NCBI RefSeq assembly: GCF_013350005.1
Contig: NZ_JABVWW010000019.1
Span: 1 to 56,201, forward strand
Direction: 5' to 3'
Source: Methylocystis silviterrae
Lineage (GTDB): Bacteria > Pseudomonadota > Alphaproteobacteria > Rhizobiales > Beijerinckiaceae
Length of the DNA: 56,201 bases
A program made the position numbers and the translations under genes. Under the pieces are notes generated by a model. That model saw only the letters and a program-made list of their open reading frames with translations. It made no database searches and was not told the DNA's origin. This document shows positions 1-56,201 of the stretch, in pieces (positions within the stretch are counted from its first letter, which is position 1; each line of letters begins with the position of its first letter).

Positions 1-1
1 G

Positions 2-106
2 CAACTCGCCGCCGAGTTTCAGCGGCGCGCAGACCTTCAGCGCGAGTTTTTATCCGAGGCCGACTTCGTCGCCTACGTGATGGCCGAGCGTGGCGATCGG
101 TCATAG
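2..106 (+). CDS. 3' end of a gene cut by the window edge, unknown function
   Basis: An open frame runs from the first bases to a TAG at 104-106 and gives 34 residues, rich in Gln, Arg and Glu, ending A-E-R-G-D-R-S. The composition (Q-R-R-A-D-L-Q-R-E-F) suggests a C-terminal helix. The next reading frame begins inside it at a GTG, a common close packing in phage-like or island DNA. The product cannot be named because most of the gene lies outside the window. Confidence 0.4.
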   Translation, partial: QLAAEFQRRADLQREFLSEADFVAYVMAERGDRS

Positions 107-338
107 AGGGCTCAATTCCGCAAGGCCGCAGCCGCGCCAGAAGCGTCAAGTGCTCTTTGGGCCGGGGGAGCTGACGAGGGCCATCCTAGACGTGCTCAGG
201 GACGCTACGGAGCCAATGGCGACGCGGGAGATCGCGCGGGCCATTTTGGCCGTGAACGAGCAAGACCCGCGCGATAGGCGGCTGCTTACAGAGCATACGC
301 GGCGGGTGAGCAAGGCGCTGCGCATTTTTAAAGAGTAA
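90..338 (+). CDS. Small basic protein of unknown function, probably shortened by a stop codon
   Basis: 82 residues from a GTG start overlapping the preceding gene. The central part (G-E-L-T-R-A-I-L-D-V-L-R, then T-R-E-I-A-R-A-I, then R-V-S-K-A-L-R) reads like a winged-helix fold of the kind in small alphaproteobacterial hypothetical proteins; this is inference. The frame stops at TAA 336-338 just after the last predicted helix, but the same frame continues open for 26 codons to a TGA at 417-419. One CAA-to-TAA change could therefore have removed the C-terminus. It may be a pseudogene or a naturally short protein. Confidence 0.4.
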   Translation: MAIGHRGLNSARPQPRQKRQVLFGPGELTRAILDVLRDATEPMATREIARAILAVNEQDPRDRRLLTEHTRRVSKALRIFKE

Positions 339-561
339 GGTCTGGCGGCAGGAAGGGCAGAAATGAGCGGCGCGCTCGAATGGTCCGCAACTGGAACCTT
401 GCATGGCGCAAAACGTTGATAAATAAAGACGTTGATTCGTGCCTCGTAAATTATTAGCTTAAGCATGCTGATTTGGAACGTCGGCCAATCTGAAGCGTTC
501 CTACAGTATGTGGCGTTTACCTTACGTTCATTTCGGCCGGTGCAAAATCTGGGAGCCTACA

Positions 562-846
562 ATGGGTCTTGCACAGGTGATGAATTACGATCTTGCCGAA
601 GACTCGGTTAACAAAAAGGCGCGCGAGCGGATTGAGTCCGCGCATCTCGGAGATTTGGTTTTTATCGTCAAGCGCATCGCCAAAAAGGCGCTCAGCGACG
701 ATGATGCGATCTTCCTTGCATCCGTTCTAAAAGAAGCTCTAAATCTTTCGTCAGAAGTTACGAAGGACCGCATTGTCGAGCTTATGATGAAGCGCGGTCG
801 CACGCGTCACAAAGCGGAAGACCTATCTGCGGCGATCTTCAAGTAG
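562..846 (+). CDS. Hypothetical protein, 94 residues
   Basis: The ATG at 562 is chosen because a GGGAG ribosome-binding site lies 6 bases upstream (551-555); the frame is open further back but without a better start. The product is Lys/Arg/Asp/Glu-rich and predicted helical (K-R-I-A-K-K-A-L-S-D-D-D-A), with no signal peptide or membrane segment. I recognise no family. The surrounding DNA is lower in GC than the core chromosome, in line with an imported region. Confidence 0.5.
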   Translation: MGLAQVMNYDLAEDSVNKKARERIESAHLGDLVFIVKRIAKKALSDDDAIFLASVLKEALNLSSEVTKDRIVELMMKRGRTRHKAEDLSAAIFK

Positions 847-915
847 TTAATTTTGAGTTAATTGATAGTCGCTACGCCATGCGCTATGCGGGAGCTATTA
901 TTTGGGCAATGGCGT

Positions 916-1413
916 ATGACTGATTCGGAGCAAGACCGTCGCTTTAGTGAAGCTTCTGACCTCCACAAGGCGCTAGAATCCCTCTGCAATGTTGACCAGA
1001 GTCAACGTCAGATCTTCGCGCATGACAGGCTTATGTCGGCGATTGAACTTGTGTGCAAACCTTCGGATGAAGGCAGGCGCGCTTTCACCAAAGAACAAGT
1101 TGATATTTTAAAAGAGATTTCATTCCGTATTTTTTACATACTTGATCCTCTTAACAAACCCAAGCGCGGCTTTATCAATGCACTTAGACGCGAGTTTAGT
1201 GAGAAAAGCCCTTTCCAAAAGATTGCGGCCGTTGCTGGTGTGCTGGTCTTTCTCGTTACATCTTCATATGGAATAGTTACAACATCCGTTGATGTTTATC
1301 AAAAGTATGGTCAGCCGCCAAAAGCAGCATCAGCAACCGAAAAACTAGACCCAACAAAAACAACCCCAGCGCCACTCATCCCTCAGTTGCCGGGACTTCT
1401 CGGCAAGCCTTAG
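916..1413 (+). CDS. Membrane-anchored hypothetical protein, 165 residues
   Basis: The start is uncertain: TTG 862, ATG 886 and ATG 916 are in frame. 916 is chosen because the sequence that follows (M-T-D-S-E-Q-D-R-R) looks like a normal soluble N-terminus, though its ribosome site is weak. There is an N-terminal helical domain of about 105 residues, one membrane helix around A-A-V-A-G-V-L-V-F-L-V, and a Pro/Thr/Lys-rich tail ending P-G-L-L-G-K-P. No known domain. Codon use is AT-richer than the core genes, suggesting transfer. Confidence 0.5.
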   Translation: MTDSEQDRRFSEASDLHKALESLCNVDQSQRQIFAHDRLMSAIELVCKPSDEGRRAFTKEQVDILKEISFRIFYILDPLNKPKRGFINALRREFSEKSPFQKIAAVAGVLVFLVTSSYGIVTTSVDVYQKYGQPPKAASATEKLDPTKTTPAPLIPQLPGLLGKP

Positions 1414-1598
1414 CGCTGCCAATACCCCTTCCACTGGCGCGAAACCGGATGCGTGAGCGCCGCAAGGCCGCGCCTGCTTCGTCTCGTCTGGCGCAGCAAC
1501 TTTCGTCGCGCGGCGCGCGTCCGGTTCTGATAGACCAAGGTCTCGCGCGGCTTAACGGACTCCGGCCTCGGGACGGCCACCTTGTGGTTTTGCGTCAA
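1410..1598 (-). CDS. Possible small Arg-rich protein
   Basis: 62 residues, very rich in Arg (R-T-R-A-A-R-R-K-L-L-R-Q-T-R-R), ending G-Y-W-Q-R. An overlapping plus-strand frame (1449-1658) is equally open, and high-GC DNA often opens both strands. It converges on the preceding gene with a 4-base overlap of 3' ends. I cannot settle whether either frame is real; the minus one is kept at low confidence for its compact, patterned sequence. Confidence 0.25.
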   Translation of the reverse strand: MTQNHKVAVPRPESVKPRETLVYQNRTRAARRKLLRQTRRSRRGLAALTHPVSRQWKGYWQR

Positions 1599-1654
1599 GT
1601 TGACGCGAAACCATCTCCGCTAGCCGTAGCCACTCGGCACGCGACCGCAAACAT

Positions 1655-1873
1655 TTAGAAACTGCGGATCGAGGGCGTTGGCGACGACGCCTCCAAGGAT
1701 TTCTCGTCAGCTGCGGCTCTGTCGACAGCCTCGATTAATTCTTGAATGACTTGAAGGCTCGCCGCCCAACTTTCCGGACGCTCGGTTTGCGGCTCGATCC
1801 CCAATCGTGCAAGTCGGCGCCGCTCCGACACCAGCTTTTCCCTAAGAGAGTTCAAGATCTCGAATTCGGACAT
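1655..1873 (-). CDS. Small helical protein of unknown function
   Basis: 72 residues. The ATG at 1873 is preferred to an upstream one at 1912 because a GGAG site lies just before it on the minus strand. The sequence (S-E-F-E-I-L-N-S-L-R-E-K-L, then I-Q-E-L-I-E-A-V-D-R-A) predicts two amphipathic helices or a short coiled coil. No signal peptide. It lies downstream of the membrane protein at 1930-2394 on the same strand and may be cotranscribed. Confidence 0.5.
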   Translation of the reverse strand: MSEFEILNSLREKLVSERRRLARLGIEPQTERPESWAASLQVIQELIEAVDRAAADEKSLEASSPTPSIRSF

Positions 1874-1929
1874 AGCTGTCTCCAATGCGATGGTGACGCA
1901 ACTGGCGCGCAATCCGCCACGCGGACGCG

Positions 1930-2394
1930 CTACAGAGCAGCATTAAGTTTCGTCGCCCTTTTTGTCGATACGTAAACAAATGCTGGAAAATAGATCGGCA
2001 AAAACCAGCTGCCTCGCCACAGAAATAATATTAGCCACCTACTCGGTTTGTCTTTTTCGCTAAGGCAATTGATCATGACCTCTCTTTCGCTTTCTGCTTT
2101 TATCGCCAGCAGCAAGGTCCCAGGGATACCTGTGTCGATCAGTCGCGTCTTCTCTATATAAAGGCCAATTACATTTGCGCCTCCGCGACCGATCTTAATT
2201 CGGCAGAGATCGCGAACTAAACGCATGCTCTTCGCCGGATTGATGATCCTCAATATGAGATCGCAGGGGACGGACTTGCCCGGCTCGATTTCAAATTGAG
2301 GACGATCTGGAAGGAACCGCGCTAGGGCGAGTAGTGAGCTGAGAACGGCGCCCCAGATAGCTGCAAAATCCCGCCACTCCGGATCGATAGTCAT
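1930..2394 (-). CDS. Hypothetical membrane-associated protein, 154 residues
   Basis: The N-terminus holds a hydrophobic helix (F-A-A-I-W-G-A-V-L-S-S-L-L-A-L), followed by a beta-rich domain (L-I-L-R-I-I-N-P-A-K-S-M-R-L-V) and a second hydrophobic stretch near residues 123-140 (W-L-I-L-F-L-W-R-G-S-W). The middle resembles a small beta-sandwich exposed next to a membrane, but I cannot name a family. Same strand as 1655-1873; the base composition is AT-rich for this genome. Confidence 0.5.
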   Translation of the reverse strand: MTIDPEWRDFAAIWGAVLSSLLALARFLPDRPQFEIEPGKSVPCDLILRIINPAKSMRLVRDLCRIKIGRGGANVIGLYIEKTRLIDTGIPGTLLLAIKAESEREVMINCLSEKDKPSRWLILFLWRGSWFLPIYFPAFVYVSTKRATKLNAAL

Positions 2395-2436
2395 TTGCGC
2401 CTTTGCTCTTTCTCAGCCGCACACAAGCTCGCCGAT

Positions 2437-2583
2437 TCACTTCCTTCCGAGCGCCTTCTCAATCAGCCGCCGAAGGGCCTCCGATCGCGACGGCGCGTCT
2501 TTTTGGCGAGCCGCCCATGCGTCAATTCGTTCGGTCAGTTCGGCGCGCGCGAACCTTAAGGCCACCACCATGCCTTGGGCCAT
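2437..2583 (-). CDS. Small ribbon-helix-helix (CopG-like) DNA-binding protein
   Basis: 48 residues. The sequence has the RHH layout: a short strand (V-V-A-L-R-F), then L-T-E-R-I-D-A-W-A-A-R-Q, then the typical A-P-S-R-S-E-A-L-R-R-L-I-E-K. RHH proteins bind operators as dimers through the strand and usually repress their own transcription. A perfect 9-base inverted repeat (2580-2604) covers the start codon, a fitting operator. It may be an orphan antitoxin or an element-borne repressor; no toxin is visible beside it. Confidence 0.65.
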   Translation of the reverse strand: MAQGMVVALRFARAELTERIDAWAARQKDAPSRSEALRRLIEKALGRK

Positions 2584-2604
2584 TGGTGCGAATTCCACCA
2601 ATGG
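2580..2604. promoter_or_regulatory. Inverted repeat overlapping the RHH gene start, likely operator
   Basis: CCATTGGTG (2580-2588) and CACCAATGG (2596-2604) are perfect complements separated by 7 bases centred on GAATT. The left arm contains the ATG of the RHH gene (minus strand, 2581-2583), so a dimer bound here would block its transcription or translation. The role is inferred from position and symmetry. Confidence 0.45.
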
Positions 2605-2628
2605 GAGGGGACAGGCGATGGCCGAACA

Positions 2629-2720
2629 TGCTTCGTCTCCGGGTACAGCGCCTCATAGGCGTCCTTGCGGCGCTTGGTGATGGCGCGCGCCAGCACACAC
2701 TTGCCAGCGGATGCTTCGCC
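2629..2720 (-). pseudogene. Fragment resembling a ParB-like (phage-type) protein
   Basis: On the minus strand about 30 codons read A-I-T-K-R-R-K-D-A-Y-E-A-L-Y-P-E-T-K-H. This matches my memory of the stretch after the ParB nuclease-like domain in plasmid and phage partition proteins (K-R-K-x-x-Y-E-x-L-H-P-E-T-x-H-G). Nothing on either side continues the domain, so it would be a relic. The call rests on one motif. Confidence 0.3.
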
Positions 2721-2883
2721 GCTAACTGAGCACTGTCGCTCGGGGTATGCAATCGAGCGACAATCGACACTAAAGCACTTGCCCGCGGTTCGGACCAGGG
2801 TTGCGGGCCTTCCTGATCTTTGCCTACTCACTCGCCGCTATGCGTGCAAAGCGAGATCGGAGCCGCCATGCCAAAACCGCTTT

Positions 2884-3150
2884 ATGGGGAGCCAAGAATT
2901 GACCAGACAAAGGGGAACATCATCGGAAGGGCGAGCGCGAGCTGTAGCCACGGTGGACGGTGGGGCGTCGCTGCGATCGGCCGCGAAAGAGCTCGGCGTG
3001 TCACGCGAGAGCGTTCGCACTTGGGTCAACAACGCGCGCGCGACGCGCATTGTTGAACCTGTCAAAGTTTCGCATGCGCGCACCGCGCGCGAGCAATCCT
3101 TATCGACGGGACGAGGCTTGGACGCCTGGCGCTGTGGAAGTGAGATGTAA
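2884..3150 (+). CDS. Small helix-turn-helix protein
   Basis: 88 residues from ATG 2884. Residues about 15-50 (R-A-R-A-V-A-T-V, then S-A-A-K-E-L-G-V-S-R-E-S-V-R-T-W) form a homeodomain-like HTH of the type in transposase N-termini and small phage regulators. The tail has no recognised domain. The frame is open far upstream, and a competing ATG in another frame (2868) with a similar context hints that the 5' end may be damaged. It could be a transposase remnant or a real regulator. Confidence 0.4.
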   Translation: MGSQELTRQRGTSSEGRARAVATVDGGASLRSAAKELGVSRESVRTWVNNARATRIVEPVKVSHARTAREQSLSTGRGLDAWRCGSEM

Positions 3151-3262
3151 GGCAGTGCGGCATTGGGCGACGCGCTGGCGCTGTTTCACGCCAAGCTCGT
3201 CGAAGTCGCAGTTCCTCCCGCATGAAAAAGCCCGATCGTCGCTGGCCGGGCTGCGATGGGAG

Positions 3263-3739
3263 CTACAAGCCTCCCCGACGATCTTTTCGCCATTCCCAAG
3301 GCGGTTGAGCCGAGCCGGCCCATAGCCCTCTTTTTGCGTTCTTCGCTTCCTGTTCGGCGCCGATGTGGTCGCTCGAATAGCGACGATACGCGAACGCATG
3401 CCCGTTTCGAACAAGCCAAGCCTCTATATCGACGCCGCGCACGGCGCACGTGGCGACAGTGCGGCCGTAGCGATCTGTGTCTCGCTCTAGGCAGGCGACA
3501 GGCGACGCGCCGATGAATTCATCGAGAGCCATCGCGGCAATCTGGCCGCAGCGATAGGACTTGCCAGAGGCGTCAAAACAGGGCTGTCCTTTCTCGGGTG
3601 CGTCGATGCCGTGAAGCCTGATACGCTGTCCATGAATTTCGATCGTGTCGCCGTCGATGACCGAGGCGCGGCCAACGACGTCGGCGAGCGCGGCGCTTGA
3701 AAGGGTCGCCGCTACGATGGTGATGATGATCCGCTTCAT
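3263..3739 (-). CDS. Secreted thermonuclease (SNase-like endonuclease)
   Basis: 158 residues starting M-K-R-I-I-I-T-I with a signal peptide (about residues 1-19, ending A-L-A), then an SNase domain. The staphylococcal-nuclease residues are visible: D29 and D31 in V-I-D-G-D-T, R41, D46 and E49 in R-L-H-G-I-D-A-P-E, and R93 in D-R-Y-G-R. It should be a Ca2+-dependent exported phosphodiesterase cutting DNA and RNA. It is the last gene of a minus-strand row with a Cys-rich secreted protein (8-base gap) and a small membrane protein. The open frame reaches 3871, but the signal peptide fixes the start. Confidence 0.85.
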   Translation of the reverse strand: MKRIIITIVAATLSSAALADVVGRASVIDGDTIEIHGQRIRLHGIDAPEKGQPCFDASGKSYRCGQIAAMALDEFIGASPVACLERDTDRYGRTVATCAVRGVDIEAWLVRNGHAFAYRRYSSDHIGAEQEAKNAKRGLWAGSAQPPWEWRKDRRGGL

Positions 3740-3747
3740 CGAGGCAA

Positions 3748-4023
3748 TCACTTTGGCGCGACCTCCTTTGGCTGCTTGGATTCGATCACCTTCACTCCGA
3801 ACTTGGCCGCCTCTGCGGCGCCAGCATTCGGACCCTCGGGCGTGCAGCGTGTCTCCGGCGGGCTCCCGCACTTGCGCCCGACATCAGCCCAGCCGACGCA
3901 GCGGCCGTCCGGCGCGCGGTAGCCGGGTCCCCCGCGGCACCCGCAGCCGCTGCAGGCCTCCGTCTGCGGGATCGCGCCAACGAAGGATAAGAGAACGGAA
4001 GCGATGAAAAGCGCCACGCGCAT
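3748..4023 (-). CDS. Secreted Cys-rich small protein
   Basis: 91 residues with an N-terminal signal peptide (M-R-V-A-L-F-I-A-S-V-L-L-S-F), then a cysteine-rich core: C-S-G-C-G-C-R-G-G-P-G-Y-R, C-V-G-W, K-C-G and T-R-C. Six Cys in the mature part suggest disulfides in the periplasm or a metal site. The upstream gene's stop (TAG) immediately precedes this ATG, so the two are translationally linked, and the thermonuclease follows after 8 bases. Function unknown. Confidence 0.65.
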   Translation of the reverse strand: MRVALFIASVLLSFVGAIPQTEACSGCGCRGGPGYRAPDGRCVGWADVGRKCGSPPETRCTPEGPNAGAAEAAKFGVKVIESKQPKEVAPK

Positions 4024-4173
4024 CTACCCGCCCCGCCAAAGCGCGTAAGTGAATGCGACCAGAAAGATCACGAAGAGCGCGAGGCTCGGCCAGTCATAGC
4101 GCTCGCGGAGCGGCAGCTTGCGCCACTCACGTTCCGCAGCACGGTCCCGGTTGTCTTGCCCGCGCCAGCCCAT
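4024..4173 (-). CDS. 49-residue single-pass membrane protein
   Basis: A short frame (M-G-W-R-G-Q-D-N-R-D then A-A-E-R-E-W-R-K-L-P-L-R-E-R) ends in one membrane helix (L-A-L-F-V-I-F-L-V-A-F-T-Y-A-L-W) and R-G-G. Its TAG abuts the ATG of the Cys-rich secreted gene with no gap, which argues that it is the first gene of a three-gene unit ending in the thermonuclease. The charged N-terminus and C-terminal anchor resemble small phage or island membrane proteins. No clear ribosome-binding site. Confidence 0.55.
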   Translation of the reverse strand: MGWRGQDNRDRAAEREWRKLPLRERYDWPSLALFVIFLVAFTYALWRGG

Positions 4174-4211
4174 GAGCGCAGGCTAAAGGAGTTCCTGGAG
4201 CGCTGGAAGAG

Positions 4212-4430
4212 ATGAATCCCCCTCCTTACACCTTGCCGCTGCGCATCCGACATGCCGCGGAGTCTTTCGTCGTCGAGGACGCGAACGGCGTCGCCCTGGC
4301 CTACGTCTATTTCGAGGAAGATCCGAGCCGGCGAGGACTCGTGAATCGGCTATCGGGCACCGACGCCAAAGCCGTTGCGCAGACGATCGCCAGGGCGCTG
4401 ACGGCTCGAGCGGATGGGGACGGCGGATGA
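4212..4430 (+). CDS. Small hypothetical protein, 72 residues
   Basis: ATG at 4212 is preceded closely by GGAAGAG. The protein is compact and beta-rich (F-V-V-E-D-A-N-G-V-A-L-A-Y-V-Y-F-E-E-D), followed by a helix (D-A-K-A-V-A-Q-T-I-A-R-A-L). This pattern of a residue-D-x-x-G turn and Y-V/Y-F-E strand is common in short Hyphomicrobiales proteins of unknown role. Transcribed divergently from the thermonuclease row. Confidence 0.6.
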   Translation: MNPPPYTLPLRIRHAAESFVVEDANGVALAYVYFEEDPSRRGLVNRLSGTDAKAVAQTIARALTARADGDGG

Positions 4431-4493
4431 TGCGTGGTGGGCGGATCGGTGCGATGAAATGCGCATGTGAGGGCGTCGGCTCGTCGCCGACGA

Positions 4494-5138
4494 TCAATCT
4501 TTTTTGGTGGGCTTTTGCATTACAGGTGGTGGCAGTTGCTCTTGCGTCATAGGTGCGCTTTTCCTTTGTTCCTGTTGCTCTTTCACCACAGCTTGCACAA
4601 CATCGCGAACGTTCATGCCGCGACCGAATAAGGCGTCACCGTAAGTGGCGAGCGCCACTGCTAAGGCACCCAATGCGAAAGCACTAGTTAAGACAGTTCC
4701 GATTAAGATCCATCGGCTATCATGGTTATATTGCTCGCCGGATGAGATCTTTTCCTTGATTGCTTCATTCTGAGCAGTATTCGCCGCAGCGTTAGCGTTG
4801 ATCGCCGCCGTTATCGTGGCCGTAAGGGTATCGATCTTGCCCTCCAGGCGCGCGAGCTTCGTCTCGTTCCGAGCCTCAGATGCTGCAATCATAGCGCTGA
4901 TTTCATCTCTGGTCGGGTCGCTCATGCTGACCTTGTGTCTAGTTGGCAGCGGGATCTCACTTAGTGTCGGACCCGTCATTGTGACATTGCCCGTGACGGT
5001 CGGCTGCGCCTTTAGGAGGTAAGCTACCGATGCGGCGTTCGCGCTCTGTTTGGTTCTATAGGCCTCAAACTCGAATACCTGATTCTGAGTCTGCTCAGCG
5101 TCCACTCCAGACGAATGAGCAAGGCCGCTAGCGGGCAT
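4494..5138 (-). CDS. Membrane-anchored coiled-coil protein, about 214 residues
   Basis: A start at 5138 (or 5144) lies inside the end of the upstream gene, overlapping by 11-17 bases and suggesting translational coupling. A later in-frame start at 4925 (143 residues) is an alternative. The C-terminal half is clear: a helical coil (E-I-S-A-M-I-A-A-S-E-A-R-N-E-T-K-L-A-R-L-E-G-K-I), a membrane helix (W-I-L-I-G-T-V-L-T-S-A-F-A-L-G-A-L-A-V), then a Gln/Pro/Lys-rich tail. A coil next to one membrane helix recalls small phage inner-membrane proteins, but no family is identified. Confidence 0.5.
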   Translation of the reverse strand: MPASGLAHSSGVDAEQTQNQVFEFEAYRTKQSANAASVAYLLKAQPTVTGNVTMTGPTLSEIPLPTRHKVSMSDPTRDEISAMIAASEARNETKLARLEGKIDTLTATITAAINANAAANTAQNEAIKEKISSGEQYNHDSRWILIGTVLTSAFALGALAVALATYGDALFGRGMNVRDVVQAVVKEQQEQRKSAPMTQEQLPPPVMQKPTKKD

Positions 5139-5583
5139 TATCATCCGCCTCTGGCGTATCGGTTGTTGATGGGGAGAGCGAAGCGGCGGTAGTTGCCACT
5201 TTGTTGGCATCATCAACCTGCTGCTGTGTAATAACTCCTTGTTCAATCATGACTTGAAGCTTCTGTTGCAAAAATGCCGCCGACGCCACGAACCCAGTGA
5301 TCGGCATTACTATCTGAAGAATAGGAGTCGGGACTGCTCCGCCACGTCCATAAATGTTCGGATCAACCCGCCCCAGATAGAGTTTCACGACCTCGGCCGA
5401 ATGCGTGGCGCTCCATATTAGATCCACGAATACAGCAGGAAATGTCGAGGAAGGAAATTCCTCCGGTGGACGTCCTTGTCTAGGGTCGCTCGCCGATTCA
5501 GTGTCCAGCTTGTCGGCCACCGCAGCCTCCTCTAACTTTCGTTCGCTCAAAACATGCCCGATAAGCAGAAACGATTGCAACAA
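5128..5583 (-). CDS. Hypothetical protein with a hydrophobic segment, 151 residues
   Basis: First gene of a two-gene minus-strand unit whose end overlaps the start of the coiled-coil protein. The middle (F-V-D-L-I-W-S-A-T-H-S-A-E-V-V-K-L-Y-L-G) is helical, then a hydrophobic segment follows (I-L-Q-I-V-M-P-I-T-G-F-V-A-S-A-A-F-L), then a Gln-rich stretch. It could sit at the membrane with its partner. I recognise no family. Confidence 0.5.
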   Translation of the reverse strand: MLQSFLLIGHVLSERKLEEAAVADKLDTESASDPRQGRPPEEFPSSTFPAVFVDLIWSATHSAEVVKLYLGRVDPNIYGRGGAVPTPILQIVMPITGFVASAAFLQQKLQVMIEQGVITQQQVDDANKVATTAASLSPSTTDTPEADDNAR

Positions 5584-5725
5584 GGCAAGACATCGCGTCT
5601 GGCAAAAAACGAGAACGCCCCGCGCATAGGCGGCGGGTTTGCTATGCTGCCACCACGTGCGGCCGCTTCACACGCCATCTCTATATCGCGTCAATATTGC
5701 CTACGGAATCCGCTACTTAGGTGCC

Positions 5726-6175
5726 ATGGACGCGCTCGAATATTTGGACATGATCGTCGATCCAACGATCGCTGAGTTCGAGAGGGAGCCGACCTGTCGC
5801 AGGCGCGCTTTCCTGGCCTGTGTCGTGACCTTCCACACCGTTGACTACCTCGAAGCATCAATGGGGAGCACGGGACTGAGACAGCAGTTCTGCCGGGAGT
5901 ATGAGGATTTTCTTTTAATCGACCGCGTTGCTCACGCCTTTAAGCATGTTGAAACCGGATCGAACAAATCCGGTTCCCCCAAGCTGCCTCTTCTCGTTTC
6001 GGAAATCGGGAGTCGGCCGCCGGCGAGATTGGGCCAGATGAAATTGGGCCTGTCTCGCCTTGGCGATGCAACCGGCGGCGTCGCTACCGCTTTTGGCCGC
6101 GGAAAGGACCTGCTTGCTCCGGTCAAGCACGCCGCAGCATTTCTTCGTCGAAAGGCGATGGAGTCGCCGCAATAG
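5726..6175 (+). CDS. Hypothetical protein, 149 residues
   Basis: The start at 5726 is taken because the sequence from M-D-A-L-E-Y-L-D-M onward is regular, while the 29 codons before it look like intergenic sequence. It reads as a helical soluble protein (A-F-L-A-C-V-V-T-F-H-T-V-D-Y-L, then F-L-L-I-D-R-V-A-H-A-F-K-H-V), with His and Asp in the helices and a basic tail. Similar sequences are common as unknowns in alphaproteobacterial genomes. A hairpin terminator begins 2 bases after its stop. Confidence 0.6.
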   Translation: MDALEYLDMIVDPTIAEFEREPTCRRRAFLACVVTFHTVDYLEASMGSTGLRQQFCREYEDFLLIDRVAHAFKHVETGSNKSGSPKLPLLVSEIGSRPPARLGQMKLGLSRLGDATGGVATAFGRGKDLLAPVKHAAAFLRRKAMESPQ

Positions 6176-6177
6176 AA

Positions 6178-6211
6178 AACGCCCCGCCGTTACATCCACG
6201 GTCGGGGCGTT
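6178..6211 (+). terminator. Hairpin terminator, member of a repeated terminator family
   Basis: AACGCCCCG and CGGGGCGTT pair around an inner CCGT/ACGG and a T-A-C-A-T-C-C loop. On the plus strand it is followed by TCTGTT, and on the minus strand by TTTTCTATT, so it can work both ways. It sits just after the gene ending at 6175. Close relatives are at 6596-6637 and 53288-53328. Confidence 0.6.
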
Positions 6212-6312
6212 CTGTTGCGGCGGGCGGGGCCGTCACTCCATACAAATTTTAGGCGCTAAACCCGGGGACCATCACGGTCCCGGCGAAACCGCTGCGGTGA
6301 AAGGGTCCGTCG

Positions 6313-6474
6313 TTATCGGATATGCCGGCTTGGGAGTTTTCCGCAGGGATGGCAAGTCTTTTTGCCATGAGCCCAATGCCAGCAGGGACAAACGTGTGCG
6401 TAGGCTGACGTCGTAGCCCCCACAAATAAGATCGCAGCGGCTAACGCAGGAATAGTGATCCATTTCCGTGTCAT
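6313..6474 (-). CDS. Secreted Cys/His-rich peptide, 53 residues
   Basis: Starts M-T-R-K-W-I-T-I at 6474, with a GGAG site 8 bases upstream (an ATG two codons earlier is too close to that site). The signal peptide (P-A-L-A-A-A-I-L-F-V-G then A-Y-A) is followed by a tiny mature part with H-V-C-P-C-W-H-W-A-H and C-H-P-C-G. The C-P-C and C-H-P-C pairs with nearby His suggest a metal or heme site, or disulfides. Function unknown. Confidence 0.5.
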   Translation of the reverse strand: MTRKWITIPALAAAILFVGATTSAYAHVCPCWHWAHGKKTCHPCGKLPSRHIR

Positions 6475-6595
6475 GCGCATATCTCCACTCGGGCGACTGG
6501 AATAGCCCACGACCAAGCCTCCGGCTGCCCATGGCCAAACGATAGCACTTACGTAGCTCCAATCGTCAACCCGCACCCCAACCCGTGAACACAAA

Positions 6596-6637
6596 CGCAA
6601 AAAACGCCCCGGCCGTACATCCCGGCTCGGGGGCGCT
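6596..6637 (-). terminator. Rho-independent terminator of the 7854-6676 operon
   Basis: On the minus strand a GC-rich stem (CGCCCCCGAGCCG against CGGCCGGGGCG) with a G-A-T-G-T-A loop is followed by six T. It lies about 40 bases beyond the stop of the last gene of the minus-strand operon. It belongs to the same hairpin family as 6178-6211 and 53288-53328. Confidence 0.65.
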
Positions 6638-6675
6638 CACGTAGGGATACGCTTCGTTATTTCTACAGGCTCAGA

Positions 6676-6897
6676 TCACGCTTGGTACTTGCCGAGGCAG
6701 AGAAGCCCGCTAGGCGCGTTTCGAATCCCGAAAACGCGCCCCATGGGTCGTTTGCGCCTCGGCAAACGCGGCCAAGGTCCTTCGCCGCCGTCCAGGCCGT
6801 CGAGGCATTGCCCAAACGTCCAGCCGAGCCCGAGGCGCTTGACATCTGGGAATCGCTTGTGAGCGTCCCTCATGATCGCGGCGAGGTCAAAGGTCAC
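6676..6897 (-). CDS. Small protein of unknown function, 73 residues
   Basis: Starts at a GTG (6897) whose bases form a GTGA overlap with the stop of the preceding gene. N-terminal reading M-T-F-D-L-A-A-I-M-R-D-A-H-K-R-F then L-G-L-G-W-T-F-G-Q-C-L. This block matches a short protein common in Hyphomicrobiales islands and prophages, where it usually ends in a lysine-rich tail; here the tail is Pro/Arg/Gly-rich. Fourth and last gene of a tight operon, followed by a terminator. Confidence 0.55.
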   Translation of the reverse strand: MTFDLAAIMRDAHKRFPDVKRLGLGWTFGQCLDGLDGGEGPWPRLPRRKRPMGRVFGIRNAPSGLLCLGKYQA

Positions 6898-7115
6898 GGC
6901 TTCAGCCTTCTCCGCAACTCGTCCGAACTGACGGCGCAGCGCTCGGCGCTCTCGACGATGCGCCGAGACGCTCGCATCGCCACGCCGTCGTAAGTGTCCG
7001 TCACGCGCGCGAGCCAAAGAAAGAACCGCGCGAGCTTGAGCCGCCATGTCAGCGCAATGATGGTGCGAAGCGGCAGACGGTGAAGCCGCGCCTTGACGTT
7101 GCTCAGGTCAGTCAT
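6894..7115 (-). CDS. Small basic amphipathic protein, 73 residues
   Basis: M-T-D-L-S-N-V-K-A-R-L-H-R-L, then a long basic and aromatic stretch (R-L-K-L-A-R-F-F-L-W-L-A-R-V), then a helix with C-A-V-S-S-D-E-L-R-R-R. It overlaps its neighbours by 4 bases on both sides (ATGA upstream, GTGA downstream). It may be a peripheral membrane or nucleic-acid-binding peptide. Not recognised. Confidence 0.55.
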   Translation of the reverse strand: MTDLSNVKARLHRLPLRTIIALTWRLKLARFFLWLARVTDTYDGVAMRASRRIVESAERCAVSSDELRRRLKP

Positions 7116-7477
7116 CGGCGCGCCTCCACACTGGCCACAGTCGACGCGGCGAACATGGCATATTCATTAACGCAGTTGAGGAAACCGAATTCTAACCCAC
7201 CGACTCGGCCACGCTCCGCCATCTCGCGCACGATGCTATTTAGGAGAGTGGCGTTGCCGTTCGTGGGATATCGTCCGATGAATGCCAGATATTCGCGCCC
7301 AAGCGCGCGCCCGGTTTCGTAGTCACGGGAGTAGCTTCCCGATGGCTTCACGGTCCAATAGTTTATGCCCGTCCCCTTTGGTTTTCGCCGCTTCATAAAA
7401 GACAGCGCCTCAGCATGGTGGGGGACCTCGCCGCGCTGACGGTCGCGCACGTCCGCAAGCTTGGTAATGTTGCTCAT
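7112..7477 (-). CDS. Hypothetical protein, 121 residues
   Basis: M-S-N-I-T-K-L-A-D-V-R-D-R-Q start at 7477, in a 4-base ATGA overlap with the gene upstream; the open frame extends further but the overlap decides the start. A basic N-terminal part (F-M-K-R-R-K-P-K-G-T-G-I-N-Y-W), then a G-R-A-L-G-R-E-Y-L motif, and a C-terminal helix (E-Y-A-M-F-A-A-S-T-V-A-S-V). No known domain. Second gene of the minus-strand operon. Confidence 0.55.
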   Translation of the reverse strand: MSNITKLADVRDRQRGEVPHHAEALSFMKRRKPKGTGINYWTVKPSGSYSRDYETGRALGREYLAFIGRYPTNGNATLLNSIVREMAERGRVGGLEFGFLNCVNEYAMFAASTVASVEARR

Positions 7478-7854
7478 GACCGCGCCTCCTGCTCCATCAC
7501 CGCGACGGCGGTGCGGATCGAGTCGCCAATCATGTCGCCGACCCAATTGTCATTGACGACGTCGTCTTCGTCCAGAAAGTTGGCGATGAACCGAAGGAAT
7601 TTGGCCGCGCCTGCAGGCGTCGTCGGCTTAGTTGAGTGCAAGTCGATTTCTGCATCGAAGTAGACGCTACAGGCGGCGTCTTGGTCGGGCCCTTCCTCCG
7701 ATTGATTGAAAGCGGCATAGGCGCGTTGGTATTTCTCAATAGCCGCAAAGATCGGATCAGCTTCCGTGGCGCCGCCGGCAATGGCGGGAAGCCCGGCGAC
7801 GGGCGCAGCGGCGAGGCCGGCCATGACGGCGCGGCGGGTGGTTTGGGTAGTCAT
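7474..7854 (-). CDS. Protein with a twin-arginine-like signal, 126 residues
   Basis: From M-T-T-Q-T-T-R-R-A-V-M-A-G the N-terminus shows a twin Arg, a hydrophobic stretch (L-A-A-A-P-V-A-G-L-P-A-I) and A-G-G, matching a Tat-type export signal. The rest (I-F-A-A-I-E-K-Y-Q-R-A-Y-A-A-F, then F-L-R-F-I-A-N-F-L-D-E) is helical and acidic. Such proteins recur in alphaproteobacterial prophages and islands without a known role. First gene of an operon of four with ATGA/GTGA overlaps. Confidence 0.6.
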   Translation of the reverse strand: MTTQTTRRAVMAGLAAAPVAGLPAIAGGATEADPIFAAIEKYQRAYAAFNQSEEGPDQDAACSVYFDAEIDLHSTKPTTPAGAAKFLRFIANFLDEDDVVNDNWVGDMIGDSIRTAVAVMEQEARS

Positions 7855-7946
7855 GACTTGGCTCTCCAAATGCTTATAGAGCGCTTATATCCGCCCTATG
7901 GTTGCGATCAGGAAGCCGACAAAAGACGATAACTCGTTGTTTTTGT

Positions 7947-8022
7947 TGGTGCCGCTTGAGGGATTCGAACCCCCGACCCCCTCATTACGAATGAGGTGCT
8001 CTACCAGCTGAGCTAAAGCGGC
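7947..8022 (-). tRNA. tRNA-Thr, anticodon CGU
   Basis: On the minus strand the sequence folds as a cloverleaf. The acceptor GCCGCTT pairs with AAGCGGC, then comes discriminator A and an encoded CCA (7947-7949). The D arm is TAGCTCAGCTGGTAGAGC, the anticodon stem-loop CTCATTCGTAATGAG gives CGT, and the T arm is GGGGGTTCGAATCCCTC. It reads ACG (Thr). Its 3' end faces the accessory genes at 1-7.9 kb, so it may be the integration site of that DNA. Confidence 0.95.
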
Positions 8023-8141
8023 GATTGGCGGACGCCCAAAGGCGCGCGGCGGGTCACTCTTATCGGCGCGCGGCGGGTTTTTCAAGCAGCCTCGCGCCTT
8101 GCCAGCGCAGAGCCGCTCAGAAAAGGGGAGGGCGCTCAGAA

Positions 8142-9179
8142 TTAAGGACGCGGCGCGGAAAAAGCCGAATAGGCCTGCGCGACGGCGCGGGCGATGTCGG
8201 GCGTCGCATTGACCGGCGCGCGGCGCCAGTCGTCGAGCGCGCCGCTCCAGATGCGGATCGCGCCGGCCTCGGCGAGCGCCGTGAGATAGGCGTCGATCTT
8301 GCCTCGGCGGCCGGGCGGCGGGATGACATAGACCGGCGCGGCGGTCGCGATCGCCTCTCCCACCATATTGACGCTGTCGCCGGTGACGATGATCGCGTCG
8401 GCGTTCGCCAGCATCGAGAGATAGGGGTTCTCTCCCTCTCCATCCCAGAAGAAGCCGCTTGGGGCGACGAGAACGCGCCGAAGCCTCTCGCGCAGGGCTG
8501 TGGGCGTGCGTCGCGACGCTGTGGCCATCACGCCGCGCCCGCTCGCGAGCAGCGAAGCGGCGATGTGCGCCAGTTTGGCGATGTGCGCCGCGCCATAGGC
8601 GCCGTGCCGGCTGTCGCCGCCGACAATGAGCGCGATGCGTGGGCGGCGCAGGACGGCGATGCGGGGATCTGGCGCGGCGCACGCGGCGGCGAGCCGCTCC
8701 GGCGAGATCCGGTTCGCCGGCGTGAGCGGCGAGAAGACATTGGCGGCGCGGAGGCAATCGTGGCGCGGCGCGACGATGAGATCGGCGGCGCCGGGCCCGT
8801 TCGCGGGCTTGTTCAGATAGACCGTGAATGTCCGCCCGCCGGAGTCGCGCTTCAGCCGCTTGAGCGCCGGGATCGTTCGCCGTCCCGCGGCGATTGCGAT
8901 ATCGGGGTAGGGCGCGGCGTGTGTGAAGCAGTCCCGCGGGTCGGCTGGCGCAAACGGCGCGAGCGCTGCGTAAATCGCGCGCGGCGCGACGCAGCGAATG
9001 TCGGGCGCCGCGCCCAGCGCTTCGGCGACGCCGAGCGTCTGCGCCTCATGCCCGGCGCTTCCGTCGGAGAGAATGCGAAGCGTCGTGCGCGGTGGCAGCG
9101 CCGGGCGAGCGGATGCGTCCCCACCCCAACTCTCCCCCGCTTCGCGGGAGAGGGGGTTCGATCCGGGCCGGTGCGACAA
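8142..9179 (-). CDS. ELM1-like (mitochondrial fission ELM1 domain) protein
   Basis: 345 residues. Starting at about residue 35 the sequence matches the ELM1/DUF1022 family: I-L-S-D-G-S-A-G-H-E-A-Q-T-L-G, later I-A-L-I-V-G-G-D-S-R-H-G, and the family's glycosyltransferase-like end T-G-D-S-V-N-M-V-G-E-A. The bacterial role is unknown. The first 20-odd codons lie in a dispersed palindromic repeat (9116-9212), so the upstream start may be acquired and the native start may lie near codon 30, although no standard start codon is in frame there. Confidence 0.75.
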   Translation of the reverse strand: MSHRPGSNPLSREAGESWGGDASARPALPPRTTLRILSDGSAGHEAQTLGVAEALGAAPDIRCVAPRAIYAALAPFAPADPRDCFTHAAPYPDIAIAAGRRTIPALKRLKRDSGGRTFTVYLNKPANGPGAADLIVAPRHDCLRAANVFSPLTPANRISPERLAAACAAPDPRIAVLRRPRIALIVGGDSRHGAYGAAHIAKLAHIAASLLASGRGVMATASRRTPTALRERLRRVLVAPSGFFWDGEGENPYLSMLANADAIIVTGDSVNMVGEAIATAAPVYVIPPPGRRGKIDAYLTALAEAGAIRIWSGALDDWRRAPVNATPDIARAVAQAYSAFSAPRP

Positions 9180-9212
9180 ACCGCGTAACCTTCGTGGTTA
9201 GGACAGGGACAG
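9116..9212 (+). repeat. Dispersed palindromic repeat, copy 1
   Basis: Begins CCCCACCCCAACTC and contains the hairpin CTCCCCCGC-TTCG-CGGGAGAG, then G-T-T-C-G-A-T-C-C-G-G-G and C-A-A-A-C-C-G-C-G. A copy in the same orientation, similar over about 85 bases, is at 24896-24981. This copy carries the start codon region of the ELM1-like gene on its minus strand. Confidence 0.6.
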
Positions 9213-9228
9213 GGCGCCGCCCCGCGCC

Positions 9229-9702
9229 TCACCCAAACGCGACCTTGAGGATCTCGTAGCTCTTGCCGCCGCCCGGCGTCGTCACTTCGACGGTGTCGCC
9301 GACGGTTTTCCCGATCAGGGCGCGAGCGATGGGGCTCGTGATCGAGACCCGGCCGCTCTTCACATCGGCCTCGGTCTCGCCGACGATCTGATAGGCCTTC
9401 TCCTCTTCGGTGTCCTCGTCGACGATCGTGACCGTCGCGCCGAATTTGATCGTCGAGCCGTTAAGCTTCGACACGTCGATGACCTCGGCGCGCGACAGCT
9501 TGTCCTCGAGTTCGGCGATGCGGCCTTCATTCAGCGACTGCGCCTCTTTCGCCGCGTGATATTCGGCGTTTTCCGACAGATCGCCGTGCGCGCGCGCTTC
9601 AGCGATCTGCTGAATGATTCGCGGACGGTTCTCCTGCTGTCTGCGACGCAATTCTTCGGTGAGCGCGGCGTAGCCGCCGGCTGTCATGGGCACCTTCTCC
9701 AT
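9229..9702 (-). CDS. greA: Transcription elongation factor GreA
   Basis: 157 residues from the [11 protein letters not shown] start (an ATG 12 codons earlier is less typical). The N-terminal antiparallel coiled coil carries the acidic tip ([12 protein letters not shown]) that reaches into the RNA polymerase secondary channel. The C-terminal FKBP-like domain has V-T-I-V-D-E-D-T and [11 protein letters not shown]. It stimulates transcript cleavage to rescue backtracked polymerase. Lies downstream of carB on the same strand, 156 bases away. Confidence 0.95.
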
Positions 9703-9858
9703 TGCTCTCGCTTTCCGGCCTTTTTTGAGTTTCGCCAATCATGCGGCGCATCGGCGGCGGCTGCGCCCGCCGATCCGTGGCCATGCGCCAAAAGCTTAGG
9801 CCACCGAGTGGCGGTCATTGTTGCCGCACCGCCGCTTGCGTCGCAGAACTCCCAAATG

Positions 9859-12800
9859 TCACTTGGTCGCGTTCGGCGGAAAATAGTCCTGCAGCGCCCG
9901 GACCCGTAGGTCTCCGGACACGTAGGCGCGTATTCCCTGGGCCGCCGCGACCGCCCCCGCCAGGGTCGTATAATAGGGAACCTTATGCAGAAGCGCCGCG
10001 CGGCGCAAGGAGCGCGAATCCGCAAGCGCCTGCGCCCCTTCGGTCGTGTTGAAGACGAGCGCGATCGAGCCGTTCTTGATCGCGTCGACGATATGCGGCC
10101 GTCCCTCCGACACCTTGTTCAATTTCTGGGCGGGAATTCCCCGCTCGACGAGGTAGCGCGCCGTGCCGCCCGTGGCGACGATGGAGAAGCCGACCTCCTT
10201 CAACAGGCGAACCGCCGGAATGATTCGGCCTTTGTCCGCATCCCTGACCGAGACGAAAACGACGCCCTCGCGCGGAGCCTTGGTGCCGCCGCCGAGCTGG
10301 CTCTTGACGAAGGCGGCGTCAAACGAGGTGTCGAGACCCATGACTTCGCCCGTTGAGCGCATTTCGGGGCCAAGGACGGTGTCAACGCCTGGAAACCGCG
10401 CGAAGGGGAAGACGGCCTCCTTCACGCCGACATGCGCCGGCTTCGTGTTGAGCGGTTCGAAGTCGACGAGCTTCGCGCCGGCCATCACCCGAGCCGCGAT
10501 CTTGGCGATGGGGCTGCCGATCACCTTGGCGACAAACGGCACGGTGCGCGAGGCGCGCGGGTTCACCTCGAGCACGTAGATCTCGCCGTCCTTGAGTGCG
10601 AATTGCACATTCATCAAGCCGATGACTCCAAGCGCCATGGCGAGGCTTTCGGTCTGCGCCTCGAGCGCGGCGATCGTCTCGGGCGCGAGCGAGCGCGGCG
10701 GCAGCGAGCAGGCCGAATCGCCTGAATGAATGCCCGCCTCCTCGATATGTTCCATCACGCCGGCGATAACGGCCTCGTCGCCGTCGGCGAGACAATCCAC
10801 GTCGATTTCGATGGCGTCGGTCAGATAGCGATCGAAGAGCAGCGGATTCTTGCCGAGCACCGTGTTGATCTGCCCGGTCTTGTCATTCGGGTAGCGCGCC
10901 TTGATCTCGGACGGCACGAGGCTCGGCAACGTGCCGAGAAGATAATCGTCGAGATCGCTTTGATCGCGGATGATCGCCATGGCGCGGCCGCCCAGCACAT
11001 AGCTTGGGCGCACGACGAGCGGCAGTCCAAGCTCCTGCACGACGATGCGCGACTGCTCCACGGAATAGGCGATGCCGTTTTTGGGTTGTTTCAGCCCCAG
11101 CTTGTCGAGGAGCCGCTTGAAGCGATCGCGGTCCTCGGCGAGGTCGATCGAATCGACCGGCGTGCCCAGAATAGGCGCGCCCGCCTGCTCGAGGCCGTGC
11201 GCAAGCTTCAGCGGCGTTTGCCCGCCATATTGCACGATGACGCCCACAAGCACGCCGTTGGACTTCTCGACATCGAGAATTTCGGCGACGTCTTCATTCG
11301 TCAGCGGTTCGAAATACAGCCGGTCGGAAGTGTCGTAATCCGTCGAAACCGTCTCCGGATTGCAATTGATCATGATCGTCTCGAAACCGGCGTCGGCGAG
11401 CGCGAAGCAGGCGTGACAGCAGCAATAGTCGAATTCGATGCCTTGCCCGATACGGTTCGGGCCGCCGCCCAGAATGACGATCTTGTTCTTTGCCGAGGGA
11501 TGCGCCTCATTCGCGGGACTCCCTATGAACGGCGTCTCATAGGTTGAATACATATAGGCCGTGGGCGAGGCGAATTCGGCCGCGCATGTATCGATGCGCT
11601 TGTAGACGGGTCGCACGTCGAGACGGTGGCGCATGTCGCGCACGTCTTCTTCTTCCAGGCCCGTAAGCGTCGCGAGGCGCGAATCGGAGAAACCCGCGAA
11701 TTTGAGCTTGCGAAGATTCTCGGCGTCCTCTGGCAGGCCGTATGTCTTGACCTTGTTTTCGAGCGCGACGATTTCCGCGATGCGCTCGATGAACCAGATG
11801 TCGATCTTGCTCGCCTCGTGAATGGCTTCAGCGGTCATGCCGAGCCGCAGCGCCTGGCCGACGACGAGCAGCCGGTCCGGCGTCGGCGTGCCGAGCGCGC
11901 CGCGCAGCACATTCATGTCGTCGCCTTTTCCGAAGCCTTCGATCTCGATGTCATCGAGGCCGCAAAGGCCGGTCTCCAGCGAGCGCAACGCCTTTTGCAG
12001 CGACTCGGCGAAATTGCGTCCAATCGCCATCACTTCGCCCACCGACTTCATGGCCGTGGTCAATATCGGTTCGGAGCCCGGAAATTTTTCGAAGGCGAAG
12101 CGCGGAATTTTGGTGACGATGTAGTCGATCGTCGGCTCGAAGGAGGCAGGCGTCGCCCCGCCGGTGATGTCGTTGGCGATCTCGTCGAGCGTGTAGCCGA
12201 CCGCCAAGCGCGCCGCGACCTTGGCGATCGGAAAGCCGGTGGCTTTCGACGCCAGCGCCGACGAACGCGACACGCGCGGGTTCATCTCGATGACGATCAT
12301 GCGGCCGTTTGAGGGATCGACCGCGAATTGCACGTTCGAGCCGCCGGTTTCGACGCCGATCTCGCGCAACACCGCGATCGAGGCGTCCCGCATGATCTGG
12401 TATTCTTTGTCGGTCAGCGTCAACGCCGGCGCGACGGTGATGCTGTCGCCCGTGTGCACGCCCATCGGATCGATGTTCTCGATGGAGCAGATGATGATGC
12501 AATTGTCCGCTTTGTCGCGGACGACCTCCATCTCATATTCCTTCCAGCCGAGAACGCTTTCTTCGACCAGCACTTCATTGGTCGGCGAGGCGTCGATGCC
12601 GCGCTCGACGATCTCGATGAACTCCACCTTGTTGTAGGCGATGCCGCCGCCGGTGCCGCCGAGCGTAAAGGACGGACGGATGATCGCCGGCAGGCCGATA
12701 TCGTCGAGCGCCTCGAGCGCGGCCGCCAATGTCTTGACGTGATGCGAGCGCGGCGTGTCGAGGCCGATTTTCGTCATTGCCTCGCGAAACAGTTCGCGAT

Positions 12801-13197
12801 CCTCGGCCTTGTCGATCGCATGGGCGGTCGCGCCGATCATCTCGACGTCGAATTTTTTCAGCACGCCCATTTTTTCGAGGCTGAGCGCGCAATTGAGCGC
12901 CGTCTGTCCACCCATCGTCGGCAGCAGCGCGAAGCCGCCGGGCGCCGCGTAGCGCTCCTTCTCGATGATCTTGGCGACGATTTCGGGCGTTATCGGCTCG
13001 ATATAGGTGCGGTCCGCCATGTCCGGGTCGGTCATGATCGTCGCCGGATTGGAATTGACGAGAACGATCCGATAGCCTTCCGCCTTGAGCGCCTTGCAGG
13101 CCTGGGTGCCTGAATAGTCGAATTCGCACGCCTGGCCGATGACGATGGGGCCGGCGCCGATGATCATGATCGTGGAAATGTCGGTTCTTTTCGGCAT
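9859..13197 (-). CDS. carB: Carbamoyl-phosphate synthase, large subunit
   Basis: 1112 residues, normal for CarB. Two homologous synthetase halves: the first begins [16 protein letters not shown], with an ATP-grasp ([12 protein letters not shown]) and E-M-N-P-R-V-S-R-S. The second begins [13 protein letters not shown] with R-P-S-Y-V-L-G-G and [11 protein letters not shown]-terminal MGS-like allosteric domain has V-A-T-G-G-T-A-R. It makes carbamoyl phosphate for pyrimidine and arginine synthesis with CarA, which is not in this window. A hairpin with six T lies about 200 bases upstream on the same strand. Confidence 0.98.
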
Positions 13198-13235
13198 GCC
13201 GCCTCAGTTGTCATCCGCTCGTCAGCGCTCTTCCG

Positions 13236-13346
13236 CCCTCATGCTGAGAAGCGCCGTAAGGCGCGTCTCGAAGCAGGAGGGCGAGATTTGTCCAGCGGTT
13301 TCCTCGTCCTTCGAGACGGCGGCTGCGCCGCCTCCTCAGGATGAGG
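13236..13346. repeat. Pair of oppositely oriented palindromic intergenic repeats
   Basis: 13236-13281 (CCCTCATGCTGAG, then a GCGCC/GGCGC stem, then GTCTCGAAGCAGGAGG) and 13302-13346 are copies of one roughly 45-base palindromic element in opposite orientation. Read on the minus strand the second gives CCTCATCCTGAGGAG, a GGCGGC/GCCGCC stem and GTCTCGAAGGACGAGG. They lie between carB and the cytochrome gene. No function is shown; the form is that of REP-like elements. Confidence 0.55.
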
Positions 13347-13397
13347 AAACCTTTCGTCTTTTGCCCGGCGCACGCCGCGCGGGAGGCGAGCGCGCAT

Positions 13398-13421
13398 AAA
13401 AAAGGGCCGCGTTTCCGGCCC
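13398..13421 (-). terminator. Hairpin plus T-tract upstream of carB
   Basis: On the minus strand GGGCCG-GAAACG-CGGCCC is followed by TTTTTT. No minus-strand gene lies upstream for it to end. It may close a short transcript (a small RNA) or act as a leader attenuator about 200 bases before carB. The hairpin itself is plain; the role is open. Confidence 0.5.
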
Positions 13422-13640
13422 CTGGACCGGAACGCGTCCCGAACTTGCCCGTCATTCTGTCGGCGAACCGGCGATGCGGGCGGCGAGCGGGGCGCGCCCG
13501 GCTCGAAAGTCGCCGACTATCTAGACGAGATTGACGGTTATGTGAAGGGGCGGCGGTGGCGGGATAGGAGCCTCGGATCGGCGGGATCGCGCCGCAGGCT
13601 GGCGAATTGCGCTATCATCCCCGTTCCTCGTCGCTTCGAA

Positions 13641-13952
13641 ATGGCGCCCATGCGGATTACGACCTGTCTGCTTTTCCCGATGTTGCTTTTCATCGCCGGC
13701 GCGGGGCGCGCCCAGGCCGGCGACCTCTCCGACGTTTTGGCGCAATGCGCGGCGTGTCATGGCGCGGACGGGATCGCCAAAAGCGCCGACGTTCCGCATC
13801 TTGCCGGCCAGCACGAACTCTATCTCCTCAACCAGATCAAGGCGTTCAAAACCGGCAGACGGGCGCATAAGGAGATGCGCTACATGAGCCGCCAAATGTC
13901 TGAAGCCGAGATGCGGGACATCGCGCGCCATTACGCCGCGATGCCGCGCTGA
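13641..13952 (+). CDS. Small periplasmic class I cytochrome c
   Basis: 103 residues from M-A-P-M-R-I-T-T (or M-R-I-T-T three codons later). Signal peptide L-L-F-I-A-G-A-G-R-A-Q-A, then the heme site C-A-A-C-H in L-A-Q-C-A-A-C-H-G-A-D-G, and a likely axial Met in the M-S-R-Q-M-S-E-A-E-M region near the C-terminus. It is a short cytochrome c553/c5-like electron carrier. The gtrA gene follows after 2 bases. The open frame upstream is intergenic and contains no domain. Confidence 0.85.
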   Translation: MAPMRITTCLLFPMLLFIAGAGRAQAGDLSDVLAQCAACHGADGIAKSADVPHLAGQHELYLLNQIKAFKTGRRAHKEMRYMSRQMSEAEMRDIARHYAAMPR

Positions 13953-13954
13953 GC

Positions 13955-14329
13955 ATGTCGACGGCGCGCCAGCTTGCGACTTACGCGTCGGTCGGCGTCG
14001 GCGCGACGCTCGCGCATTACGCCATTCTCATCGCCTTGGTCGAAGGCGCGGGCTGGCGCGCGGTGCCGGCGACGCTGTGCGGCTATGTGGTCGGCGGCGT
14101 TGTGGCCTATCTCCTGAACCGGCGCCACACCTTTGCAAGCGACCGGCCGCATGCCGAGGCGACGTGGCGCTTTGCGCTGGTCGCCTTCGTCGGCTTTTGC
14201 GTCACCTATGCGTTGATGAGCCTCTTCGTCGATCGCTGGGCCGCGCCATATCTGCCGGCGCAGATGGTCACAACCGTGCTGGCGATGTTCGTCACCTTCG
14301 CGCTGAACCGGCGATGGACATTTGGGTGA
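13955..14329 (+). CDS. GtrA-family membrane protein
   Basis: 124 residues with four membrane helices (A-T-Y-A-S-V-G-V-G-A-T-L-A-H-Y; C-G-Y-V-V-G-G-V-V-A-Y-L-L; F-A-L-V-A-F-V-G-F-C-V-T-Y; V-T-T-V-L-A-M-F-V-T-F-A-L) and the family signatures L-N-R-R-H-T-F and N-R-R-W-T-F at the helix ends. GtrA proteins are thought to flip or move polyprenyl-linked sugars in envelope polysaccharide synthesis. Starts 2 bases after the cytochrome stop, so probably cotranscribed. Confidence 0.85.
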   Translation: MSTARQLATYASVGVGATLAHYAILIALVEGAGWRAVPATLCGYVVGGVVAYLLNRRHTFASDRPHAEATWRFALVAFVGFCVTYALMSLFVDRWAAPYLPAQMVTTVLAMFVTFALNRRWTFG

Positions 14330-14342
14330 AGCGCTGTCTGGC

Positions 14343-14450
14343 GGTCATGGCCGGGCTTGTCCCGGCCATCCACGTTGTGACATGCCATGAATGCTGCAAG
14401 GAGGCCGCAGCGGCGCCGCGTGGATGCCCGCGACAAGCGCGGGCATGACG
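14343..14450. repeat. Inverted pair of intergenic repeats
   Basis: GTCATGGCCGGGCTTGTCCC (14344 on), continuing into GGCCATCCACG, faces CGTGGATGCCCGCGACAAGC, continuing into GCGGGCATGACG (to 14450). The two arms are imperfect complements about 40 bases apart, and each arm holds its own short hairpin. This kind of repeat is widespread between genes in alphaproteobacteria. It separates gtrA from the convergent hemF. Confidence 0.6.
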
Positions 14451-14478
14451 CTGCTGTGGCCAATGATGCACGAAAAAA

Positions 14479-15429
14479 TTACGGCCACTTCACCAGCGGC
14501 GGCATCGAGGAGAGGATCGAGTCGACATTGCCGCCGGTCTTCAATCCGAAGATCGTGCCGCGGTCATACAGCAGATTATATTCGACATAGCGGCCGCGCC
14601 GCACGAGCTGCTCGTCGCGCTGCGCCTCGCTCCATGGCTTGGCGAAATTGCGCCGCACGAGTTCGGGATAAATATCGACAAAGCTTTCGCCGACGTCGCG
14701 GGTGAAGGCGAAATCCTGATCCCAGGCGGAATTCTGCGCGTCTCCCGCGCTGTTGAAATAGTCGTAGAAAATGCCGCCGATTCCGCGCGGCTCCTTGCGA
14801 TGGGCGAGAAAGAAATATTCGTCGCACCATTGCTTGAAGCGCGCATAGTCGGCGACGGGATGGCGTTCGCAGGCGTTGCGCATCGCGGCGTGAAAGGCGA
14901 TCGTGTCGGGATCGTCCTGCGTGCGGCGGGCGTCGAGCACCGGCGTGAGGTCGGCGCCGCCGCCAAACCAGGCTTTCGTCGTAACGACGAAGCGCGTGTT
15001 CATATGCACGGCGGGAACGTTCGGATTCCAGGGGTGCGCGATCAGCGAGATGCCGGTCGCAAAAAAGCGGGGGTCTTCCGCCGCCCCGGGGATCTGCTTG
15101 GCGAATTCAGGCGCGAAGGTTCCAAAGACCGTTGAGCAATGCACGCCGGCCTTTTCGAACACGCGGCCCCTGATCATCCCCATGCGGCCGCCGCCTCCCG
15201 GCGCGTCGCCGATGTTTGGAGCGGCGCTTCCTAAAGTCGCGCCGCTGTGATCCGTTCGGCTCCAGGGCGTGAGAGCGAAGCGCCCTGGCGCCTCGGCATC
15301 GGGGGCGAACGGACCCGTCGCTTCGTCCTCCAGCGCTTCGAAGGCGGCGACGATGCGCAACTGGAGCGACTCGAACCATGCGCGCGCGGCGTCTTTGCGG
15401 GCTTCGAGCTGATCGGGCGCGGCGTTCAT
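14479..15429 (-). CDS. hemF: Oxygen-dependent coproporphyrinogen III oxidase
   Basis: 316 residues from M-N-A-A-P-D-Q, with a GAGGAG ribosome site 5 bases upstream. Family blocks are [15 protein letters not shown], then [18 protein letters not shown], then [18 protein letters not shown], and near the end [15 protein letters not shown]. It decarboxylates coproporphyrinogen III to protoporphyrinogen IX with O2 in heme synthesis. Convergent with gtrA. Confidence 0.97.
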
Positions 15430-15490
15430 CGACGTCTCCTCTTGTCGCCGCTTCATCCCGCCCGCGCCGCGCCTTGTCAATTCGGCAGGA

Positions 15491-16159
15491 CTATTGCGCC
15501 ATCTCCGCGACTTTCATCGTGGGACCACGCCGCGCGGCTGGCGTTCCTGTCGCCGCCGCGAAGCCGGCGCGCAGAAACTGCGCGAGCGCCGTCTTGACGT
15601 TTCTGCCGCGCTCGGTGAGCTCGGTGACATAGCAGGAGCGGGGCTCGCCGTTCGGCCACCCACGGTTCCGCGCTTTCGCCTGGCGCATGTCTTCAAGCAC
15701 CTGCGCCTTGACCTCGCGCGAGTCCTTCATCGTAATGAGTCCGTCAGCTGACAGATGCCGGTCCGCATTATGGTCTTCGACCATTTTCTTATTCGGCGAT
15801 TCGAACTCGCACAGCTTGCCCTGGTCGCCCACATAAAGGAGTCGCTCCACCCAGCTGGCGCGAAGCGATCGAATGTCGACGGGCAGCATGTCCTTCATGT
15901 CCGCCGGCAGATCCTGATAGATCGGCGTCGCCTGCGCGATTTGATCCACCCGGAACGCCGCCTTCACATTGAACCCTTCGATGCTCTCAATCTGCGTGAA
16001 CTTTACAAACAGCTTGCCGACAGCGCCGCGCGCCTCTGAGATATTGGTCACAAGCGCATAAAGGGCGACGCAGAGAAGCCCGGTCAGCAGAGCCGCATTG
16101 AGAGATTTCAACAGCCGCTCCCAAAGCATCAGCGAGATGCGAATAGTCTGGTGGGTCAT
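15491..16159 (-). CDS. Membrane-anchored hypothetical protein, 222 residues
   Basis: One N-terminal membrane helix ([14 protein letters not shown]), then a predicted periplasmic domain with [10 protein letters not shown], a Cys in K-L-C-E-F-E-S and another in R-S-C-Y-V-T-E-L-T that may form a disulfide. [12 protein letters not shown] in the C-terminal half suggests a small winged-helix-like segment. No family is recognised. Ends 61 bases before hemF on the same strand. Confidence 0.6.
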
Positions 16160-16257
16160 AGCGCCCTCCCGAATTCAATGAATATCGCCTTAATATGCTG
16201 CGACGATCGCAGACTAAAAGGTCGTTTCGCCATTGCGCAGTGCGGCGGCGCACCTGT

Positions 16258-16734
16258 CTAAAGCGCGCGCAACTGCCGGAGCGCCTCGCCCATGACCATC
16301 GCCGCGGCGACGGCGACGTTGAGGGAGCGCATGCGCGGCCGCATGGGGATGCGGAGCGCCAGATCGGCGGCGGCGTGGACCTCGTCCGGCGCGCCTGCGG
16401 ATTCCCGGCCGACGAGCAGAATGTCCCCCGCGCGGTAGTCGCAGTCGAGATAGGACGCCGCCGCCCGCGTCGACAGCAGCAACAGCCGACGGCTCTCGCC
16501 CGCCTGGGCGGACGCGGCCCGCCACGCTTGAAAGGCCGTGAAGGATCCATGTCGGTCAATCGTCACGTGATCGAGATAGTCCATGCCGGCGCGGCGAAAG
16601 TCGCGATCGCTTGTGGGAAATCCGGCTGGTCCGATGATCGCGGCGGAGACGCCGAGGCACGCGCATGTGCGCAGCATGGCGCCGGCGTTCTGAGGGATGT
16701 CCGGCTGGTACAAGGCTAGCGTAAGAGAAGTCAT
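16258..16734 (-). CDS. trmL: tRNA (cytidine/uridine-34-2'-O)-methyltransferase TrmL
   Basis: 158 residues from M-T-S-L-T-L-A-L-Y-Q-P-D (the ATG 13 codons upstream is less likely). The SPOUT fold motifs are visible: Y-Q-P-D-I-P-Q-N-A-G-A-M-L-R-T, then D-I-L-L-V-G-R-E-S-A-G, and the knotted C-terminus I-P-M-R-P-R-M-R-S-L-N-V-A-V-A-A-A. It methylates the wobble ribose of tRNA-Leu. Divergent from petABC. Confidence 0.92.
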   Translation of the reverse strand: MTSLTLALYQPDIPQNAGAMLRTCACLGVSAAIIGPAGFPTSDRDFRRAGMDYLDHVTIDRHGSFTAFQAWRAASAQAGESRRLLLLSTRAAASYLDCDYRAGDILLVGRESAGAPDEVHAAADLALRIPMRPRMRSLNVAVAAAMVMGEALRQLRAL

Positions 16735-17017
16735 GGTCCGTTCGAGTGGCATGAGATGGCGAATTTGCGGCATATCGCCGCGAATATCGGCAACGGTCTT
16801 GTGCGGCAGGGTGAATAGCCAAATTTCCCTGTGTCGGCTTGTGGACAGCGGCGGGGATTCGCGTCACATATCACCTCCGCCCCGCCGCAGCCTTGGCATT
16901 GCCTTGGTGCGGCGTACCGCAGCGATTGGCCGGAAACGGCAAAACGTGGAACGATCGCCTTGGGCGCAGCCGCAGCCTCGGCCGCGAAGACTTGAGAGCG
17001 TTGGGAGAGGTTCGAGC

Positions 17018-17548
17018 GTGACAAGCAAAGACACCGCCGTAAAACCGGCGGAGCCAAGCCGGCGGGACATTCTCTACATCGCGACGGGCGCCGCCGCAGC
17101 AGGCGCCGCGGCCGCCGTGATCTGGCCGCTGATCGCCCAGATGAACCCGGACGCGTCAACCCTCGCCCTGGCCTCGACGGAAGTCGATCTTTCTTCGGTT
17201 CCAGAAGGCCAGATTGTTACCGTGAAATGGCGCGGCAAGCCGGTTTTCGTGCGCCATCGGACGCCGGCCGAAATCAAGGCGGCGGAGGACGTGGCCTTGT
17301 CGGCGCTGCCCGACCCGGAGCCCGATTCCAAACGCGTTCAAAAACCTGAGTGGCTCGTCGTCATCGGAGTCTGCACGCATCTCGGCTGCATTCCGACCGG
17401 CAAGGAAGGCGAATTCGACGGCTGGTTCTGTCCGTGCCACGGCTCGGTCTACGACCTCTCGGGGAGGATTCGCAGCGGCCCGGCGCCGACGAATCTGGAG
17501 GTGCCGCCTTACGCCTTCATCGCCGAAAACAAAATTAAGATCGGCTAG
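17018..17548 (+). CDS. petA: Ubiquinol-cytochrome c reductase, Rieske iron-sulfur subunit
   Basis: 176 residues from GTG 17018, with GGGAGAGG upstream; longer ATG frames run back through the trmL promoter and are unlikely. The N-terminal [12 protein letters not shown] with one membrane helix is the twin-Arg uncleaved anchor of bacterial Rieske proteins. The 2Fe-2S ligands are C-T-H-L-G-C (about residue 119) and C-P-C-H-G-S (about 138). It carries electrons from quinol to cytochrome c1. First gene of petABC. Confidence 0.96.
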
Positions 17549-17601
17549 CCAAGGCCAAGCGCCTTCAATTTCCCGCGCGAGATTCCGAGAGCACCAAGCC
17601 C

Positions 17602-18840
17602 ATGGAAGGTCATTCCCAATACACGCCCAAGAGCGGCTTCGCTCGCTGGTTGGAGCGCCGTCTGCCGATTTTGAGCTTCATGCATGATTCCTTCGTCTCC
17701 TATCCGACGCCAAAAAACCTGAACTACATGTGGGTGTTTGGCGCGATTTTGAGTTTCATGCTCGTCGCCCAGATCGTGACGGGCGTCGTCCTTGCGATGC
17801 ATTACACTCCGGAAACGACGCTCGCTTTCGATTCCGTCGAAAAGATCATGCGCGACGTGAATTGGGGAACCATTTTGCGCTACGCGCACGCCAATGGCGC
17901 GTCGATGTTCTTCCTTGCCGTCTACCTCCACATCTTCCGCGGCATGTATTACGGCTCCTACAAGGACCCCCGCGAGGTCCTGTGGATTCTCGGCGTCGTG
18001 ATCTTCATGCTGATGATGGCCACGGGATTCCTGGGCTATGTCTTGCCCTGGGGGCAGATGTCGTTCTGGGCGGCGACCGTCATCACTAATCTTTTCTCCG
18101 CCATTCCGGTCGTTGGAACCGCAATCACGACCTGGCTGCTCGGCGGCTATTCCGTCGACAATGCGACGCTCAACCGCTTTTACGCTTTGCACTATCTGCT
18201 GCCGTTCATCATCGTCGCCATCGTCGCGCTGCACGTATGGGCGCTGCATGTGACGGGCCAGAACAATCCGGCCGGCGTCGAGGTGAAGGACGTCAAGAGG
18301 GACACGGTTCCCTTCACGCCGCACGCGACCATGAAGGATGCCGTCGGCATCGCGGCTTTTCTCGTCGTCTACGCCTGGCTGACGTTTTTCGTGCCGAATT
18401 ACCTCGGCCATCCAGACAATTACATCGAAGCCAATCCGCTGGTGACGCCGCCGCATATCGTGCCGGAGTGGTATTTCCTGCCGTTCTATGCGATCCTTCG
18501 CGCGATCCCGAACAAGCTGATCGGCGTCATTGCGCTCTTTGCATCGATTTTGATCACCGCGGCGCTGCCGTGGCTCGACACGTCGAAGGTGAAATCGGCC
18601 GTGTTTCGGCCGCTGTTTCGCAAGGAGTTCTGGATTTTTGTCGCGGTGTGCATCGGGCTCGGCTATCTCGGGGCGCAGCCCGCGGAAGGCGCATATCTTT
18701 GGTTCGCCCGGGTGCTCTCGGCCTATTATTTCCTCCACTTCTTGGTGATTTTGCCGGTCATCGGCAGAATCGAGAAGCCGGAGCCAGTGCCCGAATCCAT
18801 CGACGCTTCGATCATGCGGGGGAAAACCTCCCATGTCTGA
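17602..18840 (+). CDS. petB: Ubiquinol-cytochrome c reductase, cytochrome b subunit
   Basis: 412 residues with eight membrane helices. The heme-ligand His pairs are in R-Y-A-H-A-N-G-A-S and L-H-I-F-R-G on one helix, and in Y-A-L-H-Y-L-L-P-F and [10 protein letters not shown] on another. The Qo-site motif P-E-W-Y is present in [12 protein letters not shown]. It is the quinone-binding core of the bc1 complex. It starts 53 bases after petA and ends with an 8-base overlap with petC. Confidence 0.97.
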
Positions 18841-19921
18841 GGCGCACAGAAAATCGCGTCGGCTCGTCTCTTCGATGAAGCGCCGGGCGCTCATTTCCAT
18901 CGCGGTCGCTGCGACGCTCGCGCTGCTCGGCCCTGCCTGGGCTCAGGAGGAGGCCCCGCCGTCCACAACCGATCAGGCCGCCGCGCCTTCCGCTCAGGAA
19001 AACGATCAGGGCGCCGCGCCTCCCGCGAAGGAAGCTGACAAGGCCGCCGAGCCTCCCGCGAAGGAAGGCGATAACGCCGCTGCGCCTCCCGCGAAGGAAG
19101 CAGAGAAGGTCGCGGCGCCTGAGGCCAAGGAGAAGGAAGCGCGGCACGAGAGCGAGCGCCATGAGCAGAAGCCCAAGCGCTTCGATTGGAGCTTCGCCGG
19201 CGCCTTCGGCCGCTATGACAAGGCGCAGTTGCGCAGAGGCTTCAAGGTCTACAAGGAGGTCTGCTCCTCCTGCCATTCGATCAAAATGCTCGCCTTCCGC
19301 AATCTTTCGCAGCCCGGCGGACCGGAGTTTCCTGAAAAAGAGGTCGAAGCGCTGGCCGCGAGCTACAAGATCAAGGACGGCCCGAATCAGGCGGGCGAAT
19401 ATTTCGATCGGCCGGGTCGCCCGAGCGATCGCTTCCCCCCGCCTTTCGCCAATGAACAGGCGGCGCGCGCCGCGCTGGCTGGCAATTATCCGCCGGATAT
19501 GTCGGTCTTGGCCAAGGCGCGAGGCTATTCGCGCGGCTTTCCGCTTTTCCTGTTCGACGCTTTGCCGGGCTTTTCCTATCAGGAGCACGGCGTCGACTAC
19601 ATCACCTCGCTGATGGAGGGCTACGAAGACCCGCCGCCAGACGTGAAAATGCCGGACGGACAGTTCTACGACCCCTATATGCCGGGCCGTCGCATCGGCA
19701 TGCCGCCGCCGCTTTCCGAGGGCGTGGTGACCTATGAGGACGGCGCGCCGCAAACGATCGACCAATACGCCAAGGACGTCGCCGCCTTCATGATGTGGGT
19801 CGCCGAACCGCATCTTGAGTCTCGCAAGCGAACCGGGCTCGGCGTTGTGGCCTTCCTGCTCGTCTTCGTCGGGCTGCTCTATTTCACCAAACGCAAGATC
19901 TGGTCGAACGTGCCGCATTAG
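18833..19921 (+). CDS. petC: Ubiquinol-cytochrome c reductase, cytochrome c1 subunit
   Basis: 362 residues. A signal peptide (L-A-L-L-G-P-A-W-A) is followed by an unusual 85-residue Ala/Pro/Glu/Lys-rich linker with four 11-residue repeats. Then comes the cytochrome c1 domain: V-C-S-S-C-H-S heme site, G-P-N-Q-A-G-E-Y, and the axial Met region near M-P-D-G. A C-terminal membrane anchor ([11 protein letters not shown]) ends it. It starts inside petB, so translation is coupled. Cytochrome c1 of relatives usually lacks so long a linker. Confidence 0.95.
18983..19114 (+). repeat. Four tandem 33-base units in petC
   Basis: Units begin at 18983 (divergent), 19016, 19049 and 19082, each 33 bases and in frame. 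The last three share G-C-G-C-C-T-C-C-C-G-C-G-A-A-G-G-A-A or close variants. They encode 11-residue repeats such as [11 protein letters not shown]. In-frame tandem DNA repeats can change number by slippage and so set the linker length of cytochrome c1. Confidence 0.8.
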
Positions 19922-20057
19922 GCGGGGCGCTCGCCGACGCGCCGCGCGCGCCCGGTCGAGCGCGAATTACGCCGCGAGAGAGCGGCGAGCAGAATGCCGA
20001 GCTATCTGGCGACGACCAAGTCGCCGCCAGGAGTCCTTGCCGCGCCGCGCGACGTCG

Positions 20058-20420
20058 TCACTTGATCTTTTTCAGTTCGGCGAGCGCGCTCGTCGCGTGC
20101 TTGACCGCGCGCGCCGAGTCGCCAAACCGGGCGCGCATTTCGGCCAAGCGCAGATGCCTGATCGCGCGATGCAGCAGCTTGTTGGCGGCGCGGTCCTGTT
20201 CGATGGCCTTTTCGTGCAGCGACTCACGCGCATGGCCGAGCGCGCTCATCACATGCGTAACGATCTCCTTGGAGTCGCCCTTCGCGCCGTCGTCTATCGC
20301 CTCCTGAGTATGCTCAATCGCCGCCTGCACATGCATGCCGATGCCGGCCAGCGCGCAAGAGCCGGAAAACGCCAGCGCCAAAGCGGTCAGAATCGCGAAT
20401 ACGCTCATTCGACGCGTCAT
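20058..20420 (-). CDS. Small periplasmic His-rich helical protein, SmbP-like
   Basis: 120 residues from M-T-R-R-M-S-V-F. The signal peptide (A-L-A-F-S-G-S-C-A-L-A-G) is followed by helices with regularly spaced His: G-M-H-V-Q-A-A-I-E-H, then I-V-T-H-V-M-S-A-L-G-H-A-R-E-S-L-H, then L-L-H-R-A-I-R-H-L. This resembles SmbP, the small metal-binding protein of Nitrosomonas, which binds Cu and other metals in the periplasm. The likeness is by pattern only. Convergent with petC. Confidence 0.6.
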   Translation of the reverse strand: MTRRMSVFAILTALALAFSGSCALAGIGMHVQAAIEHTQEAIDDGAKGDSKEIVTHVMSALGHARESLHEKAIEQDRAANKLLHRAIRHLRLAEMRARFGDSARAVKHATSALAELKKIK

Positions 20421-20613
20421 TGTCATCTCCTCGTCGCCGCCAGCGGGCTGGGCTTCAGCTTGCCCAAGAGTTAGGGCGTCAGGCGCAACGGCTCAATCCC
20501 CTCCTGGCCCCTCCTGGCGTCAGCGGTTTCTTGATTGAAGGCGCCAAATCGGGCACAAGGCGCTAGCGTCTCTGGGCGTCCGTCGCCCGCCAATTTTTCC
20601 CGGAAAGGTTGCA

Positions 20614-21912
20614 ATGTCGGAGATTATGCGCGTCGGCATCGCGGGGCTCGGCACCGTCGGCGCGGCGGTGGCGCGCCTGCTCCGCCGCCAAGCCGAGGCG
20701 CTCACGGCCCGTACCGGACGGCGCATCGTCCTGGCGGGCGTTTCGGCTCGCGACGCCACGAAGGAGCGGCGCGCCGACCTTTCCAGCGCAGAATTTTTCC
20801 ATGATCCGGTCAAGCTCGCGGCCTCGCCGTCGATCGATCTCTTCGTCGAATTGATCGGCGGCTCGGAGGGGCCAGCGAGAGCCTGCGTCGAAACCGCGCT
20901 CGCGCATGGCAAGCCGGTCGTCACCGCCAATAAGGCCCTGCTCGCCGCGCATGGCTTGCATCTCGCAGCGCTCGCCGAGGAGAACCATGCCGCGCTCGCC
21001 TTCGAGGCGTCGGTCGCGGGCGGCATTCCGATCGTCAAGACGCTGCGCGAGGGGCTCGCCGGCAATTCGGTCGAGCGCGTCTATGGCATTCTCAACGGCA
21101 CCTGCAATTACATCCTGTCGCGCATGGAGCAGGAGCAGCTGTCCTTCGAGGAATGTCTGAAGGAGGCGCAGAGGCTCGGCTATGCCGAGGCCGATCCGAC
21201 CTTTGACATCGGCGGTTTCGACACCGCCCACAAGCTTGCGATCCTCACCTCTCTGGCCTTCGGCACGCGCATCGCCGCCAGCGCCATCGATATCGAGGGC
21301 ATTGAGCGCGTGACGCTCGCCGACATCGACGCCGCGGCGGAGCTTGGCTACCGCATCAAGCTGCTCGGCGTCGCGCAGCGCACCGCTGAGGGGGTCGAGC
21401 AGCGCGTTCATCCGACGATGGTCAGCAAGAATTCCGCCATCGCCCAGGTGATGGGCGTGCTGAACGCCGTCACCATCGACGCCGACGCGGTGCATGAGTT
21501 GACGCTTGTCGGGCCAGGGGCCGGCGGCGACGCGACAGCCTCGGCCGTCGTCGCCGACATCGCCGATATCGCCAAGGGCGTGCGTTCGGCGCCGTTCGGT
21601 CTGCCGACCGCGAAGCTCGCGGAGCTCAAGCGTATGCCGATGCAGCGTCACGAAGGCGGCTATTACATCCGCATGTCGGTGCGCGACGTCGCCGGCGCCT
21701 TCGCCAAGATCGCGACGCGCATGGCGGAGCGCCGCATATCGCTTGAAAGCATCGTGCAGCGCGGCGCGCGGGGCGCGCCGGGCGATTGCGTCGATGTCAT
21801 CCTCATCACCCATGCGACGAGCGAACATCTCGTGCGCGAGGCGCTGGACCTGATCGATCAGGACGGCGTCATCGTTTCGCGTGCGCAGGTCATCCGAATC
21901 GAACGCGAGTAG
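20614..21912 (+). CDS. hom: Homoserine dehydrogenase
   Basis: 432 residues. The N-terminal nucleotide-binding fold has V-G-I-A-G-L-G-T-V-G-A-A-V, followed by N-K-A-L-L-A, the catalytic-domain block G-I-L-N-G-T-C-N-Y-I-L-S-R-M and E-A-D-P-T-F-D-I-G-G-F-D-T-A-H-K. A C-terminal ACT domain (Y-Y-I-R-M-S-V-R-D-V-A-G-A-F) would bind threonine for feedback control. It reduces aspartate semialdehyde to homoserine. glpX follows after 6 bases. Confidence 0.97.
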   Translation: MSEIMRVGIAGLGTVGAAVARLLRRQAEALTARTGRRIVLAGVSARDATKERRADLSSAEFFHDPVKLAASPSIDLFVELIGGSEGPARACVETALAHGKPVVTANKALLAAHGLHLAALAEENHAALAFEASVAGGIPIVKTLREGLAGNSVERVYGILNGTCNYILSRMEQEQLSFEECLKEAQRLGYAEADPTFDIGGFDTAHKLAILTSLAFGTRIAASAIDIEGIERVTLADIDAAAELGYRIKLLGVAQRTAEGVEQRVHPTMVSKNSAIAQVMGVLNAVTIDADAVHELTLVGPGAGGDATASAVVADIADIAKGVRSAPFGLPTAKLAELKRMPMQRHEGGYYIRMSVRDVAGAFAKIATRMAERRISLESIVQRGARGAPGDCVDVILITHATSEHLVREALDLIDQDGVIVSRAQVIRIERE

Positions 21913-21918
21913 CGCGAC

Positions 21919-22908
21919 ATGACGCAACAGCCCGAACCCGACGCGTCGCAGATCGACCGCTACCTGACGCTGGAGCTGGCGCGCGCCTCCGAGCGCGCCG
22001 CGGTCGCCGCCGCCAGATTCCGCGGACGCGGCGACGAGATGGCCGCCGATCTCGCGGCGGCGGCGGCGATGCGCGAAGAGCTGTCGCGACTTCCCGTGCG
22101 CGGGCGCATCGTCATCGGCGAGGGCGATGCGGACGCGGCGCCGATGCTCTACATCGGCGAAGAAATCGGCGCTGGCGTTGGTCCCCGAGTCGATCTCGGC
22201 GTCGCGGCGCTCGAAGGCTCGACGCTTTGCGCCAAGGACATGCCGGGCTCGATCGCCGTCGTCGCCATGGCGCCGGCCGGTTCGCTCCTGCATGCGCCCG
22301 ACGTTTACATGGACAAGATCGCCATCGGTCCGGGATATCCCGAAGGCACGATCGATCTCGATCGCGATCCCGGCGACAACATCAGAGCGCTCGCGATCGC
22401 CAAGGGCGTGCGTGCGAGCGAAATCACGGTGAGCATTCTCGACCGGCCGCGCCACGCCGAAATCATCCGCAACTGCCGCAACGCCGGCGCGTGCGTGCGT
22501 CTCATCGCCGGCGGCGACGTCGCGGCGATCATTCTCACCACCCATCCTTCGGAAACCGGCGTCGACATGTATCTTGGCCGCGGCGGCGCCTCGGAAGGCG
22601 TGCTCGCCGCCTGCGTGCTGCGTTGCGCCGGCGGCCAGATGCAGGGGCGGCTGGCGCTCGAAACTCGCGATCAGATCGCCAAGGCCCAGCGTTTCGGCCC
22701 GATCGATCCGCGCCGCAAATATTCGGTCGGCGACATGGCGGCTGGCGACGTCGTCGTTTGCGTGACCGGAGTCACCGCCGGACCGCTCGTCGGCGGCGTG
22801 TCGCTCGGCAAGACGACGATCGACACCGAGACGATCGTCTATCGCTCGGCGACAGGCACGATACGCCGCATCCACGCGACGCACCGGGCGGTGGGGAAGT
22901 TCGATTGA
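21919..22908 (+). CDS. glpX: Class II fructose-1,6-bisphosphatase (GlpX type) with a changed metal ligand
   Basis: 329 residues with clear GlpX blocks: G-R-I-V-I-G-E-G-D-A-D-A-A-P-M-L-Y-I-G-E, A-P-D-V-Y-M-D-K-I-A-I-G-P-G, G-G-A-S-E-G-V-L-A-A and T-G-V-T-A-G-P-L. The family makes fructose-6-phosphate in gluconeogenesis. Aligned to E. coli GlpX from memory, ligands D33, E57 and E213 are kept, but the V-D-P-I-E-G motif (D85) reads V-A-A-L-E-G, losing an Asp, and the D-E-A-P motif reads D-A-A-P. Activity may be altered. Follows hom by 6 bases. Confidence 0.9.
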   Translation: MTQQPEPDASQIDRYLTLELARASERAAVAAARFRGRGDEMAADLAAAAAMREELSRLPVRGRIVIGEGDADAAPMLYIGEEIGAGVGPRVDLGVAALEGSTLCAKDMPGSIAVVAMAPAGSLLHAPDVYMDKIAIGPGYPEGTIDLDRDPGDNIRALAIAKGVRASEITVSILDRPRHAEIIRNCRNAGACVRLIAGGDVAAIILTTHPSETGVDMYLGRGGASEGVLAACVLRCAGGQMQGRLALETRDQIAKAQRFGPIDPRRKYSVGDMAAGDVVVCVTGVTAGPLVGGVSLGKTTIDTETIVYRSATGTIRRIHATHRAVGKFD

Positions 22909-22916
22909 CGTCGGTC

Positions 22917-23066
22917 CTAATACGTCCGGCCGGTCTCGAGCTGGGTTTTGGCGTCGAGCTTGCGCCTTGGCGGCGGCGGATAATCCGGCGGCGGCGGGGG
23001 CTGTGTCGCGCAGGCGGCGAGCGACAAAGCGATAAGTGAAGCAAGGATCAGATGAAGGCGTCGCAT
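22917..23066 (-). CDS. 49-residue Pro-rich lipoprotein
   Basis: The minus strand encodes M-R-R-L-H-L-I-L-A-S-L-I-A-L-S then L-A-A-C-A-T-Q, a lipoprotein signal with lipobox L-A-A-C, followed by a short Pro-rich mature part (P-P-P-P-P-D-Y-P-P-P-P-R-R-K) ending L-E-T-G-R-T-Y. The stop is 8 bases beyond the convergent glpX stop. Small lipoproteins of this form are frequent in alphaproteobacteria and have no assigned role. Confidence 0.65.
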   Translation of the reverse strand: MRRLHLILASLIALSLAACATQPPPPPDYPPPPRRKLDAKTQLETGRTY

Positions 23067-23176
23067 CAGTTTCGTCCGCATTTTTCAAGGTGGCGCGCAT
23101 CTTCGCGCCTGTTGCGTAAGAGCGTGGCTTTGGCGACGGAATTATGTCCATCGCGCGCCGGCGGGACGGCGCGTCG

Positions 23177-24466
23177 ATGACTCCCGCCGCTCATATCTCC
23201 GCCGCAATCGAGGTGCTGGACGATGTTGCAAAAAGCCGCCGACCCGCCGCCGAGGCCCTAAAGGACTGGGGCATCGCGCATCGCTTCGCCGGCTCGAAGG
23301 ATCGGGCCGCGATCGCCAGTCTCGTCTTCGATGCGCTCAGGAAGCGCGCTTCGGCCATCTATGTGATGGGCGCGGACGATCCGCGCGCGATCATGCTGGG
23401 CGCGCTGCGCGAGGCGCGCGGCCAGGGCGTCGAGGCGATCGCGGCGTTCTGCTCCGGCGCCGGCCATGCGCCAGCCCCGCTTGCCGATGAGGAGCGCCAA
23501 CGGCTGGAGATGGCCTCGCTCGCTGACGCGCCGGATCATGTGCGCGGCGACTATCCGGAATGGCTCGCCTCGCATTTTGAGGCGGCGTTCGGGGCGCGCG
23601 CGGCGGAAGAAGGCGCGGCGCTCGCCGCCCGCGCGCCTATCGATCTGCGCGTCAATATTCTGAAATGCTCGCGCGAGCAGGCGCTCGAAAAGCTCGCGCA
23701 TCTGTCGCCTGCGCCGACGCCGCTTTCGCCGATCGGCCTGCGCATCGAGGCGGGGCAGGGGCGGGGTCCGGCGCTGACGGCTGAGACCGCCTATGTGAAG
23801 GGGCTCGTCGAGCTGCAGGACGAGGCCTCGCAGCTTGCGGCGCTGCTCTGCGCCGCCGGGCCGGGCGAGCAGGTTCTCGATCTTTGCGCCGGGGGCGGCG
23901 GCAAGGCGCTGGCGCTCGCGGGGCAGATGCATAACCGCGGGCAGGTCTACGCCTATGACGCGGACGGGCGCAGGCTCATGCCAATCCATGAACGGCTGGA
24001 GCGCGCCGGCGCCCGCAACATTCAGGTTCGCGCGCCGCGCGGCAAGCTCGACGTGCTGGCAGATCTCGAAGCGCGCTGCGACCTCGTGCTGATCGACGCG
24101 CCCTGCACGGGGACCGGCGCGTGGCGGCGCCACCCTGACGCCAAATGGCGGCTCGCGCCCGGCGCGCTGGACCGAAGATTAAAGGAGCAACGCGAACTCT
24201 TGGCGATGGCCGTCCGCTTCGTGAAGCCCGGCGGTCGGCTCGTTTACGTCACCTGTTCGGCGCTGCGCGAGGAAAACGAGGACCAGATCGCGGCCTTTCT
24301 CGCCGCCAATCCTGATTTCGTGGCGCGTTCAGCCGCCGAAGTTACGGAAGGCGCAGGCCTTCCAGACCTCGCCCGCTTCGCCTCGCCGCACGGGCCGGGC
24401 ATTCGCCTGTCGCCGGCGACGAGCGGCACGGACGGGTTTTACATTTGTGTTATTGGGCGAAATTGA
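23177..24466 (+). CDS. RsmB/NOP-family class I SAM-dependent RNA methyltransferase
   Basis: 429 residues from M-T-P-A-A-H-I-S (an ATG 11 codons earlier, 23144, is possible). The N-terminal NusB-like helical part is followed by the SAM domain: L-D-L-C-A-G-G-G-G-K-A-L-A-L-A-G (motif I), L-I-D-A-P-C-T-G-T-G-A-W-R-R (motif IV, catalytic Cys) and V-T-C-S-A-L-R-E-E-N (motif VI, second Cys). It should make 5-methylcytosine in rRNA, as RsmB does at C967 of 16S rRNA. Family clear; exact target inferred. Confidence 0.9.
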   Translation: MTPAAHISAAIEVLDDVAKSRRPAAEALKDWGIAHRFAGSKDRAAIASLVFDALRKRASAIYVMGADDPRAIMLGALREARGQGVEAIAAFCSGAGHAPAPLADEERQRLEMASLADAPDHVRGDYPEWLASHFEAAFGARAAEEGAALAARAPIDLRVNILKCSREQALEKLAHLSPAPTPLSPIGLRIEAGQGRGPALTAETAYVKGLVELQDEASQLAALLCAAGPGEQVLDLCAGGGGKALALAGQMHNRGQVYAYDADGRRLMPIHERLERAGARNIQVRAPRGKLDVLADLEARCDLVLIDAPCTGTGAWRRHPDAKWRLAPGALDRRLKEQRELLAMAVRFVKPGGRLVYVTCSALREENEDQIAAFLAANPDFVARSAAEVTEGAGLPDLARFASPHGPGIRLSPATSGTDGFYICVIGRN

Positions 24467-24542
24467 ATTCGCTTGAGTTTGTGCAAATGTCGAGCGTTAG
24501 CGTCCCCTCGCCCGCGAAGCGAGGCAGGGACAGGGAGGGGGC

Positions 24543-24983
24543 ATGACGCACGGAAAACTGCCCAAGGTCGCCTTCGCCCGCAAGCTTCGCCGTGAAATGT
24601 CGAATGCAGAGCGGCAGCTATGGGCGGCGTTGCGCGGCCACCGATTTCATGGGCTGCAATTCCGCCGCCAAGCGCCTTGCGGCCCCTATATCGCGGATTT
24701 TCTTTGTCACGCCGCACGGCTCGTCGTCGAGGTTGACGGCGCGACCCATTCCACGAGAGCCGAGCTAGCTCGCGACAATCGACGCGACGCATGGTTCGAG
24801 GACAACGGTTTTTCGGTCTTGCGCGTGACCAATGCAGCGGTCTACGCAGAATTTGACGGCGTGCTGGAAACCATCCGTTTGCGCGCCGAGGATAGACTGC
24901 CCCCACCCCAACCCTCCCCCGCTTCGCGGGAGAGGGAGTTAGACTCGGGTCCCGCCAACGAACCGCGCACTCTGCGTCGTTAG
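24543..24983 (+). CDS. DUF559 protein (Vsr-like nuclease fold)
   Basis: 146 residues. The DUF559 core is clear: [28 protein letters not shown] and [11 protein letters not shown], where D and E of A-D-F...E-V-D match the PD-(D/E)xK-type site of Vsr-related proteins. The function of DUF559 is unknown. The last 30 codons are encoded by the dispersed repeat at 24896, so the native C-terminus is probably near residue 118. A short repeat piece also precedes the start (24502-24542). Confidence 0.8.
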
Positions 24984-25025
24984 GGTCCCCTCTCCCGCTT
25001 TAGCGGGGGAGGGACAGGGAGGGGG
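24896..25025 (+). repeat. Dispersed palindromic repeat, copy 2
   Basis: Starts CCCCACCCCAACCCTC with the CTCCCCCGC-TTCG-CGGGAGAG hairpin. After about 85 bases it passes into GGTCCCCTCTCCCGC-TTTA-GCGGGGGAGGGAC, a second hairpin ending just before guaA. It matches 9116-9212 in the same orientation. A partial relative (G-C-G-T-C-C-C-C-T-C-G-C-C-C) is at 24502-24542. This copy forms the end of the DUF559 reading frame and the guaA leader. Confidence 0.65.
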
Positions 25026-25044
25026 CCTACAAAAAAGAGAACCC

Positions 25045-26649
25045 ATGACTACCGCGCCCGACGCCTTCCATCACGACATCGCCGATCGCCATGACAAGGT
25101 GCTGATCGTCGATTTCGGTTCGCAGGTGACGCAGCTCATCGCGCGGCGCGTGCGCGAGGCGGGCGTCTATTGCGAAATCGCGCCGTTCCAGAACGCCGAG
25201 CGCGCCTTCGCCGAGATCCGCCCCAAGGCGGTGATTCTTTCGGGCGGGCCCTGTTCGGTGACCGAAGAAGGCTCTCCCCGCGCGCCGCAGAGCATTTTCG
25301 AGTCCGGCGTGCCGGTGCTCGGCATCTGCTACGGCGAGCAAACGATGGCGACGCAGCTCGGCGGCACCGTCGAAGGCGGCCATCATCGCGAGTTCGGCCG
25401 CGCTGATGTGACGGCGCTGGAGCAGAGCGCGCTGCTCGACGGCGTGTGGGAGAAGGGCGGCAGCTTTCCTGTCTGGATGAGCCATGGCGATCGGGTGACG
25501 AAGCTGCCGGAAGGCTTTCGCGTCATCGCCGCTTCGGAAAATGCGCCCCTCGCCGCGATCGCGGATGAACAGCGGCGCTATTACGGCGTGCAGTTCCATC
25601 TCGAGGTCGTGCATACGCCGGACGGCGCCAGGCTGCTCTCGAATTTCGTGCACAAGGTCGCGGGGCTGAAGTCCGACTGGACGATGGCGGCGTTTCGCGG
25701 CGAAGCGATCGCGGCCATCCGGCGGCAGGTCGGCGACGGGCGGGTGCTCTGCGGCTTGTCGGGCGGCGTCGACAGCGCCGTCGCGGCGGTGCTGATCCAT
25801 GAAGCGATCGGCGAGCGCCTCACCTGCGTCTTCGTCGATCACGGCCTGTTGCGGCAGGGCGAGGCGGAAGAAGTCGTGCGGCTCTTTCGCGATCACTACA
25901 ACATTCCGCTGCATCACGTCGAAGCGGCGGACCTGTTCCTCGGCGCGTTAGAGGGCGTCGACGATCCGGAAGTGAAGCGCAAGACCATCGGCCGGCTGTT
26001 CATCGAGACGTTCGAAGCCGAGGCCAAGAAGATTGCGCAGGACGGGCGCGGCGCGCCGCAGTTTCTCGCGCAAGGCACGCTCTATCCCGATGTCATCGAG
26101 AGCGTCTCCTTCACCGGCGGCCCGTCGGTGACGATCAAGTCGCATCACAACGTCGGCGGATTGCCGGAGCGCATGAACATGCGGCTCGTCGAGCCGCTAC
26201 GCGAACTCTTCAAGGACGAAGTGCGGGCGCTCGGGCGCGAACTCGGACTGCCGGAAGCTTTCGTCGGGCGCCATCCGTTTCCGGGGCCTGGTCTCGCGAT
26301 CCGTTGCCCGGGCCTCATCACCCGCGAGAAGCTGGCGATTTTGCGCAAGGCCGACGCCGTCTATCTCGACGAAATCCGCAAGGCGGGATTGTATGACGAC
26401 ATCTGGCAGGCCTTCGCGGCGCTGCTGCCGGTGCGTTCGGTCGGCGTGATGGGCGACGGACGCACTTACGATTATGTCGTCGCGCTGCGCGCGGTGACGT
26501 CAAGCGACGGCATGACCGCGGATTTCTATCCCTTCGACATGAGTTTTCTGGGCCGCGCCGCCACGCGCATCATCAACGAAGTGAAGGGCGTCAACCGCGT
26601 GGTGTACGATGTGACGAGCAAGCCGCCGGGGACGATTGAGTGGGAGTGA
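25045..26649 (+). CDS. guaA: GMP synthase (glutamine-hydrolysing)
   Basis: 534 residues, full length. The class I amidotransferase domain has G-I-C-Y-G-E-Q-T-M (catalytic Cys) and H-L-E-V-V-H (a His-x-Glu pair). The ATP-pyrophosphatase domain has the P-loop [11 protein letters not shown]. The dimerisation domain ends P-P-G-T-I-E-W-E, the usual GuaA end. It converts XMP to GMP. The final 18 bases (26632-26649) are the insertion target of the downstream island, which keeps the gene intact. Confidence 0.98.
26632..26649 (+). other. Left attachment site (guaA 3' end)
   Basis: ACGATTGAGTGGGAGTGA, the last six codons of guaA. Compared with ACCATCGAGTGGGAATGA at 48909-48926 it differs only at three third positions, and GAGTGGGA is identical. 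That size and identity fit a tyrosine-recombinase core. The conserved peptide shows that the element's attP copies coding sequence so that guaA survives integration. Confidence 0.7.
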
Positions 26650-26767
26650 ATTAGGGTGGTTTCAGACCGTCCTGCTCCGTGCCAAAAATCGCACGATCTC
26701 TTTGACTGACAAGGATTATTTTTCCCACCCCGTATCGCTGCGTGTCACCACAGCCGGGCCACTTTGT

Positions 26768-26844
26768 TGGTAGCGATGTTGGTATGGCGCAGGATGGTCG
26801 AGAAACGGGCTTCCGATACCAACAGCCCATCTTGATGGTATCGG
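26768..26844. promoter_or_regulatory. Likely integrase arm site and palindrome before the integrase gene
   Basis: TGGTAGCGATGTTGGTATGG (26768-26787) matches 17 of 20 bases of 48835-48854 at the other island end in the same orientation. Next, CCGATACCA (26813-26821) and TGGTATCGG (26836-26844) form a perfect 9-base inverted repeat 25 bases before the integrase start. The shared GGTAT core suggests arm-type binding sites, with the palindrome possibly also regulating the integrase. Inferred from repeat pattern and position. Confidence 0.5.
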
Positions 26845-26869
26845 TTTGCCCCAGACCGGATGCGGATTT

Positions 26870-28219
26870 ATGGGTCATCTTACTGATAAAGAACTGAAAA
26901 TTCTGAAGCCGAGGGCCAAGCTTTATAAGGTGGCGGACCGCGACGGGATGCACGCAGCCGTCACGCCCACGGGTGTCATCTCGTTCCGATACCACTACCG
27001 GGTGAACGGACGGCAGGAGACGCTGACCATCGGCCGATATAGCGCCGAGGCGGCGCGCAAGCTCACACGGGCGCCCGACGCGCTGGAATACGGCATGGAG
27101 GTGTCGCTTGCGGAGGCCAGGACGCTGCTGGCGCGCGCTCGGCGTCAGGTCGAGCGGGGTGAGTCGCCGTCGAAAGCCAAGGTGGAGAAACGCACCGCGT
27201 CAGCCGAGGCGGTGACGTTCGGCGGATGGGCGGAAGCCTATTTCAAGCACAAAGCCGATCCCAAGTCGGGGGCCGAGAAACTGGCCGACAGCACCCTGGC
27301 GATGCGCCGATCCGTCTATGACCGCGCCATTGCGGGAGAGTTGTCGAAGCTCAAGCTGGCGGAGGTGACGCCGCAGCGTCTCAAACGTCTGTGCGACGAG
27401 GTTAAGCAAAAGCGCGGGCCGGCCGTTGCCGTGCATGTCCGCGAGGTCGTGTTGCTGGTGTTCCGCCATGCTCAGGGAAGCGGGCTGGACGTGAGCAACC
27501 CAGCCGAGTCGATCCGCACCAGCACTATCGCCACGTTCGAGCCGCGCGAGCGCGCCCTGTCTCCATCGGAGGTCCGCGCGGTCCTGGCGGCGTTGGATCA
27601 TGTGACGGCGGCGCCCACGTTGCGCTCAGCGGTGAAGTTTGTCCTGCTGACCGGCGTCCGCAAGTCGGAGTTCATCGACGCCACATGGAAGGAAATCGAC
27701 TTCGCCGCCGCGCGCTGGACGATCCCGGCCGAGCGCATGAAGGCAGGCAAGGCGCATGTCGTCCCGCTGAGCGATCAGGCTCTGGATATCCTGACGGCGT
27801 TCCGCACCATGTTCGGCGCCAGTCGATACCTGCATCCGGGCCGATACGATGGCGATACGCCCATCAGCAACGCCACGCTCAACCGCGTAATCGACACGGT
27901 CGTAGAGCGCATCCGAGAGGATGATCCCGACTTTCAGAGCTTCGGCGTTCACGACCTGCGCCGCACGTTCTCGACCGGCTTAAATCGCGCCAAGTTTGAT
28001 GATCGGTGGATCGAGATGAGCTTGGCCCACGCGCCCCGGAACCGGATCGCGGCCGTCTACAACGTGAATCGCTACCTCGCCGAGCGGAAGATCATGCTTC
28101 AGTGCTGGGCTGATATGCTCGACGCCTGGGTGAAGGGCGAATCCGCGAGAGAGCTGATCGCCGACGCGAAGCGACGCGCCGCCGAGGTCCACGACGACGA
28201 AGTGGACGACGATCTCTGA
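26870..28219 (+). CDS. Tyrosine site-specific integrase of the guaA island
   Basis: 449 residues from M-G-H-L-T-D-K-E-L. Domain order: arm-binding DUF4102-like N-terminus (K-L-Y-K-V-A-D-R-D-G-M-H then G-R-Q-E-T-L-T-I-G-R-Y), SAM-like core-binding, then the catalytic domain with T-G-V-R-K-S-E-F (Arg), H-D-L-R-R-T (His/Arg), S-L-A-H-A-P (second His) and Tyr in A-A-V-Y-N. P4-type integrases like this use tRNA or guaA ends. It converges with alpA, whose stop is 2 bases away. A second, broken integrase at 49024-50307 is the same type. Confidence 0.93.
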   Translation: MGHLTDKELKILKPRAKLYKVADRDGMHAAVTPTGVISFRYHYRVNGRQETLTIGRYSAEAARKLTRAPDALEYGMEVSLAEARTLLARARRQVERGESPSKAKVEKRTASAEAVTFGGWAEAYFKHKADPKSGAEKLADSTLAMRRSVYDRAIAGELSKLKLAEVTPQRLKRLCDEVKQKRGPAVAVHVREVVLLVFRHAQGSGLDVSNPAESIRTSTIATFEPRERALSPSEVRAVLAALDHVTAAPTLRSAVKFVLLTGVRKSEFIDATWKEIDFAAARWTIPAERMKAGKAHVVPLSDQALDILTAFRTMFGASRYLHPGRYDGDTPISNATLNRVIDTVVERIREDDPDFQSFGVHDLRRTFSTGLNRAKFDDRWIEMSLAHAPRNRIAAVYNVNRYLAERKIMLQCWADMLDAWVKGESARELIADAKRRAAEVHDDEVDDDL

Positions 28220-28220
28220 A

Positions 28221-28544
28221 CTACGTGCGGCTCGCGTCCATTCTGTCAGTCGTTGTCATTGTGGCCCGCCAGCCAGCGGGATCGGCGATCCATCGGTCGA
28301 TTTCGGATTCATGCCAGCCCGCGCCGTTGGCGCTGATTTTGATCTGTGCGGGGAACGTGCCCTCGGCGATCTTGCGGTAAATGGTGGAACGGGACAGGCC
28401 GCTCCGGGCGAGGACGGTTCTCAGGCGGATGATACGGTCTGGTTGGCGCACGGCTGCCTTGCCTTCTTCTGGCTTTGTCTGACTGCTCCCGAGCCAGACA
28501 GGACAAGGATTTATCGCCTGTGCAAGAGGGGTTTTGCGCGCCAT
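28221..28544 (-). CDS. AlpA-family (MerR-like HTH) regulator
   Basis: 107 residues from 28544; longer starts overlap the relaxase end. The AlpA core is R-L-R-T-V-L-A-R-S-G-L-S-R-S-T-I-Y-R-K-I then G-T-F-P-A-Q-I-K, with W-H-E-S-E-I-D-R-W-I at the end of the domain. AlpA proteins activate island integrase or excision genes. It lies 37 bases beyond traA on the same strand and could be expressed with it, tying excision to transfer. Confidence 0.85.
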   Translation of the reverse strand: MARKTPLAQAINPCPVWLGSSQTKPEEGKAAVRQPDRIIRLRTVLARSGLSRSTIYRKIAEGTFPAQIKISANGAGWHESEIDRWIADPAGWRATMTTTDRMDASRT

Positions 28545-28581
28545 CGCAGCGTGGCGCGCCGGCGGCGGAAAATAGGCGGGG

Positions 28582-31506
28582 TCAAAGTCCGATGTTCCGG
28601 CCTCTGCCAAGGTCGATGCCGTGGCTGAAGGCGAGCTCCAATCCGAGTCGGCGGCCCGATTCGACCCCGATTCCGAGGTCTCGCTTGCGGCCGGCGAGGA
28701 TCGACTCGAGCTGCGGATCGCGTTCGAGGCTCATCACCATGTCGCCCATCGCCGATCGCGTGGCCTTGTAGCCGGACATGTCCGCCGCCTGATACTGGCG
28801 CTGGCTGGTTTGGCCGAGTTCCCGCCAGCGTTCCACGAAGCGATCGGCGCGGCGCTGCGGATCGGTGCGCAATTCGGTTTCGAGCTGTAGGGCGCGGATG
28901 GCGCGGGCGGTGCGCCCCGTAGCCGCTTCCGAGGCGAGTTCCGGGTTCTTCTTGTAGGCGGCTTCGGCATCGTGCGAGCCATAAGGCCGCACCTCCTCGA
29001 AGACCTTGCGGGCCTCCTGCAATTCCTTCACCTGCTCCGGGTTGGCCTTGCCGCCTCTCTCCTGCATCTCGAAGATCGCATCCGCGGCGCGGGCATGGCG
29101 GATGAGCGACTTGGTGCGGGCGCGACGCAGCGCCGCTTCCGGGTCTTCCGCTGCCTTCCTTTCCGGCCCCTGTCCGCCGGCGGCGGGCAGATGCAGGCCG
29201 TCGAACATGCCGCGCACCTTCTCGGACGCCTGCTTGACGATCTCGACGACTCGCTCCATGCGCTCGCGGAAGGTGATGCCGCGCCGTTCGGCATAATCGC
29301 GCGCGGGCTCGAGCCGCTCGTAATCCGACGCCATATCCTTGGCCCGGTCGCGCGACAGGGCGCCGAGAAGCCGGTCCTGGCTCGTGAAGTCGTCATGGCC
29401 ATAATGCAACTCCATGCCGTCGCGGTGGCGCGACAGCGCGACATAGGCGCCGTGGGCGTCCAGGCCCGGCGTGGCCAGAACATGGGTGCGGTCCACGGTC
29501 ATGCCCTGCGCCTTGTGAATGGTTGCGGCATAGCCGTGGTCGATGCGGTCGTAATCCTTCAGGTCAAAGCGAACGGAACGGCCATCATCGGTGCGCACGC
29601 TCATGCTCTGCGTGCTGACCTCTTCGATGGCGCCGAGCGTGCCGTTCTTGACGCCGAGGCCGCGCTCGTTCTGAAGGAACATGACGCGATCTCCGCGAGC
29701 GAAGCTTCGCTCACCGCGTTCGACCACCAAGCGCACCTCGGCGCCGAGATTTCCGGCTTCCCGCATTCTGCCGCGCGCGGCCTCGTTCAAAGCGCGCACC
29801 TCGTCATTGGTGTGGGTGAGGATGATACGGCTGCGGCCCGGCGACGCCTGACGGTCGCGATCCCAGCGGTCGATCAGATCGTCGCGCGCCTGTTGCCGTG
29901 TCGCAGCGGCATGGACCATGCCATGTTTGTCATAGGCATGGAGCGCATCTGCGGTTCGGCCGGTCGCCAGATCGCGCGTTGCGTCGCGCTGCCAGTCCTC
30001 CCGCTGGCGGCGCACCTCGCCGATCTCCGCCCCACCGTGACGTTGGTGGATAGACCGGAACGCCGCGCCGGCTTCGATGGATTGCAATTGTTGCGGATCG
30101 CCGACCAGCACCACCTTGGCGCCGGCCTCGGCGGCATGAGACAGCACGCGCTCCAACTGGCGCGTGCCGACCATGCCCGCCTCGTCGATCACCAGAACAT
30201 CGCGCGCGGTGAGCACATCGCGGCCCTGTCCCCAACCGTGTTCCAGGCTGGCGATGGTGCGCGACGAGATGCCCGATCCGCTTTCGAGATTCTCGGCGGC
30301 GATGCCTGACAGCGCCACGCCTCGAACCTCGTAGCCCGCCGCTTCCCAGGCTTCGCGCGCCACACCCAGCATCGCGCTCTTCCCCGTTCCGGCATAACCA
30401 ACGACGACGCCGAGATCGCGCCCGTCCGTGACGTGCGCCAGCGCGTCGGCCTGCTCTCCCGAAAGGAAAAGACCGCGCGCTTCCGCGCGCGCAAGTGCCG
30501 CTTCACGGTCCCTGTCACCGACCTCGTGGCGCTCCTTCGCAGCCATGAGGTCGGCAGCGCGGTGCAGGCGTTGCTCGGTCTCGATCATCTGGCGTGTGGT
30601 GAAGCGATCCTCGCCCCGTCCATCCTTGCCCAATTGGACGAGATCGGGCGCCTCCCGCATCGCGCTCATCACCGCATTGAACTGGTCGCTCCCGTCGCTG
30701 TGCCGGTGCGCGAACATCGCCATGTCGCGCCGTGTGAAGGTCGATTGCTGATGCGTGATGGCGTCGAGCGCCAGGGCGGGATCGGCGATGATGCGCTCGC
30801 CATTGCCGCGTGCGATCTCGCGATGCATTTCCGCGCGGTCGGCGGCCTCGATCCCTTCGCCTTCGATGCGATGCGCGGGCGCGCCGATCTGACTTTGCGG
30901 CTCCAGCGCGATGCCCTGCGCTTCCAGGCTGCGATGATCGATACGCGCGTCGACGTCGAGTTCGGCCAAACACTCGTTGGCAAGCTCCGCCCAACGCTCC
31001 CGCCAGCGTTCGAGCAACTCGGTGCGGTTCCACTCCCGCACCTTCGGACCGAAGCCATTCTCGTCAACCGAGCGCATGGTCAGCATGACATGCGCGTGGG
31101 GCTTCAGCATTCCGTCCTCGGCCATATCCCAATGCACATTGAGGTCGGCGATCATGCCCCGATCCACGAATTCGGACCGCACGAAATCACGGGCGAGTTC
31201 GATGCCTTGGCGCTCCGTCATCTCGCGCGGAAGGGCGAATTCGACTTCGCGGGCGAGCTGCGAATCTCTTCTGACCTCGACCGTCTCGACATCGTTCCAA
31301 AGTCGTTCGCGGTCCTTCCACGCCTCCGGCGCATTCTCCGGCAGCATCACCTCGGAATGGACGACGCCGTGCTTGTCCGAGAAATCGTGACTGCGCCCGA
31401 GCCTGTCGTCGCGCAACCGCGAGGCCGAGCGGTAGGCGGCGGACGCCACCGCGCTGGAGCCGCATTTGCGGCCGATGACCTTGACGTGAAGATGATAGAT
31501 CGCCAT
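28582..31506 (-). CDS. traA: Ti-type conjugative relaxase TraA (MobA/MobL)
   Basis: 974 residues. The N-terminal MobA/MobL relaxase domain starts M-A-I-Y-H-L-H-V-K-V, with the probable catalytic Tyr in A-A-Y-R-S-A and the HUH-type K-P-H-A-H-V-M-L. An AAA/UvrD-like helicase follows with V-G-Y-A-G-T-G-K-S (about residue 370), V-I-D-E-A-G-M and G-Y-A-A-T-I-H-K-A-Q-G. It nicks oriT and unwinds DNA for transfer. Divergent from traC across oriT, as in Agrobacterium Ti plasmids, though about 100 residues shorter. Confidence 0.93.
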   Translation of the reverse strand: MAIYHLHVKVIGRKCGSSAVASAAYRSASRLRDDRLGRSHDFSDKHGVVHSEVMLPENAPEAWKDRERLWNDVETVEVRRDSQLAREVEFALPREMTERQGIELARDFVRSEFVDRGMIADLNVHWDMAEDGMLKPHAHVMLTMRSVDENGFGPKVREWNRTELLERWRERWAELANECLAELDVDARIDHRSLEAQGIALEPQSQIGAPAHRIEGEGIEAADRAEMHREIARGNGERIIADPALALDAITHQQSTFTRRDMAMFAHRHSDGSDQFNAVMSAMREAPDLVQLGKDGRGEDRFTTRQMIETEQRLHRAADLMAAKERHEVGDRDREAALARAEARGLFLSGEQADALAHVTDGRDLGVVVGYAGTGKSAMLGVAREAWEAAGYEVRGVALSGIAAENLESGSGISSRTIASLEHGWGQGRDVLTARDVLVIDEAGMVGTRQLERVLSHAAEAGAKVVLVGDPQQLQSIEAGAAFRSIHQRHGGAEIGEVRRQREDWQRDATRDLATGRTADALHAYDKHGMVHAAATRQQARDDLIDRWDRDRQASPGRSRIILTHTNDEVRALNEAARGRMREAGNLGAEVRLVVERGERSFARGDRVMFLQNERGLGVKNGTLGAIEEVSTQSMSVRTDDGRSVRFDLKDYDRIDHGYAATIHKAQGMTVDRTHVLATPGLDAHGAYVALSRHRDGMELHYGHDDFTSQDRLLGALSRDRAKDMASDYERLEPARDYAERRGITFRERMERVVEIVKQASEKVRGMFDGLHLPAAGGQGPERKAAEDPEAALRRARTKSLIRHARAADAIFEMQERGGKANPEQVKELQEARKVFEEVRPYGSHDAEAAYKKNPELASEAATGRTARAIRALQLETELRTDPQRRADRFVERWRELGQTSQRQYQAADMSGYKATRSAMGDMVMSLERDPQLESILAGRKRDLGIGVESGRRLGLELAFSHGIDLGRGRNIGL

Positions 31507-31536
31507 CGCGATCCGAACAACATCACAGCGAAGCGC

Positions 31537-31587
31537 ACGTCGGAACGACGTATAAGCGCGCCCTCCCTCGAAAAATTCTCGGGAGGG
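31537..31587. other. oriT, RSF1010/Ti type
   Basis: Between divergent traA and traC lies a perfect inverted repeat ACGTCG-GAA-CGACGT (31537-31551), followed directly by TAAGCGCGCCCTCCC (31553-31567). RSF1010-family nick regions read TAAGTGCGCCCTCCC, so only one base of this core differs. By analogy the nick falls between GCG and CCCT. A second imperfect hairpin (CCCTCCCTCGA against TCTCGGGAGGG) follows at 31561-31587. Confidence 0.75.
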
Positions 31588-31678
31588 ACCACGCCGTCCC
31601 CAACCGTCCCGGCGACCTTACAGCGTTTCGGCAAGCGCTCGACTATTATCGCTCCATCAACAGCATGTGGAGGACATG

Positions 31679-32005
31679 ATGCGCAAGCCACGGGACTTCG
31701 ACGTGGAACTGAAGTCGCTCGAACACAAGGCGCGAGACCTCAGAAACCGCAAGGTGCAACAGCTTGGCGAGCTGGTCATTTCGACAGGAGCCGACGCGCT
31801 CAACGCGGAAGAACTGGCGGGAGCGTTGATCGTGCTGGCCGAAACCAAGGATGCCGGAAAGAGGGAGGCATGGGCGAAACGCGGGGCCGCATACTTTCAG
31901 GGCCGGTCGCGACGAACTGCGTCGGCGCCTGGCCGCGACACTAGCGGCGCTTCAGCGCAACAGAGTGGCGCGCAACAGTCATCAGGCGGCACAGGCGCGG
32001 CATGA
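31679..32005 (+). CDS. traC: Conjugal transfer protein TraC
   Basis: 108 residues from the second of two adjacent ATGs (31676, 31679), chosen by its distance from GGAGG at 31669. The TraC pattern is in E-H-K-A-R-D-L-R-N-R-K-V-Q-Q-L-G-E-L-V and I-S-T-G-A-D-A-L-N-A-E-E-L-A-G-A-L. It is part of the Ti-type DNA-processing complex with TraA and TraD at oriT. The Ser/Gly/Gln-rich tail is disordered. traD begins after one base. Confidence 0.8.
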   Translation: MRKPRDFDVELKSLEHKARDLRNRKVQQLGELVISTGADALNAEELAGALIVLAETKDAGKREAWAKRGAAYFQGRSRRTASAPGRDTSGASAQQSGAQQSSGGTGAA

Positions 32006-32006
32006 T

Positions 32007-32273
32007 ATGCGAACATGGCAGATCGAGCGCCGCAAGCGCACGCGGCACCTGATCGAACTCGGCAGCCTCGTCGTCAAGGCGGGCGTTGTCGAACTCACTG
32101 GCGACGACCGCGCCATCCTCTACGGCGCGCTGCTCTGGATGGCCGACAAGTTGCAGAGCGAGGACGGCGAACGGGCGCGCGGCGTCTGGATAAAGCTGGG
32201 AAAGAAGGCGTTTGAGGCGGATCGTCCAGCAGACACGCATGACAGAACGCAACCGCCGCAGGACCGGGCGTGA
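32007..32273 (+). CDS. traD: Conjugal transfer protein TraD
   Basis: 88 residues from ATG 32007, starting one base after the traC stop. It shows the short TraD signature R-T-R-H-L-I-E-L-G-S-L-V-V-K-A-G-V, then D-R-A-I-L-Y-G-A-L-L-W-M-A. An accessory protein of the Ti-type relaxosome. In Ti plasmids traG (coupling protein) follows; here a perfect inverted repeat and then an oppositely oriented defence gene follow, so the transfer set is cut at this point. Confidence 0.8.
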   Translation: MRTWQIERRKRTRHLIELGSLVVKAGVVELTGDDRAILYGALLWMADKLQSEDGERARGVWIKLGKKAFEADRPADTHDRTQPPQDRA

Positions 32274-32276
32274 CCG

Positions 32277-32325
32277 ATGGCGGGCGGCGCGGAGACCTCA
32301 AATATCGTAGCGCCGCCCGCCATCG
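32277..32325. repeat. Perfect 15-base inverted repeat
   Basis: GATGGCGGGCGGCGC (32277-32291) and GCGCCGCCCGCCATC (32311-32325) are exact complements with a 19-base AT-richer loop. It lies between the convergent traD and PLD genes, 4 bases after traD. There is no T-run, so it is not a classic terminator; it may still stop transcription from both sides or be a relic of an inserted element where traG was lost. Confidence 0.6.
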
Positions 32326-32467
32326 CGCGGCAGCGCCGCGCAAATGCAGTATGTCCTCTGAGAAAAATGGGCGGCTGCACTTCATGCAGCGGTGCCGTGC
32401 CCCAGACACGTTGGCATCACCTCAAACCATCATAAAGGAGCCAGGCTCCACCTCTGACTGGTGACAA

Positions 32468-34822
32468 TCAGGGGCGCACGTGAACGCCAACCTTCATTGG
32501 AAGCCGCAAACGATCCGCAAACCGGGCGTCGAGCTTGCCGGATATCTCGTCGAAATAGGCGCGATCATCTTCGAGAACAGACAAGATTGTCTGCGTTTGA
32601 GTGGTAAGCGCTGCGATCAGCCGCTCAAGCGGAACGCGGAGGATTGCCGCCTTCTTATGCGATAAGACCGCCGCGTGCGCGGCTTTTGCGGCCCAATTTG
32701 AGAGAGCCAGGTATTCCAACACGCGTCGCTGCTCGGACTCGTCCGGCTCGACAGTCAGATTCTGCAATGCACGTGTGGCACCGAAATGCTGTAGCAGCAA
32801 GCGACCGATCAGACGCGGCCAGTCGTGACCTTCTGCCGTGTACACTGGAAGGATTTGCGATGGTGAGAACGAACCCTCGATAGGCTGGGCGTGTGAAAGA
32901 ACGATCTGCATAAGCGCGCGCAGTCTGACCATTTCCGATGTCGTGATCTTCTTTTCGACGAGCGCCTTGCAGCGGGTTTCGAAAGCGGTGACGGCCTCTT
33001 GGAATTTCTTGGCCGTCGCACGGGTTTGAGCGGAAAGTGTCCTGCTCTGCGGCAGGCTGTCGGCACGTGTATCGCCGCTTCCGTTATCGTCTGCGGGTTG
33101 TGGCTCCGTGGTTCGGAAATCTATCGCACCGAGCGCATCAATGTCCTTGTCTTCCATGCCCCTCAGATCAGGACCGACCATCCCGATCATTTGATTGAGG
33201 CAAGCACTCATCAGACTGGCAGCGCTATCATTGCGGCTGTTCAGATAAAGCCCGAAGGATTTTCCTTGCACGTTGGCATGGGTGCGCGCGCGGATGAATT
33301 CGTCATAGGAAAGAACTTCATATACAGGTGGCGCAGCATCAGCGGCTTGCGGTTTGGTTCTCGGGGTTGAATCGAGCCGACTTGCACGATCCTCTTCCTC
33401 CAAAGATTCGAGCTGATTGAGCGTTTCGATCAGAACCAAATCTTCGTGGATGGATTCCAAAAGGGTATCCATCAACCGCCGTTTGCGTCCACGTTGTGCG
33501 GGCAGGGTCGTCACCTCGAGATAGTCGAGATCGACGATCTGCACTGGCGCTGACATCGCCCCGTCCGCGAATGTCACGATCCCATATTTAGGGCGCTGTG
33601 CATCGGGCAAAATGGCATAAGTCGGCGAACGACCCTCCAGTTCCATCTCTGCCAAGCCGAGTCCATCTCGATCATAGAGATGGATCGTTGCCGGTGCCGC
33701 CGGCGACGACGCCGGAGCGGTCCATGACAGCTTGCCCGACTGCAATATCAATGTGCCGCCATCGATAGTTGGCTCAGCGGTCTTGGCCTCTTCAAATGAT
33801 CGCTGAAGGTCAGCGAGTCGCGCGCCCTCGACGCGGGTATTTTGATAATCTGCCAGCCCGAGCGCTTCCAACGCAACGCCGCGGGCCACACGCTTGTAGA
33901 TTCCCGCCTCTGCATTTCCGTGGATCATCGGCCCCATCAAGGCCGGAAAGGTGCAATTCATGCTGCCGGAGATCACATGATCCCAGCGCTGGCCGTGAGC
34001 GATGATGAGCTTTGCGTGCAGAAATCGGCTCTCCGCGTGCGATCTGACATCGAACAAGGATGTGTCCGAGACTCCCGATAGCGCGCTCGAGGGAAAGCCG
34101 TTCGCATCGCTATCGATCAGAATGTCGGTGACGGGATTTTCGAGCGCGGCGCGGAGCCGTGCCAAACCTTCAAGCCGGACATCCCAATAGGGTGATACGA
34201 CGACGAGACGCTCGATTGGATCGTCGCCGATGGATGCGACGATCTGATCGAGGAAATTGATATCGGGACGGTCGAAGAGAAGATTAAGGTCCGCCGTTCC
34301 GTTCACATCGAATGCGTGATCGAAGTCATCATCGCGCAGCCACGGCGCGGATCGCGTCGCCCGTTGCAAGCTAATGGGAAACCACGGGTCATCCTGCGGC
34401 ACGTATCGCCGCAGATAGCCGAGCGCACTGATGAAGAACTTGGCGCTCTCGGGCGCGTCTGGCGAATAGGAGATGCTGGCAATCTGTTCCTTGTTACCGC
34501 CTAGGCCGAGAGCCGTTAGGTTCGCGGACCCTACAATCAATCGGCCCTTCGCTTCGCCAATCAGCATCGTAATTTTGGGATGGAACGCCCCAGGCGCATC
34601 GGCCTTGACGAGATGATAGCTGGTTCCGGCAAATCGTGGTGGGCCGAACTCCGAAAAGGCCTGATTGACCATCGCCCGGTCGGCGAGCACCGTGATATTG
34701 CGACATCCGGCTCCCCGAAGTTTGGGAAACGGGATGTCTTCGAAGGCGAGCGATCCGAACGCATACGTCGTCATGAACGCGGAGTGGAACCCGCCTTCGC
34801 CAAATGCTTCGAAATATTTCAT
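32468..34822 (-). CDS. PLD-family nuclease-like protein, 784 residues (candidate defence gene)
   Basis: The N-terminal half has two phospholipase-D sites: G-A-F-H-P-K-I with G-S-A-N-L-T (H81, K83, N101), and F-L-H-A-K-L-I with G-S-M-N-C-T (near residues 270-290). These fit a HKD enzyme, as in NgoFVII/BfiI-type restriction nucleases and DrmC. The rest, with S-Y-D-E-F-I-R-A-R-T and a helical C-terminus, has no domain I know. It overlaps the 513-residue gene upstream by 4 bases (ATGA). The pair stands among defence genes. Function inferred. Confidence 0.75.
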   Translation of the reverse strand: MKYFEAFGEGGFHSAFMTTYAFGSLAFEDIPFPKLRGAGCRNITVLADRAMVNQAFSEFGPPRFAGTSYHLVKADAPGAFHPKITMLIGEAKGRLIVGSANLTALGLGGNKEQIASISYSPDAPESAKFFISALGYLRRYVPQDDPWFPISLQRATRSAPWLRDDDFDHAFDVNGTADLNLLFDRPDINFLDQIVASIGDDPIERLVVVSPYWDVRLEGLARLRAALENPVTDILIDSDANGFPSSALSGVSDTSLFDVRSHAESRFLHAKLIIAHGQRWDHVISGSMNCTFPALMGPMIHGNAEAGIYKRVARGVALEALGLADYQNTRVEGARLADLQRSFEEAKTAEPTIDGGTLILQSGKLSWTAPASSPAAPATIHLYDRDGLGLAEMELEGRSPTYAILPDAQRPKYGIVTFADGAMSAPVQIVDLDYLEVTTLPAQRGRKRRLMDTLLESIHEDLVLIETLNQLESLEEEDRASRLDSTPRTKPQAADAAPPVYEVLSYDEFIRARTHANVQGKSFGLYLNSRNDSAASLMSACLNQMIGMVGPDLRGMEDKDIDALGAIDFRTTEPQPADDNGSGDTRADSLPQSRTLSAQTRATAKKFQEAVTAFETRCKALVEKKITTSEMVRLRALMQIVLSHAQPIEGSFSPSQILPVYTAEGHDWPRLIGRLLLQHFGATRALQNLTVEPDESEQRRVLEYLALSNWAAKAAHAAVLSHKKAAILRVPLERLIAALTTQTQTILSVLEDDRAYFDEISGKLDARFADRLRLPMKVGVHVRP

Positions 34823-36360
34823 GCCGCCGCCATTTCCGCGCGGCCGAGTTGCGTGATTCCGCCTTCATCGATCAGGCCGATATCACGCAGGAATCGGAGG
34901 GCCTGATCGAGACGCGGGCTGCTAGGAGAAACGCGAAAATGGTTGCGGTAGCGAAGCTGACCTTCGTCGGGTTCCATATGGAAGGTGTAGGCTTTCTGGT
35001 TGCGGAATTTACGCGATGCGACCCAGAGATGCCGTTTCACAACCCGCTCGCGAACCATATCCGCGATCACGCGGCGCGCCGGAACAGAGAGCGCGCGATC
35101 GAGGAACTGCACTTCCGTCCGTAGCGACTGGAAATAATCGGCCCCGCTGAGAGCCTCTTCGATCAAATTGCTCGCATCCGATGCCCCGACATAGAGGATT
35201 GCGATGAGAGATACAGCAAGGCGGACCTGCTCGGCTGTTTCGCCTTCGTGCATAGCGTCCAGCATGGCTAGCGCATGTTCTCGCGCTGCAGCCGTTGATC
35301 CATCGGCGAGACCAAGCGAGAAATCTTCCCACGTTTGATCCTCGGCGACTTCAACAAAGCCGATCAACTCGTCGGTGAGATCGGCGAGAGACATCCGCCG
35401 CCGTGGCGCTGTTTCCAACAGGGTCAGCGCTGACGAGAGGATCACCTCATAGGCAAGACGTATGAGATCACACGCCTGATACAGAAACCAGAGATGCGGA
35501 ACCTCGTGGGCATTCCCGCCCTGCAATTCCGGCACATTCTCAAACCAATGCCATTTCACCTGCTCAGCGCGCGGGATAGAGCGCGATGTTGCGGTTACGT
35601 CGAGAAGCATCTGAAGCGTGCGACGACGCATCAGATCCGTTTCGCTGCGTGTGTCGGATTTGCCGAACAGGATATCCGTCAGCAGGATATGCTCGCCGCC
35701 GCCGAGCCGAAGCCGATTGGGTTTCATCGCTTCGAACGATTGCAACGATGACAGAGCGATTTTTCCAGCCGCCACTGCTTCAAAAAACTCGTCTGCCGTT
35801 GCTCCCAGCTCCCGCGAAAAGGCATCTGCCAACTTCAAGGCCAAATCGGAACATACAGGATTGGGGTTGGGATCACCGGCACCGGGAAAATGGATGAGGC
35901 CCATTTCCGACATCTGCGTCGCGTAGATTGCGCCAAATGCGCCGCCCTTGTTCCGTAGGTAGCGCAGACTCTCATCGGCATCGGGATCGGCGCCGACGCT
36001 GAAATCTATGATCGCCGTTTCGCTGGACTGCGCGCGCGCGTCATTCAGCGTCCGGCTCGCCCAATCAGAACCCGTAATGCCCAGCTCCGGTTCGCCATGT
36101 GTGCAGATCAGCGCGAAGAGTGCTTCGCATCGGCGCTGGAAAGCGCGGAACACTTTCGGATCGGGATGTCTGATGTGTTCTTCGTAGTGCTTGAGAATGA
36201 ATGGAAAGAACGAATAGTAGCGATAGCGAAGCGTGATCGTGCTGATTCCGGGCACAATCGATTGGTAGATGACTTCGATTGGCCTCTGCATTCCAAGTGG
36301 ATCGAGGCCACTATCCGGCCCCAGCTCGGTCCATTCGGGAAATCCTTGCCCTAAGTCCAT
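34819..36360 (-). CDS. Unrecognised 513-residue partner of the PLD protein
   Basis: The N-terminal part reads P-L-G-M-Q-R-P-I-E-V-I-Y-Q-S-I-V-P then G-I-S-T-I-T-L-R-Y-R-Y-Y-S-F-F-P-F-I. The G-x-S-T-I-x-x-R-x-R-Y block reminds me of DUF6361 proteins (G-T-S-T-I-Q-T-R-A-R-Y), which often sit beside PLD genes; the link is weak. The middle and end are helical with a winged-helix-like tail (R-F-L-R-D-I-G-L-I-D-E-G-G-I-T-Q-L-G). No nuclease motif is visible. First gene of a two-gene unit. Confidence 0.7.
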   Translation of the reverse strand: MDLGQGFPEWTELGPDSGLDPLGMQRPIEVIYQSIVPGISTITLRYRYYSFFPFILKHYEEHIRHPDPKVFRAFQRRCEALFALICTHGEPELGITGSDWASRTLNDARAQSSETAIIDFSVGADPDADESLRYLRNKGGAFGAIYATQMSEMGLIHFPGAGDPNPNPVCSDLALKLADAFSRELGATADEFFEAVAAGKIALSSLQSFEAMKPNRLRLGGGEHILLTDILFGKSDTRSETDLMRRRTLQMLLDVTATSRSIPRAEQVKWHWFENVPELQGGNAHEVPHLWFLYQACDLIRLAYEVILSSALTLLETAPRRRMSLADLTDELIGFVEVAEDQTWEDFSLGLADGSTAAAREHALAMLDAMHEGETAEQVRLAVSLIAILYVGASDASNLIEEALSGADYFQSLRTEVQFLDRALSVPARRVIADMVRERVVKRHLWVASRKFRNQKAYTFHMEPDEGQLRYRNHFRVSPSSPRLDQALRFLRDIGLIDEGGITQLGRAEMAAA

Positions 36361-36645
36361 TCAAACACCGCCCTTTTTGTTCTCCGTTAGATCGCCGAAC
36401 TATGGCGTTGGCGCGGGAAATCACAACCTCTGTTTGTTACAGATTGTGCCAACGGGCGGGGAGACTGACTCGGGTCGGGATTTGCGCGCTTCTCGCCCAA
36501 AAGGTTGTTCCCCGTCCACCACCTCGGACCTTTCCGTAGACAATGCTCTCCTAGGGCTATGGCGTAGATGTAGTGATCATCGCTATCGGTCGCGGCCCGC
36601 CACGGCCGTCTGGATCGTGAAAGGGAACCAGGCATTCGACGATGG
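36361..36645. other. 285-base spacer upstream of the PLD-system genes
   Basis: No convincing gene on either strand. It must hold the promoter of the PLD system (minus strand) and the end of the AbiEii transcript. I see no strong hairpin with a T-run. Confidence 0.4.
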
Positions 36646-37506
36646 CTAGACCCCAAACCGCTCCCGCATTTCCCCGGCCTTCGCCCATTCGTCGCCGGGT
36701 ATCCGGTCGATCAGTTCCTTCATCACTTGGACAAACGTGGCTTTGAGCGTTTCGTTGGTCAGGGCCTTGGCGCGTTCCGTCGAAAGCAGCGGGCGCATGT
36801 CGGTGAAGAATGTCGGATTGGCGATTTTCTGGAACATGCGCTGCTGCGCTTCGGCCCTGGAAATCGCTGTCTCCGCCTTCTTGAGGTAGAGCAGGAAACA
36901 TTCGACGATCCGGGCCGTGTCCAGCCCCTCGAACACGGTGAGCGCGTGATCGAGGTCGAACAGATCGCGGCCCTTGTTGCGCTGAAGCAAGGCCCGCAGC
37001 TTGGTTGCTAGCATTTCCTCCCGCGAGAAGGTCGGGATCGCCGCCTCGCCGGTGAACCACGGGTTTTCGACGCCGAATGGAATCTCGATGGGAGGATCGT
37101 AGGCGTCCCGCTCGCGCGTGTTGATTTCGATCTTGAGGTTGATGCGCGCATCGGCGGGCTCGCCTTCCGCATCGACGCGAAAGCGGAGTTTGGGAGCGAC
37201 GGGGCTTGGATCGGACTTTGCCTTGCCAAGCCACGGTTCCAGTACAGCGCGAACACCATCGAGGACCGGCCCAATCGGTCCGGCGCTCGTCCGCACGAGG
37301 TCGATGTCCTCCGAATAGCGCAGCGGTGCGGGGAAATGCAGCTTGTTGAGCGCCGTGCCGCCACGGAAGCGCAGTTCGCCGCGCAGGAACGGATCGGAGA
37401 AGATGGTGACAAGCGCGCGGCTGATGATGAGGTCTTGCTCGACCTGCCGCTGGCTTACCCACGGTGCGACGCGGTTCCAGGCGGTGATGTAGTCCTGCGG
37501 GATCAT
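36646..37506 (-). CDS. AbiEii-type nucleotidyltransferase toxin
   Basis: 286 residues with the nucleotidyltransferase signature F-R-G-G-T-A-L-N-K-L-H (G49-G50), then R-Y-S-E-D-I-D-L-V (D67, D69), and downstream F-D-L-D-H-A-L-T. AbiEii toxins add nucleotides to RNA or tRNA and halt growth, giving abortive infection; the exact target here is unknown. It starts in a 4-base overlap with the antitoxin gene, the normal AbiE order with antitoxin first. Confidence 0.88.
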   Translation of the reverse strand: MIPQDYITAWNRVAPWVSQRQVEQDLIISRALVTIFSDPFLRGELRFRGGTALNKLHFPAPLRYSEDIDLVRTSAGPIGPVLDGVRAVLEPWLGKAKSDPSPVAPKLRFRVDAEGEPADARINLKIEINTRERDAYDPPIEIPFGVENPWFTGEAAIPTFSREEMLATKLRALLQRNKGRDLFDLDHALTVFEGLDTARIVECFLLYLKKAETAISRAEAQQRMFQKIANPTFFTDMRPLLSTERAKALTNETLKATFVQVMKELIDRIPGDEWAKAGEMRERFGV

Positions 37507-38330
37507 TCGTCGATCTCCGGCGGTCGGCGAACGATCACGCGCCAGCGTTCATCGCGTTCGGATGGCGGCGGCGACAAATCGGGATCGCCCACCTGTTTGG
37601 GATCGAGTTCGACCCACGGCAGCGGCCCGCGCGCCGACAATGCCGCGAACATCGTCTCCGCGATCTGGGGATGCCCCAGCCTTCCGAGCAGATGCCCAAG
37701 GCGCTGCACGATTGCTTTCTCGAAAGCGCCCGACAAGGAGGCGAGCTTTTTGGGTTGCAGCCGTTCGGCAAGCTCGGAAAGCACCGTCGCGATATTGTCC
37801 AGGCCCGCGCCGGATTGCGGGTAGCGCGTCAGATCGAGCGCCGTGAGTTCCGGCGAGGACAGCTTCATATAGCCCGATTGCGTCTTGCGATCCTCGATCC
37901 CCGCCGCCACCGCCGCCATGTCCTTGCGGTAGGAAAAGACGATCCGCGTCCGTCCGGCCTCAATGTCGGGCAGGAGTTTGTCCGTGACGACCTGAAACTC
38001 CATGACGGCCTGATGGGAAGCGCCGTGGGCCGCCGCCGCGGCCAGTAGCCCCACATAATAGGGCCGCTTTTCGTGGCGCATCAGGGCGTCGATGTACCCT
38101 TCAGGCGGCGGCGCTCCCGTCGTGGAATGCTGGGGCGGCACGACCACGTAGAAGCCGCGCCGGGGCCGGATAAGCTGGCCGCGCCGCTGCAAACGCTCGG
38201 CGGCGTCGAGGAACGCGCCCCGGCTGACGCCGATCTCCTTCTGCGCCTCATCCGCAGAAAAGACTCCCCGGCCCCTGGCCAGCAGGCCGGAGGCGTAGGA
38301 GGATAGGGCCGATCGTTCGACTCGGATCAT
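37503..38330 (-). CDS. AbiEi-type antitoxin and transcriptional repressor
   Basis: 275 residues. An N-terminal winged-helix (G-V-F-S-A-D-E-A-Q-K-E-I-G-V-S-R-G-A-F, then L-Q-R-R-G-Q-L-I-R-P-R-R-G-F-Y), then the AbiEi middle (H-G-A-S-H-Q-A-V, V-F-S-Y-R-K-D). In type IV systems AbiEi does not bind the toxin but represses the operon by binding inverted repeats upstream, which are visible at 38340-38412. The ATG at 38330 lies so close to the promoter-like GATAGT that the mRNA may be nearly leaderless. Confidence 0.85.
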   Translation of the reverse strand: MIRVERSALSSYASGLLARGRGVFSADEAQKEIGVSRGAFLDAAERLQRRGQLIRPRRGFYVVVPPQHSTTGAPPPEGYIDALMRHEKRPYYVGLLAAAAAHGASHQAVMEFQVVTDKLLPDIEAGRTRIVFSYRKDMAAVAAGIEDRKTQSGYMKLSSPELTALDLTRYPQSGAGLDNIATVLSELAERLQPKKLASLSGAFEKAIVQRLGHLLGRLGHPQIAETMFAALSARGPLPWVELDPKQVGDPDLSPPPSERDERWRVIVRRPPEIDE

Positions 38331-38339
38331 ATCTCACTA

Positions 38340-38412
38340 TCCGCTCTTAGCGCGGAATTTTCAATATGACACTATAATCGGATCATTCTTAAAAATCCGC
38401 TTTCAGGGCGGA
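38340..38412 (-). promoter_or_regulatory. Two operator-like palindromes upstream of the AbiE operon
   Basis: TCCGC-N7-GCGGA occurs twice, at 38340-38356 and 38396-38412, in the same orientation. Each is followed on the plus strand by a similar tail (ATTTTCAATATGAC; TTTTCCAATATGAT), so they are 35-base direct repeats spaced 56 bases apart. On the minus strand TTGAAA, a 17-base gap filled by the first palindrome, and GATAGT form a possible -35/-10. AbiEi is known to bind inverted repeats before its own operon. Confidence 0.65.
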
Positions 38413-38541
38413 TTTTCCAATATGATGCTACGGCGGCTTCGGTTCCTGCCGTAATTTGCCGCGAGGACCGTGGACCACCACTATCTTCTCGAATTTTCTG
38501 ATCCTCTATATGCTTCACGGAGCGCGACTCACGGCGGGCGC

Positions 38542-38736
38542 ATGGCCGACGAAATACTGACGATCCGGGAGGTGGCCGAGCTTCTCAAGCTCAATGAGAA
38601 GACCGCCTACAAGCTCGCCCTTGCGGGCGAGATTCCCGGCTTCAAGGTCGGCGGGTCGTGGCGGTTCGAGCGGCAGGCAATCGCAAGCTGGATCAAGCGC
38701 AAGGTCGAGGAGCAACAGAAAGGGCGACCGGCATGA
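38542..38736 (+). CDS. Small excisionase-like HTH protein
   Basis: 64 residues from M-A-D-E-I-L-T-I-R-E. Its MerR/Xis-like helix-turn-helix is L-T-I-R-E-V-A-E-L-L-K-L-N-E-K-T-A-Y-K-L, then W-R-F-E-R-Q-A-I-A-S-W-I. It leads the restriction-like operon, with the methyltransferase starting 19 bases after it, so it is more likely the operon's controller than an excisionase. The frame extends upstream without a better start. Confidence 0.75.
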   Translation: MADEILTIREVAELLKLNEKTAYKLALAGEIPGFKVGGSWRFERQAIASWIKRKVEEQQKGRPA

Positions 38737-38755
38737 AGGCCGGTGCAGGGGACGT

Positions 38756-41485
38756 ATGAACGCCGTCGAGATCGAGGAAGCCATATCGGCGCTTGCCGAG
38801 CTGCCGTTCGACGGCGGCGAGTTCCCGTTCGCCTTCCTGCAAGCCTTCGGGAACAAGGACACCACGATCAAGCGGCTGCGCGCCGGATCGACCAACGCAT
38901 CCGACCTGCCCGGCGGCGTTCTCCAACGGAACAACATCCACATCGCCGTCGCCGCGCCCGGCTCGGTGACGCAGACGCTTGCCGCGCTGCGAGCCAGCCC
39001 CGCCACGGCGAAGGCCAAGGCGAGGTTCATCCTCGCCACCGATGGCGACGGCTTCGAGGCCGAGGAGCTGGAGTCCGGCGAGACGGTCGCCTGCGCCTAT
39101 GCCGACTTCCCCAATCATTTCGGCTTCTTCCTACCCCTGGCCGGCATCTCCACGGTCAAGCAAATCCGTGAAAGCTCGTTCGACATTCGGGCGACTGGCC
39201 GCTTGAACCGGCTGTATGTGGAGTTGTTGAAGGACAACCCCGACTGGAGCACGGCCGACCGCCGCCCCGACATGAACCATTTCATGGCCCGGCTGATCTT
39301 CTGCTTCTTCGCGGAGGACACCGACATCTTCAACGGTGAGGGGCTGTTCACCACCACTATCGAGCAGATGAGCGCGCGGGATTCATCCAACACCCATGAG
39401 GTGATCGGCGAACTGTTCCGCGCCATGAACACGCCCATCGCTCAACGGGCTACCGCCAAGCTGCCGCGCTGGGCAGACATATTTCCCTATGTGAACGGCG
39501 GGCTGTTCTCCGGCAGCCCGGCGGTGCCGCGTTTCAGCAGGATCGCGCGATCCTACCTTCTCCATATCGGCGGCCTCGATTGGAGGAAGATCAACCCGGA
39601 CATTTTCGGGTCGATGATCCAGGCCGTAGCGGACGATGAGGAGCGCGGCGCGCTGGGGATGCACTACACCAGCGTTCCCAACATCCTCAAGGTGCTGAAT
39701 CCCCTGTTCCTCGACGACCTACGGACGCGGCTTGAGGAGGCGGGCGACAACACGCGGATGCTGTTGAACCTGCGCCGGCGTATGGCGCGGATCAGGGTGT
39801 TCGATCCCGCCTGCGGCAGCGGCAACTTCCTCGTCATCGCCTATAAGGAAATGCGGGCCATCGAGGTCGAGATCAACAAGCGGCGTGGAGAGGCCGACCG
39901 CCCATCCGAGATCCCGCTGACCAATTTTCGTGGGATCGAACTGCGTGACTTCCCCGCCGAGGTCGCGCGCCTCGCGCTCATCATCGCCGAGTACCAAGCG
40001 GATGTGCTGTATCGCGGGCAGAAGCTGGCGCTGGCTGAGTTTCTGCCGCTGAACAAGGAAAATTGGATCACCTGCGGGAATGCCCTACGGCTGGACTGGC
40101 TGAGCGTCTGCCCGCCGACAGGAACGGGCGTGAAGCATCGTGCCGATGACCTGTTCCACACGCCGTTGGATCAGCCGCAGATCGACTTCGAGAACGAGGG
40201 GGGGGAGACATATATTTGCGGAAACCCGCCGTATCGAGGGAGCAAGTGGCAAGACGACGAGCAGAAGGCGGACCTCGCGCGTGCCTGGTCCGAACACCCG
40301 CAACTCGCCAAGACGACCGACTTCGTATCAGGCTGGATCGCTGCGTATCTTAAATACGCCCGATCGGTGCCAGATGCGATGGCGGCTTTCGTCGCTACTA
40401 ACAGCATCTGCCAAGGCCAGCAGGCATCCGAGATTTGGCCGATAGTGACTCGACAAGGGAGGGAAATCCGCTTCGCTCACACTCCCTTTACGTGGAAGAA
40501 TCTCGCGAGCCACAACGCCGGCGTTACTGTGATCATTATTGGACTAGGTCCGAGATCATCACGATCGAAACGCCTGTTCGGCGACAATGGCCTCGTGCGC
40601 GAGTGTGAAGTCATTGGACCGTATCTCGTGCCCAATATGCCCGACACCGTCACCAAGGCGAACAGACCGCTGGGCCCTCAATTCCCGATGCTGTTCGGCA
40701 ACATGCCACGAGACGGAGGGCACTTGTTCCTTACGACACAAGAGGCACGCGAGCTTCGCCGGGACTCCGTCACCAATTCCTACGTGCGCCGATTCCTTGG
40801 CTCCGACGAACTGATCAACGGTAAACTTCGATTTTGCCTCTGGATCGAAGACAGCGAGGCCGACGCAGCCAGGACGGATGCACTTATCGCCGGGCGCCTC
40901 GCACTCGTCGCGGACAACAGGCGCCGATCTCCGGCCGAATCCACGCGCGCGTTCGCCAACTCGCCTCATCGTTTTGTTCAGATTGCGGGCACGGCTAAGA
41001 ACTCAACGATCGTCGTGCCGAGAGTGTCTTCTGAAAACCGCGAGTATCTGCCGGTCGATCTCGTGACGGGCGACTGCATCATCGGTGACCGAAACTTCGC
41101 TCTTTACGACGCGCCCCTTTGGAACATGGCGTTGATAGCCTCCCGTCTGCACTGGGTTTGGATAGGAACGGTTTGCGTCCGCATGCGCACTGACTTCTCT
41201 TACTCGAACACGCTGGGCTGGAACACTTTCCCGGTCCCGCTTCTCACCGAAAAGAACCGGAGCGATCTCAATCGATCGTCGGAAAACATCCTGATCGTGC
41301 GTGAACGACATTTCCCTTGCACGATTGCCGAGCTTTACGACCCGAAAGTCATGCCGGAGGACCTGCGCGAGGCCCATCGTCAAAATGACGAAGTAGTTGA
41401 AAGAGTCTACTTTGGTCGCCGGATGAAGAATGACACCGATAGGCTAGAAAGCCTGTTCGCTCTGTACCGTAAGGCGGCGGCATGA
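38756..41485 (+). CDS. N6-adenine DNA methyltransferase, YeeA/DnmA-like (MmeI-related)
   Basis: 909 residues from ATG 38756, after an AGGGGA site. SAM motif I is D-P-A-C-G-S-G-N-F-L (about residue 350) and catalytic motif IV is N-P-P-Y (about 490). The layout follows MmeI-like type IIL enzymes: N-terminal part, helical spacer, methylase, TRD-like region, C-terminal helices. No D-x(n)-E-x-K nuclease triad is evident in the first 150 residues, so it probably only methylates, with the PLD and GIY-YIG proteins cutting. Overlaps the next gene by 4 bases. Confidence 0.88.
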   Translation: MNAVEIEEAISALAELPFDGGEFPFAFLQAFGNKDTTIKRLRAGSTNASDLPGGVLQRNNIHIAVAAPGSVTQTLAALRASPATAKAKARFILATDGDGFEAEELESGETVACAYADFPNHFGFFLPLAGISTVKQIRESSFDIRATGRLNRLYVELLKDNPDWSTADRRPDMNHFMARLIFCFFAEDTDIFNGEGLFTTTIEQMSARDSSNTHEVIGELFRAMNTPIAQRATAKLPRWADIFPYVNGGLFSGSPAVPRFSRIARSYLLHIGGLDWRKINPDIFGSMIQAVADDEERGALGMHYTSVPNILKVLNPLFLDDLRTRLEEAGDNTRMLLNLRRRMARIRVFDPACGSGNFLVIAYKEMRAIEVEINKRRGEADRPSEIPLTNFRGIELRDFPAEVARLALIIAEYQADVLYRGQKLALAEFLPLNKENWITCGNALRLDWLSVCPPTGTGVKHRADDLFHTPLDQPQIDFENEGGETYICGNPPYRGSKWQDDEQKADLARAWSEHPQLAKTTDFVSGWIAAYLKYARSVPDAMAAFVATNSICQGQQASEIWPIVTRQGREIRFAHTPFTWKNLASHNAGVTVIIIGLGPRSSRSKRLFGDNGLVRECEVIGPYLVPNMPDTVTKANRPLGPQFPMLFGNMPRDGGHLFLTTQEARELRRDSVTNSYVRRFLGSDELINGKLRFCLWIEDSEADAARTDALIAGRLALVADNRRRSPAESTRAFANSPHRFVQIAGTAKNSTIVVPRVSSENREYLPVDLVTGDCIIGDRNFALYDAPLWNMALIASRLHWVWIGTVCVRMRTDFSYSNTLGWNTFPVPLLTEKNRSDLNRSSENILIVRERHFPCTIAELYDPKVMPEDLREAHRQNDEVVERVYFGRRMKNDTDRLESLFALYRKAAA

Positions 41486-42498
41486 TGAGTGGATTTGCCC
41501 ATAATCTTGCATCGGGTACGACAACGTTATTAGAGATCGCGCGGGTTCGAGCTGCAATTTCGGCAGACAACTTTTTCGGGTGTTTCGCTTACGCAACCCA
41601 GTCCGGCTTCAGAGTATTCGAATTGAGCGTCGGAAAGGATTTTTGGACTGGAACTGAGTCGCGATGGCTGTTTGGTATTGACTATGGCAGGACAGACCCA
41701 CGCGCATTGCGCGAGATTGCTGGTCGCCCAAATACGGAAGTTCGAATTTTTGACGGACGTTTTGTCGTAGATCGAGTCGGCTTTGTTCCGCGCCGCGACT
41801 TCCACCCGAAGGTAGCGATGATGAAGAACACGGCTTCCGGTAAGCAGGGAGTTGTACTCGGCTCTGGGAATTTCTCGTACAATGGTCTTCGACGCAGTAT
41901 AGAAGCCGGCTCGGCTATCATAGCCGCGACAAAGGTCGATTTTAATGAGCACGTTGAGCCTGTCCGCTCAGTATTCGAGAAGCTTTGGGAGGACGCCTGT
42001 CCGCTAGACGAGATCGCAAAGGATTATGAAACGCGTTTGGCCAGCCTAATCAATTCGCGGGATACGAAGAGACCGGTCAAAGGGGAAGGTCCAATTAAGG
42101 GATTTTGGATCGAGGCAGGCTACGTCACCAAGAACCGTGGACCGGACAAGCCGGGAAATCAAATATTTGCTCCCAATGGCTTCCGACGCTTTTTTGGCCT
42201 CAAGAAGGGCAAGGGCAGCTCGACCCACATCGGCGAAATCACCTTTGAAACTGAGACGGGTCCAAGGGTCACAAAGAATTATCGAGAGAATGACAACGCC
42301 ATGGAAAAATTGACCCTGCCAATGCCTGAGGATCATGGTTTCGGTGTTTATGATGGCAAGGTTCTGATCTTTGAGCCGAAAGGTAAACGGTTTTTGTTGA
42401 CTGCAGTCGAGCTTGCCGATTTTGAGCTGATCTATGGGTATCGGGTGGCGAATGTTAATAAGATGGCTGGAGGAAGACGTTTTGGGGAGTTGATTTAA
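41482..42498 (+). CDS. PLD-family nuclease, 338 residues
   Basis: One HKD site: F-H-P-K-V-A-M-M (H108, K110) and G-S-G-N-F-S (127-132), so it would act as a dimer like BfiI-type nucleases. A C-terminal beta-rich domain (T-H-I-G-E-I-T-F-E-T-E-T-G-P-R) may bind DNA or the partner. It overlaps the methyltransferase by ATGA and precedes the helicase by 3 bases. The B. subtilis yeeABC cluster, as I recall it, has no PLD gene at this place. Confidence 0.78.
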   Translation: MMSGFAHNLASGTTTLLEIARVRAAISADNFFGCFAYATQSGFRVFELSVGKDFWTGTESRWLFGIDYGRTDPRALREIAGRPNTEVRIFDGRFVVDRVGFVPRRDFHPKVAMMKNTASGKQGVVLGSGNFSYNGLRRSIEAGSAIIAATKVDFNEHVEPVRSVFEKLWEDACPLDEIAKDYETRLASLINSRDTKRPVKGEGPIKGFWIEAGYVTKNRGPDKPGNQIFAPNGFRRFFGLKKGKGSSTHIGEITFETETGPRVTKNYRENDNAMEKLTLPMPEDHGFGVYDGKVLIFEPKGKRFLLTAVELADFELIYGYRVANVNKMAGGRRFGELI

Positions 42499-42501
42499 GC
42501 C

Positions 42502-44547
42502 ATGGTCTCTATCCCGTCCGTCTCCGTCACCTATGCGCACAACGGCAGCTCGACCAAGGCCAATGCTCTCGGCATGAGGCCGATGCAGGAGCGCGTCTAT
42601 GAGAAGCGGGGCGAGCAATACCTTCTCATCAAGTCGCCGCCGGCTTCCGGCAAGAGCCGCGCGCTCATGTTCGTCGCACTCGACAAACTCGCAAACCAGG
42701 GGCTCAAGCAAGCCATTATCGTCGTGCCGGAGAAGAGCATCGGCGCGAGCTTCAACGACGAGCCGTTGACCAAGTATGGATTTTGGGCGGATTGGCACGT
42801 CGAGCCGAAGTGGAATCTCTGCAACGCGCCAGGCGGTGATAACGGCGGCAAGGTCAATTCCGTTGAGGTGTTTTTAGGTAGCGGCGACAAGGTGCTGGTT
42901 TGCACCCACGCCACCTTCCGCTTCGCTGTGGACGGGTTCGGCGTGGAGGCGTTCGATGACCGCCTCATCGCCGTGGACGAGTTCCATCACGTCTCGGCCG
43001 ATCCCGACAGCAAACTCGGCCAGCATCTCGGTCAACTGATCGCCCGCGAGAAGACGCATATCGTGGCGATGACGGGTTCGTATTTCCGTGGTGACGCCGT
43101 GCCGGTGTTGACCCCACAGGACGAGGCGAAATTCGAGTCCGTCACCTACACCTATTACGAACAGCTCAACGGCTATGAATATCTGAAACAGCTCGACATC
43201 GGCTATTTCTTCTATTCCGGCTCTTATGCCGACGACATTCTCGCCGTCCTCGACCCCGCCGAGAAAACCGTCATCCACATTCCGAACGTCAATTCGCGTG
43301 AGAGTACGAAGGACAAGATCAAGGAAGTGGAACATATCATCGGTGCGCTCGGCGATTGGCAGGGCATCGACGCCGCCACGGGCTTCCAGCTTGTCAAAAC
43401 ACCGGACGGCCGGACGCTTCGCATCGCCGATCTCGTTGATGACGAAGCGAACAAGCGCGACCGTGTTTCCCTGGCTCTGAAAGACCCTGCGCAGAAGAAC
43501 AACCGCGACCATGTGGACATCATTATCGCGCTGGGCATGGCCAAGGAAGGCTTCGACTGGATCTGGTGCGAGCACGCTTTGACGGTGGGCTATCGCTCTA
43601 GCCTCACCGAGATCGTGCAGATCATCGGCCGCGCAACCCGCGATGCACCGAACAAGACCCGCGCGCGCTTCACCAATCTGATCGCCGAACCCGATGCCGC
43701 CGAGGATGCCGTGACCGAGGCCGTCAACGACACGTTGAAGGCCATCGCCGCCAGCCTGCTCATGGAGCAAGTGCTTGCTCCGCGCTTTGAGTTCAAGCCG
43801 AAGAACCCGCAAAGCAGGCCGACCTCTGGCTTCGACTATGGTGAAGGCGGCTACGATCCGAACAAGTGCAATGTTGGTTTCAACGAGGAGAGCGGTGTCT
43901 TCCAGTTCGAGATCAAGGGCCTTGTCGAGCCCAAGAGTCACGAGGCTGCGCGTATCTGTCAGCAGGATTTGAACGAGGTGATCGCCGCCTTCGTTCAGGA
44001 CAAGACCACCATCGAGCGCGGTCTGTTTGACGACGAGCTGGTGCCCGAGGAGCTGACGCAGGTTCGCATGGGCAAGATCGTGAAGGACAAATATCCCGAG
44101 CTGAGCGATGAAGATCAGGAGGCGGTGCGCCAGCACGCTATCGCCGCGCTCAACATTACGCAGCAGGCCAAGCAATCCATGCTTGATCGCGTGAGCGGCG
44201 AACCCACCGCCAACACCGCCCTGATCGACGGCGTGCGCAAGTTTGCGATGGACGTGCGCGAACTCGACATCGACCTGATCGACCGCATCAACCCGTTCAA
44301 GGAAGCGTATTCGATCCTCGCCAAAACGATGAACGAGGAACGCTTGCAACAGGTGAAAGCCGCGATTGCCGCGAAGCGCACTACGCTGACGCCGGAGGAG
44401 GCGAAGGAATACGCCGTGCGCACGGTTAAGTTTAAGAAGGAGCGCGGACGGCTGCCTTCGATCAACTCGACCGATGCCTGGGAAAAGCTGCTGGCCGAAG
44501 GCGCAGCCACCTTCGTGCGCTTCAAGGATGAGGGCCGCTATGAGTGA
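42502..44547 (+). CDS. Superfamily 2 helicase, YeeB-like
   Basis: 681 residues. Motifs: Walker A in S-P-P-A-S-G-K-S-R (about residue 45), Walker B D-E-F-H (about 158), motif III M-T-G-S-Y, and motif VI Q-I-I-G-R-A-T-R. It should translocate on DNA and feed nucleases in a restriction-like reaction. It starts after GGGGAG, 3 bases from the PLD gene, and ends in an 8-base overlap with the GIY-YIG gene. Closest remembered neighbour pattern is YeeA-YeeB-YeeC of Bacillus. Confidence 0.88.
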   Translation: MVSIPSVSVTYAHNGSSTKANALGMRPMQERVYEKRGEQYLLIKSPPASGKSRALMFVALDKLANQGLKQAIIVVPEKSIGASFNDEPLTKYGFWADWHVEPKWNLCNAPGGDNGGKVNSVEVFLGSGDKVLVCTHATFRFAVDGFGVEAFDDRLIAVDEFHHVSADPDSKLGQHLGQLIAREKTHIVAMTGSYFRGDAVPVLTPQDEAKFESVTYTYYEQLNGYEYLKQLDIGYFFYSGSYADDILAVLDPAEKTVIHIPNVNSRESTKDKIKEVEHIIGALGDWQGIDAATGFQLVKTPDGRTLRIADLVDDEANKRDRVSLALKDPAQKNNRDHVDIIIALGMAKEGFDWIWCEHALTVGYRSSLTEIVQIIGRATRDAPNKTRARFTNLIAEPDAAEDAVTEAVNDTLKAIAASLLMEQVLAPRFEFKPKNPQSRPTSGFDYGEGGYDPNKCNVGFNEESGVFQFEIKGLVEPKSHEAARICQQDLNEVIAAFVQDKTTIERGLFDDELVPEELTQVRMGKIVKDKYPELSDEDQEAVRQHAIAALNITQQAKQSMLDRVSGEPTANTALIDGVRKFAMDVRELDIDLIDRINPFKEAYSILAKTMNEERLQQVKAAIAAKRTTLTPEEAKEYAVRTVKFKKERGRLPSINSTDAWEKLLAEGAATFVRFKDEGRYE

Positions 44548-45763
44548 CCTTGACCTTGATGAACTGCGCGACGAACTCGCGGATTTCGCCCAGCCTGAAA
44601 AGAAGGGCGGACGCTCCGCGCGCGAGGAACGCATCATTGCGGGCTTCGAGGAAATTCAGCGTTTCGCCGATCAGCATGGCCGCCCCCCGCAACATGGCGA
44701 GGGGCGTGACATCTTCGAGCGGCTTTACGCCACGCGCCTCGACCGCCTGCGCGCGCTGGAGGAGTGCCGTTCTCTTCTTGCACCGCTCGATCACCAAGGC
44801 TTGCTTGCGGTTGCAGAGGATGCGGTTGCCGCTCTAGCGGAGGAAATGGACGACGATGAGCTGCTCGCCGAGCTAGAGGGCGCGGCAGGCGCGACGGACA
44901 TCACCGATCTTCGCCACGTCCGCACCACCGCCGAAAAGCGCGCCGCCGCGGAAATCGCCAACCGCGAACGATGCGAGGATTTCGACCGCTTCAAGCCCCT
45001 ATTCACGGCTGTTCAGAACGACCTCGATACCGGCGTGCGCATCACCCAACCGATCCGCAAGGACGCTGGCTTCCTGAAAACCGACATCAGGACCGGGGAG
45101 TTTTTCATCCTTGGCGGCCAGGTCGCCTACATCGCCGAAGTCGGTGAGCCCTTCAAAGCGCCCAACGGCCAAAGCGACGCCCGCCTTCGCGTCATCTATT
45201 CCAACGGCACCGAGAGCGACCTGTTGCTCCGCTCTCTGCAACGCGCCCTCTACAAAGACGAGGTGAGCCGCCGCGTGTCGGAACCGAGCGCCGGGCCGCT
45301 GTTCGCCAACGAAAGCGAAGCCGACGACCTCGCCAGCGGCGCCATCTATGTTCTGCGCAGCCAGTCGGACAATGCCATTGTCGCCGCCAACCGCGACCTC
45401 GTTCACAAGATCGGCGTCACCGGCGGCGATGTCGCCAAGCGCATCGCCAACGCCAAGCTGGACCCGACCTTCCTGCTGGCGGACGTGGAGATCGTGGCGA
45501 CCTACAAGCTGTTCAACATCAGCCGCATCAAGCTCGAAAACCTGATCCACCGCATCTTCGACCCGGCCCGGCTCGACATCGAGATCAAGGACAGGTTCGG
45601 CAACGCGGTCATCCCGCGTGAATGGTTCCTTGTGCCGTTGTTCGTGGTCGATGACGCGGTGGAGAAGATCAAGGACGGCACGATCACAGGATATGTCTAC
45701 GATCCGAAGAGCGCCAGTCTTGTAAAGCACAGCGCGTCGCCTTTGCCGGGGGGCTTGACATGA
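44540..45763 (+). CDS. GIY-YIG nuclease (T5orf172-type), YeeC-like
   Basis: 407 residues from ATG 44540, which overlaps the helicase stop by 8 bases (ATGAGTGA); the earlier ATG at 44474 is within the helicase. The N-terminal part is acidic and helical. The GIY-YIG domain is at about residues 270-370: G-A-I-Y-V-L-R-S, then V-H-K-I-G-V-T-G-G-D-V-A-K-R-I, with the E in K-L-E-N-L-I-H. It may supply the cut for the methyltransferase/helicase system. Its stop overlaps a truncated fifth gene. Confidence 0.83.
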   Translation: MSDLDLDELRDELADFAQPEKKGGRSAREERIIAGFEEIQRFADQHGRPPQHGEGRDIFERLYATRLDRLRALEECRSLLAPLDHQGLLAVAEDAVAALAEEMDDDELLAELEGAAGATDITDLRHVRTTAEKRAAAEIANRERCEDFDRFKPLFTAVQNDLDTGVRITQPIRKDAGFLKTDIRTGEFFILGGQVAYIAEVGEPFKAPNGQSDARLRVIYSNGTESDLLLRSLQRALYKDEVSRRVSEPSAGPLFANESEADDLASGAIYVLRSQSDNAIVAANRDLVHKIGVTGGDVAKRIANAKLDPTFLLADVEIVATYKLFNISRIKLENLIHRIFDPARLDIEIKDRFGNAVIPREWFLVPLFVVDDAVEKIKDGTITGYVYDPKSASLVKHSASPLPGGLT

Positions 45764-45840
45764 GCAATGTCAACGTCAGGCGTTTGGCCGAGAATATCCG
45801 TTCCAGCACTAATCTAAGTGTAACGGCGGAAGTCGGATGA
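45760..45840 (+). pseudogene. 5' stub of a lost fifth gene of the restriction-like operon
   Basis: ATG 45760 overlaps the GIY-YIG stop (ATGA), the coupling used throughout this operon, and gives M-S-N-V-N-V-R-R-L-A-E-N-I-R-S-S-T-N, then a short tail to TGA 45838-45840. N-V-R-x-L-A-E-N-I-R-S-x-T resembles the first residues of GHKL-type ATPases (followed by V-Y-T-P-I-x-E) found beside such helicase genes. The match breaks at about 45811, within 3 bases of the Argonaute stop. A fusion point of two modules. Confidence 0.55.
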
Positions 45841-47262
45841 GACCGCTGTTCCAAATTCGACGTGCTTGAGAATGCGCCCGACCTCACGCGCCGCCTTGAT
45901 CGGCGCCGGAAGCTTCTGATCGAACTGCGTCGTATTCCAGTTCACCTTCGTCAGCGCGAGCACGTCCTTCCCCAGCGTCAGGATTTTGCTGTCCGAATTC
46001 TCATGGGGCACAAGCAGCAAAGGGCGCGGCACGCGCAGACCGGGGAATGTCCCGTAGAACGGCACGCTGCCGCGCGTATACAGTAGGCCCTTGCCGCCCA
46101 AATCGACGAATGTCCCGCGCAGAACGGGATAATTGCCGTCCCGGAAAATGGCGATTGGTGAACTCTCCTGCACCCATACGAGGTCGGACATCTCGATGCC
46201 GGACTTCCCAAGAGCGGCGTCGATGCCCTCCGCCTCTTCAGGACGGAAGCGCGAGGTCTTCAGGACCACCAGTCGCGCAGGCACATGGCGGTGATGCGCT
46301 TTGTACGCCGCGATGGATTGCACCACGAGTTCTTCCGCGTCTTGGGCGGTCAGATATGGGTGACGCCCCCGCGTCTCCGTCTGCGCGCGCGCGCCGCGCA
46401 GAATGAGACCGCGACCACGCTCATCGAACATCTGCGCGGTGCTGGTCCAGAGTTGCTGACCGTCGAGGTCACGATAGAATCCGATGCCCAGGAAGCTTGT
46501 GCGGTATTCTGCCTGATCGGGCAGCAAACGCCACGGCACCTTGCCCGCCTTGTAGAAGAGCGCGTTGAGAAGATTCCACGCGCGCGTCGCCTTTACCTGC
46601 GTTTGGCGGTTGCTGTCGCGTTTGACTTTGCGGGGGATTTTCGCGGCATCATCCCACGTATCCGGCCAGACGATCTGCGTCGGGACCGGCAGGTGAAGCG
46701 TCTTCGCCTTGAGCAGGTCACGGAAGTTGAGCATGTCGCCCCCGTCATCGTCGTCGTCGCTGTCTTCCACTTCGCTCTTGGCGTTGACGAGCTTTTCGAT
46801 GAGCGGAGTGGGGAGGGCCAGAACAATTACGTCGGGCTTCGCGCTGCCTTCGACCAGAGCCGAAAGCTGCGACGTGATCAACTCGACGGCATGGCGGACC
46901 GCTTCGTCGTGACGGCCTATGCCGGTGATTTCATTGACCTGACGCCGGGAAATAGTGGCCGTAGCCCCGTCCGGCACCTCGAACTTGCAGCGGAACGGGT
47001 TCTGATTGCCCAGACCCGGAAAATCCGGGTTGAGATTAATAAGCTGCTTGTTTCCGCTTTCGATGCCGCGTCCGGTTTCTCCCAGAAATTCCGTGAATCC
47101 GGCAACGGTGTCGTCCGTACCGATGACGCCAACGCGGATAACGTCGCCGGAACGCGGTTGCAACGGCCCATGCTCGCGCAAACCCTGACGCGGATCGCAA
47201 TGCTGTCCGCCATCGCCAAATTCAAGCATCGGCTCGTCAAAGACATGTGCCTTGAAAATCAC
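45814..47262 (-). CDS. Short prokaryotic Argonaute (MID-PIWI), SPARDA type
   Basis: 482 residues. The N-terminus L-E-F-G-D-G-G-Q-H-C-D-P-R-Q-G-L and V-G-V-I-G-T-D, the middle K-A-T-R-A-W-N-L-L-N-A-L-F-Y-K-A-G and F-L-G-I-G-F-Y-R-D, and the end L-T-K-V-N-W-N-T-T-Q-F-D then A-A-R-E-V-G-R-I-L are typical of PIWI in short pAgos. These lack N and PAZ domains and usually a full catalytic tetrad, and they use a guide to sense invader nucleic acid. It overlaps the DUF4365-APAZ gene by ATGA. Confidence 0.9.
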   Translation of the reverse strand: MIFKAHVFDEPMLEFGDGGQHCDPRQGLREHGPLQPRSGDVIRVGVIGTDDTVAGFTEFLGETGRGIESGNKQLINLNPDFPGLGNQNPFRCKFEVPDGATATISRRQVNEITGIGRHDEAVRHAVELITSQLSALVEGSAKPDVIVLALPTPLIEKLVNAKSEVEDSDDDDDGGDMLNFRDLLKAKTLHLPVPTQIVWPDTWDDAAKIPRKVKRDSNRQTQVKATRAWNLLNALFYKAGKVPWRLLPDQAEYRTSFLGIGFYRDLDGQQLWTSTAQMFDERGRGLILRGARAQTETRGRHPYLTAQDAEELVVQSIAAYKAHHRHVPARLVVLKTSRFRPEEAEGIDAALGKSGIEMSDLVWVQESSPIAIFRDGNYPVLRGTFVDLGGKGLLYTRGSVPFYGTFPGLRVPRPLLLVPHENSDSKILTLGKDVLALTKVNWNTTQFDQKLPAPIKAAREVGRILKHVEFGTAVSSDFRRYT

Positions 47263-48593
47263 CCGATGCCCCCTTCCTCAAAGAGGTCCTGCGCTTCCAT
47301 CTCCTTGGCTCGCGGATCGGTCCGGTTCCATGAGGACTCCGGCACCGCCTGAGACAACTGGATCACCGGGAGGCGCTCGAATTGCAGTAATGGCGCAGGT
47401 TTGTCGGCATCGAACAGGCCAACTTCGTGTTTGCCGCTCTCGACTAGCAGGTGCTGCCACATCATCACCTGACCGCGCACGGCGGCGTTGCGTTCCAGAC
47501 GCTTCTTGCCTGCCAAAAGCGCCTCTGGATAACGGTGCGGTTGAAAGCCGTCCGTGGTGAAATAAAAATCAGGATCGACAACTACGAACCATTCATCAGC
47601 AAGGCGTTCGAACCGAAGCCGCGCCGCATGGTGCCGAACGTAGCCACGGCCTTCCTTCTTCTTGCTCGCGTAGGCACTCACGACCTTGGCAGAGGTTTCA
47701 TTGATGTTGGACATGTAGCGGTAGCTGCGCGATTTTCCGACCCCGACCGCCTTGAAGTGGAAAAGCCTGTCTTTGCGGAGAAAGGAAAGCTGCGCCGTTG
47801 TCTGTCGCTCGACCGTGCGCCGCAACAAATCCATTGTGTCGTTGATGTCGTCGCGTTCGTCGTTGAATGCGATGAGTTTGGTATCAACGGCCTCGACCTG
47901 ATCGAGATCGATAATCGCGCGGGTGCCGTACTCCCTGGGATCGAAGAAAGAGACAAAGCGCCGCTTGCGGATTACCCAATCGAACCGAATGTTGCTGTGC
48001 TTTACTAGTTCGGGCACGGCGTCGCGCCCGCTGCCGAATGGCGAGGTTGAGATGAAGATTTCATCCGGCAACTTGACGCGCAGCAGGTTGATGATGGCGT
48101 CCTCGCCCTGATTGAGCGGGGGCAGGAAAACGCCCGGCGTGCGACGATCAATGGTGAGCGCGCCAATGCGATCAGCGCAGCGCGGATCGAATACGTCGGC
48201 CTTCTTATCGAACTTCAGGCGGCGTTCCTCGCCCCTGACGCAATCGCTAACGTCCTTCCAATACGCCGTTTCATCGGACTTCCGCCAAAGGACGATGATG
48301 ACGGGGATGTTGGAAGTGCGCCAGTATTTCAGATCGTCCGGCTTGAGAAGGTATTCAAAGCCGTTGTCGTTCTCGCGGACATATTGGCCGCTACCGGTGG
48401 ATTTGACCTGGACCCCGAGCAGCTTGCCGAGCGGCGCGCCGCTCTTTGGATCGCGCAGTTCGACGATGCCGTCTGTGCCCGCTTCGAGGCGCCCACGCTG
48501 CTCGTAAAGAAAGCCGGTTTCGAGAACGATCTTTTTGATCGCTGTCTCGCCCAACTCGCCCAGAACCTGGCTATCGGTGATTCGCTTCGACAT
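47259..48593 (-). CDS. DUF4365 nuclease fused to an APAZ domain (DREN-APAZ)
   Basis: 444 residues. The first 110 form a DUF4365 PD-(D/E)xK nuclease: G-T-D-G-I-V-E-L (D41, E45) and V-Q-V-K-S-T (Q62, K64). The rest fits APAZ, the domain that joins short Argonautes: F-F-D-P-R-E-Y-G-T-R-A, then Y-V-R-H-H-A-A-R-L-R-F and F-Y-F-T-T-D-G-F. In SPARDA, activation by guide-target pairing unleashes indiscriminate DNA and RNA cutting, killing the infected cell. Function by analogy with SPARDA. Confidence 0.87.
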   Translation of the reverse strand: MSKRITDSQVLGELGETAIKKIVLETGFLYEQRGRLEAGTDGIVELRDPKSGAPLGKLLGVQVKSTGSGQYVRENDNGFEYLLKPDDLKYWRTSNIPVIIVLWRKSDETAYWKDVSDCVRGEERRLKFDKKADVFDPRCADRIGALTIDRRTPGVFLPPLNQGEDAIINLLRVKLPDEIFISTSPFGSGRDAVPELVKHSNIRFDWVIRKRRFVSFFDPREYGTRAIIDLDQVEAVDTKLIAFNDERDDINDTMDLLRRTVERQTTAQLSFLRKDRLFHFKAVGVGKSRSYRYMSNINETSAKVVSAYASKKKEGRGYVRHHAARLRFERLADEWFVVVDPDFYFTTDGFQPHRYPEALLAGKKRLERNAAVRGQVMMWQHLLVESGKHEVGLFDADKPAPLLQFERLPVIQLSQAVPESSWNRTDPRAKEMEAQDLFEEGGIG

Positions 48594-48908
48594 GCCGCAT
48601 CATACGGAGCTTCGGAGGCATTCTGAACAACTATGTTCCCGTTATGTTTTTGCAAAGCTTGTGCAACAGCCTGTTGGGCGGGCGTGCCGAACGCTGTAGG
48701 TGGTGTCCAGCGAGGCTGCCACAGCGAGAAGGGCGAGGGGGGGGCCTTCTCCCAAAGCTCGTTTATGATGCGAGTGCGTTTATAGCGGGACGGATCGCCA
48801 TATAGAATCCACGAATCCAGCGCCCTTACCCTGGTGGTATCGCAGTTGGTATGGGCTTGGGGCCTGAGCGGAAAGCCAAATAGTTACAATGTGAACTCAA
48901 ACCCATTG
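48594..48908. other. Right-end spacer with integrase arm repeat
   Basis: No gene is seen here. It should hold the promoter of the SPARDA-like pair (minus strand). TGGTATCGCAGTTGGTATGG at 48835-48854 repeats 26768-26787 (17 of 20 bases, same orientation) and lies 54 bases inside the right attachment site, so it is the probable second arm-type site. Confidence 0.5.
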
Positions 48909-48926
48909 ACCATCGAGTGGGAATGA
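48909..48926 (+). other. Right attachment site, guaA-end mimic
   Basis: ACCATCGAGTGGGAATGA codes T-I-E-W-E-stop like the guaA end, with synonymous changes only (see 26632-26649). It marks the right end of the island, and at the same time it could serve as the left end of the second, decayed element, whose integrase follows 100 bases later in the same direction. Confidence 0.7.
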
Positions 48927-49023
48927 TTTTTGCCCATCCCAGGGTATTCAAAAATACCACATAATACGCTGAAATCAAAAAGAAAATCGTTCATGATCGT
49001 TCGAGAACTATCGGCCGGCAGAG

Positions 49024-50307
49024 ATGGCGGCTGACGTGCAGCCCTTAAACACCTGAAAGCAAAAGAGAAAATTTATAAGGTGACGGACCGGGACGGCATG
49101 TATGTGCTCGTGAAGCCGTCGGGGACCCTCACTTTTCGGCTGGACTACCGGATGAATGGGCGGCGCGAGACCGTCACATTCGGCAAGTACGGCCCAGCCG
49201 GGCTGTCGCTCGCTCGTGCTCGAGAGCTGTGCATCGACGCTAAGCGGGCGATCAGTGAGGGGCGATCGCCGGCGATAGAAAAGCAGCGGGAGAAGCGCCG
49301 ACTTCTAGAAGCGAAGAGCTTTGGCGAGTTCGGCGAGAAATGGCTGACCGCGGCGCCGATGGCGGACAGCACGCGGGCAATGCGCCGGTCGATCATCGAG
49401 CGCGAGCTGCTGACCAAGTGGCGCAATAGGCTTCTGACCGAGATCACGCCCCGATGATCTGCGAGCTCACTGCGGCGCGATCGTTGAGCGTGGTGCTCCC
49501 GCGACGGCAATCCACGTCCGCGACATCGTCAAGCAGATCTACGGCTTTGCGATATTGCATGGCGAGAAGGTCGCCAATCTGGCCGATGATGTGGGGCCGG
49601 CTTCGATTGCGACGTTCGTGCCCAAGGACCGGTCGCTCTCGCCGACCGAGATCAGGATTATGCTCAAGCTGCTCGAGAAGGTGGCGACGCTGCCGACCAT
49701 CCGGCTCGGCATGCGGCTGTATCTGCTGACCATGGTGCGCAAGAGCGAGCTGCAGGACGCGATATGGGACGAGGTCGATTTCGAAAACGCCGTCTGGACG
49801 ATCCCGAAGGAACGAATGAAGCGCTCGAAGGCGCATAACGTCTATCTGTCCGGGCAGGCACTCGACATCATGATCGCGCTGAGGACCTGCGCCGGAAATT
49901 CAAGATACCTTTTGCCGTCGCGCTATGACGCGGACGCGCCGATGTCGCGCGCGACGTTCAATCGCGTCACATATGCGGTTGTCGAGCAGGCGAAGAAGGA
50001 AGGCCTGCCGCTTGAGCCCTTCACGGTTCACGATCTCCGAAGGACAGGATCCACGCTGCTCAACGAACTGGGCTTCAACAGCGACTGGATCGAAAAGTGC
50101 CTTGCGCACGAGGACGGTCGCTCATCGCGGGGCGTATACAACAAGGCAGAGTATGAAATTCAACGTCGCCATATGATGCAGGAGTGGTCGGATATCATCG
50201 ACGCCTGGGTCGCGGGCAACAAGCGTATCCCGGTACTTATCCCGTCTTCGATGCCATTGCTTGAACCCGACCCGGCTCTCGAACAGGGCGCGATCGCCGT
50301 TGCCTGA
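49024..50307 (+). pseudogene. Second guaA-type tyrosine integrase, frameshifted
   Basis: Reads like the intact integrase at 26870: K-E-K-I-Y-K-V-T-D-R-D-G-M-Y then S-T-R-A-M-R-R-S, then V-R-K-S-E-L, H-D-L-R-R-T and R-G-V-Y-N. The frame breaks at a CCCC run (49449-49452): deleting one C restores T-P-D-D-L-R-A-H and joins the parts at 49080-49457 and 49555-50307 without loss. Near the start another shift separates ATG 49024 from the L-K-H-L-K-A-K-E frame. The catalytic residues survive, so decay is recent, or the run is misread. Confidence 0.85.
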
Positions 50308-50533
50308 CGTCAGGAGACTGCGCCCGGACAATTGGGGTTGATCGGCGCGACGCCAACCAGGTTTCGACCGCTGCCAGATCCCATACGACGCAACGCGGCG
50401 AGAGAGCGAAGCGTCGGGGAAACTCCCCGCGCTGTTCCATCTCGTAAATGGTGCTATCGGCAAGCGGCACCATTTCGCGCAGTTGTTGTCGACGGATAGT
50501 CCGCTTGATAGGAACGCCATTTTGGTGAGCCAT
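50237..50533 (-). CDS. AlpA-family regulator of the second element
   Basis: 98 residues from M-A-H-Q-N-G-V-P-I. The HTH is R-R-Q-Q-L-R-E-M-V-P-L-A-D-S-T-I-Y-E-M-E then G-E-F-P-R-R-F-A, with V-W-D-L-A-A-V-E-T-W-L. It overlaps the 3' end of the broken integrase by 71 bases in the convergent sense, echoing the integrase/alpA arrangement of the intact island. Its C-terminal tail is Arg/Ser/Pro-rich. Confidence 0.8.
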   Translation of the reverse strand: MAHQNGVPIKRTIRRQQLREMVPLADSTIYEMEQRGEFPRRFALSPRCVVWDLAAVETWLASRRSTPIVRAQSPDVRQRRSRPVREPGRVQAMASKTG

Positions 50534-51067
50534 CGTCGTTTCCTCAACTCTTCCTCTTGAGAAAATGAGCGCGATAGGCCCCGAAAGGGAAGGGAGCAAA
50601 TTTAGATGTCGGATAGCAGGATGCTGTGGCGTACAAATAGATAGCTGTGTGCTTGATGCGCCAATTCGCCGTCGTGTCGGTTGTCAATCGGTTTGATATG
50701 AAAACCGTGATTCGAATTAGCAGAATTTCCGCGTCCATTTTTCTCTAAAGTATTTCTCGTAATCAGCTTGATCTTCGGGATCGAAATCATCCTCGGATTT
50801 GACGGGGTGCATATCGAAGAAGAAGTGGAGGACGAGGACCGCTCCAACACGTTTCTCACGGGCTGGAAAGGCCGCGGGACGAAAGAGCTATTGCTGCGAT
50901 AGGTCTAATGCACCATAGGCGCAACGGCGAATCTAATATCTTGATTTATCAGTATTTGCTGTTTTATCTCAATGGCATATGTCGCGTCGTGTGCACTCCA
51001 TTCTGGGCCTCGATACGACACTTTTCGTAACTTTTCGACCTCTCAGTGTACACAGAGCGCGCACGTC
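50534..51067. other. Spacer with a possible gene remnant
   Basis: No full gene. On the minus strand 50717-50880 reads through an open stretch ending M-H-P-V-K-S-E-D-D-F-D-P-E-D, then Q-A-D-Y-E-K-Y-F-R-E-K-W-T-R-K-F-C, which looks protein-like, but it has no good start and no known family. The rest is AT-richer and patternless. Confidence 0.3.
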
Positions 51068-51375
51068 ATGGCGACATTTACCAGGCTCAAATTCGGCTCC
51101 TGGCGCGCCCAAGTTCGTCGCAAGGGGATATGTCAACGAGATATTTTTGCGCCGGCGAGACGCCGAGGAATGGGCGTTTGGATATCGAGCGCCGGATCGA
51201 TCGTGGCGAGTCTCCGAGTAAACGCGCGCGGAGAGACGCCAAAACATTTGGCGTTCTCATTCGACTTCATAGAGACGACCTTTTGAAATGGGCAAGCGGA
51301 TTGGTAGATCAAAAGCCGCGAGCCTCACCTTTCTGGAGCGTCGTCTTGGAAGATGCAAAATTCCGGAGTTCGACG
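51068..51375 (+). pseudogene. Shredded N-terminal part of a third tyrosine integrase
   Basis: Three frames in turn carry one protein: M-A-T-F-T-R-L-K-F-G-S-W-R-A-Q-V-R-R-K-G, then F-L-R-R-R-D-A-E-E-W-A-F-G, then E-R-R-I-D-R-G-E-S-P-S-K, and T-F-G-V-L-I-R-L-H with I-G-R-S-K-A-A-S-L-T-F-L. This is the arm-binding part of an integrase with at least two frameshifts. It ends at about 51375, where an IS66 remnant begins. Confidence 0.65.
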
Positions 51376-51860
51376 TGTCGCGCACCAGCGCTGCGAGTCC
51401 TTTCGCGCCATTGGGGAAGTCGACGGGCTTCGTCGCCACCATGACGCCGACCGCGCCCGTCAAGCCGATCATGAGCGCGCCTTCAAGGCGCCGATAATCG
51501 CCGTGAACATGCCGGCGGACGCGTCGCGCCAGATCCAGGTGCTCGCGCCCATAAAATCAAGTTCGAGCACATGCGGGCGTGCCGCGACCGATCTGCTCTT
51601 CGACGCCAAAGCGATCGGCGCTTCCTCTCGTCGCTCGACAATAACCGGCGTGAAAGAAAAGCGTTAGATTCCACCGCCCGCCGCTGCGCCTCCCGTCACC
51701 ACGAAAACAATTGCTGCGGCGTCGGCCCAAGCCGCCGCGCGACCTCCGAAACCCACCGCGCCAGGTGCGAGCGACTCTTCGACCGCTTGCGCCTTCTCTT
51801 CACCCAGCCGGCGCCGACGGCGCTCGCATCCGACGAACGGAGCCGCCGTTAGGCTCCCAG
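51376..51860 (-). mobile_element. IS66-family remnant (tnpA and tnpB pieces)
   Basis: On the minus strand, a tnpA-like part has R-R-R-R-R-L-G-E-E-K-A-Q and, after a frameshift, V-S-E-V-A-R-R-L-G-P-T-P-Q-Q-L-F-S-W with a stop where Arg is expected, then A-S-T-W-I-W-R-D-A-S-A-G and A-I-I-G-A-L-K-A-R-S to TGA 51469. tnpB begins in an ATGA overlap (51472): M-I-G-L-T-G-A-V-G-V-M-V-A-T-K-P-V-D-F then G-L-A-A-L-V-R-D-T, and is cut at about 51380. tnpC is missing. Confidence 0.7.
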
Positions 51861-52332
51861 TCGCTGCGGGGATTGCGTTGAGGCTGGACGACAGTCTGGT
51901 TTCGACCTCCGAGAGACGCTCGCAAGTCCAAGTCTAGACACAAGCGTTATCTCCACATCAGGGGATCAGACTCGCCGCTTTCATCCTCCGTTGAAAGGTG
52001 GCGCCGTAGCAGCGCTCACCGCCTAACTGGCGCGTGTTGTTGCCTTAGGAAAGAACGCTAATGCACCCTTGCCATGCTTTGCGGGTTTTTCAGGGATATG
52101 GGACAGCGAAGACCGTTGCCGGCATAGCGCAGCTGATCGAAGCCAATCTGCGCAATATGCACGTCGCCCGGGTGCCGACTAGACTTTCCGATAACATGAC
52201 TAAATTGATAGAGCACAACGTAGCGTTTTAGCCAGCACCGACCATTCGGTGGCAAAGCTCCCCGCCATGTCACGCCCCAGATTGAAATGGACGTACCGTC
52301 GACCCCACCTAACCTGGCCGGCGGGCGCCAGG
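51861..52332. other. Gene-free stretch
   Basis: I see no convincing reading frame; a minus frame at 52058-52273 lacks a good ribosome site and protein-like pattern. It contains short direct and inverted motifs but nothing I can assign. It may be decayed mobile DNA. Confidence 0.35.
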
Positions 52333-52363
52333 GCTCCGCCCGCGAGTAACGGGCGGAGCTTTT
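52333..52363 (+). terminator. Rho-independent terminator
   Basis: GCTCCGCCCG (52333-52342) pairs perfectly with CGGGCGGAGC (52350-52359) over a CGAGTAA loop, followed by TTTT. A strong plus-strand terminator, although no intact plus-strand gene is visible just upstream, so it may outlive a lost gene. Confidence 0.75.
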
Positions 52364-52537
52364 CGCGACCAGCGTCGGAAAGTCAGGAACTAACCGACTT
52401 TCCGACTTCCGAATTCTCGACGCCTGATGGCTTGCCTTTTACGGGCCTGAGATCGCTTTCTGCGGCGCTAGCCTTCGCCTCTTCAATTAAGCCCGTAAGC
52501 TGCGCCCCTGAATTTGCCGCGTCAGCTCATGCTCGCC

Positions 52538-52723
52538 TTAAAAAAAGAGACCCAAGGCACCGCCGGCCAACCCGCCCACGACGGCTGCAGCGATCGTGTT
52601 GGGAATGCCGCCGAGGCTTAGATAGGCGAGAACGCCCAAAATTAGTGCGCCAACACCGGCGAAGATATAGGTGTTGGTTGTGATTTCCCATTCCCTGTCG
52701 CCGGATGGCCTTTGATCCGTCAT
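52538..52723 (-). CDS. 61-residue small membrane protein
   Basis: Starts M-T-D-Q-R-P-S-G at 52723, with AGGGAGGG upstream. Two hydrophobic helices (I-F-A-G-V-G-A-L-I-L-G-V-L-A-Y-L and I-A-A-A-V-V-G-G-L-A-G-G-A-L-G-L-F-F) with glycine spacing suited to helix packing, and an acidic soluble N-terminus. Similar short proteins are frequent in Hyphomicrobiales; role unknown. Confidence 0.6.
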   Translation of the reverse strand: MTDQRPSGDREWEITTNTYIFAGVGALILGVLAYLSLGGIPNTIAAAVVGGLAGGALGLFF

Positions 52724-52804
52724 TGCCAATCCCTCCCTTCGGCGAACGTCCTGCTCTCGGAGGTCGACGCCCGCCAGAGTCATCTGGCTTAACGAGAGGG
52801 AGGG

Positions 52805-53215
52805 TCAATGGTCGCGGCGCACATAGCCGACATAAAGGCAGCTCATCATGACCGCCGCCGTCGCCGCAGGGTCACCCAAATCCGCCGGGGCCGCTTGGTA
52901 GCAATCGCAATCAAAGACGAAATAGCCATCGGAACCGCCGTTCGACTCGAACGTCGAGAATTTGTAGGCACGACATGTTTTGCCCAAGCTCTCGTCGAGC
53001 AAGCGGGCGGCGATAGGGGCTAACCCTTTAATATCCGGTTTGCAGCACGTGGAGGCGTACGCCCAGGCATAAGAGCAGCGTGGCGAAAAAGCCGCCGTGT
53101 CGCCGCAAACACGGTTCTTTTTGTCTATGAGGACAAGACGCGCCAAAACGCTGAGCCTCACTGTAGTCGTTGAAGTTCGAAAAGATATCACAGGGCCGCA
53201 GCGCAGCCACAACAT
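52805..53215 (-). CDS. Hypothetical protein, about 136 residues
   Basis: Start chosen at M-L-W-L-R-C-G-P-V (53215); the longer frame runs through a terminator-like hairpin at 53288. The C-terminal half has several Cys (C-C-K-P-D, C-R-A-Y-K-F, D-C-D-C-Y) and an [16 protein letters not shown] stretch that looks like a real fold. It ends R-R-D-H. No family is recognised; it may instead be a long non-coding frame in GC-rich DNA. Confidence 0.35.
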
Positions 53216-53287
53216 TCGACGATCTATGGCGAAATTCGTTGCTGCGGCGCGAGACCTACGATTGCGCGCCCTTGTCCTGGCCGCCAC

Positions 53288-53328
53288 CAAAAAAAACGCC
53301 CCGCGCTTACGTCCAGCGTCAGGGCGTT
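53288..53328 (-). terminator. Hairpin terminator, third member of the repeated family
   Basis: On the minus strand AACGCCCTGACGCTGG and G-C-G-C-G-G-G-G-C-G-T-T pair around A-C-G-T-A-A, then eight T. The C-T-T-A-C-G-T-C-C-A loop side resembles 6178-6211 (T-T-A-C-A-T-C-C-A). It could end a minus-strand transcript; the SDR relic lies on the other strand. Confidence 0.55.
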
Positions 53329-53344
53329 CCTCCGGAAGGCAAGT

Positions 53345-53642
53345 GACGCGCTGTTCTGGATTGCAAAAGCGGCTCTGCCGCATTTGCAGCCGGGACCGTC
53401 GATCATCAATACGAGCTCGATCGTCGCCTTCGATCCTTCGCCGCATCTTCTGGACTACCCGGCGAGCAAGGCCGCCTTCTCAACTTCAGCAGATGTCTGG
53501 CGAAGCAGCTCGCTGCCGTCGCGACTGGCCCGTTTTGGACGGCGTCGCAGCCAAGCGGCGGCCAGTGGCGGCGATGTCGCATTGCACTTAATTGCCAGAA
53601 TGCGCCGGTTCGCGCCTCGGGCCGTGGTGGGTGGACCGTCAA
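53345..53642 (+). pseudogene. Fragment of a short-chain dehydrogenase/reductase
   Basis: The reading [16 protein letters not shown] then [27 protein letters not shown] is the middle of an SDR (I-N-T-S-S strand and catalytic Y-x-x-x-K). After K-A-A-F the frame shifts to [12 protein letters not shown], and G-P-F-W-T follows with the K-G-I-R-V-N-A-V-A-P stretch mostly missing. The N-terminal cofactor-binding part is absent. Clearly broken. Confidence 0.75.
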
Positions 53643-54000
53643 ATTAATTTGAATTTTCCGGCGATTTCCCCGCCTCGACCTGAGCCATCAATTCAAAGCG
53701 TTATAGTGCAGGCAGGGCAATGCCGGGCGGATGGGGGCAACTACCGCTCTCGATCGCATTGCCGCCTGGTAGACATCTCGGCTGTCGTCGCTCGCTGGAT
53801 ATCGTCTTCGGTGAAATCGACAGATAACCCTGAACGCATCGCCTATGAAACGATCTGCGCTATCTACGTCGACAACTATGATGAGGCTGGTGAGGCGGAG
53901 CTTGCGCGTATCCATGAGCGAGGCCAGTTCGCGCTTGGCGCTGATGGGTAGAGCCACGAAAGTATAACGCCCTGCATCCCAGCGAGAGAGGGAGCGGAAC
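53643..54000. other. Upstream region of formate dehydrogenase
   Basis: Overlapping frames exist on both strands (plus 53592-53951; minus 53688-54008), neither with a recognised domain. The plus frame ends E-R-G-Q-F-A-L-G-A-D-G just before the fdh ribosome site. It probably contains the fdh promoter; I cannot show a regulator site. Confidence 0.35.
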
Positions 54001-55203
54001 ATGGCCAAGATCGTATGCGTGCTGTACGACGATCCGGTCGACGGGTATCCGAAAGCCTATGCGCGCGATGACGTGGCTCAGCCCAAATGCTATCCCGACG
54101 GACAAACGCTGCCCTCCCCAAAAGCAATCGATTTCAAGCCGGGTACGCTCCTTGGCAGCGTTTCCGGCGAACTAGGACTACGCAAATTCCTAGAGTCGAA
54201 CGGTCATCGCCTAGTAGTGACATCCAGCAAGGACGGCGCGGACAGCGTACTCGACCAAGAGCTCCCTGACGCCGACATCGTCATTTCGCAGCCTTTTTGG
54301 CCGGCTTACATGACCCGCGAGCGGATTGCGAAGGCGCCCAAGCTCAGGCTCATCGTGACCGCGGGCATTGGATCTGATCACACCGATCTGCAAGCAGCGA
54401 TCGATCGCAATATCACCGTCGCTGAAGTCACATACTGCAACAGCATCAGCGTATCCGAACATGTGGTGATGATGATCCTCGCACTGGTTCGCAATTACAT
54501 CCCTTCGTACCAATGGGTCGTGACAGGCGGCTGGAACATAGCAGATTGCGTAGCGCGTTCTTACGATCTTGAAGCCATGCAGGTCGGCACTGTCGCCGCC
54601 GGTCGCATCGGCTCGGCAGTACTGCGGAGGTTGAAGCCATTCGATGTCGGCCTTCATTATTTCGACCGCCATCGTCTTTCGGAGTCGGTCGAACGAGACC
54701 TGAATGTGACGTATCACCCCAGCGTGGAAAGCATGGTCGAGGTTTGTGACGTCGTCACTATAAATTGCCCGTTGCACCCGGAGACCGTACATCTGTTCAA
54801 TGACGCGTTAATTGCCAAAATGAAGCGCGGTTCCTACATCGTTAACACCGCGCGTAGCAAGATCTGCGATCGCGACGCTATTGTGCGTGCCCTCGAAAGC
54901 GGACAATTGGCCGGCTATGCGGGCGATGTCTGGTTCCCTCAACCAGCACCGGTCGACCATCCATGGAGAAGTATGCCGCACCATGGCATGACGCCGCATA
55001 TTTCTGGCACCAGTCTGACGGCGCAGACGCGTTATGCAGCTGGCGTGCGGGAGATTCTCGAATGCTGGTTCGACAATCGCCCGATCCGCGATGAATACCT
55101 AATCGTTAGCGCAGGGAAGCTCGCCGGCGCCGGGGCGCATTCATATAGCGCAGGCGACGCAACCAGCGGATCGGAAGAAGCCGTCCGCTTCAAGAAAGGC
55201 TGA
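54001..55203 (+). CDS. fdh: NAD-dependent formate dehydrogenase, single-subunit type
   Basis: 400 residues, colinear with Pseudomonas sp. 101 FDH. It begins M-A-K-I-V-C-V-L-Y-D-D-P-V-D-G-Y. The cofactor motif is G-T-V-A-A-G-R-I-G, catalytic-site pieces are V-N-T-A-R-S-K (Arg), T-P-H-I-S-G-T (His) and I-S-Q-P-F-W-P-A-Y; D-R-H-R-L matches the NAD-selecting Asp. It oxidises formate to CO2 with NADH, the last step of methylotrophic oxidation. A GGGAGCGGAAC site precedes the ATG. Surrounded by decayed mobile DNA, so possibly acquired. Confidence 0.96.
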   Translation: MAKIVCVLYDDPVDGYPKAYARDDVAQPKCYPDGQTLPSPKAIDFKPGTLLGSVSGELGLRKFLESNGHRLVVTSSKDGADSVLDQELPDADIVISQPFWPAYMTRERIAKAPKLRLIVTAGIGSDHTDLQAAIDRNITVAEVTYCNSISVSEHVVMMILALVRNYIPSYQWVVTGGWNIADCVARSYDLEAMQVGTVAAGRIGSAVLRRLKPFDVGLHYFDRHRLSESVERDLNVTYHPSVESMVEVCDVVTINCPLHPETVHLFNDALIAKMKRGSYIVNTARSKICDRDAIVRALESGQLAGYAGDVWFPQPAPVDHPWRSMPHHGMTPHISGTSLTAQTRYAAGVREILECWFDNRPIRDEYLIVSAGKLAGAGAHSYSAGDATSGSEEAVRFKKG

Positions 55204-55516
55204 CGTCGCCCGCTTCCCGATGCGTTGGAGCTGGTCCTAGACCCGATCATGGACGACTGAAGCATTGCTTTGGTGTCGAGCTCGGGAGCCCAAACAGTTA
55301 CTTCATTCGAGCGCTATCATTTGCCGAGGGCTTTTCGGACCTTCTCTCGCCAAACCTCGAAGCCACGAAGCAAAAGCGACCTCTAAAATACAATCGACAG
55401 GCGATGCGACAGAACGCGTCGGCTCTTGTGTGGGAGTTTGAGTGGGCGCACGATCCATTGCCCGGGACGCCTCTGAACGATGGCGGCGGACTTTATGCCA
55501 ACGCCAGGAGGCAACC
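55204..55516. other. Gene-free spacer after formate dehydrogenase
   Basis: No convincing frame or hairpin terminator seen. The end holds the promoter and GGAGG ribosome site (55507) of the next small gene. Confidence 0.35.
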
Positions 55517-55813
55517 ATGAATACTGCGAATCTTCAGCTTGAGGGCCTTTACGTCGTCATTTCCGCCCTGCTTGTCGCTTTGCGCGAAAAGGGAGTTTTC
55601 GAGGAAGCTGAAATCGATCGGCTGTTGGCGGAAGCAGAATCTGCTCTGGTGGCGGATTCTAATCGGCCCGCCGAACTGCGGGGCGCGAATGTGGATGCGA
55701 TCTGCTTCCCGGTGCGCTTTCTGAGACAGGCGTTACAAGCGTCATCCGAGGGCCGTAGCCAATCCTTTGCGCACCTCGCTTCACGGGTGGGACAAGTAAA
55801 ACGAGAGCGCTGA
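55517..55813 (+). CDS. Hypothetical protein, 98 residues
   Basis: ATG 55517 follows GGAGG by 5 bases. The sequence M-N-T-A-N-L-Q-L-E-G-L-Y-V-V-I-S-A-L, then G-V-F-E-E-A-E-I-D-R-L-L-A-E-A-E, F-P-V-R-F-L-R-Q-A-L and F-A-H-L-A-S-R-V-G matches a small helical family I remember as an unknown in rhizobia and methylotrophs. No catalytic motif. Not obviously linked with fdh, 313 bases upstream. Confidence 0.6.
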   Translation: MNTANLQLEGLYVVISALLVALREKGVFEEAEIDRLLAEAESALVADSNRPAELRGANVDAICFPVRFLRQALQASSEGRSQSFAHLASRVGQVKRER

Positions 55814-56201
55814 GTGTTGAATATGGTGTGTTTCGTGTGGGGGCGCCCCCGTCCAATGCAAGGATTTTCTTTAGGCGCGAGCATGTGGTCGGGCGCTTTC
55901 ATGTGTCCGGCCTCATAATGCTGCGGGCCCATATGGCAAGTACGCAGATCGGATCCAAATCCGCTTGGCGCGCTCGTGGCGCTCTGAAACTTCTGGTTTT
56001 TCCGACCCCGTCTTATTGACTGTACAAGTGGGCACTAGATCTGACTGACGGCATGAGCTGCCGTTGGGTGGTTCAAGCGACGGCGCCAAAGTCAGCGCAT
56101 CAATGAAGGTCTCCATTGGCGTTTTTTCCGAGACACCATTTTCCTTGATGCGGGCGGAGTTCATTGAACTGTCAGTCTCGGCAAGAAGCGCGGCGGCGGC
56201 C
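55814..56201. other. Right-edge stretch, nothing certain
   Basis: A minus frame (55913-56164 and open to the edge) and a plus frame from ATG 56103 to the edge are both open and overlap. Neither has a ribosome site I trust or a known motif. One may be part of a gene continuing beyond the window. Confidence 0.3.

Follow-up and report, generated by a model that had tools for sequence, protein, structure and literature searches.

The DNA behind guaA in Methylocystis silviterrae raises the question of whether the defence-type genes found there travel on a mobile element and, if so, among which hosts. An earlier note on the stretch analysed here (56,201 nucleotides, an entire contig, referred to as the window) had described a mobilizable island serving as a defence vehicle for the species. 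We find that positions 26638–48922 very probably constitute an integrative and mobilizable element (IME) of ∼22 kb at the 3'-end of guaA, its mobility being predicted from sequence. Such elements are recognized by a site-specific integrase with attL and attR, empty sites in relatives, a relaxase and/or oriT of their own, and the lack of complete secretion machinery of their own.

The host gene guaA (25045–26649, plus strand; GMP synthase), delineated from its ORF, its translation and relatives with empty sites, is intact: its frame is kept up to TIEWE and the stop codon, and its 3'-end is the integration site. The last bases of guaA are repeated at 48909–48926 (ACGATTGAGTGGGAGTGA versus ACCATCGAGTGGGAATGA, 15/18 identical), and both copies contain the exact 8-bp core GAGTGGGA. 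End repeat and empty-site comparison place the attL core at 26638–26645 (plus strand); the attR core (48915–48922) terminates a right arm (48744–48922, plus strand) delimited by homology to other elements and, likewise, by empty-site comparison. A 15/18 repeat is by itself weak evidence, and the case for the insertion site thus rests on comparison: both arms recur in other genomes, which rules out a chance repeat. The left arm, from the guaA stop codon to the integrase, measures 223–228 bp in 42 of the 50 loci elsewhere that encode an integrase at least 86% identical to that of the window, while the right-arm stretch 48744–48926 is present in 30 of 43 genomes searched. In a comparison with 25 other matched sequences, homology starts precisely at 48744 in 9. 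Comparison of guaA 3'-ends across relatives revealed empty sites in two genomes of the same genus (G023 and G028) and many differently loaded ones. The guaA-end duplication proposed earlier as the island boundary is thereby corroborated; a fixed gene order lacking empty guaA sites, or ends without homology in related genomes, either of which had been named as refuting the island, was looked for and is absent.

The tyrosine integrase is encoded at 26870–28219 on the plus strand (ATG at 26870 in an ORF opening at 26846; Phage_integrase E 6e-23, Arm-DNA-bind_3 E 1e-14). An AlpA-family gene (28221–28610, minus strand), absent from the earlier note and located directly downstream of traA, probably encodes the excisionase: it matches Pfam Phage_AlpA (E 5e-17 at 28287–28439) and the AlpA-family structure PDB 8c3t (E 9e-4), and the stretch is kept in other elements. 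TraA itself (28582–31506, minus strand) is a relaxase-helicase with MobA/MobL and AAA_30 domains (MobA_MobL E 2e-73, AAA_30 E 9e-60), the plasmid relatives of which are annotated as Ti-type TraA. The oriT candidate (31538–31564, plus strand) is a conserved 27-mer in which the inverted repeat CGTCG/CGACG is followed by TATAAGCGCGCCCT; 36 of 37 compared sequences (33 distinct elements) that include the N-terminus of TraA have it unaltered, the remaining one differs by a single base, and similar sequences lie beside traA on plasmids. Two further genes on the plus strand encode a TraC/TraD-like relaxosome protein (31667–32005; PF06412 TraD E 2e-18) and a second TraC/TraD-like protein (32007–32273, ATG at 32007 in an ORF opening at 31851; PF06412 TraD E 5e-21). 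Family matches thus confirm the integrase, TraA and traC/traD genes as first noted, and the oriT stands as a candidate.

Secretion families yielded zero matches among the 14 element ORFs scanned; there is no complete type IV secretion set inside the element, and its identification as an ICE was therefore rejected. The earlier statement that other transfer genes are missing holds inside the element, but a remnant of another guaA element lies behind it. This second, decayed element, not mentioned before, starts in tandem behind 48922; Pfam matches identify an integrase split into two ORFs (49080–50307, plus strand; 49080–49457 and 49555–50307) and an AlpA domain (50354–50503, minus strand; Phage_AlpA E 3e-11), and relatives of this integrase, 77–88% identical, are found at guaA in five genomes of the same genus. 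Elsewhere in the own genome, TrbE-family genes are located on contigs C16, C13 and C7 (on C16 and C13 beside VirB1/VirB3/VirB4-type neighbours), and coupling-protein matches on C7, C35, C27 and C23; none of these could be tied to the oriT candidate, the pattern of which occurs only once in this genome.

The cargo of the window element comprises a PLD/ZacA-like pair, an MmeI-type four-gene operon and a SPARDA short Argonaute module, and is accompanied by AbiE; each of the ten ORFs scanned in this part of the window, those of AbiE included, belongs to a defence-type operon. The edges of two cargo slots are conserved: slot A extends from traD to abiE and slot B from abiE to the right arm. Slot A encodes, on the minus strand, a ZacB-like PLD-domain protein (32468–34822; PLDc_2 E 4e-8, ZacB E 3e-14) and a weakly ZacA-like partner (34819–36360; ZacA E 1e-5) without Pfam match at 0.01, and the pair recurs in slot A of two other loci (L086 and L089; 86–87%). 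We did not adopt the label Zac, the definition of which (ZacA, ZacB and ZacC-like genes together) was read from the PADLOC model names, since both matches are weak and none of the ten proteins scanned with PADLOC matched ZacC.

Adjacent genes for the nucleotidyltransferase toxin AbiEii (36646–37506, minus strand; PF08843 E 8e-40, PADLOC AbiEii E 6e-103) and the antitoxin AbiEi (37503–38330, minus strand; PF09407 E 6e-32, PADLOC AbiEi E 1e-101) identify AbiE, a type IV toxin-antitoxin system. In 18 of 26 elements an AbiE follows traD, so that the system resembles a kit component with a maintenance function rather than a module open to exchange, and its reading as ordinary cargo was set aside; it probably stabilises the element and may also act against phages. 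Of the four anti-invader modules claimed previously, all types are present, but AbiE is thus better counted with the kit. A conserved block (38331–38717) then ends at the left edge of slot B, homology stopping at 38717 or 38718 in G127, G263, L150 and L159. Slot B contains, on the plus strand, the operon for an MmeI-type IIG restriction-methylation enzyme (38756–41485, ORF opening at 38594; MmeI domains, REase_MTase_IIG E 1e-265), a PLD-like protein (41482–42498; PLDc_2 E 0.0099, below cut-off), a DEAD/ResIII helicase (42502–44547; DEAD E 5e-6; at least 8000 homologues) and a T5orf172/MUG113 (GIY-YIG-like) protein (44474–45763; MUG113 E 1e-12, T5orf172 E 7e-11).

Slot B also encodes, on the minus strand, a short prokaryotic Argonaute (45814–47262; PADLOC pAgo_I E 2e-166) beside a DUF4365 (DREN)-APAZ nuclease (47259–48593; DUF4365 E 2e-29, PADLOC Aga_REase E 2e-163, and E 3e-290 against PDB 9qbq_A), the gene pair that defines SPARDA and is likewise found in the solved structures (9qbl, 9qbq, 9qcc) and in NbaSPARDA (PMC12205087). 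The DREN active-site residues, located by eye count in the unaligned translation, are D41, Q62 and K64, as compared with D41, Q60 and K62 in NbaSPARDA (PMC12205087). The Argonaute of G694, from the Xanthobacter group, is that of PDB entry 9qbl_B and is carried on the same kit as the window element; relative to the G694 copy, identity is 97% for the window Argonaute and 94% for the APAZ protein, and the guide RNA-directed collateral nuclease activity of SPARDA is predicted for the pair. A structurally solved defence system is hereby placed on an IME vehicle.

How widely the element family is distributed can be judged from its integrase, which is at least 86% identical over the best segment (86–99%) in the 50 loci mentioned above. 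These loci are nearly all alphaproteobacterial and represent 48 assemblies (L079 and L080 share one, L120 and L124 another), and their records overlap with elements of a separate family search (L077 is G127, L081 is G263, L090 is G129 and L112 is G282). One degraded integrase copy is found in a record titled Verrucomicrobia. The family is uncommon, occurring in 4 of 397 genomes of the order, the own genome included. Moreover, the kit is not universal across integrase loci: among the 42 with at least 7 kb downstream, TraA is full in 30, partial in 2 and absent in 10 (L100–L103, L107, L113, L117, L123, L125 and L128), the first five of which have a full-length integrase; the oriT motif is present in none of the ten in the DNA fetched. 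TraA is mostly lost in G170, and some copies (Shinella) have broken genes. Across 34 genomes, the median nucleotide identity is 72.3% for guaA versus 89.1% for the integrase; the integrase is the more similar of the two in 559 of 561 genome pairs, and the two identity matrices are hardly correlated (r 0.13, p 0.084). The window integrase is 95.5% identical (nucleotide) to the Methylosinus copy and 96.3% to that of Xanthobacter aminoxidans, with guaA at 82.6% and 75.2%, respectively, which implies recent movement. Judged from these identities, the family has spread widely by horizontal transfer across Alphaproteobacteria, and the assignment of the vehicle to a single species turns out to be too narrow.

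The comparison of elements covered a set of 26: that of the window, 19 named ones and six that the family search had yielded (G127, G263, G282, G129, G205 and G170), two of which, G282 and G129, are truncated by a contig end. G694 was added for counts out of 27, and G293 was set aside for its partial integrase. The sample is non-random among the 50 loci, since a right end on the same contig within ∼30 kb was required, and favours compact members; the remaining loci, including the ten lacking TraA, lie outside it. Gene calls were ORF-based, and the 19 named elements were typed by local homology and 50 selected large ORFs, part of their cargo ORFs being untyped. Defence matches other than AbiE were counted as strong at a PADLOC E-value of 1e-20 or lower, or where a protein was at least 65% identical to one within this limit. 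Such matches, of many kinds, are found in 22 of the 27 elements and are missing in G282, X. aminoxidans and Shinella (the latter with other ORFs unscanned). Rhizomicrobium and X. oligotrophicus exhibit only part-length matches, counted as weak despite their E-values (HEAT-ARM_XIII 9e-43 and GajB 1e-36) because a small part of the model is matched. Of the 50 cargo proteins selected as large ORFs, 40 match at 1e-8 (two of them AbiEii) and 10 have no match; as the cargo of relatives was scanned against the defence library only, non-defence functions would appear merely as no match. Individual modules are shared between different elements: the HsdR of G127 or G263 is 97–98% identical to that of four other elements, a TGT/QueC/TIR cassette recurs at 89–98% identity, and SPARDA at 94–97%. 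Compact members evidently keep the kit and exchange the cargo. The description of the cargo as almost entirely defence applies to the window island and to the compact members related to it, the counts being given without a background rate from other islands.

These features suggest the following mode of action. The integrase would insert the IME at the last guaA codons, at the core GAGTGGGA, and GuaA remains unchanged since the left end of the element supplies the final stop codon. The AlpA-type protein encoded beside traA would favour excision, upon which TraA, together with the TraC/TraD-like proteins, would nick the oriT candidate, and the nicked strand may leave through the type IV secretion channel of another element. 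The two slots hold interchangeable defence modules, exchanged probably by recombination in the shared flanks.

Could the island instead be decayed, with its transfer genes being relics and its cargo now a vertically kept defence? The decay of the tandem neighbour, and relatives that are broken or devoid of TraA, would be in line with such a state; in the window, however, integrase, AlpA gene, TraA, oriT candidate and TraD-like genes are all uninterrupted, and the recent movement implied by the Methylosinus and X. aminoxidans copies likewise makes decay very improbable. Alternatively, a general IME might carry anything, with defence dominating because it is common on mobile elements. Defence genes are indeed common on those of E. 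coli (PMC10121019), and the counts given above were obtained without control islands and, for relatives, with the defence library only. Nonetheless, the strong matches in 22 of 27 elements, the 40 matches among 50 further proteins and the defence-type operons formed by all ten ORFs scanned in the window speak against a mere by-product, which we consider rather unlikely.

A third explanation invokes transfer in cis, in which the IME would move jointly with its guaA neighbour as a composite that extends from the first guaA end to one on contig C20. This third guaA 3'-end adjoins genes read as trbG and trbI, and in G021 and G030 DNA matching the C20 stretch is located shortly after guaA; in addition, the integrase of the other element comes next in 4 of 26 right flanks, and five loci have the core without guaA before it. 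Such a composite is nevertheless quite improbable, considering that the second integrase is split in the window, that 21 of the 26 right flanks contain no integrase of either family, and that the adjacency of C10 and C20 was derived from empty sites rather than assembled.

Returning to the self-contained IME, close relatives that share the same small kit and differ in their predicted anti-phage sets look like a shared vehicle for swapping immunity. It is then tempting to speculate that a single IME kit represents a class-wide immunity exchange system of Alphaproteobacteria, with modules swapped as an incoming copy recombines with the resident one at guaA; the 10 of 42 loci without TraA behind the integrase lower the odds of this proposal, which we advance tentatively, as possible but short of probable. 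If it holds, integrase, excisionase, relaxase and oriT, usually joined by AbiE, form a kit that changes little and travels from order to order, and its two slots, the edges of which are fixed, receive and release whole defence modules. SPARDA, Druantia, Zorya, Qat, SIR2-HerA, type I/III restriction and unnamed modules would then circulate through this one small family, and the unnamed cargo would be a rich source of new systems. A concrete vehicle for fast immunity turnover would thus be named, with kit and address constant and weapons varying class-wide. Owing to the fixed cargo edges and conserved flanks, cargo can be read mechanically from any genome at guaA, where several large cargo genes without defence-library match are candidate new systems, and the question of transfer can be addressed with one oriT and one relaxase.

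A description of the element family was not found in openly licensed PMC literature, the scope of our search, outside which lie subscription papers and preprints. The layout of the transfer genes is that of the Mesorhizobium traACD IMEs (IMEMl R88B type, PMC8627217), in which Ti-like traACD genes lie divergently on either side of oriT and traA is followed by an RDF gene; in contrast, they use radC and tRNA genes as sites, one encodes an adhesin, and the words 'defence' and 'restriction', in these spellings ('defense' being outside the check), are absent from the main text of that article. The guaA-specific ICEs of Mesorhizobium (tripartite IntG and others; PMC8627217, PMC9973854) also have a tyrosine integrase at guaA, but are large and conjugative with secretion genes of their own, and were set apart by description rather than integrase comparison. 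IMEs of E. coli with defence cargo (PMC10121019) resemble the window element in their fixed hotspots and in that one element type carries different systems; they comprise many element types in one species, and the portion of the article considered describes no class-wide kit. The guaA-pgrR defence island of Stenotrophomonas maltophilia (PMC11680222) similarly has highly varied defence content beside guaA, but belongs to a gammaproteobacterium, and no IME is named in the portion considered. Finally, the guaA-inserted IMEs of a review (PMC5704250), that is, GIsul2, the IncP island of Brucella suis and ATE-1, share a tyrosine integrase and insertion at the guaA 3'-end; however, the IncP island, to which GIsul2 is likened, has a MobP relaxase and mating-pair proteins, whereas the relaxase of the window element is a Ti-type TraA, and secretion genes were not found in this element. 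GIsul2 was rejected as a close relative because all plasmid-borne matches of the window integrase are less than 60% identical, the best reaching at most 57%. In one A. baumannii region examined, an AlpA gene lies beside an integrase that may be that of GIsul2.

The family of guaA-integrated IMEs to which the window element belongs is unusual in that its compact members are largely given over to defence and that one kit (integrase, AlpA, TraA, oriT, TraC/TraD-like genes and, usually, AbiE) has spread widely. The separate features are known in print: IMEs at guaA (PMC5704250), defence-carrying IMEs (PMC10121019), traACD IMEs as well as guaA ICEs (PMC8627217) and, in Stenotrophomonas, a guaA-adjacent island of varied defence content (PMC11680222). 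No description of the family itself was found in the openly licensed literature.

The island that the earlier note had placed between duplicated guaA ends at 26632–48926 is borne out: guaA (25045–26649) is intact, its end is repeated at 48909–48926, and an exact 8-bp core, GAGTGGGA, is present at 26638–26645 and 48915–48922 (spacing 22,277 bp). The first gene inside the left end encodes a tyrosine integrase; it is followed by an AlpA-family gene in opposite orientation (Phage_AlpA, E 5e-17), absent from the earlier account, the TraA relaxase (MobA/MobL-AAA_30 domains) and two TraD-family genes. Then come a PLD protein (ZacB match, 3e-14) and its partner (ZacA match, 1e-5), AbiEii and AbiEi, an MmeI-type IIG enzyme, a PLD-like protein, a helicase and a T5orf172 protein, and, as last genes of the element, a short Argonaute and a DUF4365-APAZ protein. 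Just 5' of guaA, at 24505–25026, lie imperfect G-/C-rich inverted and direct repeats.

Between traA and the TraD-like genes, CGTCGGAACGACGTATAAGCGCGCCCT at 31538–31564 is very probably the oriT, because a resembling sequence adjoins traA on Mesorhizobium, Paracoccus, Jannaschia and sphingomonad plasmids; it is the sole match to the oriT-like pattern in its own genome, even when three mismatches are allowed. Among the compact members the kit is conserved: the 12-bp nick-like motif TAAGNGCGCCCT occurs once in every one of the 37 rows that include the N-terminus of TraA (33 distinct elements), and the surrounding 27-mer is unchanged in 36 of them, Rhizomicrobium differing by one spacer base. Relaxase, oriT, accessory genes and RDF are arranged as described for the Mesorhizobium traACD IMEs (PMC8627217).

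An alignment of seven integrases, used as query against a species-level genome collection, returned 63 loci, 50 of which (L077–L125 and L128; 48 assemblies) reach 86% identity or more over their best segment, with the integrase in one near-full-length piece in 39. By record titles, all 50 are alphaproteobacterial except one, Verrucomicrobia bacterium LP2A, and the genera include Methylosinus, Xanthobacter, Nitrobacter, Devosia, Sphingobium, Acetobacter, Roseomonas and Defluviicoccus. The guaA stop lies 223–228 bp from the integrase in 42 of the 50 loci and 172 bp in L110; contig ends truncate L086 and L120, and L095, L115, L121, L122 and L128 possess the core but lack a preceding guaA, as the second member of a tandem should. 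The element is uncommon: across the order, 4 of 397 genomes, its own included, have an integrase match at E <= 1e-150; of the 248 genomes in the family sample, 35 match at 1e-60, eight of these (own included) being at 85% or more. The LP2A locus (L117) is a degraded copy whose integrase is broken into two parts (73% and 94%), with AbiE at 85–96%, no TraA, and an adjoining guaA only 55% identical to that of the window; transfer between phyla, or contamination of the record, is possible.

Horizontal spread shows in a comparison of 34 genomes (the window plus 33 loci in which guaA and the integrase are both nearly full-length; 561 pairs): median nucleotide identity was 72.3% for guaA versus 89.1% for the integrase, which is the more similar of the two in 559 pairs, and guaA and integrase distances hardly correlate (r 0.13, permutation p 0.084). 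Between the window and X. aminoxidans, guaA is 75.2%, the integrase 96.3% and traA 95.7% identical.

Apart from AbiE, the window element carries the PLD/ZacA-like pair, the MmeI operon and SPARDA, in keeping with the earlier view that the cargo is almost all defence. The window's AbiE subfamily is found in 12 of 26 inspected elements (fragmented in X. aminoxidans and Roseomonas), another AbiEii subfamily in six and neither in eight; the presence of an AbiE in most elements and its place behind traD, directly or beyond the cargo slot between traD and abiE (slot A), point to a maintenance function more than to exchangeable cargo, and AbiE may also be active against phage.

Cargo is exchanged between elements of the family. 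That of the relatives was typed with the defence library alone, the names denoting model matches and not proof of function. Type I RM is accompanied by SIR2-HerA in Methylosinus sporium (G127), TGT/QueC/TIR in Methylocapsa (G263) and X. autotrophicus AM3, TGT/QueC/TIR and a GajA-like protein in Defluviicoccus, HEC-01A in Devosia, PDC-S06 in Jiella, and PDC-S06 and a phospholipase effector in Arboricoccus, and is the entry for Xanthobacter YC-JY1, Ancylobacter gelatini and Erythrobacter. Type III RM is joined by a DrmD-like helicase in Sandaracinobacteroides, TmtA in dw_265 and SPARDA in Roseomonas and, by homology, genome G694; Gluconacetobacter aggeris has type III RM-like genes and PDC-S19, and Hyphomicrobiales SCN18 a type III methylase. 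The MmeI operon is carried by Nitrobacter winogradskyi and an alphaproteobacterial MAG, Druantia type III by G205, QatA/QatC and PD-T7-1 by G170, and ZorA by G129, where the contig ends. Matches are only weak in Rhizomicrobium and X. oligotrophicus, and none is strong in G282, X. aminoxidans and Shinella (part of ORFs scanned). Hence 22 of 27 elements, a choice favouring compact members, have strong non-AbiE matches (PADLOC E 1e-20 or better, or at least 65% identity to such a protein), two weak and three none; of 50 selected cargo proteins, 40 (two AbiEii included) have a library match of 1e-8 or better. Large proteins without strong library match in L142 (1234 aa), L146 (10514–14712; 1029 and 370 aa) and G282 (1327, 982 and 623 aa), located in other copies' defence positions, are candidates for new systems.

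Modules move as units. The HsdR of G127 or G263 shares 97–98% identity with that of Arboricoccus, Jiella, Defluviicoccus and X. autotrophicus AM3, HsdS in those comparisons being at most 42% identical or without match, and the TGT/QueC/TIR cassette is 89–98% identical across three genera. The MmeI operon recurs with helicases 86–96% identical; between elements the MmeI target domain is 47–51% identical versus 86% for the N-terminus, and the second gene varies (PLD-like at 41482–42498 in the window, 277 aa in Nitrobacter, 347 aa in the MAG). In both of these relatives (L143, L145) a 713-aa gene, absent from the window, lies behind the operon. An Argonaute 97% identical to that of the window is found in one of 14 genomes in the genus of X. 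autotrophicus AM3, G694, on the same kind of element: guaA, integrase (94%), TraA (77%), oriT, SPARDA and the right core, in 16.4 kb. The G694 Argonaute is identical to PDB 9qbl_B in 482 of 482 residues, which puts a system of solved structure on this kit. At the sequence level the cargo edges are sharp: left of the slot between abiE and the right arm, homology ends at 38717/38718 in four elements, and 48744 is the precise start of right-arm homology in 9 of 25 other rows. Slot A is closed in G127, G263 and G205, and holds the window's PLD/ZacA-like pair in L086 and L089. The right arms compared end in TTGAC(C/G)ATCGAGTGGGA; no exact core turned up at that place in the Erythrobacter element.

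Empty and differently loaded guaA sites, which the earlier note had proposed to seek in relatives, are both found within the genus. In G023 and G028 the site is empty, the chromosomal flank located here on another contig, C20, lying within ~30 bp behind guaA; inserts in other genomes of the genus vary in size, up to ~113 kb (G021). A third guaA end (79% over 63 bp) is present on C20, and the genes to its left, which from their translations appear to be trbI and trbG, lie in a stretch matching DNA 2–8 kb behind guaA in G021 and G030. Behind 48922, a second element has its integrase split into two ORFs and an AlpA domain of its own, and related integrases (77–88% identical) lie beside guaA in five same-genus genomes (G021, G009, G030, G003 and G017). 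The site is therefore a tandem array of guaA, IME and decayed second element, with its far end probably on C20, which we infer to adjoin the present contig. In G032 (same genus), a 46-codon second guaA end (C35:11716–11853; 85%) ~1.8 kb behind guaA reads as another sign of insertion at this site.

Within 1.5 kb of guaA, 13 of the 14 genomes in the genus of X. autotrophicus AM3 (those with guaA found) have the IME integrase (three), the other integrase family (eight, partial in two) or neither (two), and occupancy thus differs between close relatives. Since the other guaA integrase is present in 4 of 26 right flanks (window, split; Nitrobacter; Sandaracinobacteroides; X. YC-JY1, part) and pieces of the IME integrase in one (Ancylobacter), a partner in tandem is an occasional and not a usual feature; 21 flanks have neither integrase, that of X. 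aminoxidans keeping left-arm-like sequence. In X. autotrophicus AM3 (L122), a distant short Argonaute (27% identical; 7944–9452) lies just 5' of the IME integrase, on a neighbouring stretch of the array.

Among the 42 loci where 7 kb or more of sequence follows the integrase, TraA is nearly full in 30, partial in L097 and L098, and missing from ten, with the integrase full-length in L100–L103 and L107 and broken or partial in L113, L117, L123, L125 and L128. The oriT motif is likewise missing from the DNA examined at all ten, so that the integrase is also present on other or decayed elements. Most of TraA is gone in G170. In L100, L101 and L102 the full-length integrase is 92–93% identical and no TraA lies within the next 10 kb; a right-end match is ~40 kb away on the same contig in L101 and farther in L100 and L102, if the contigs are the same, and these three are possibly larger or composite members.
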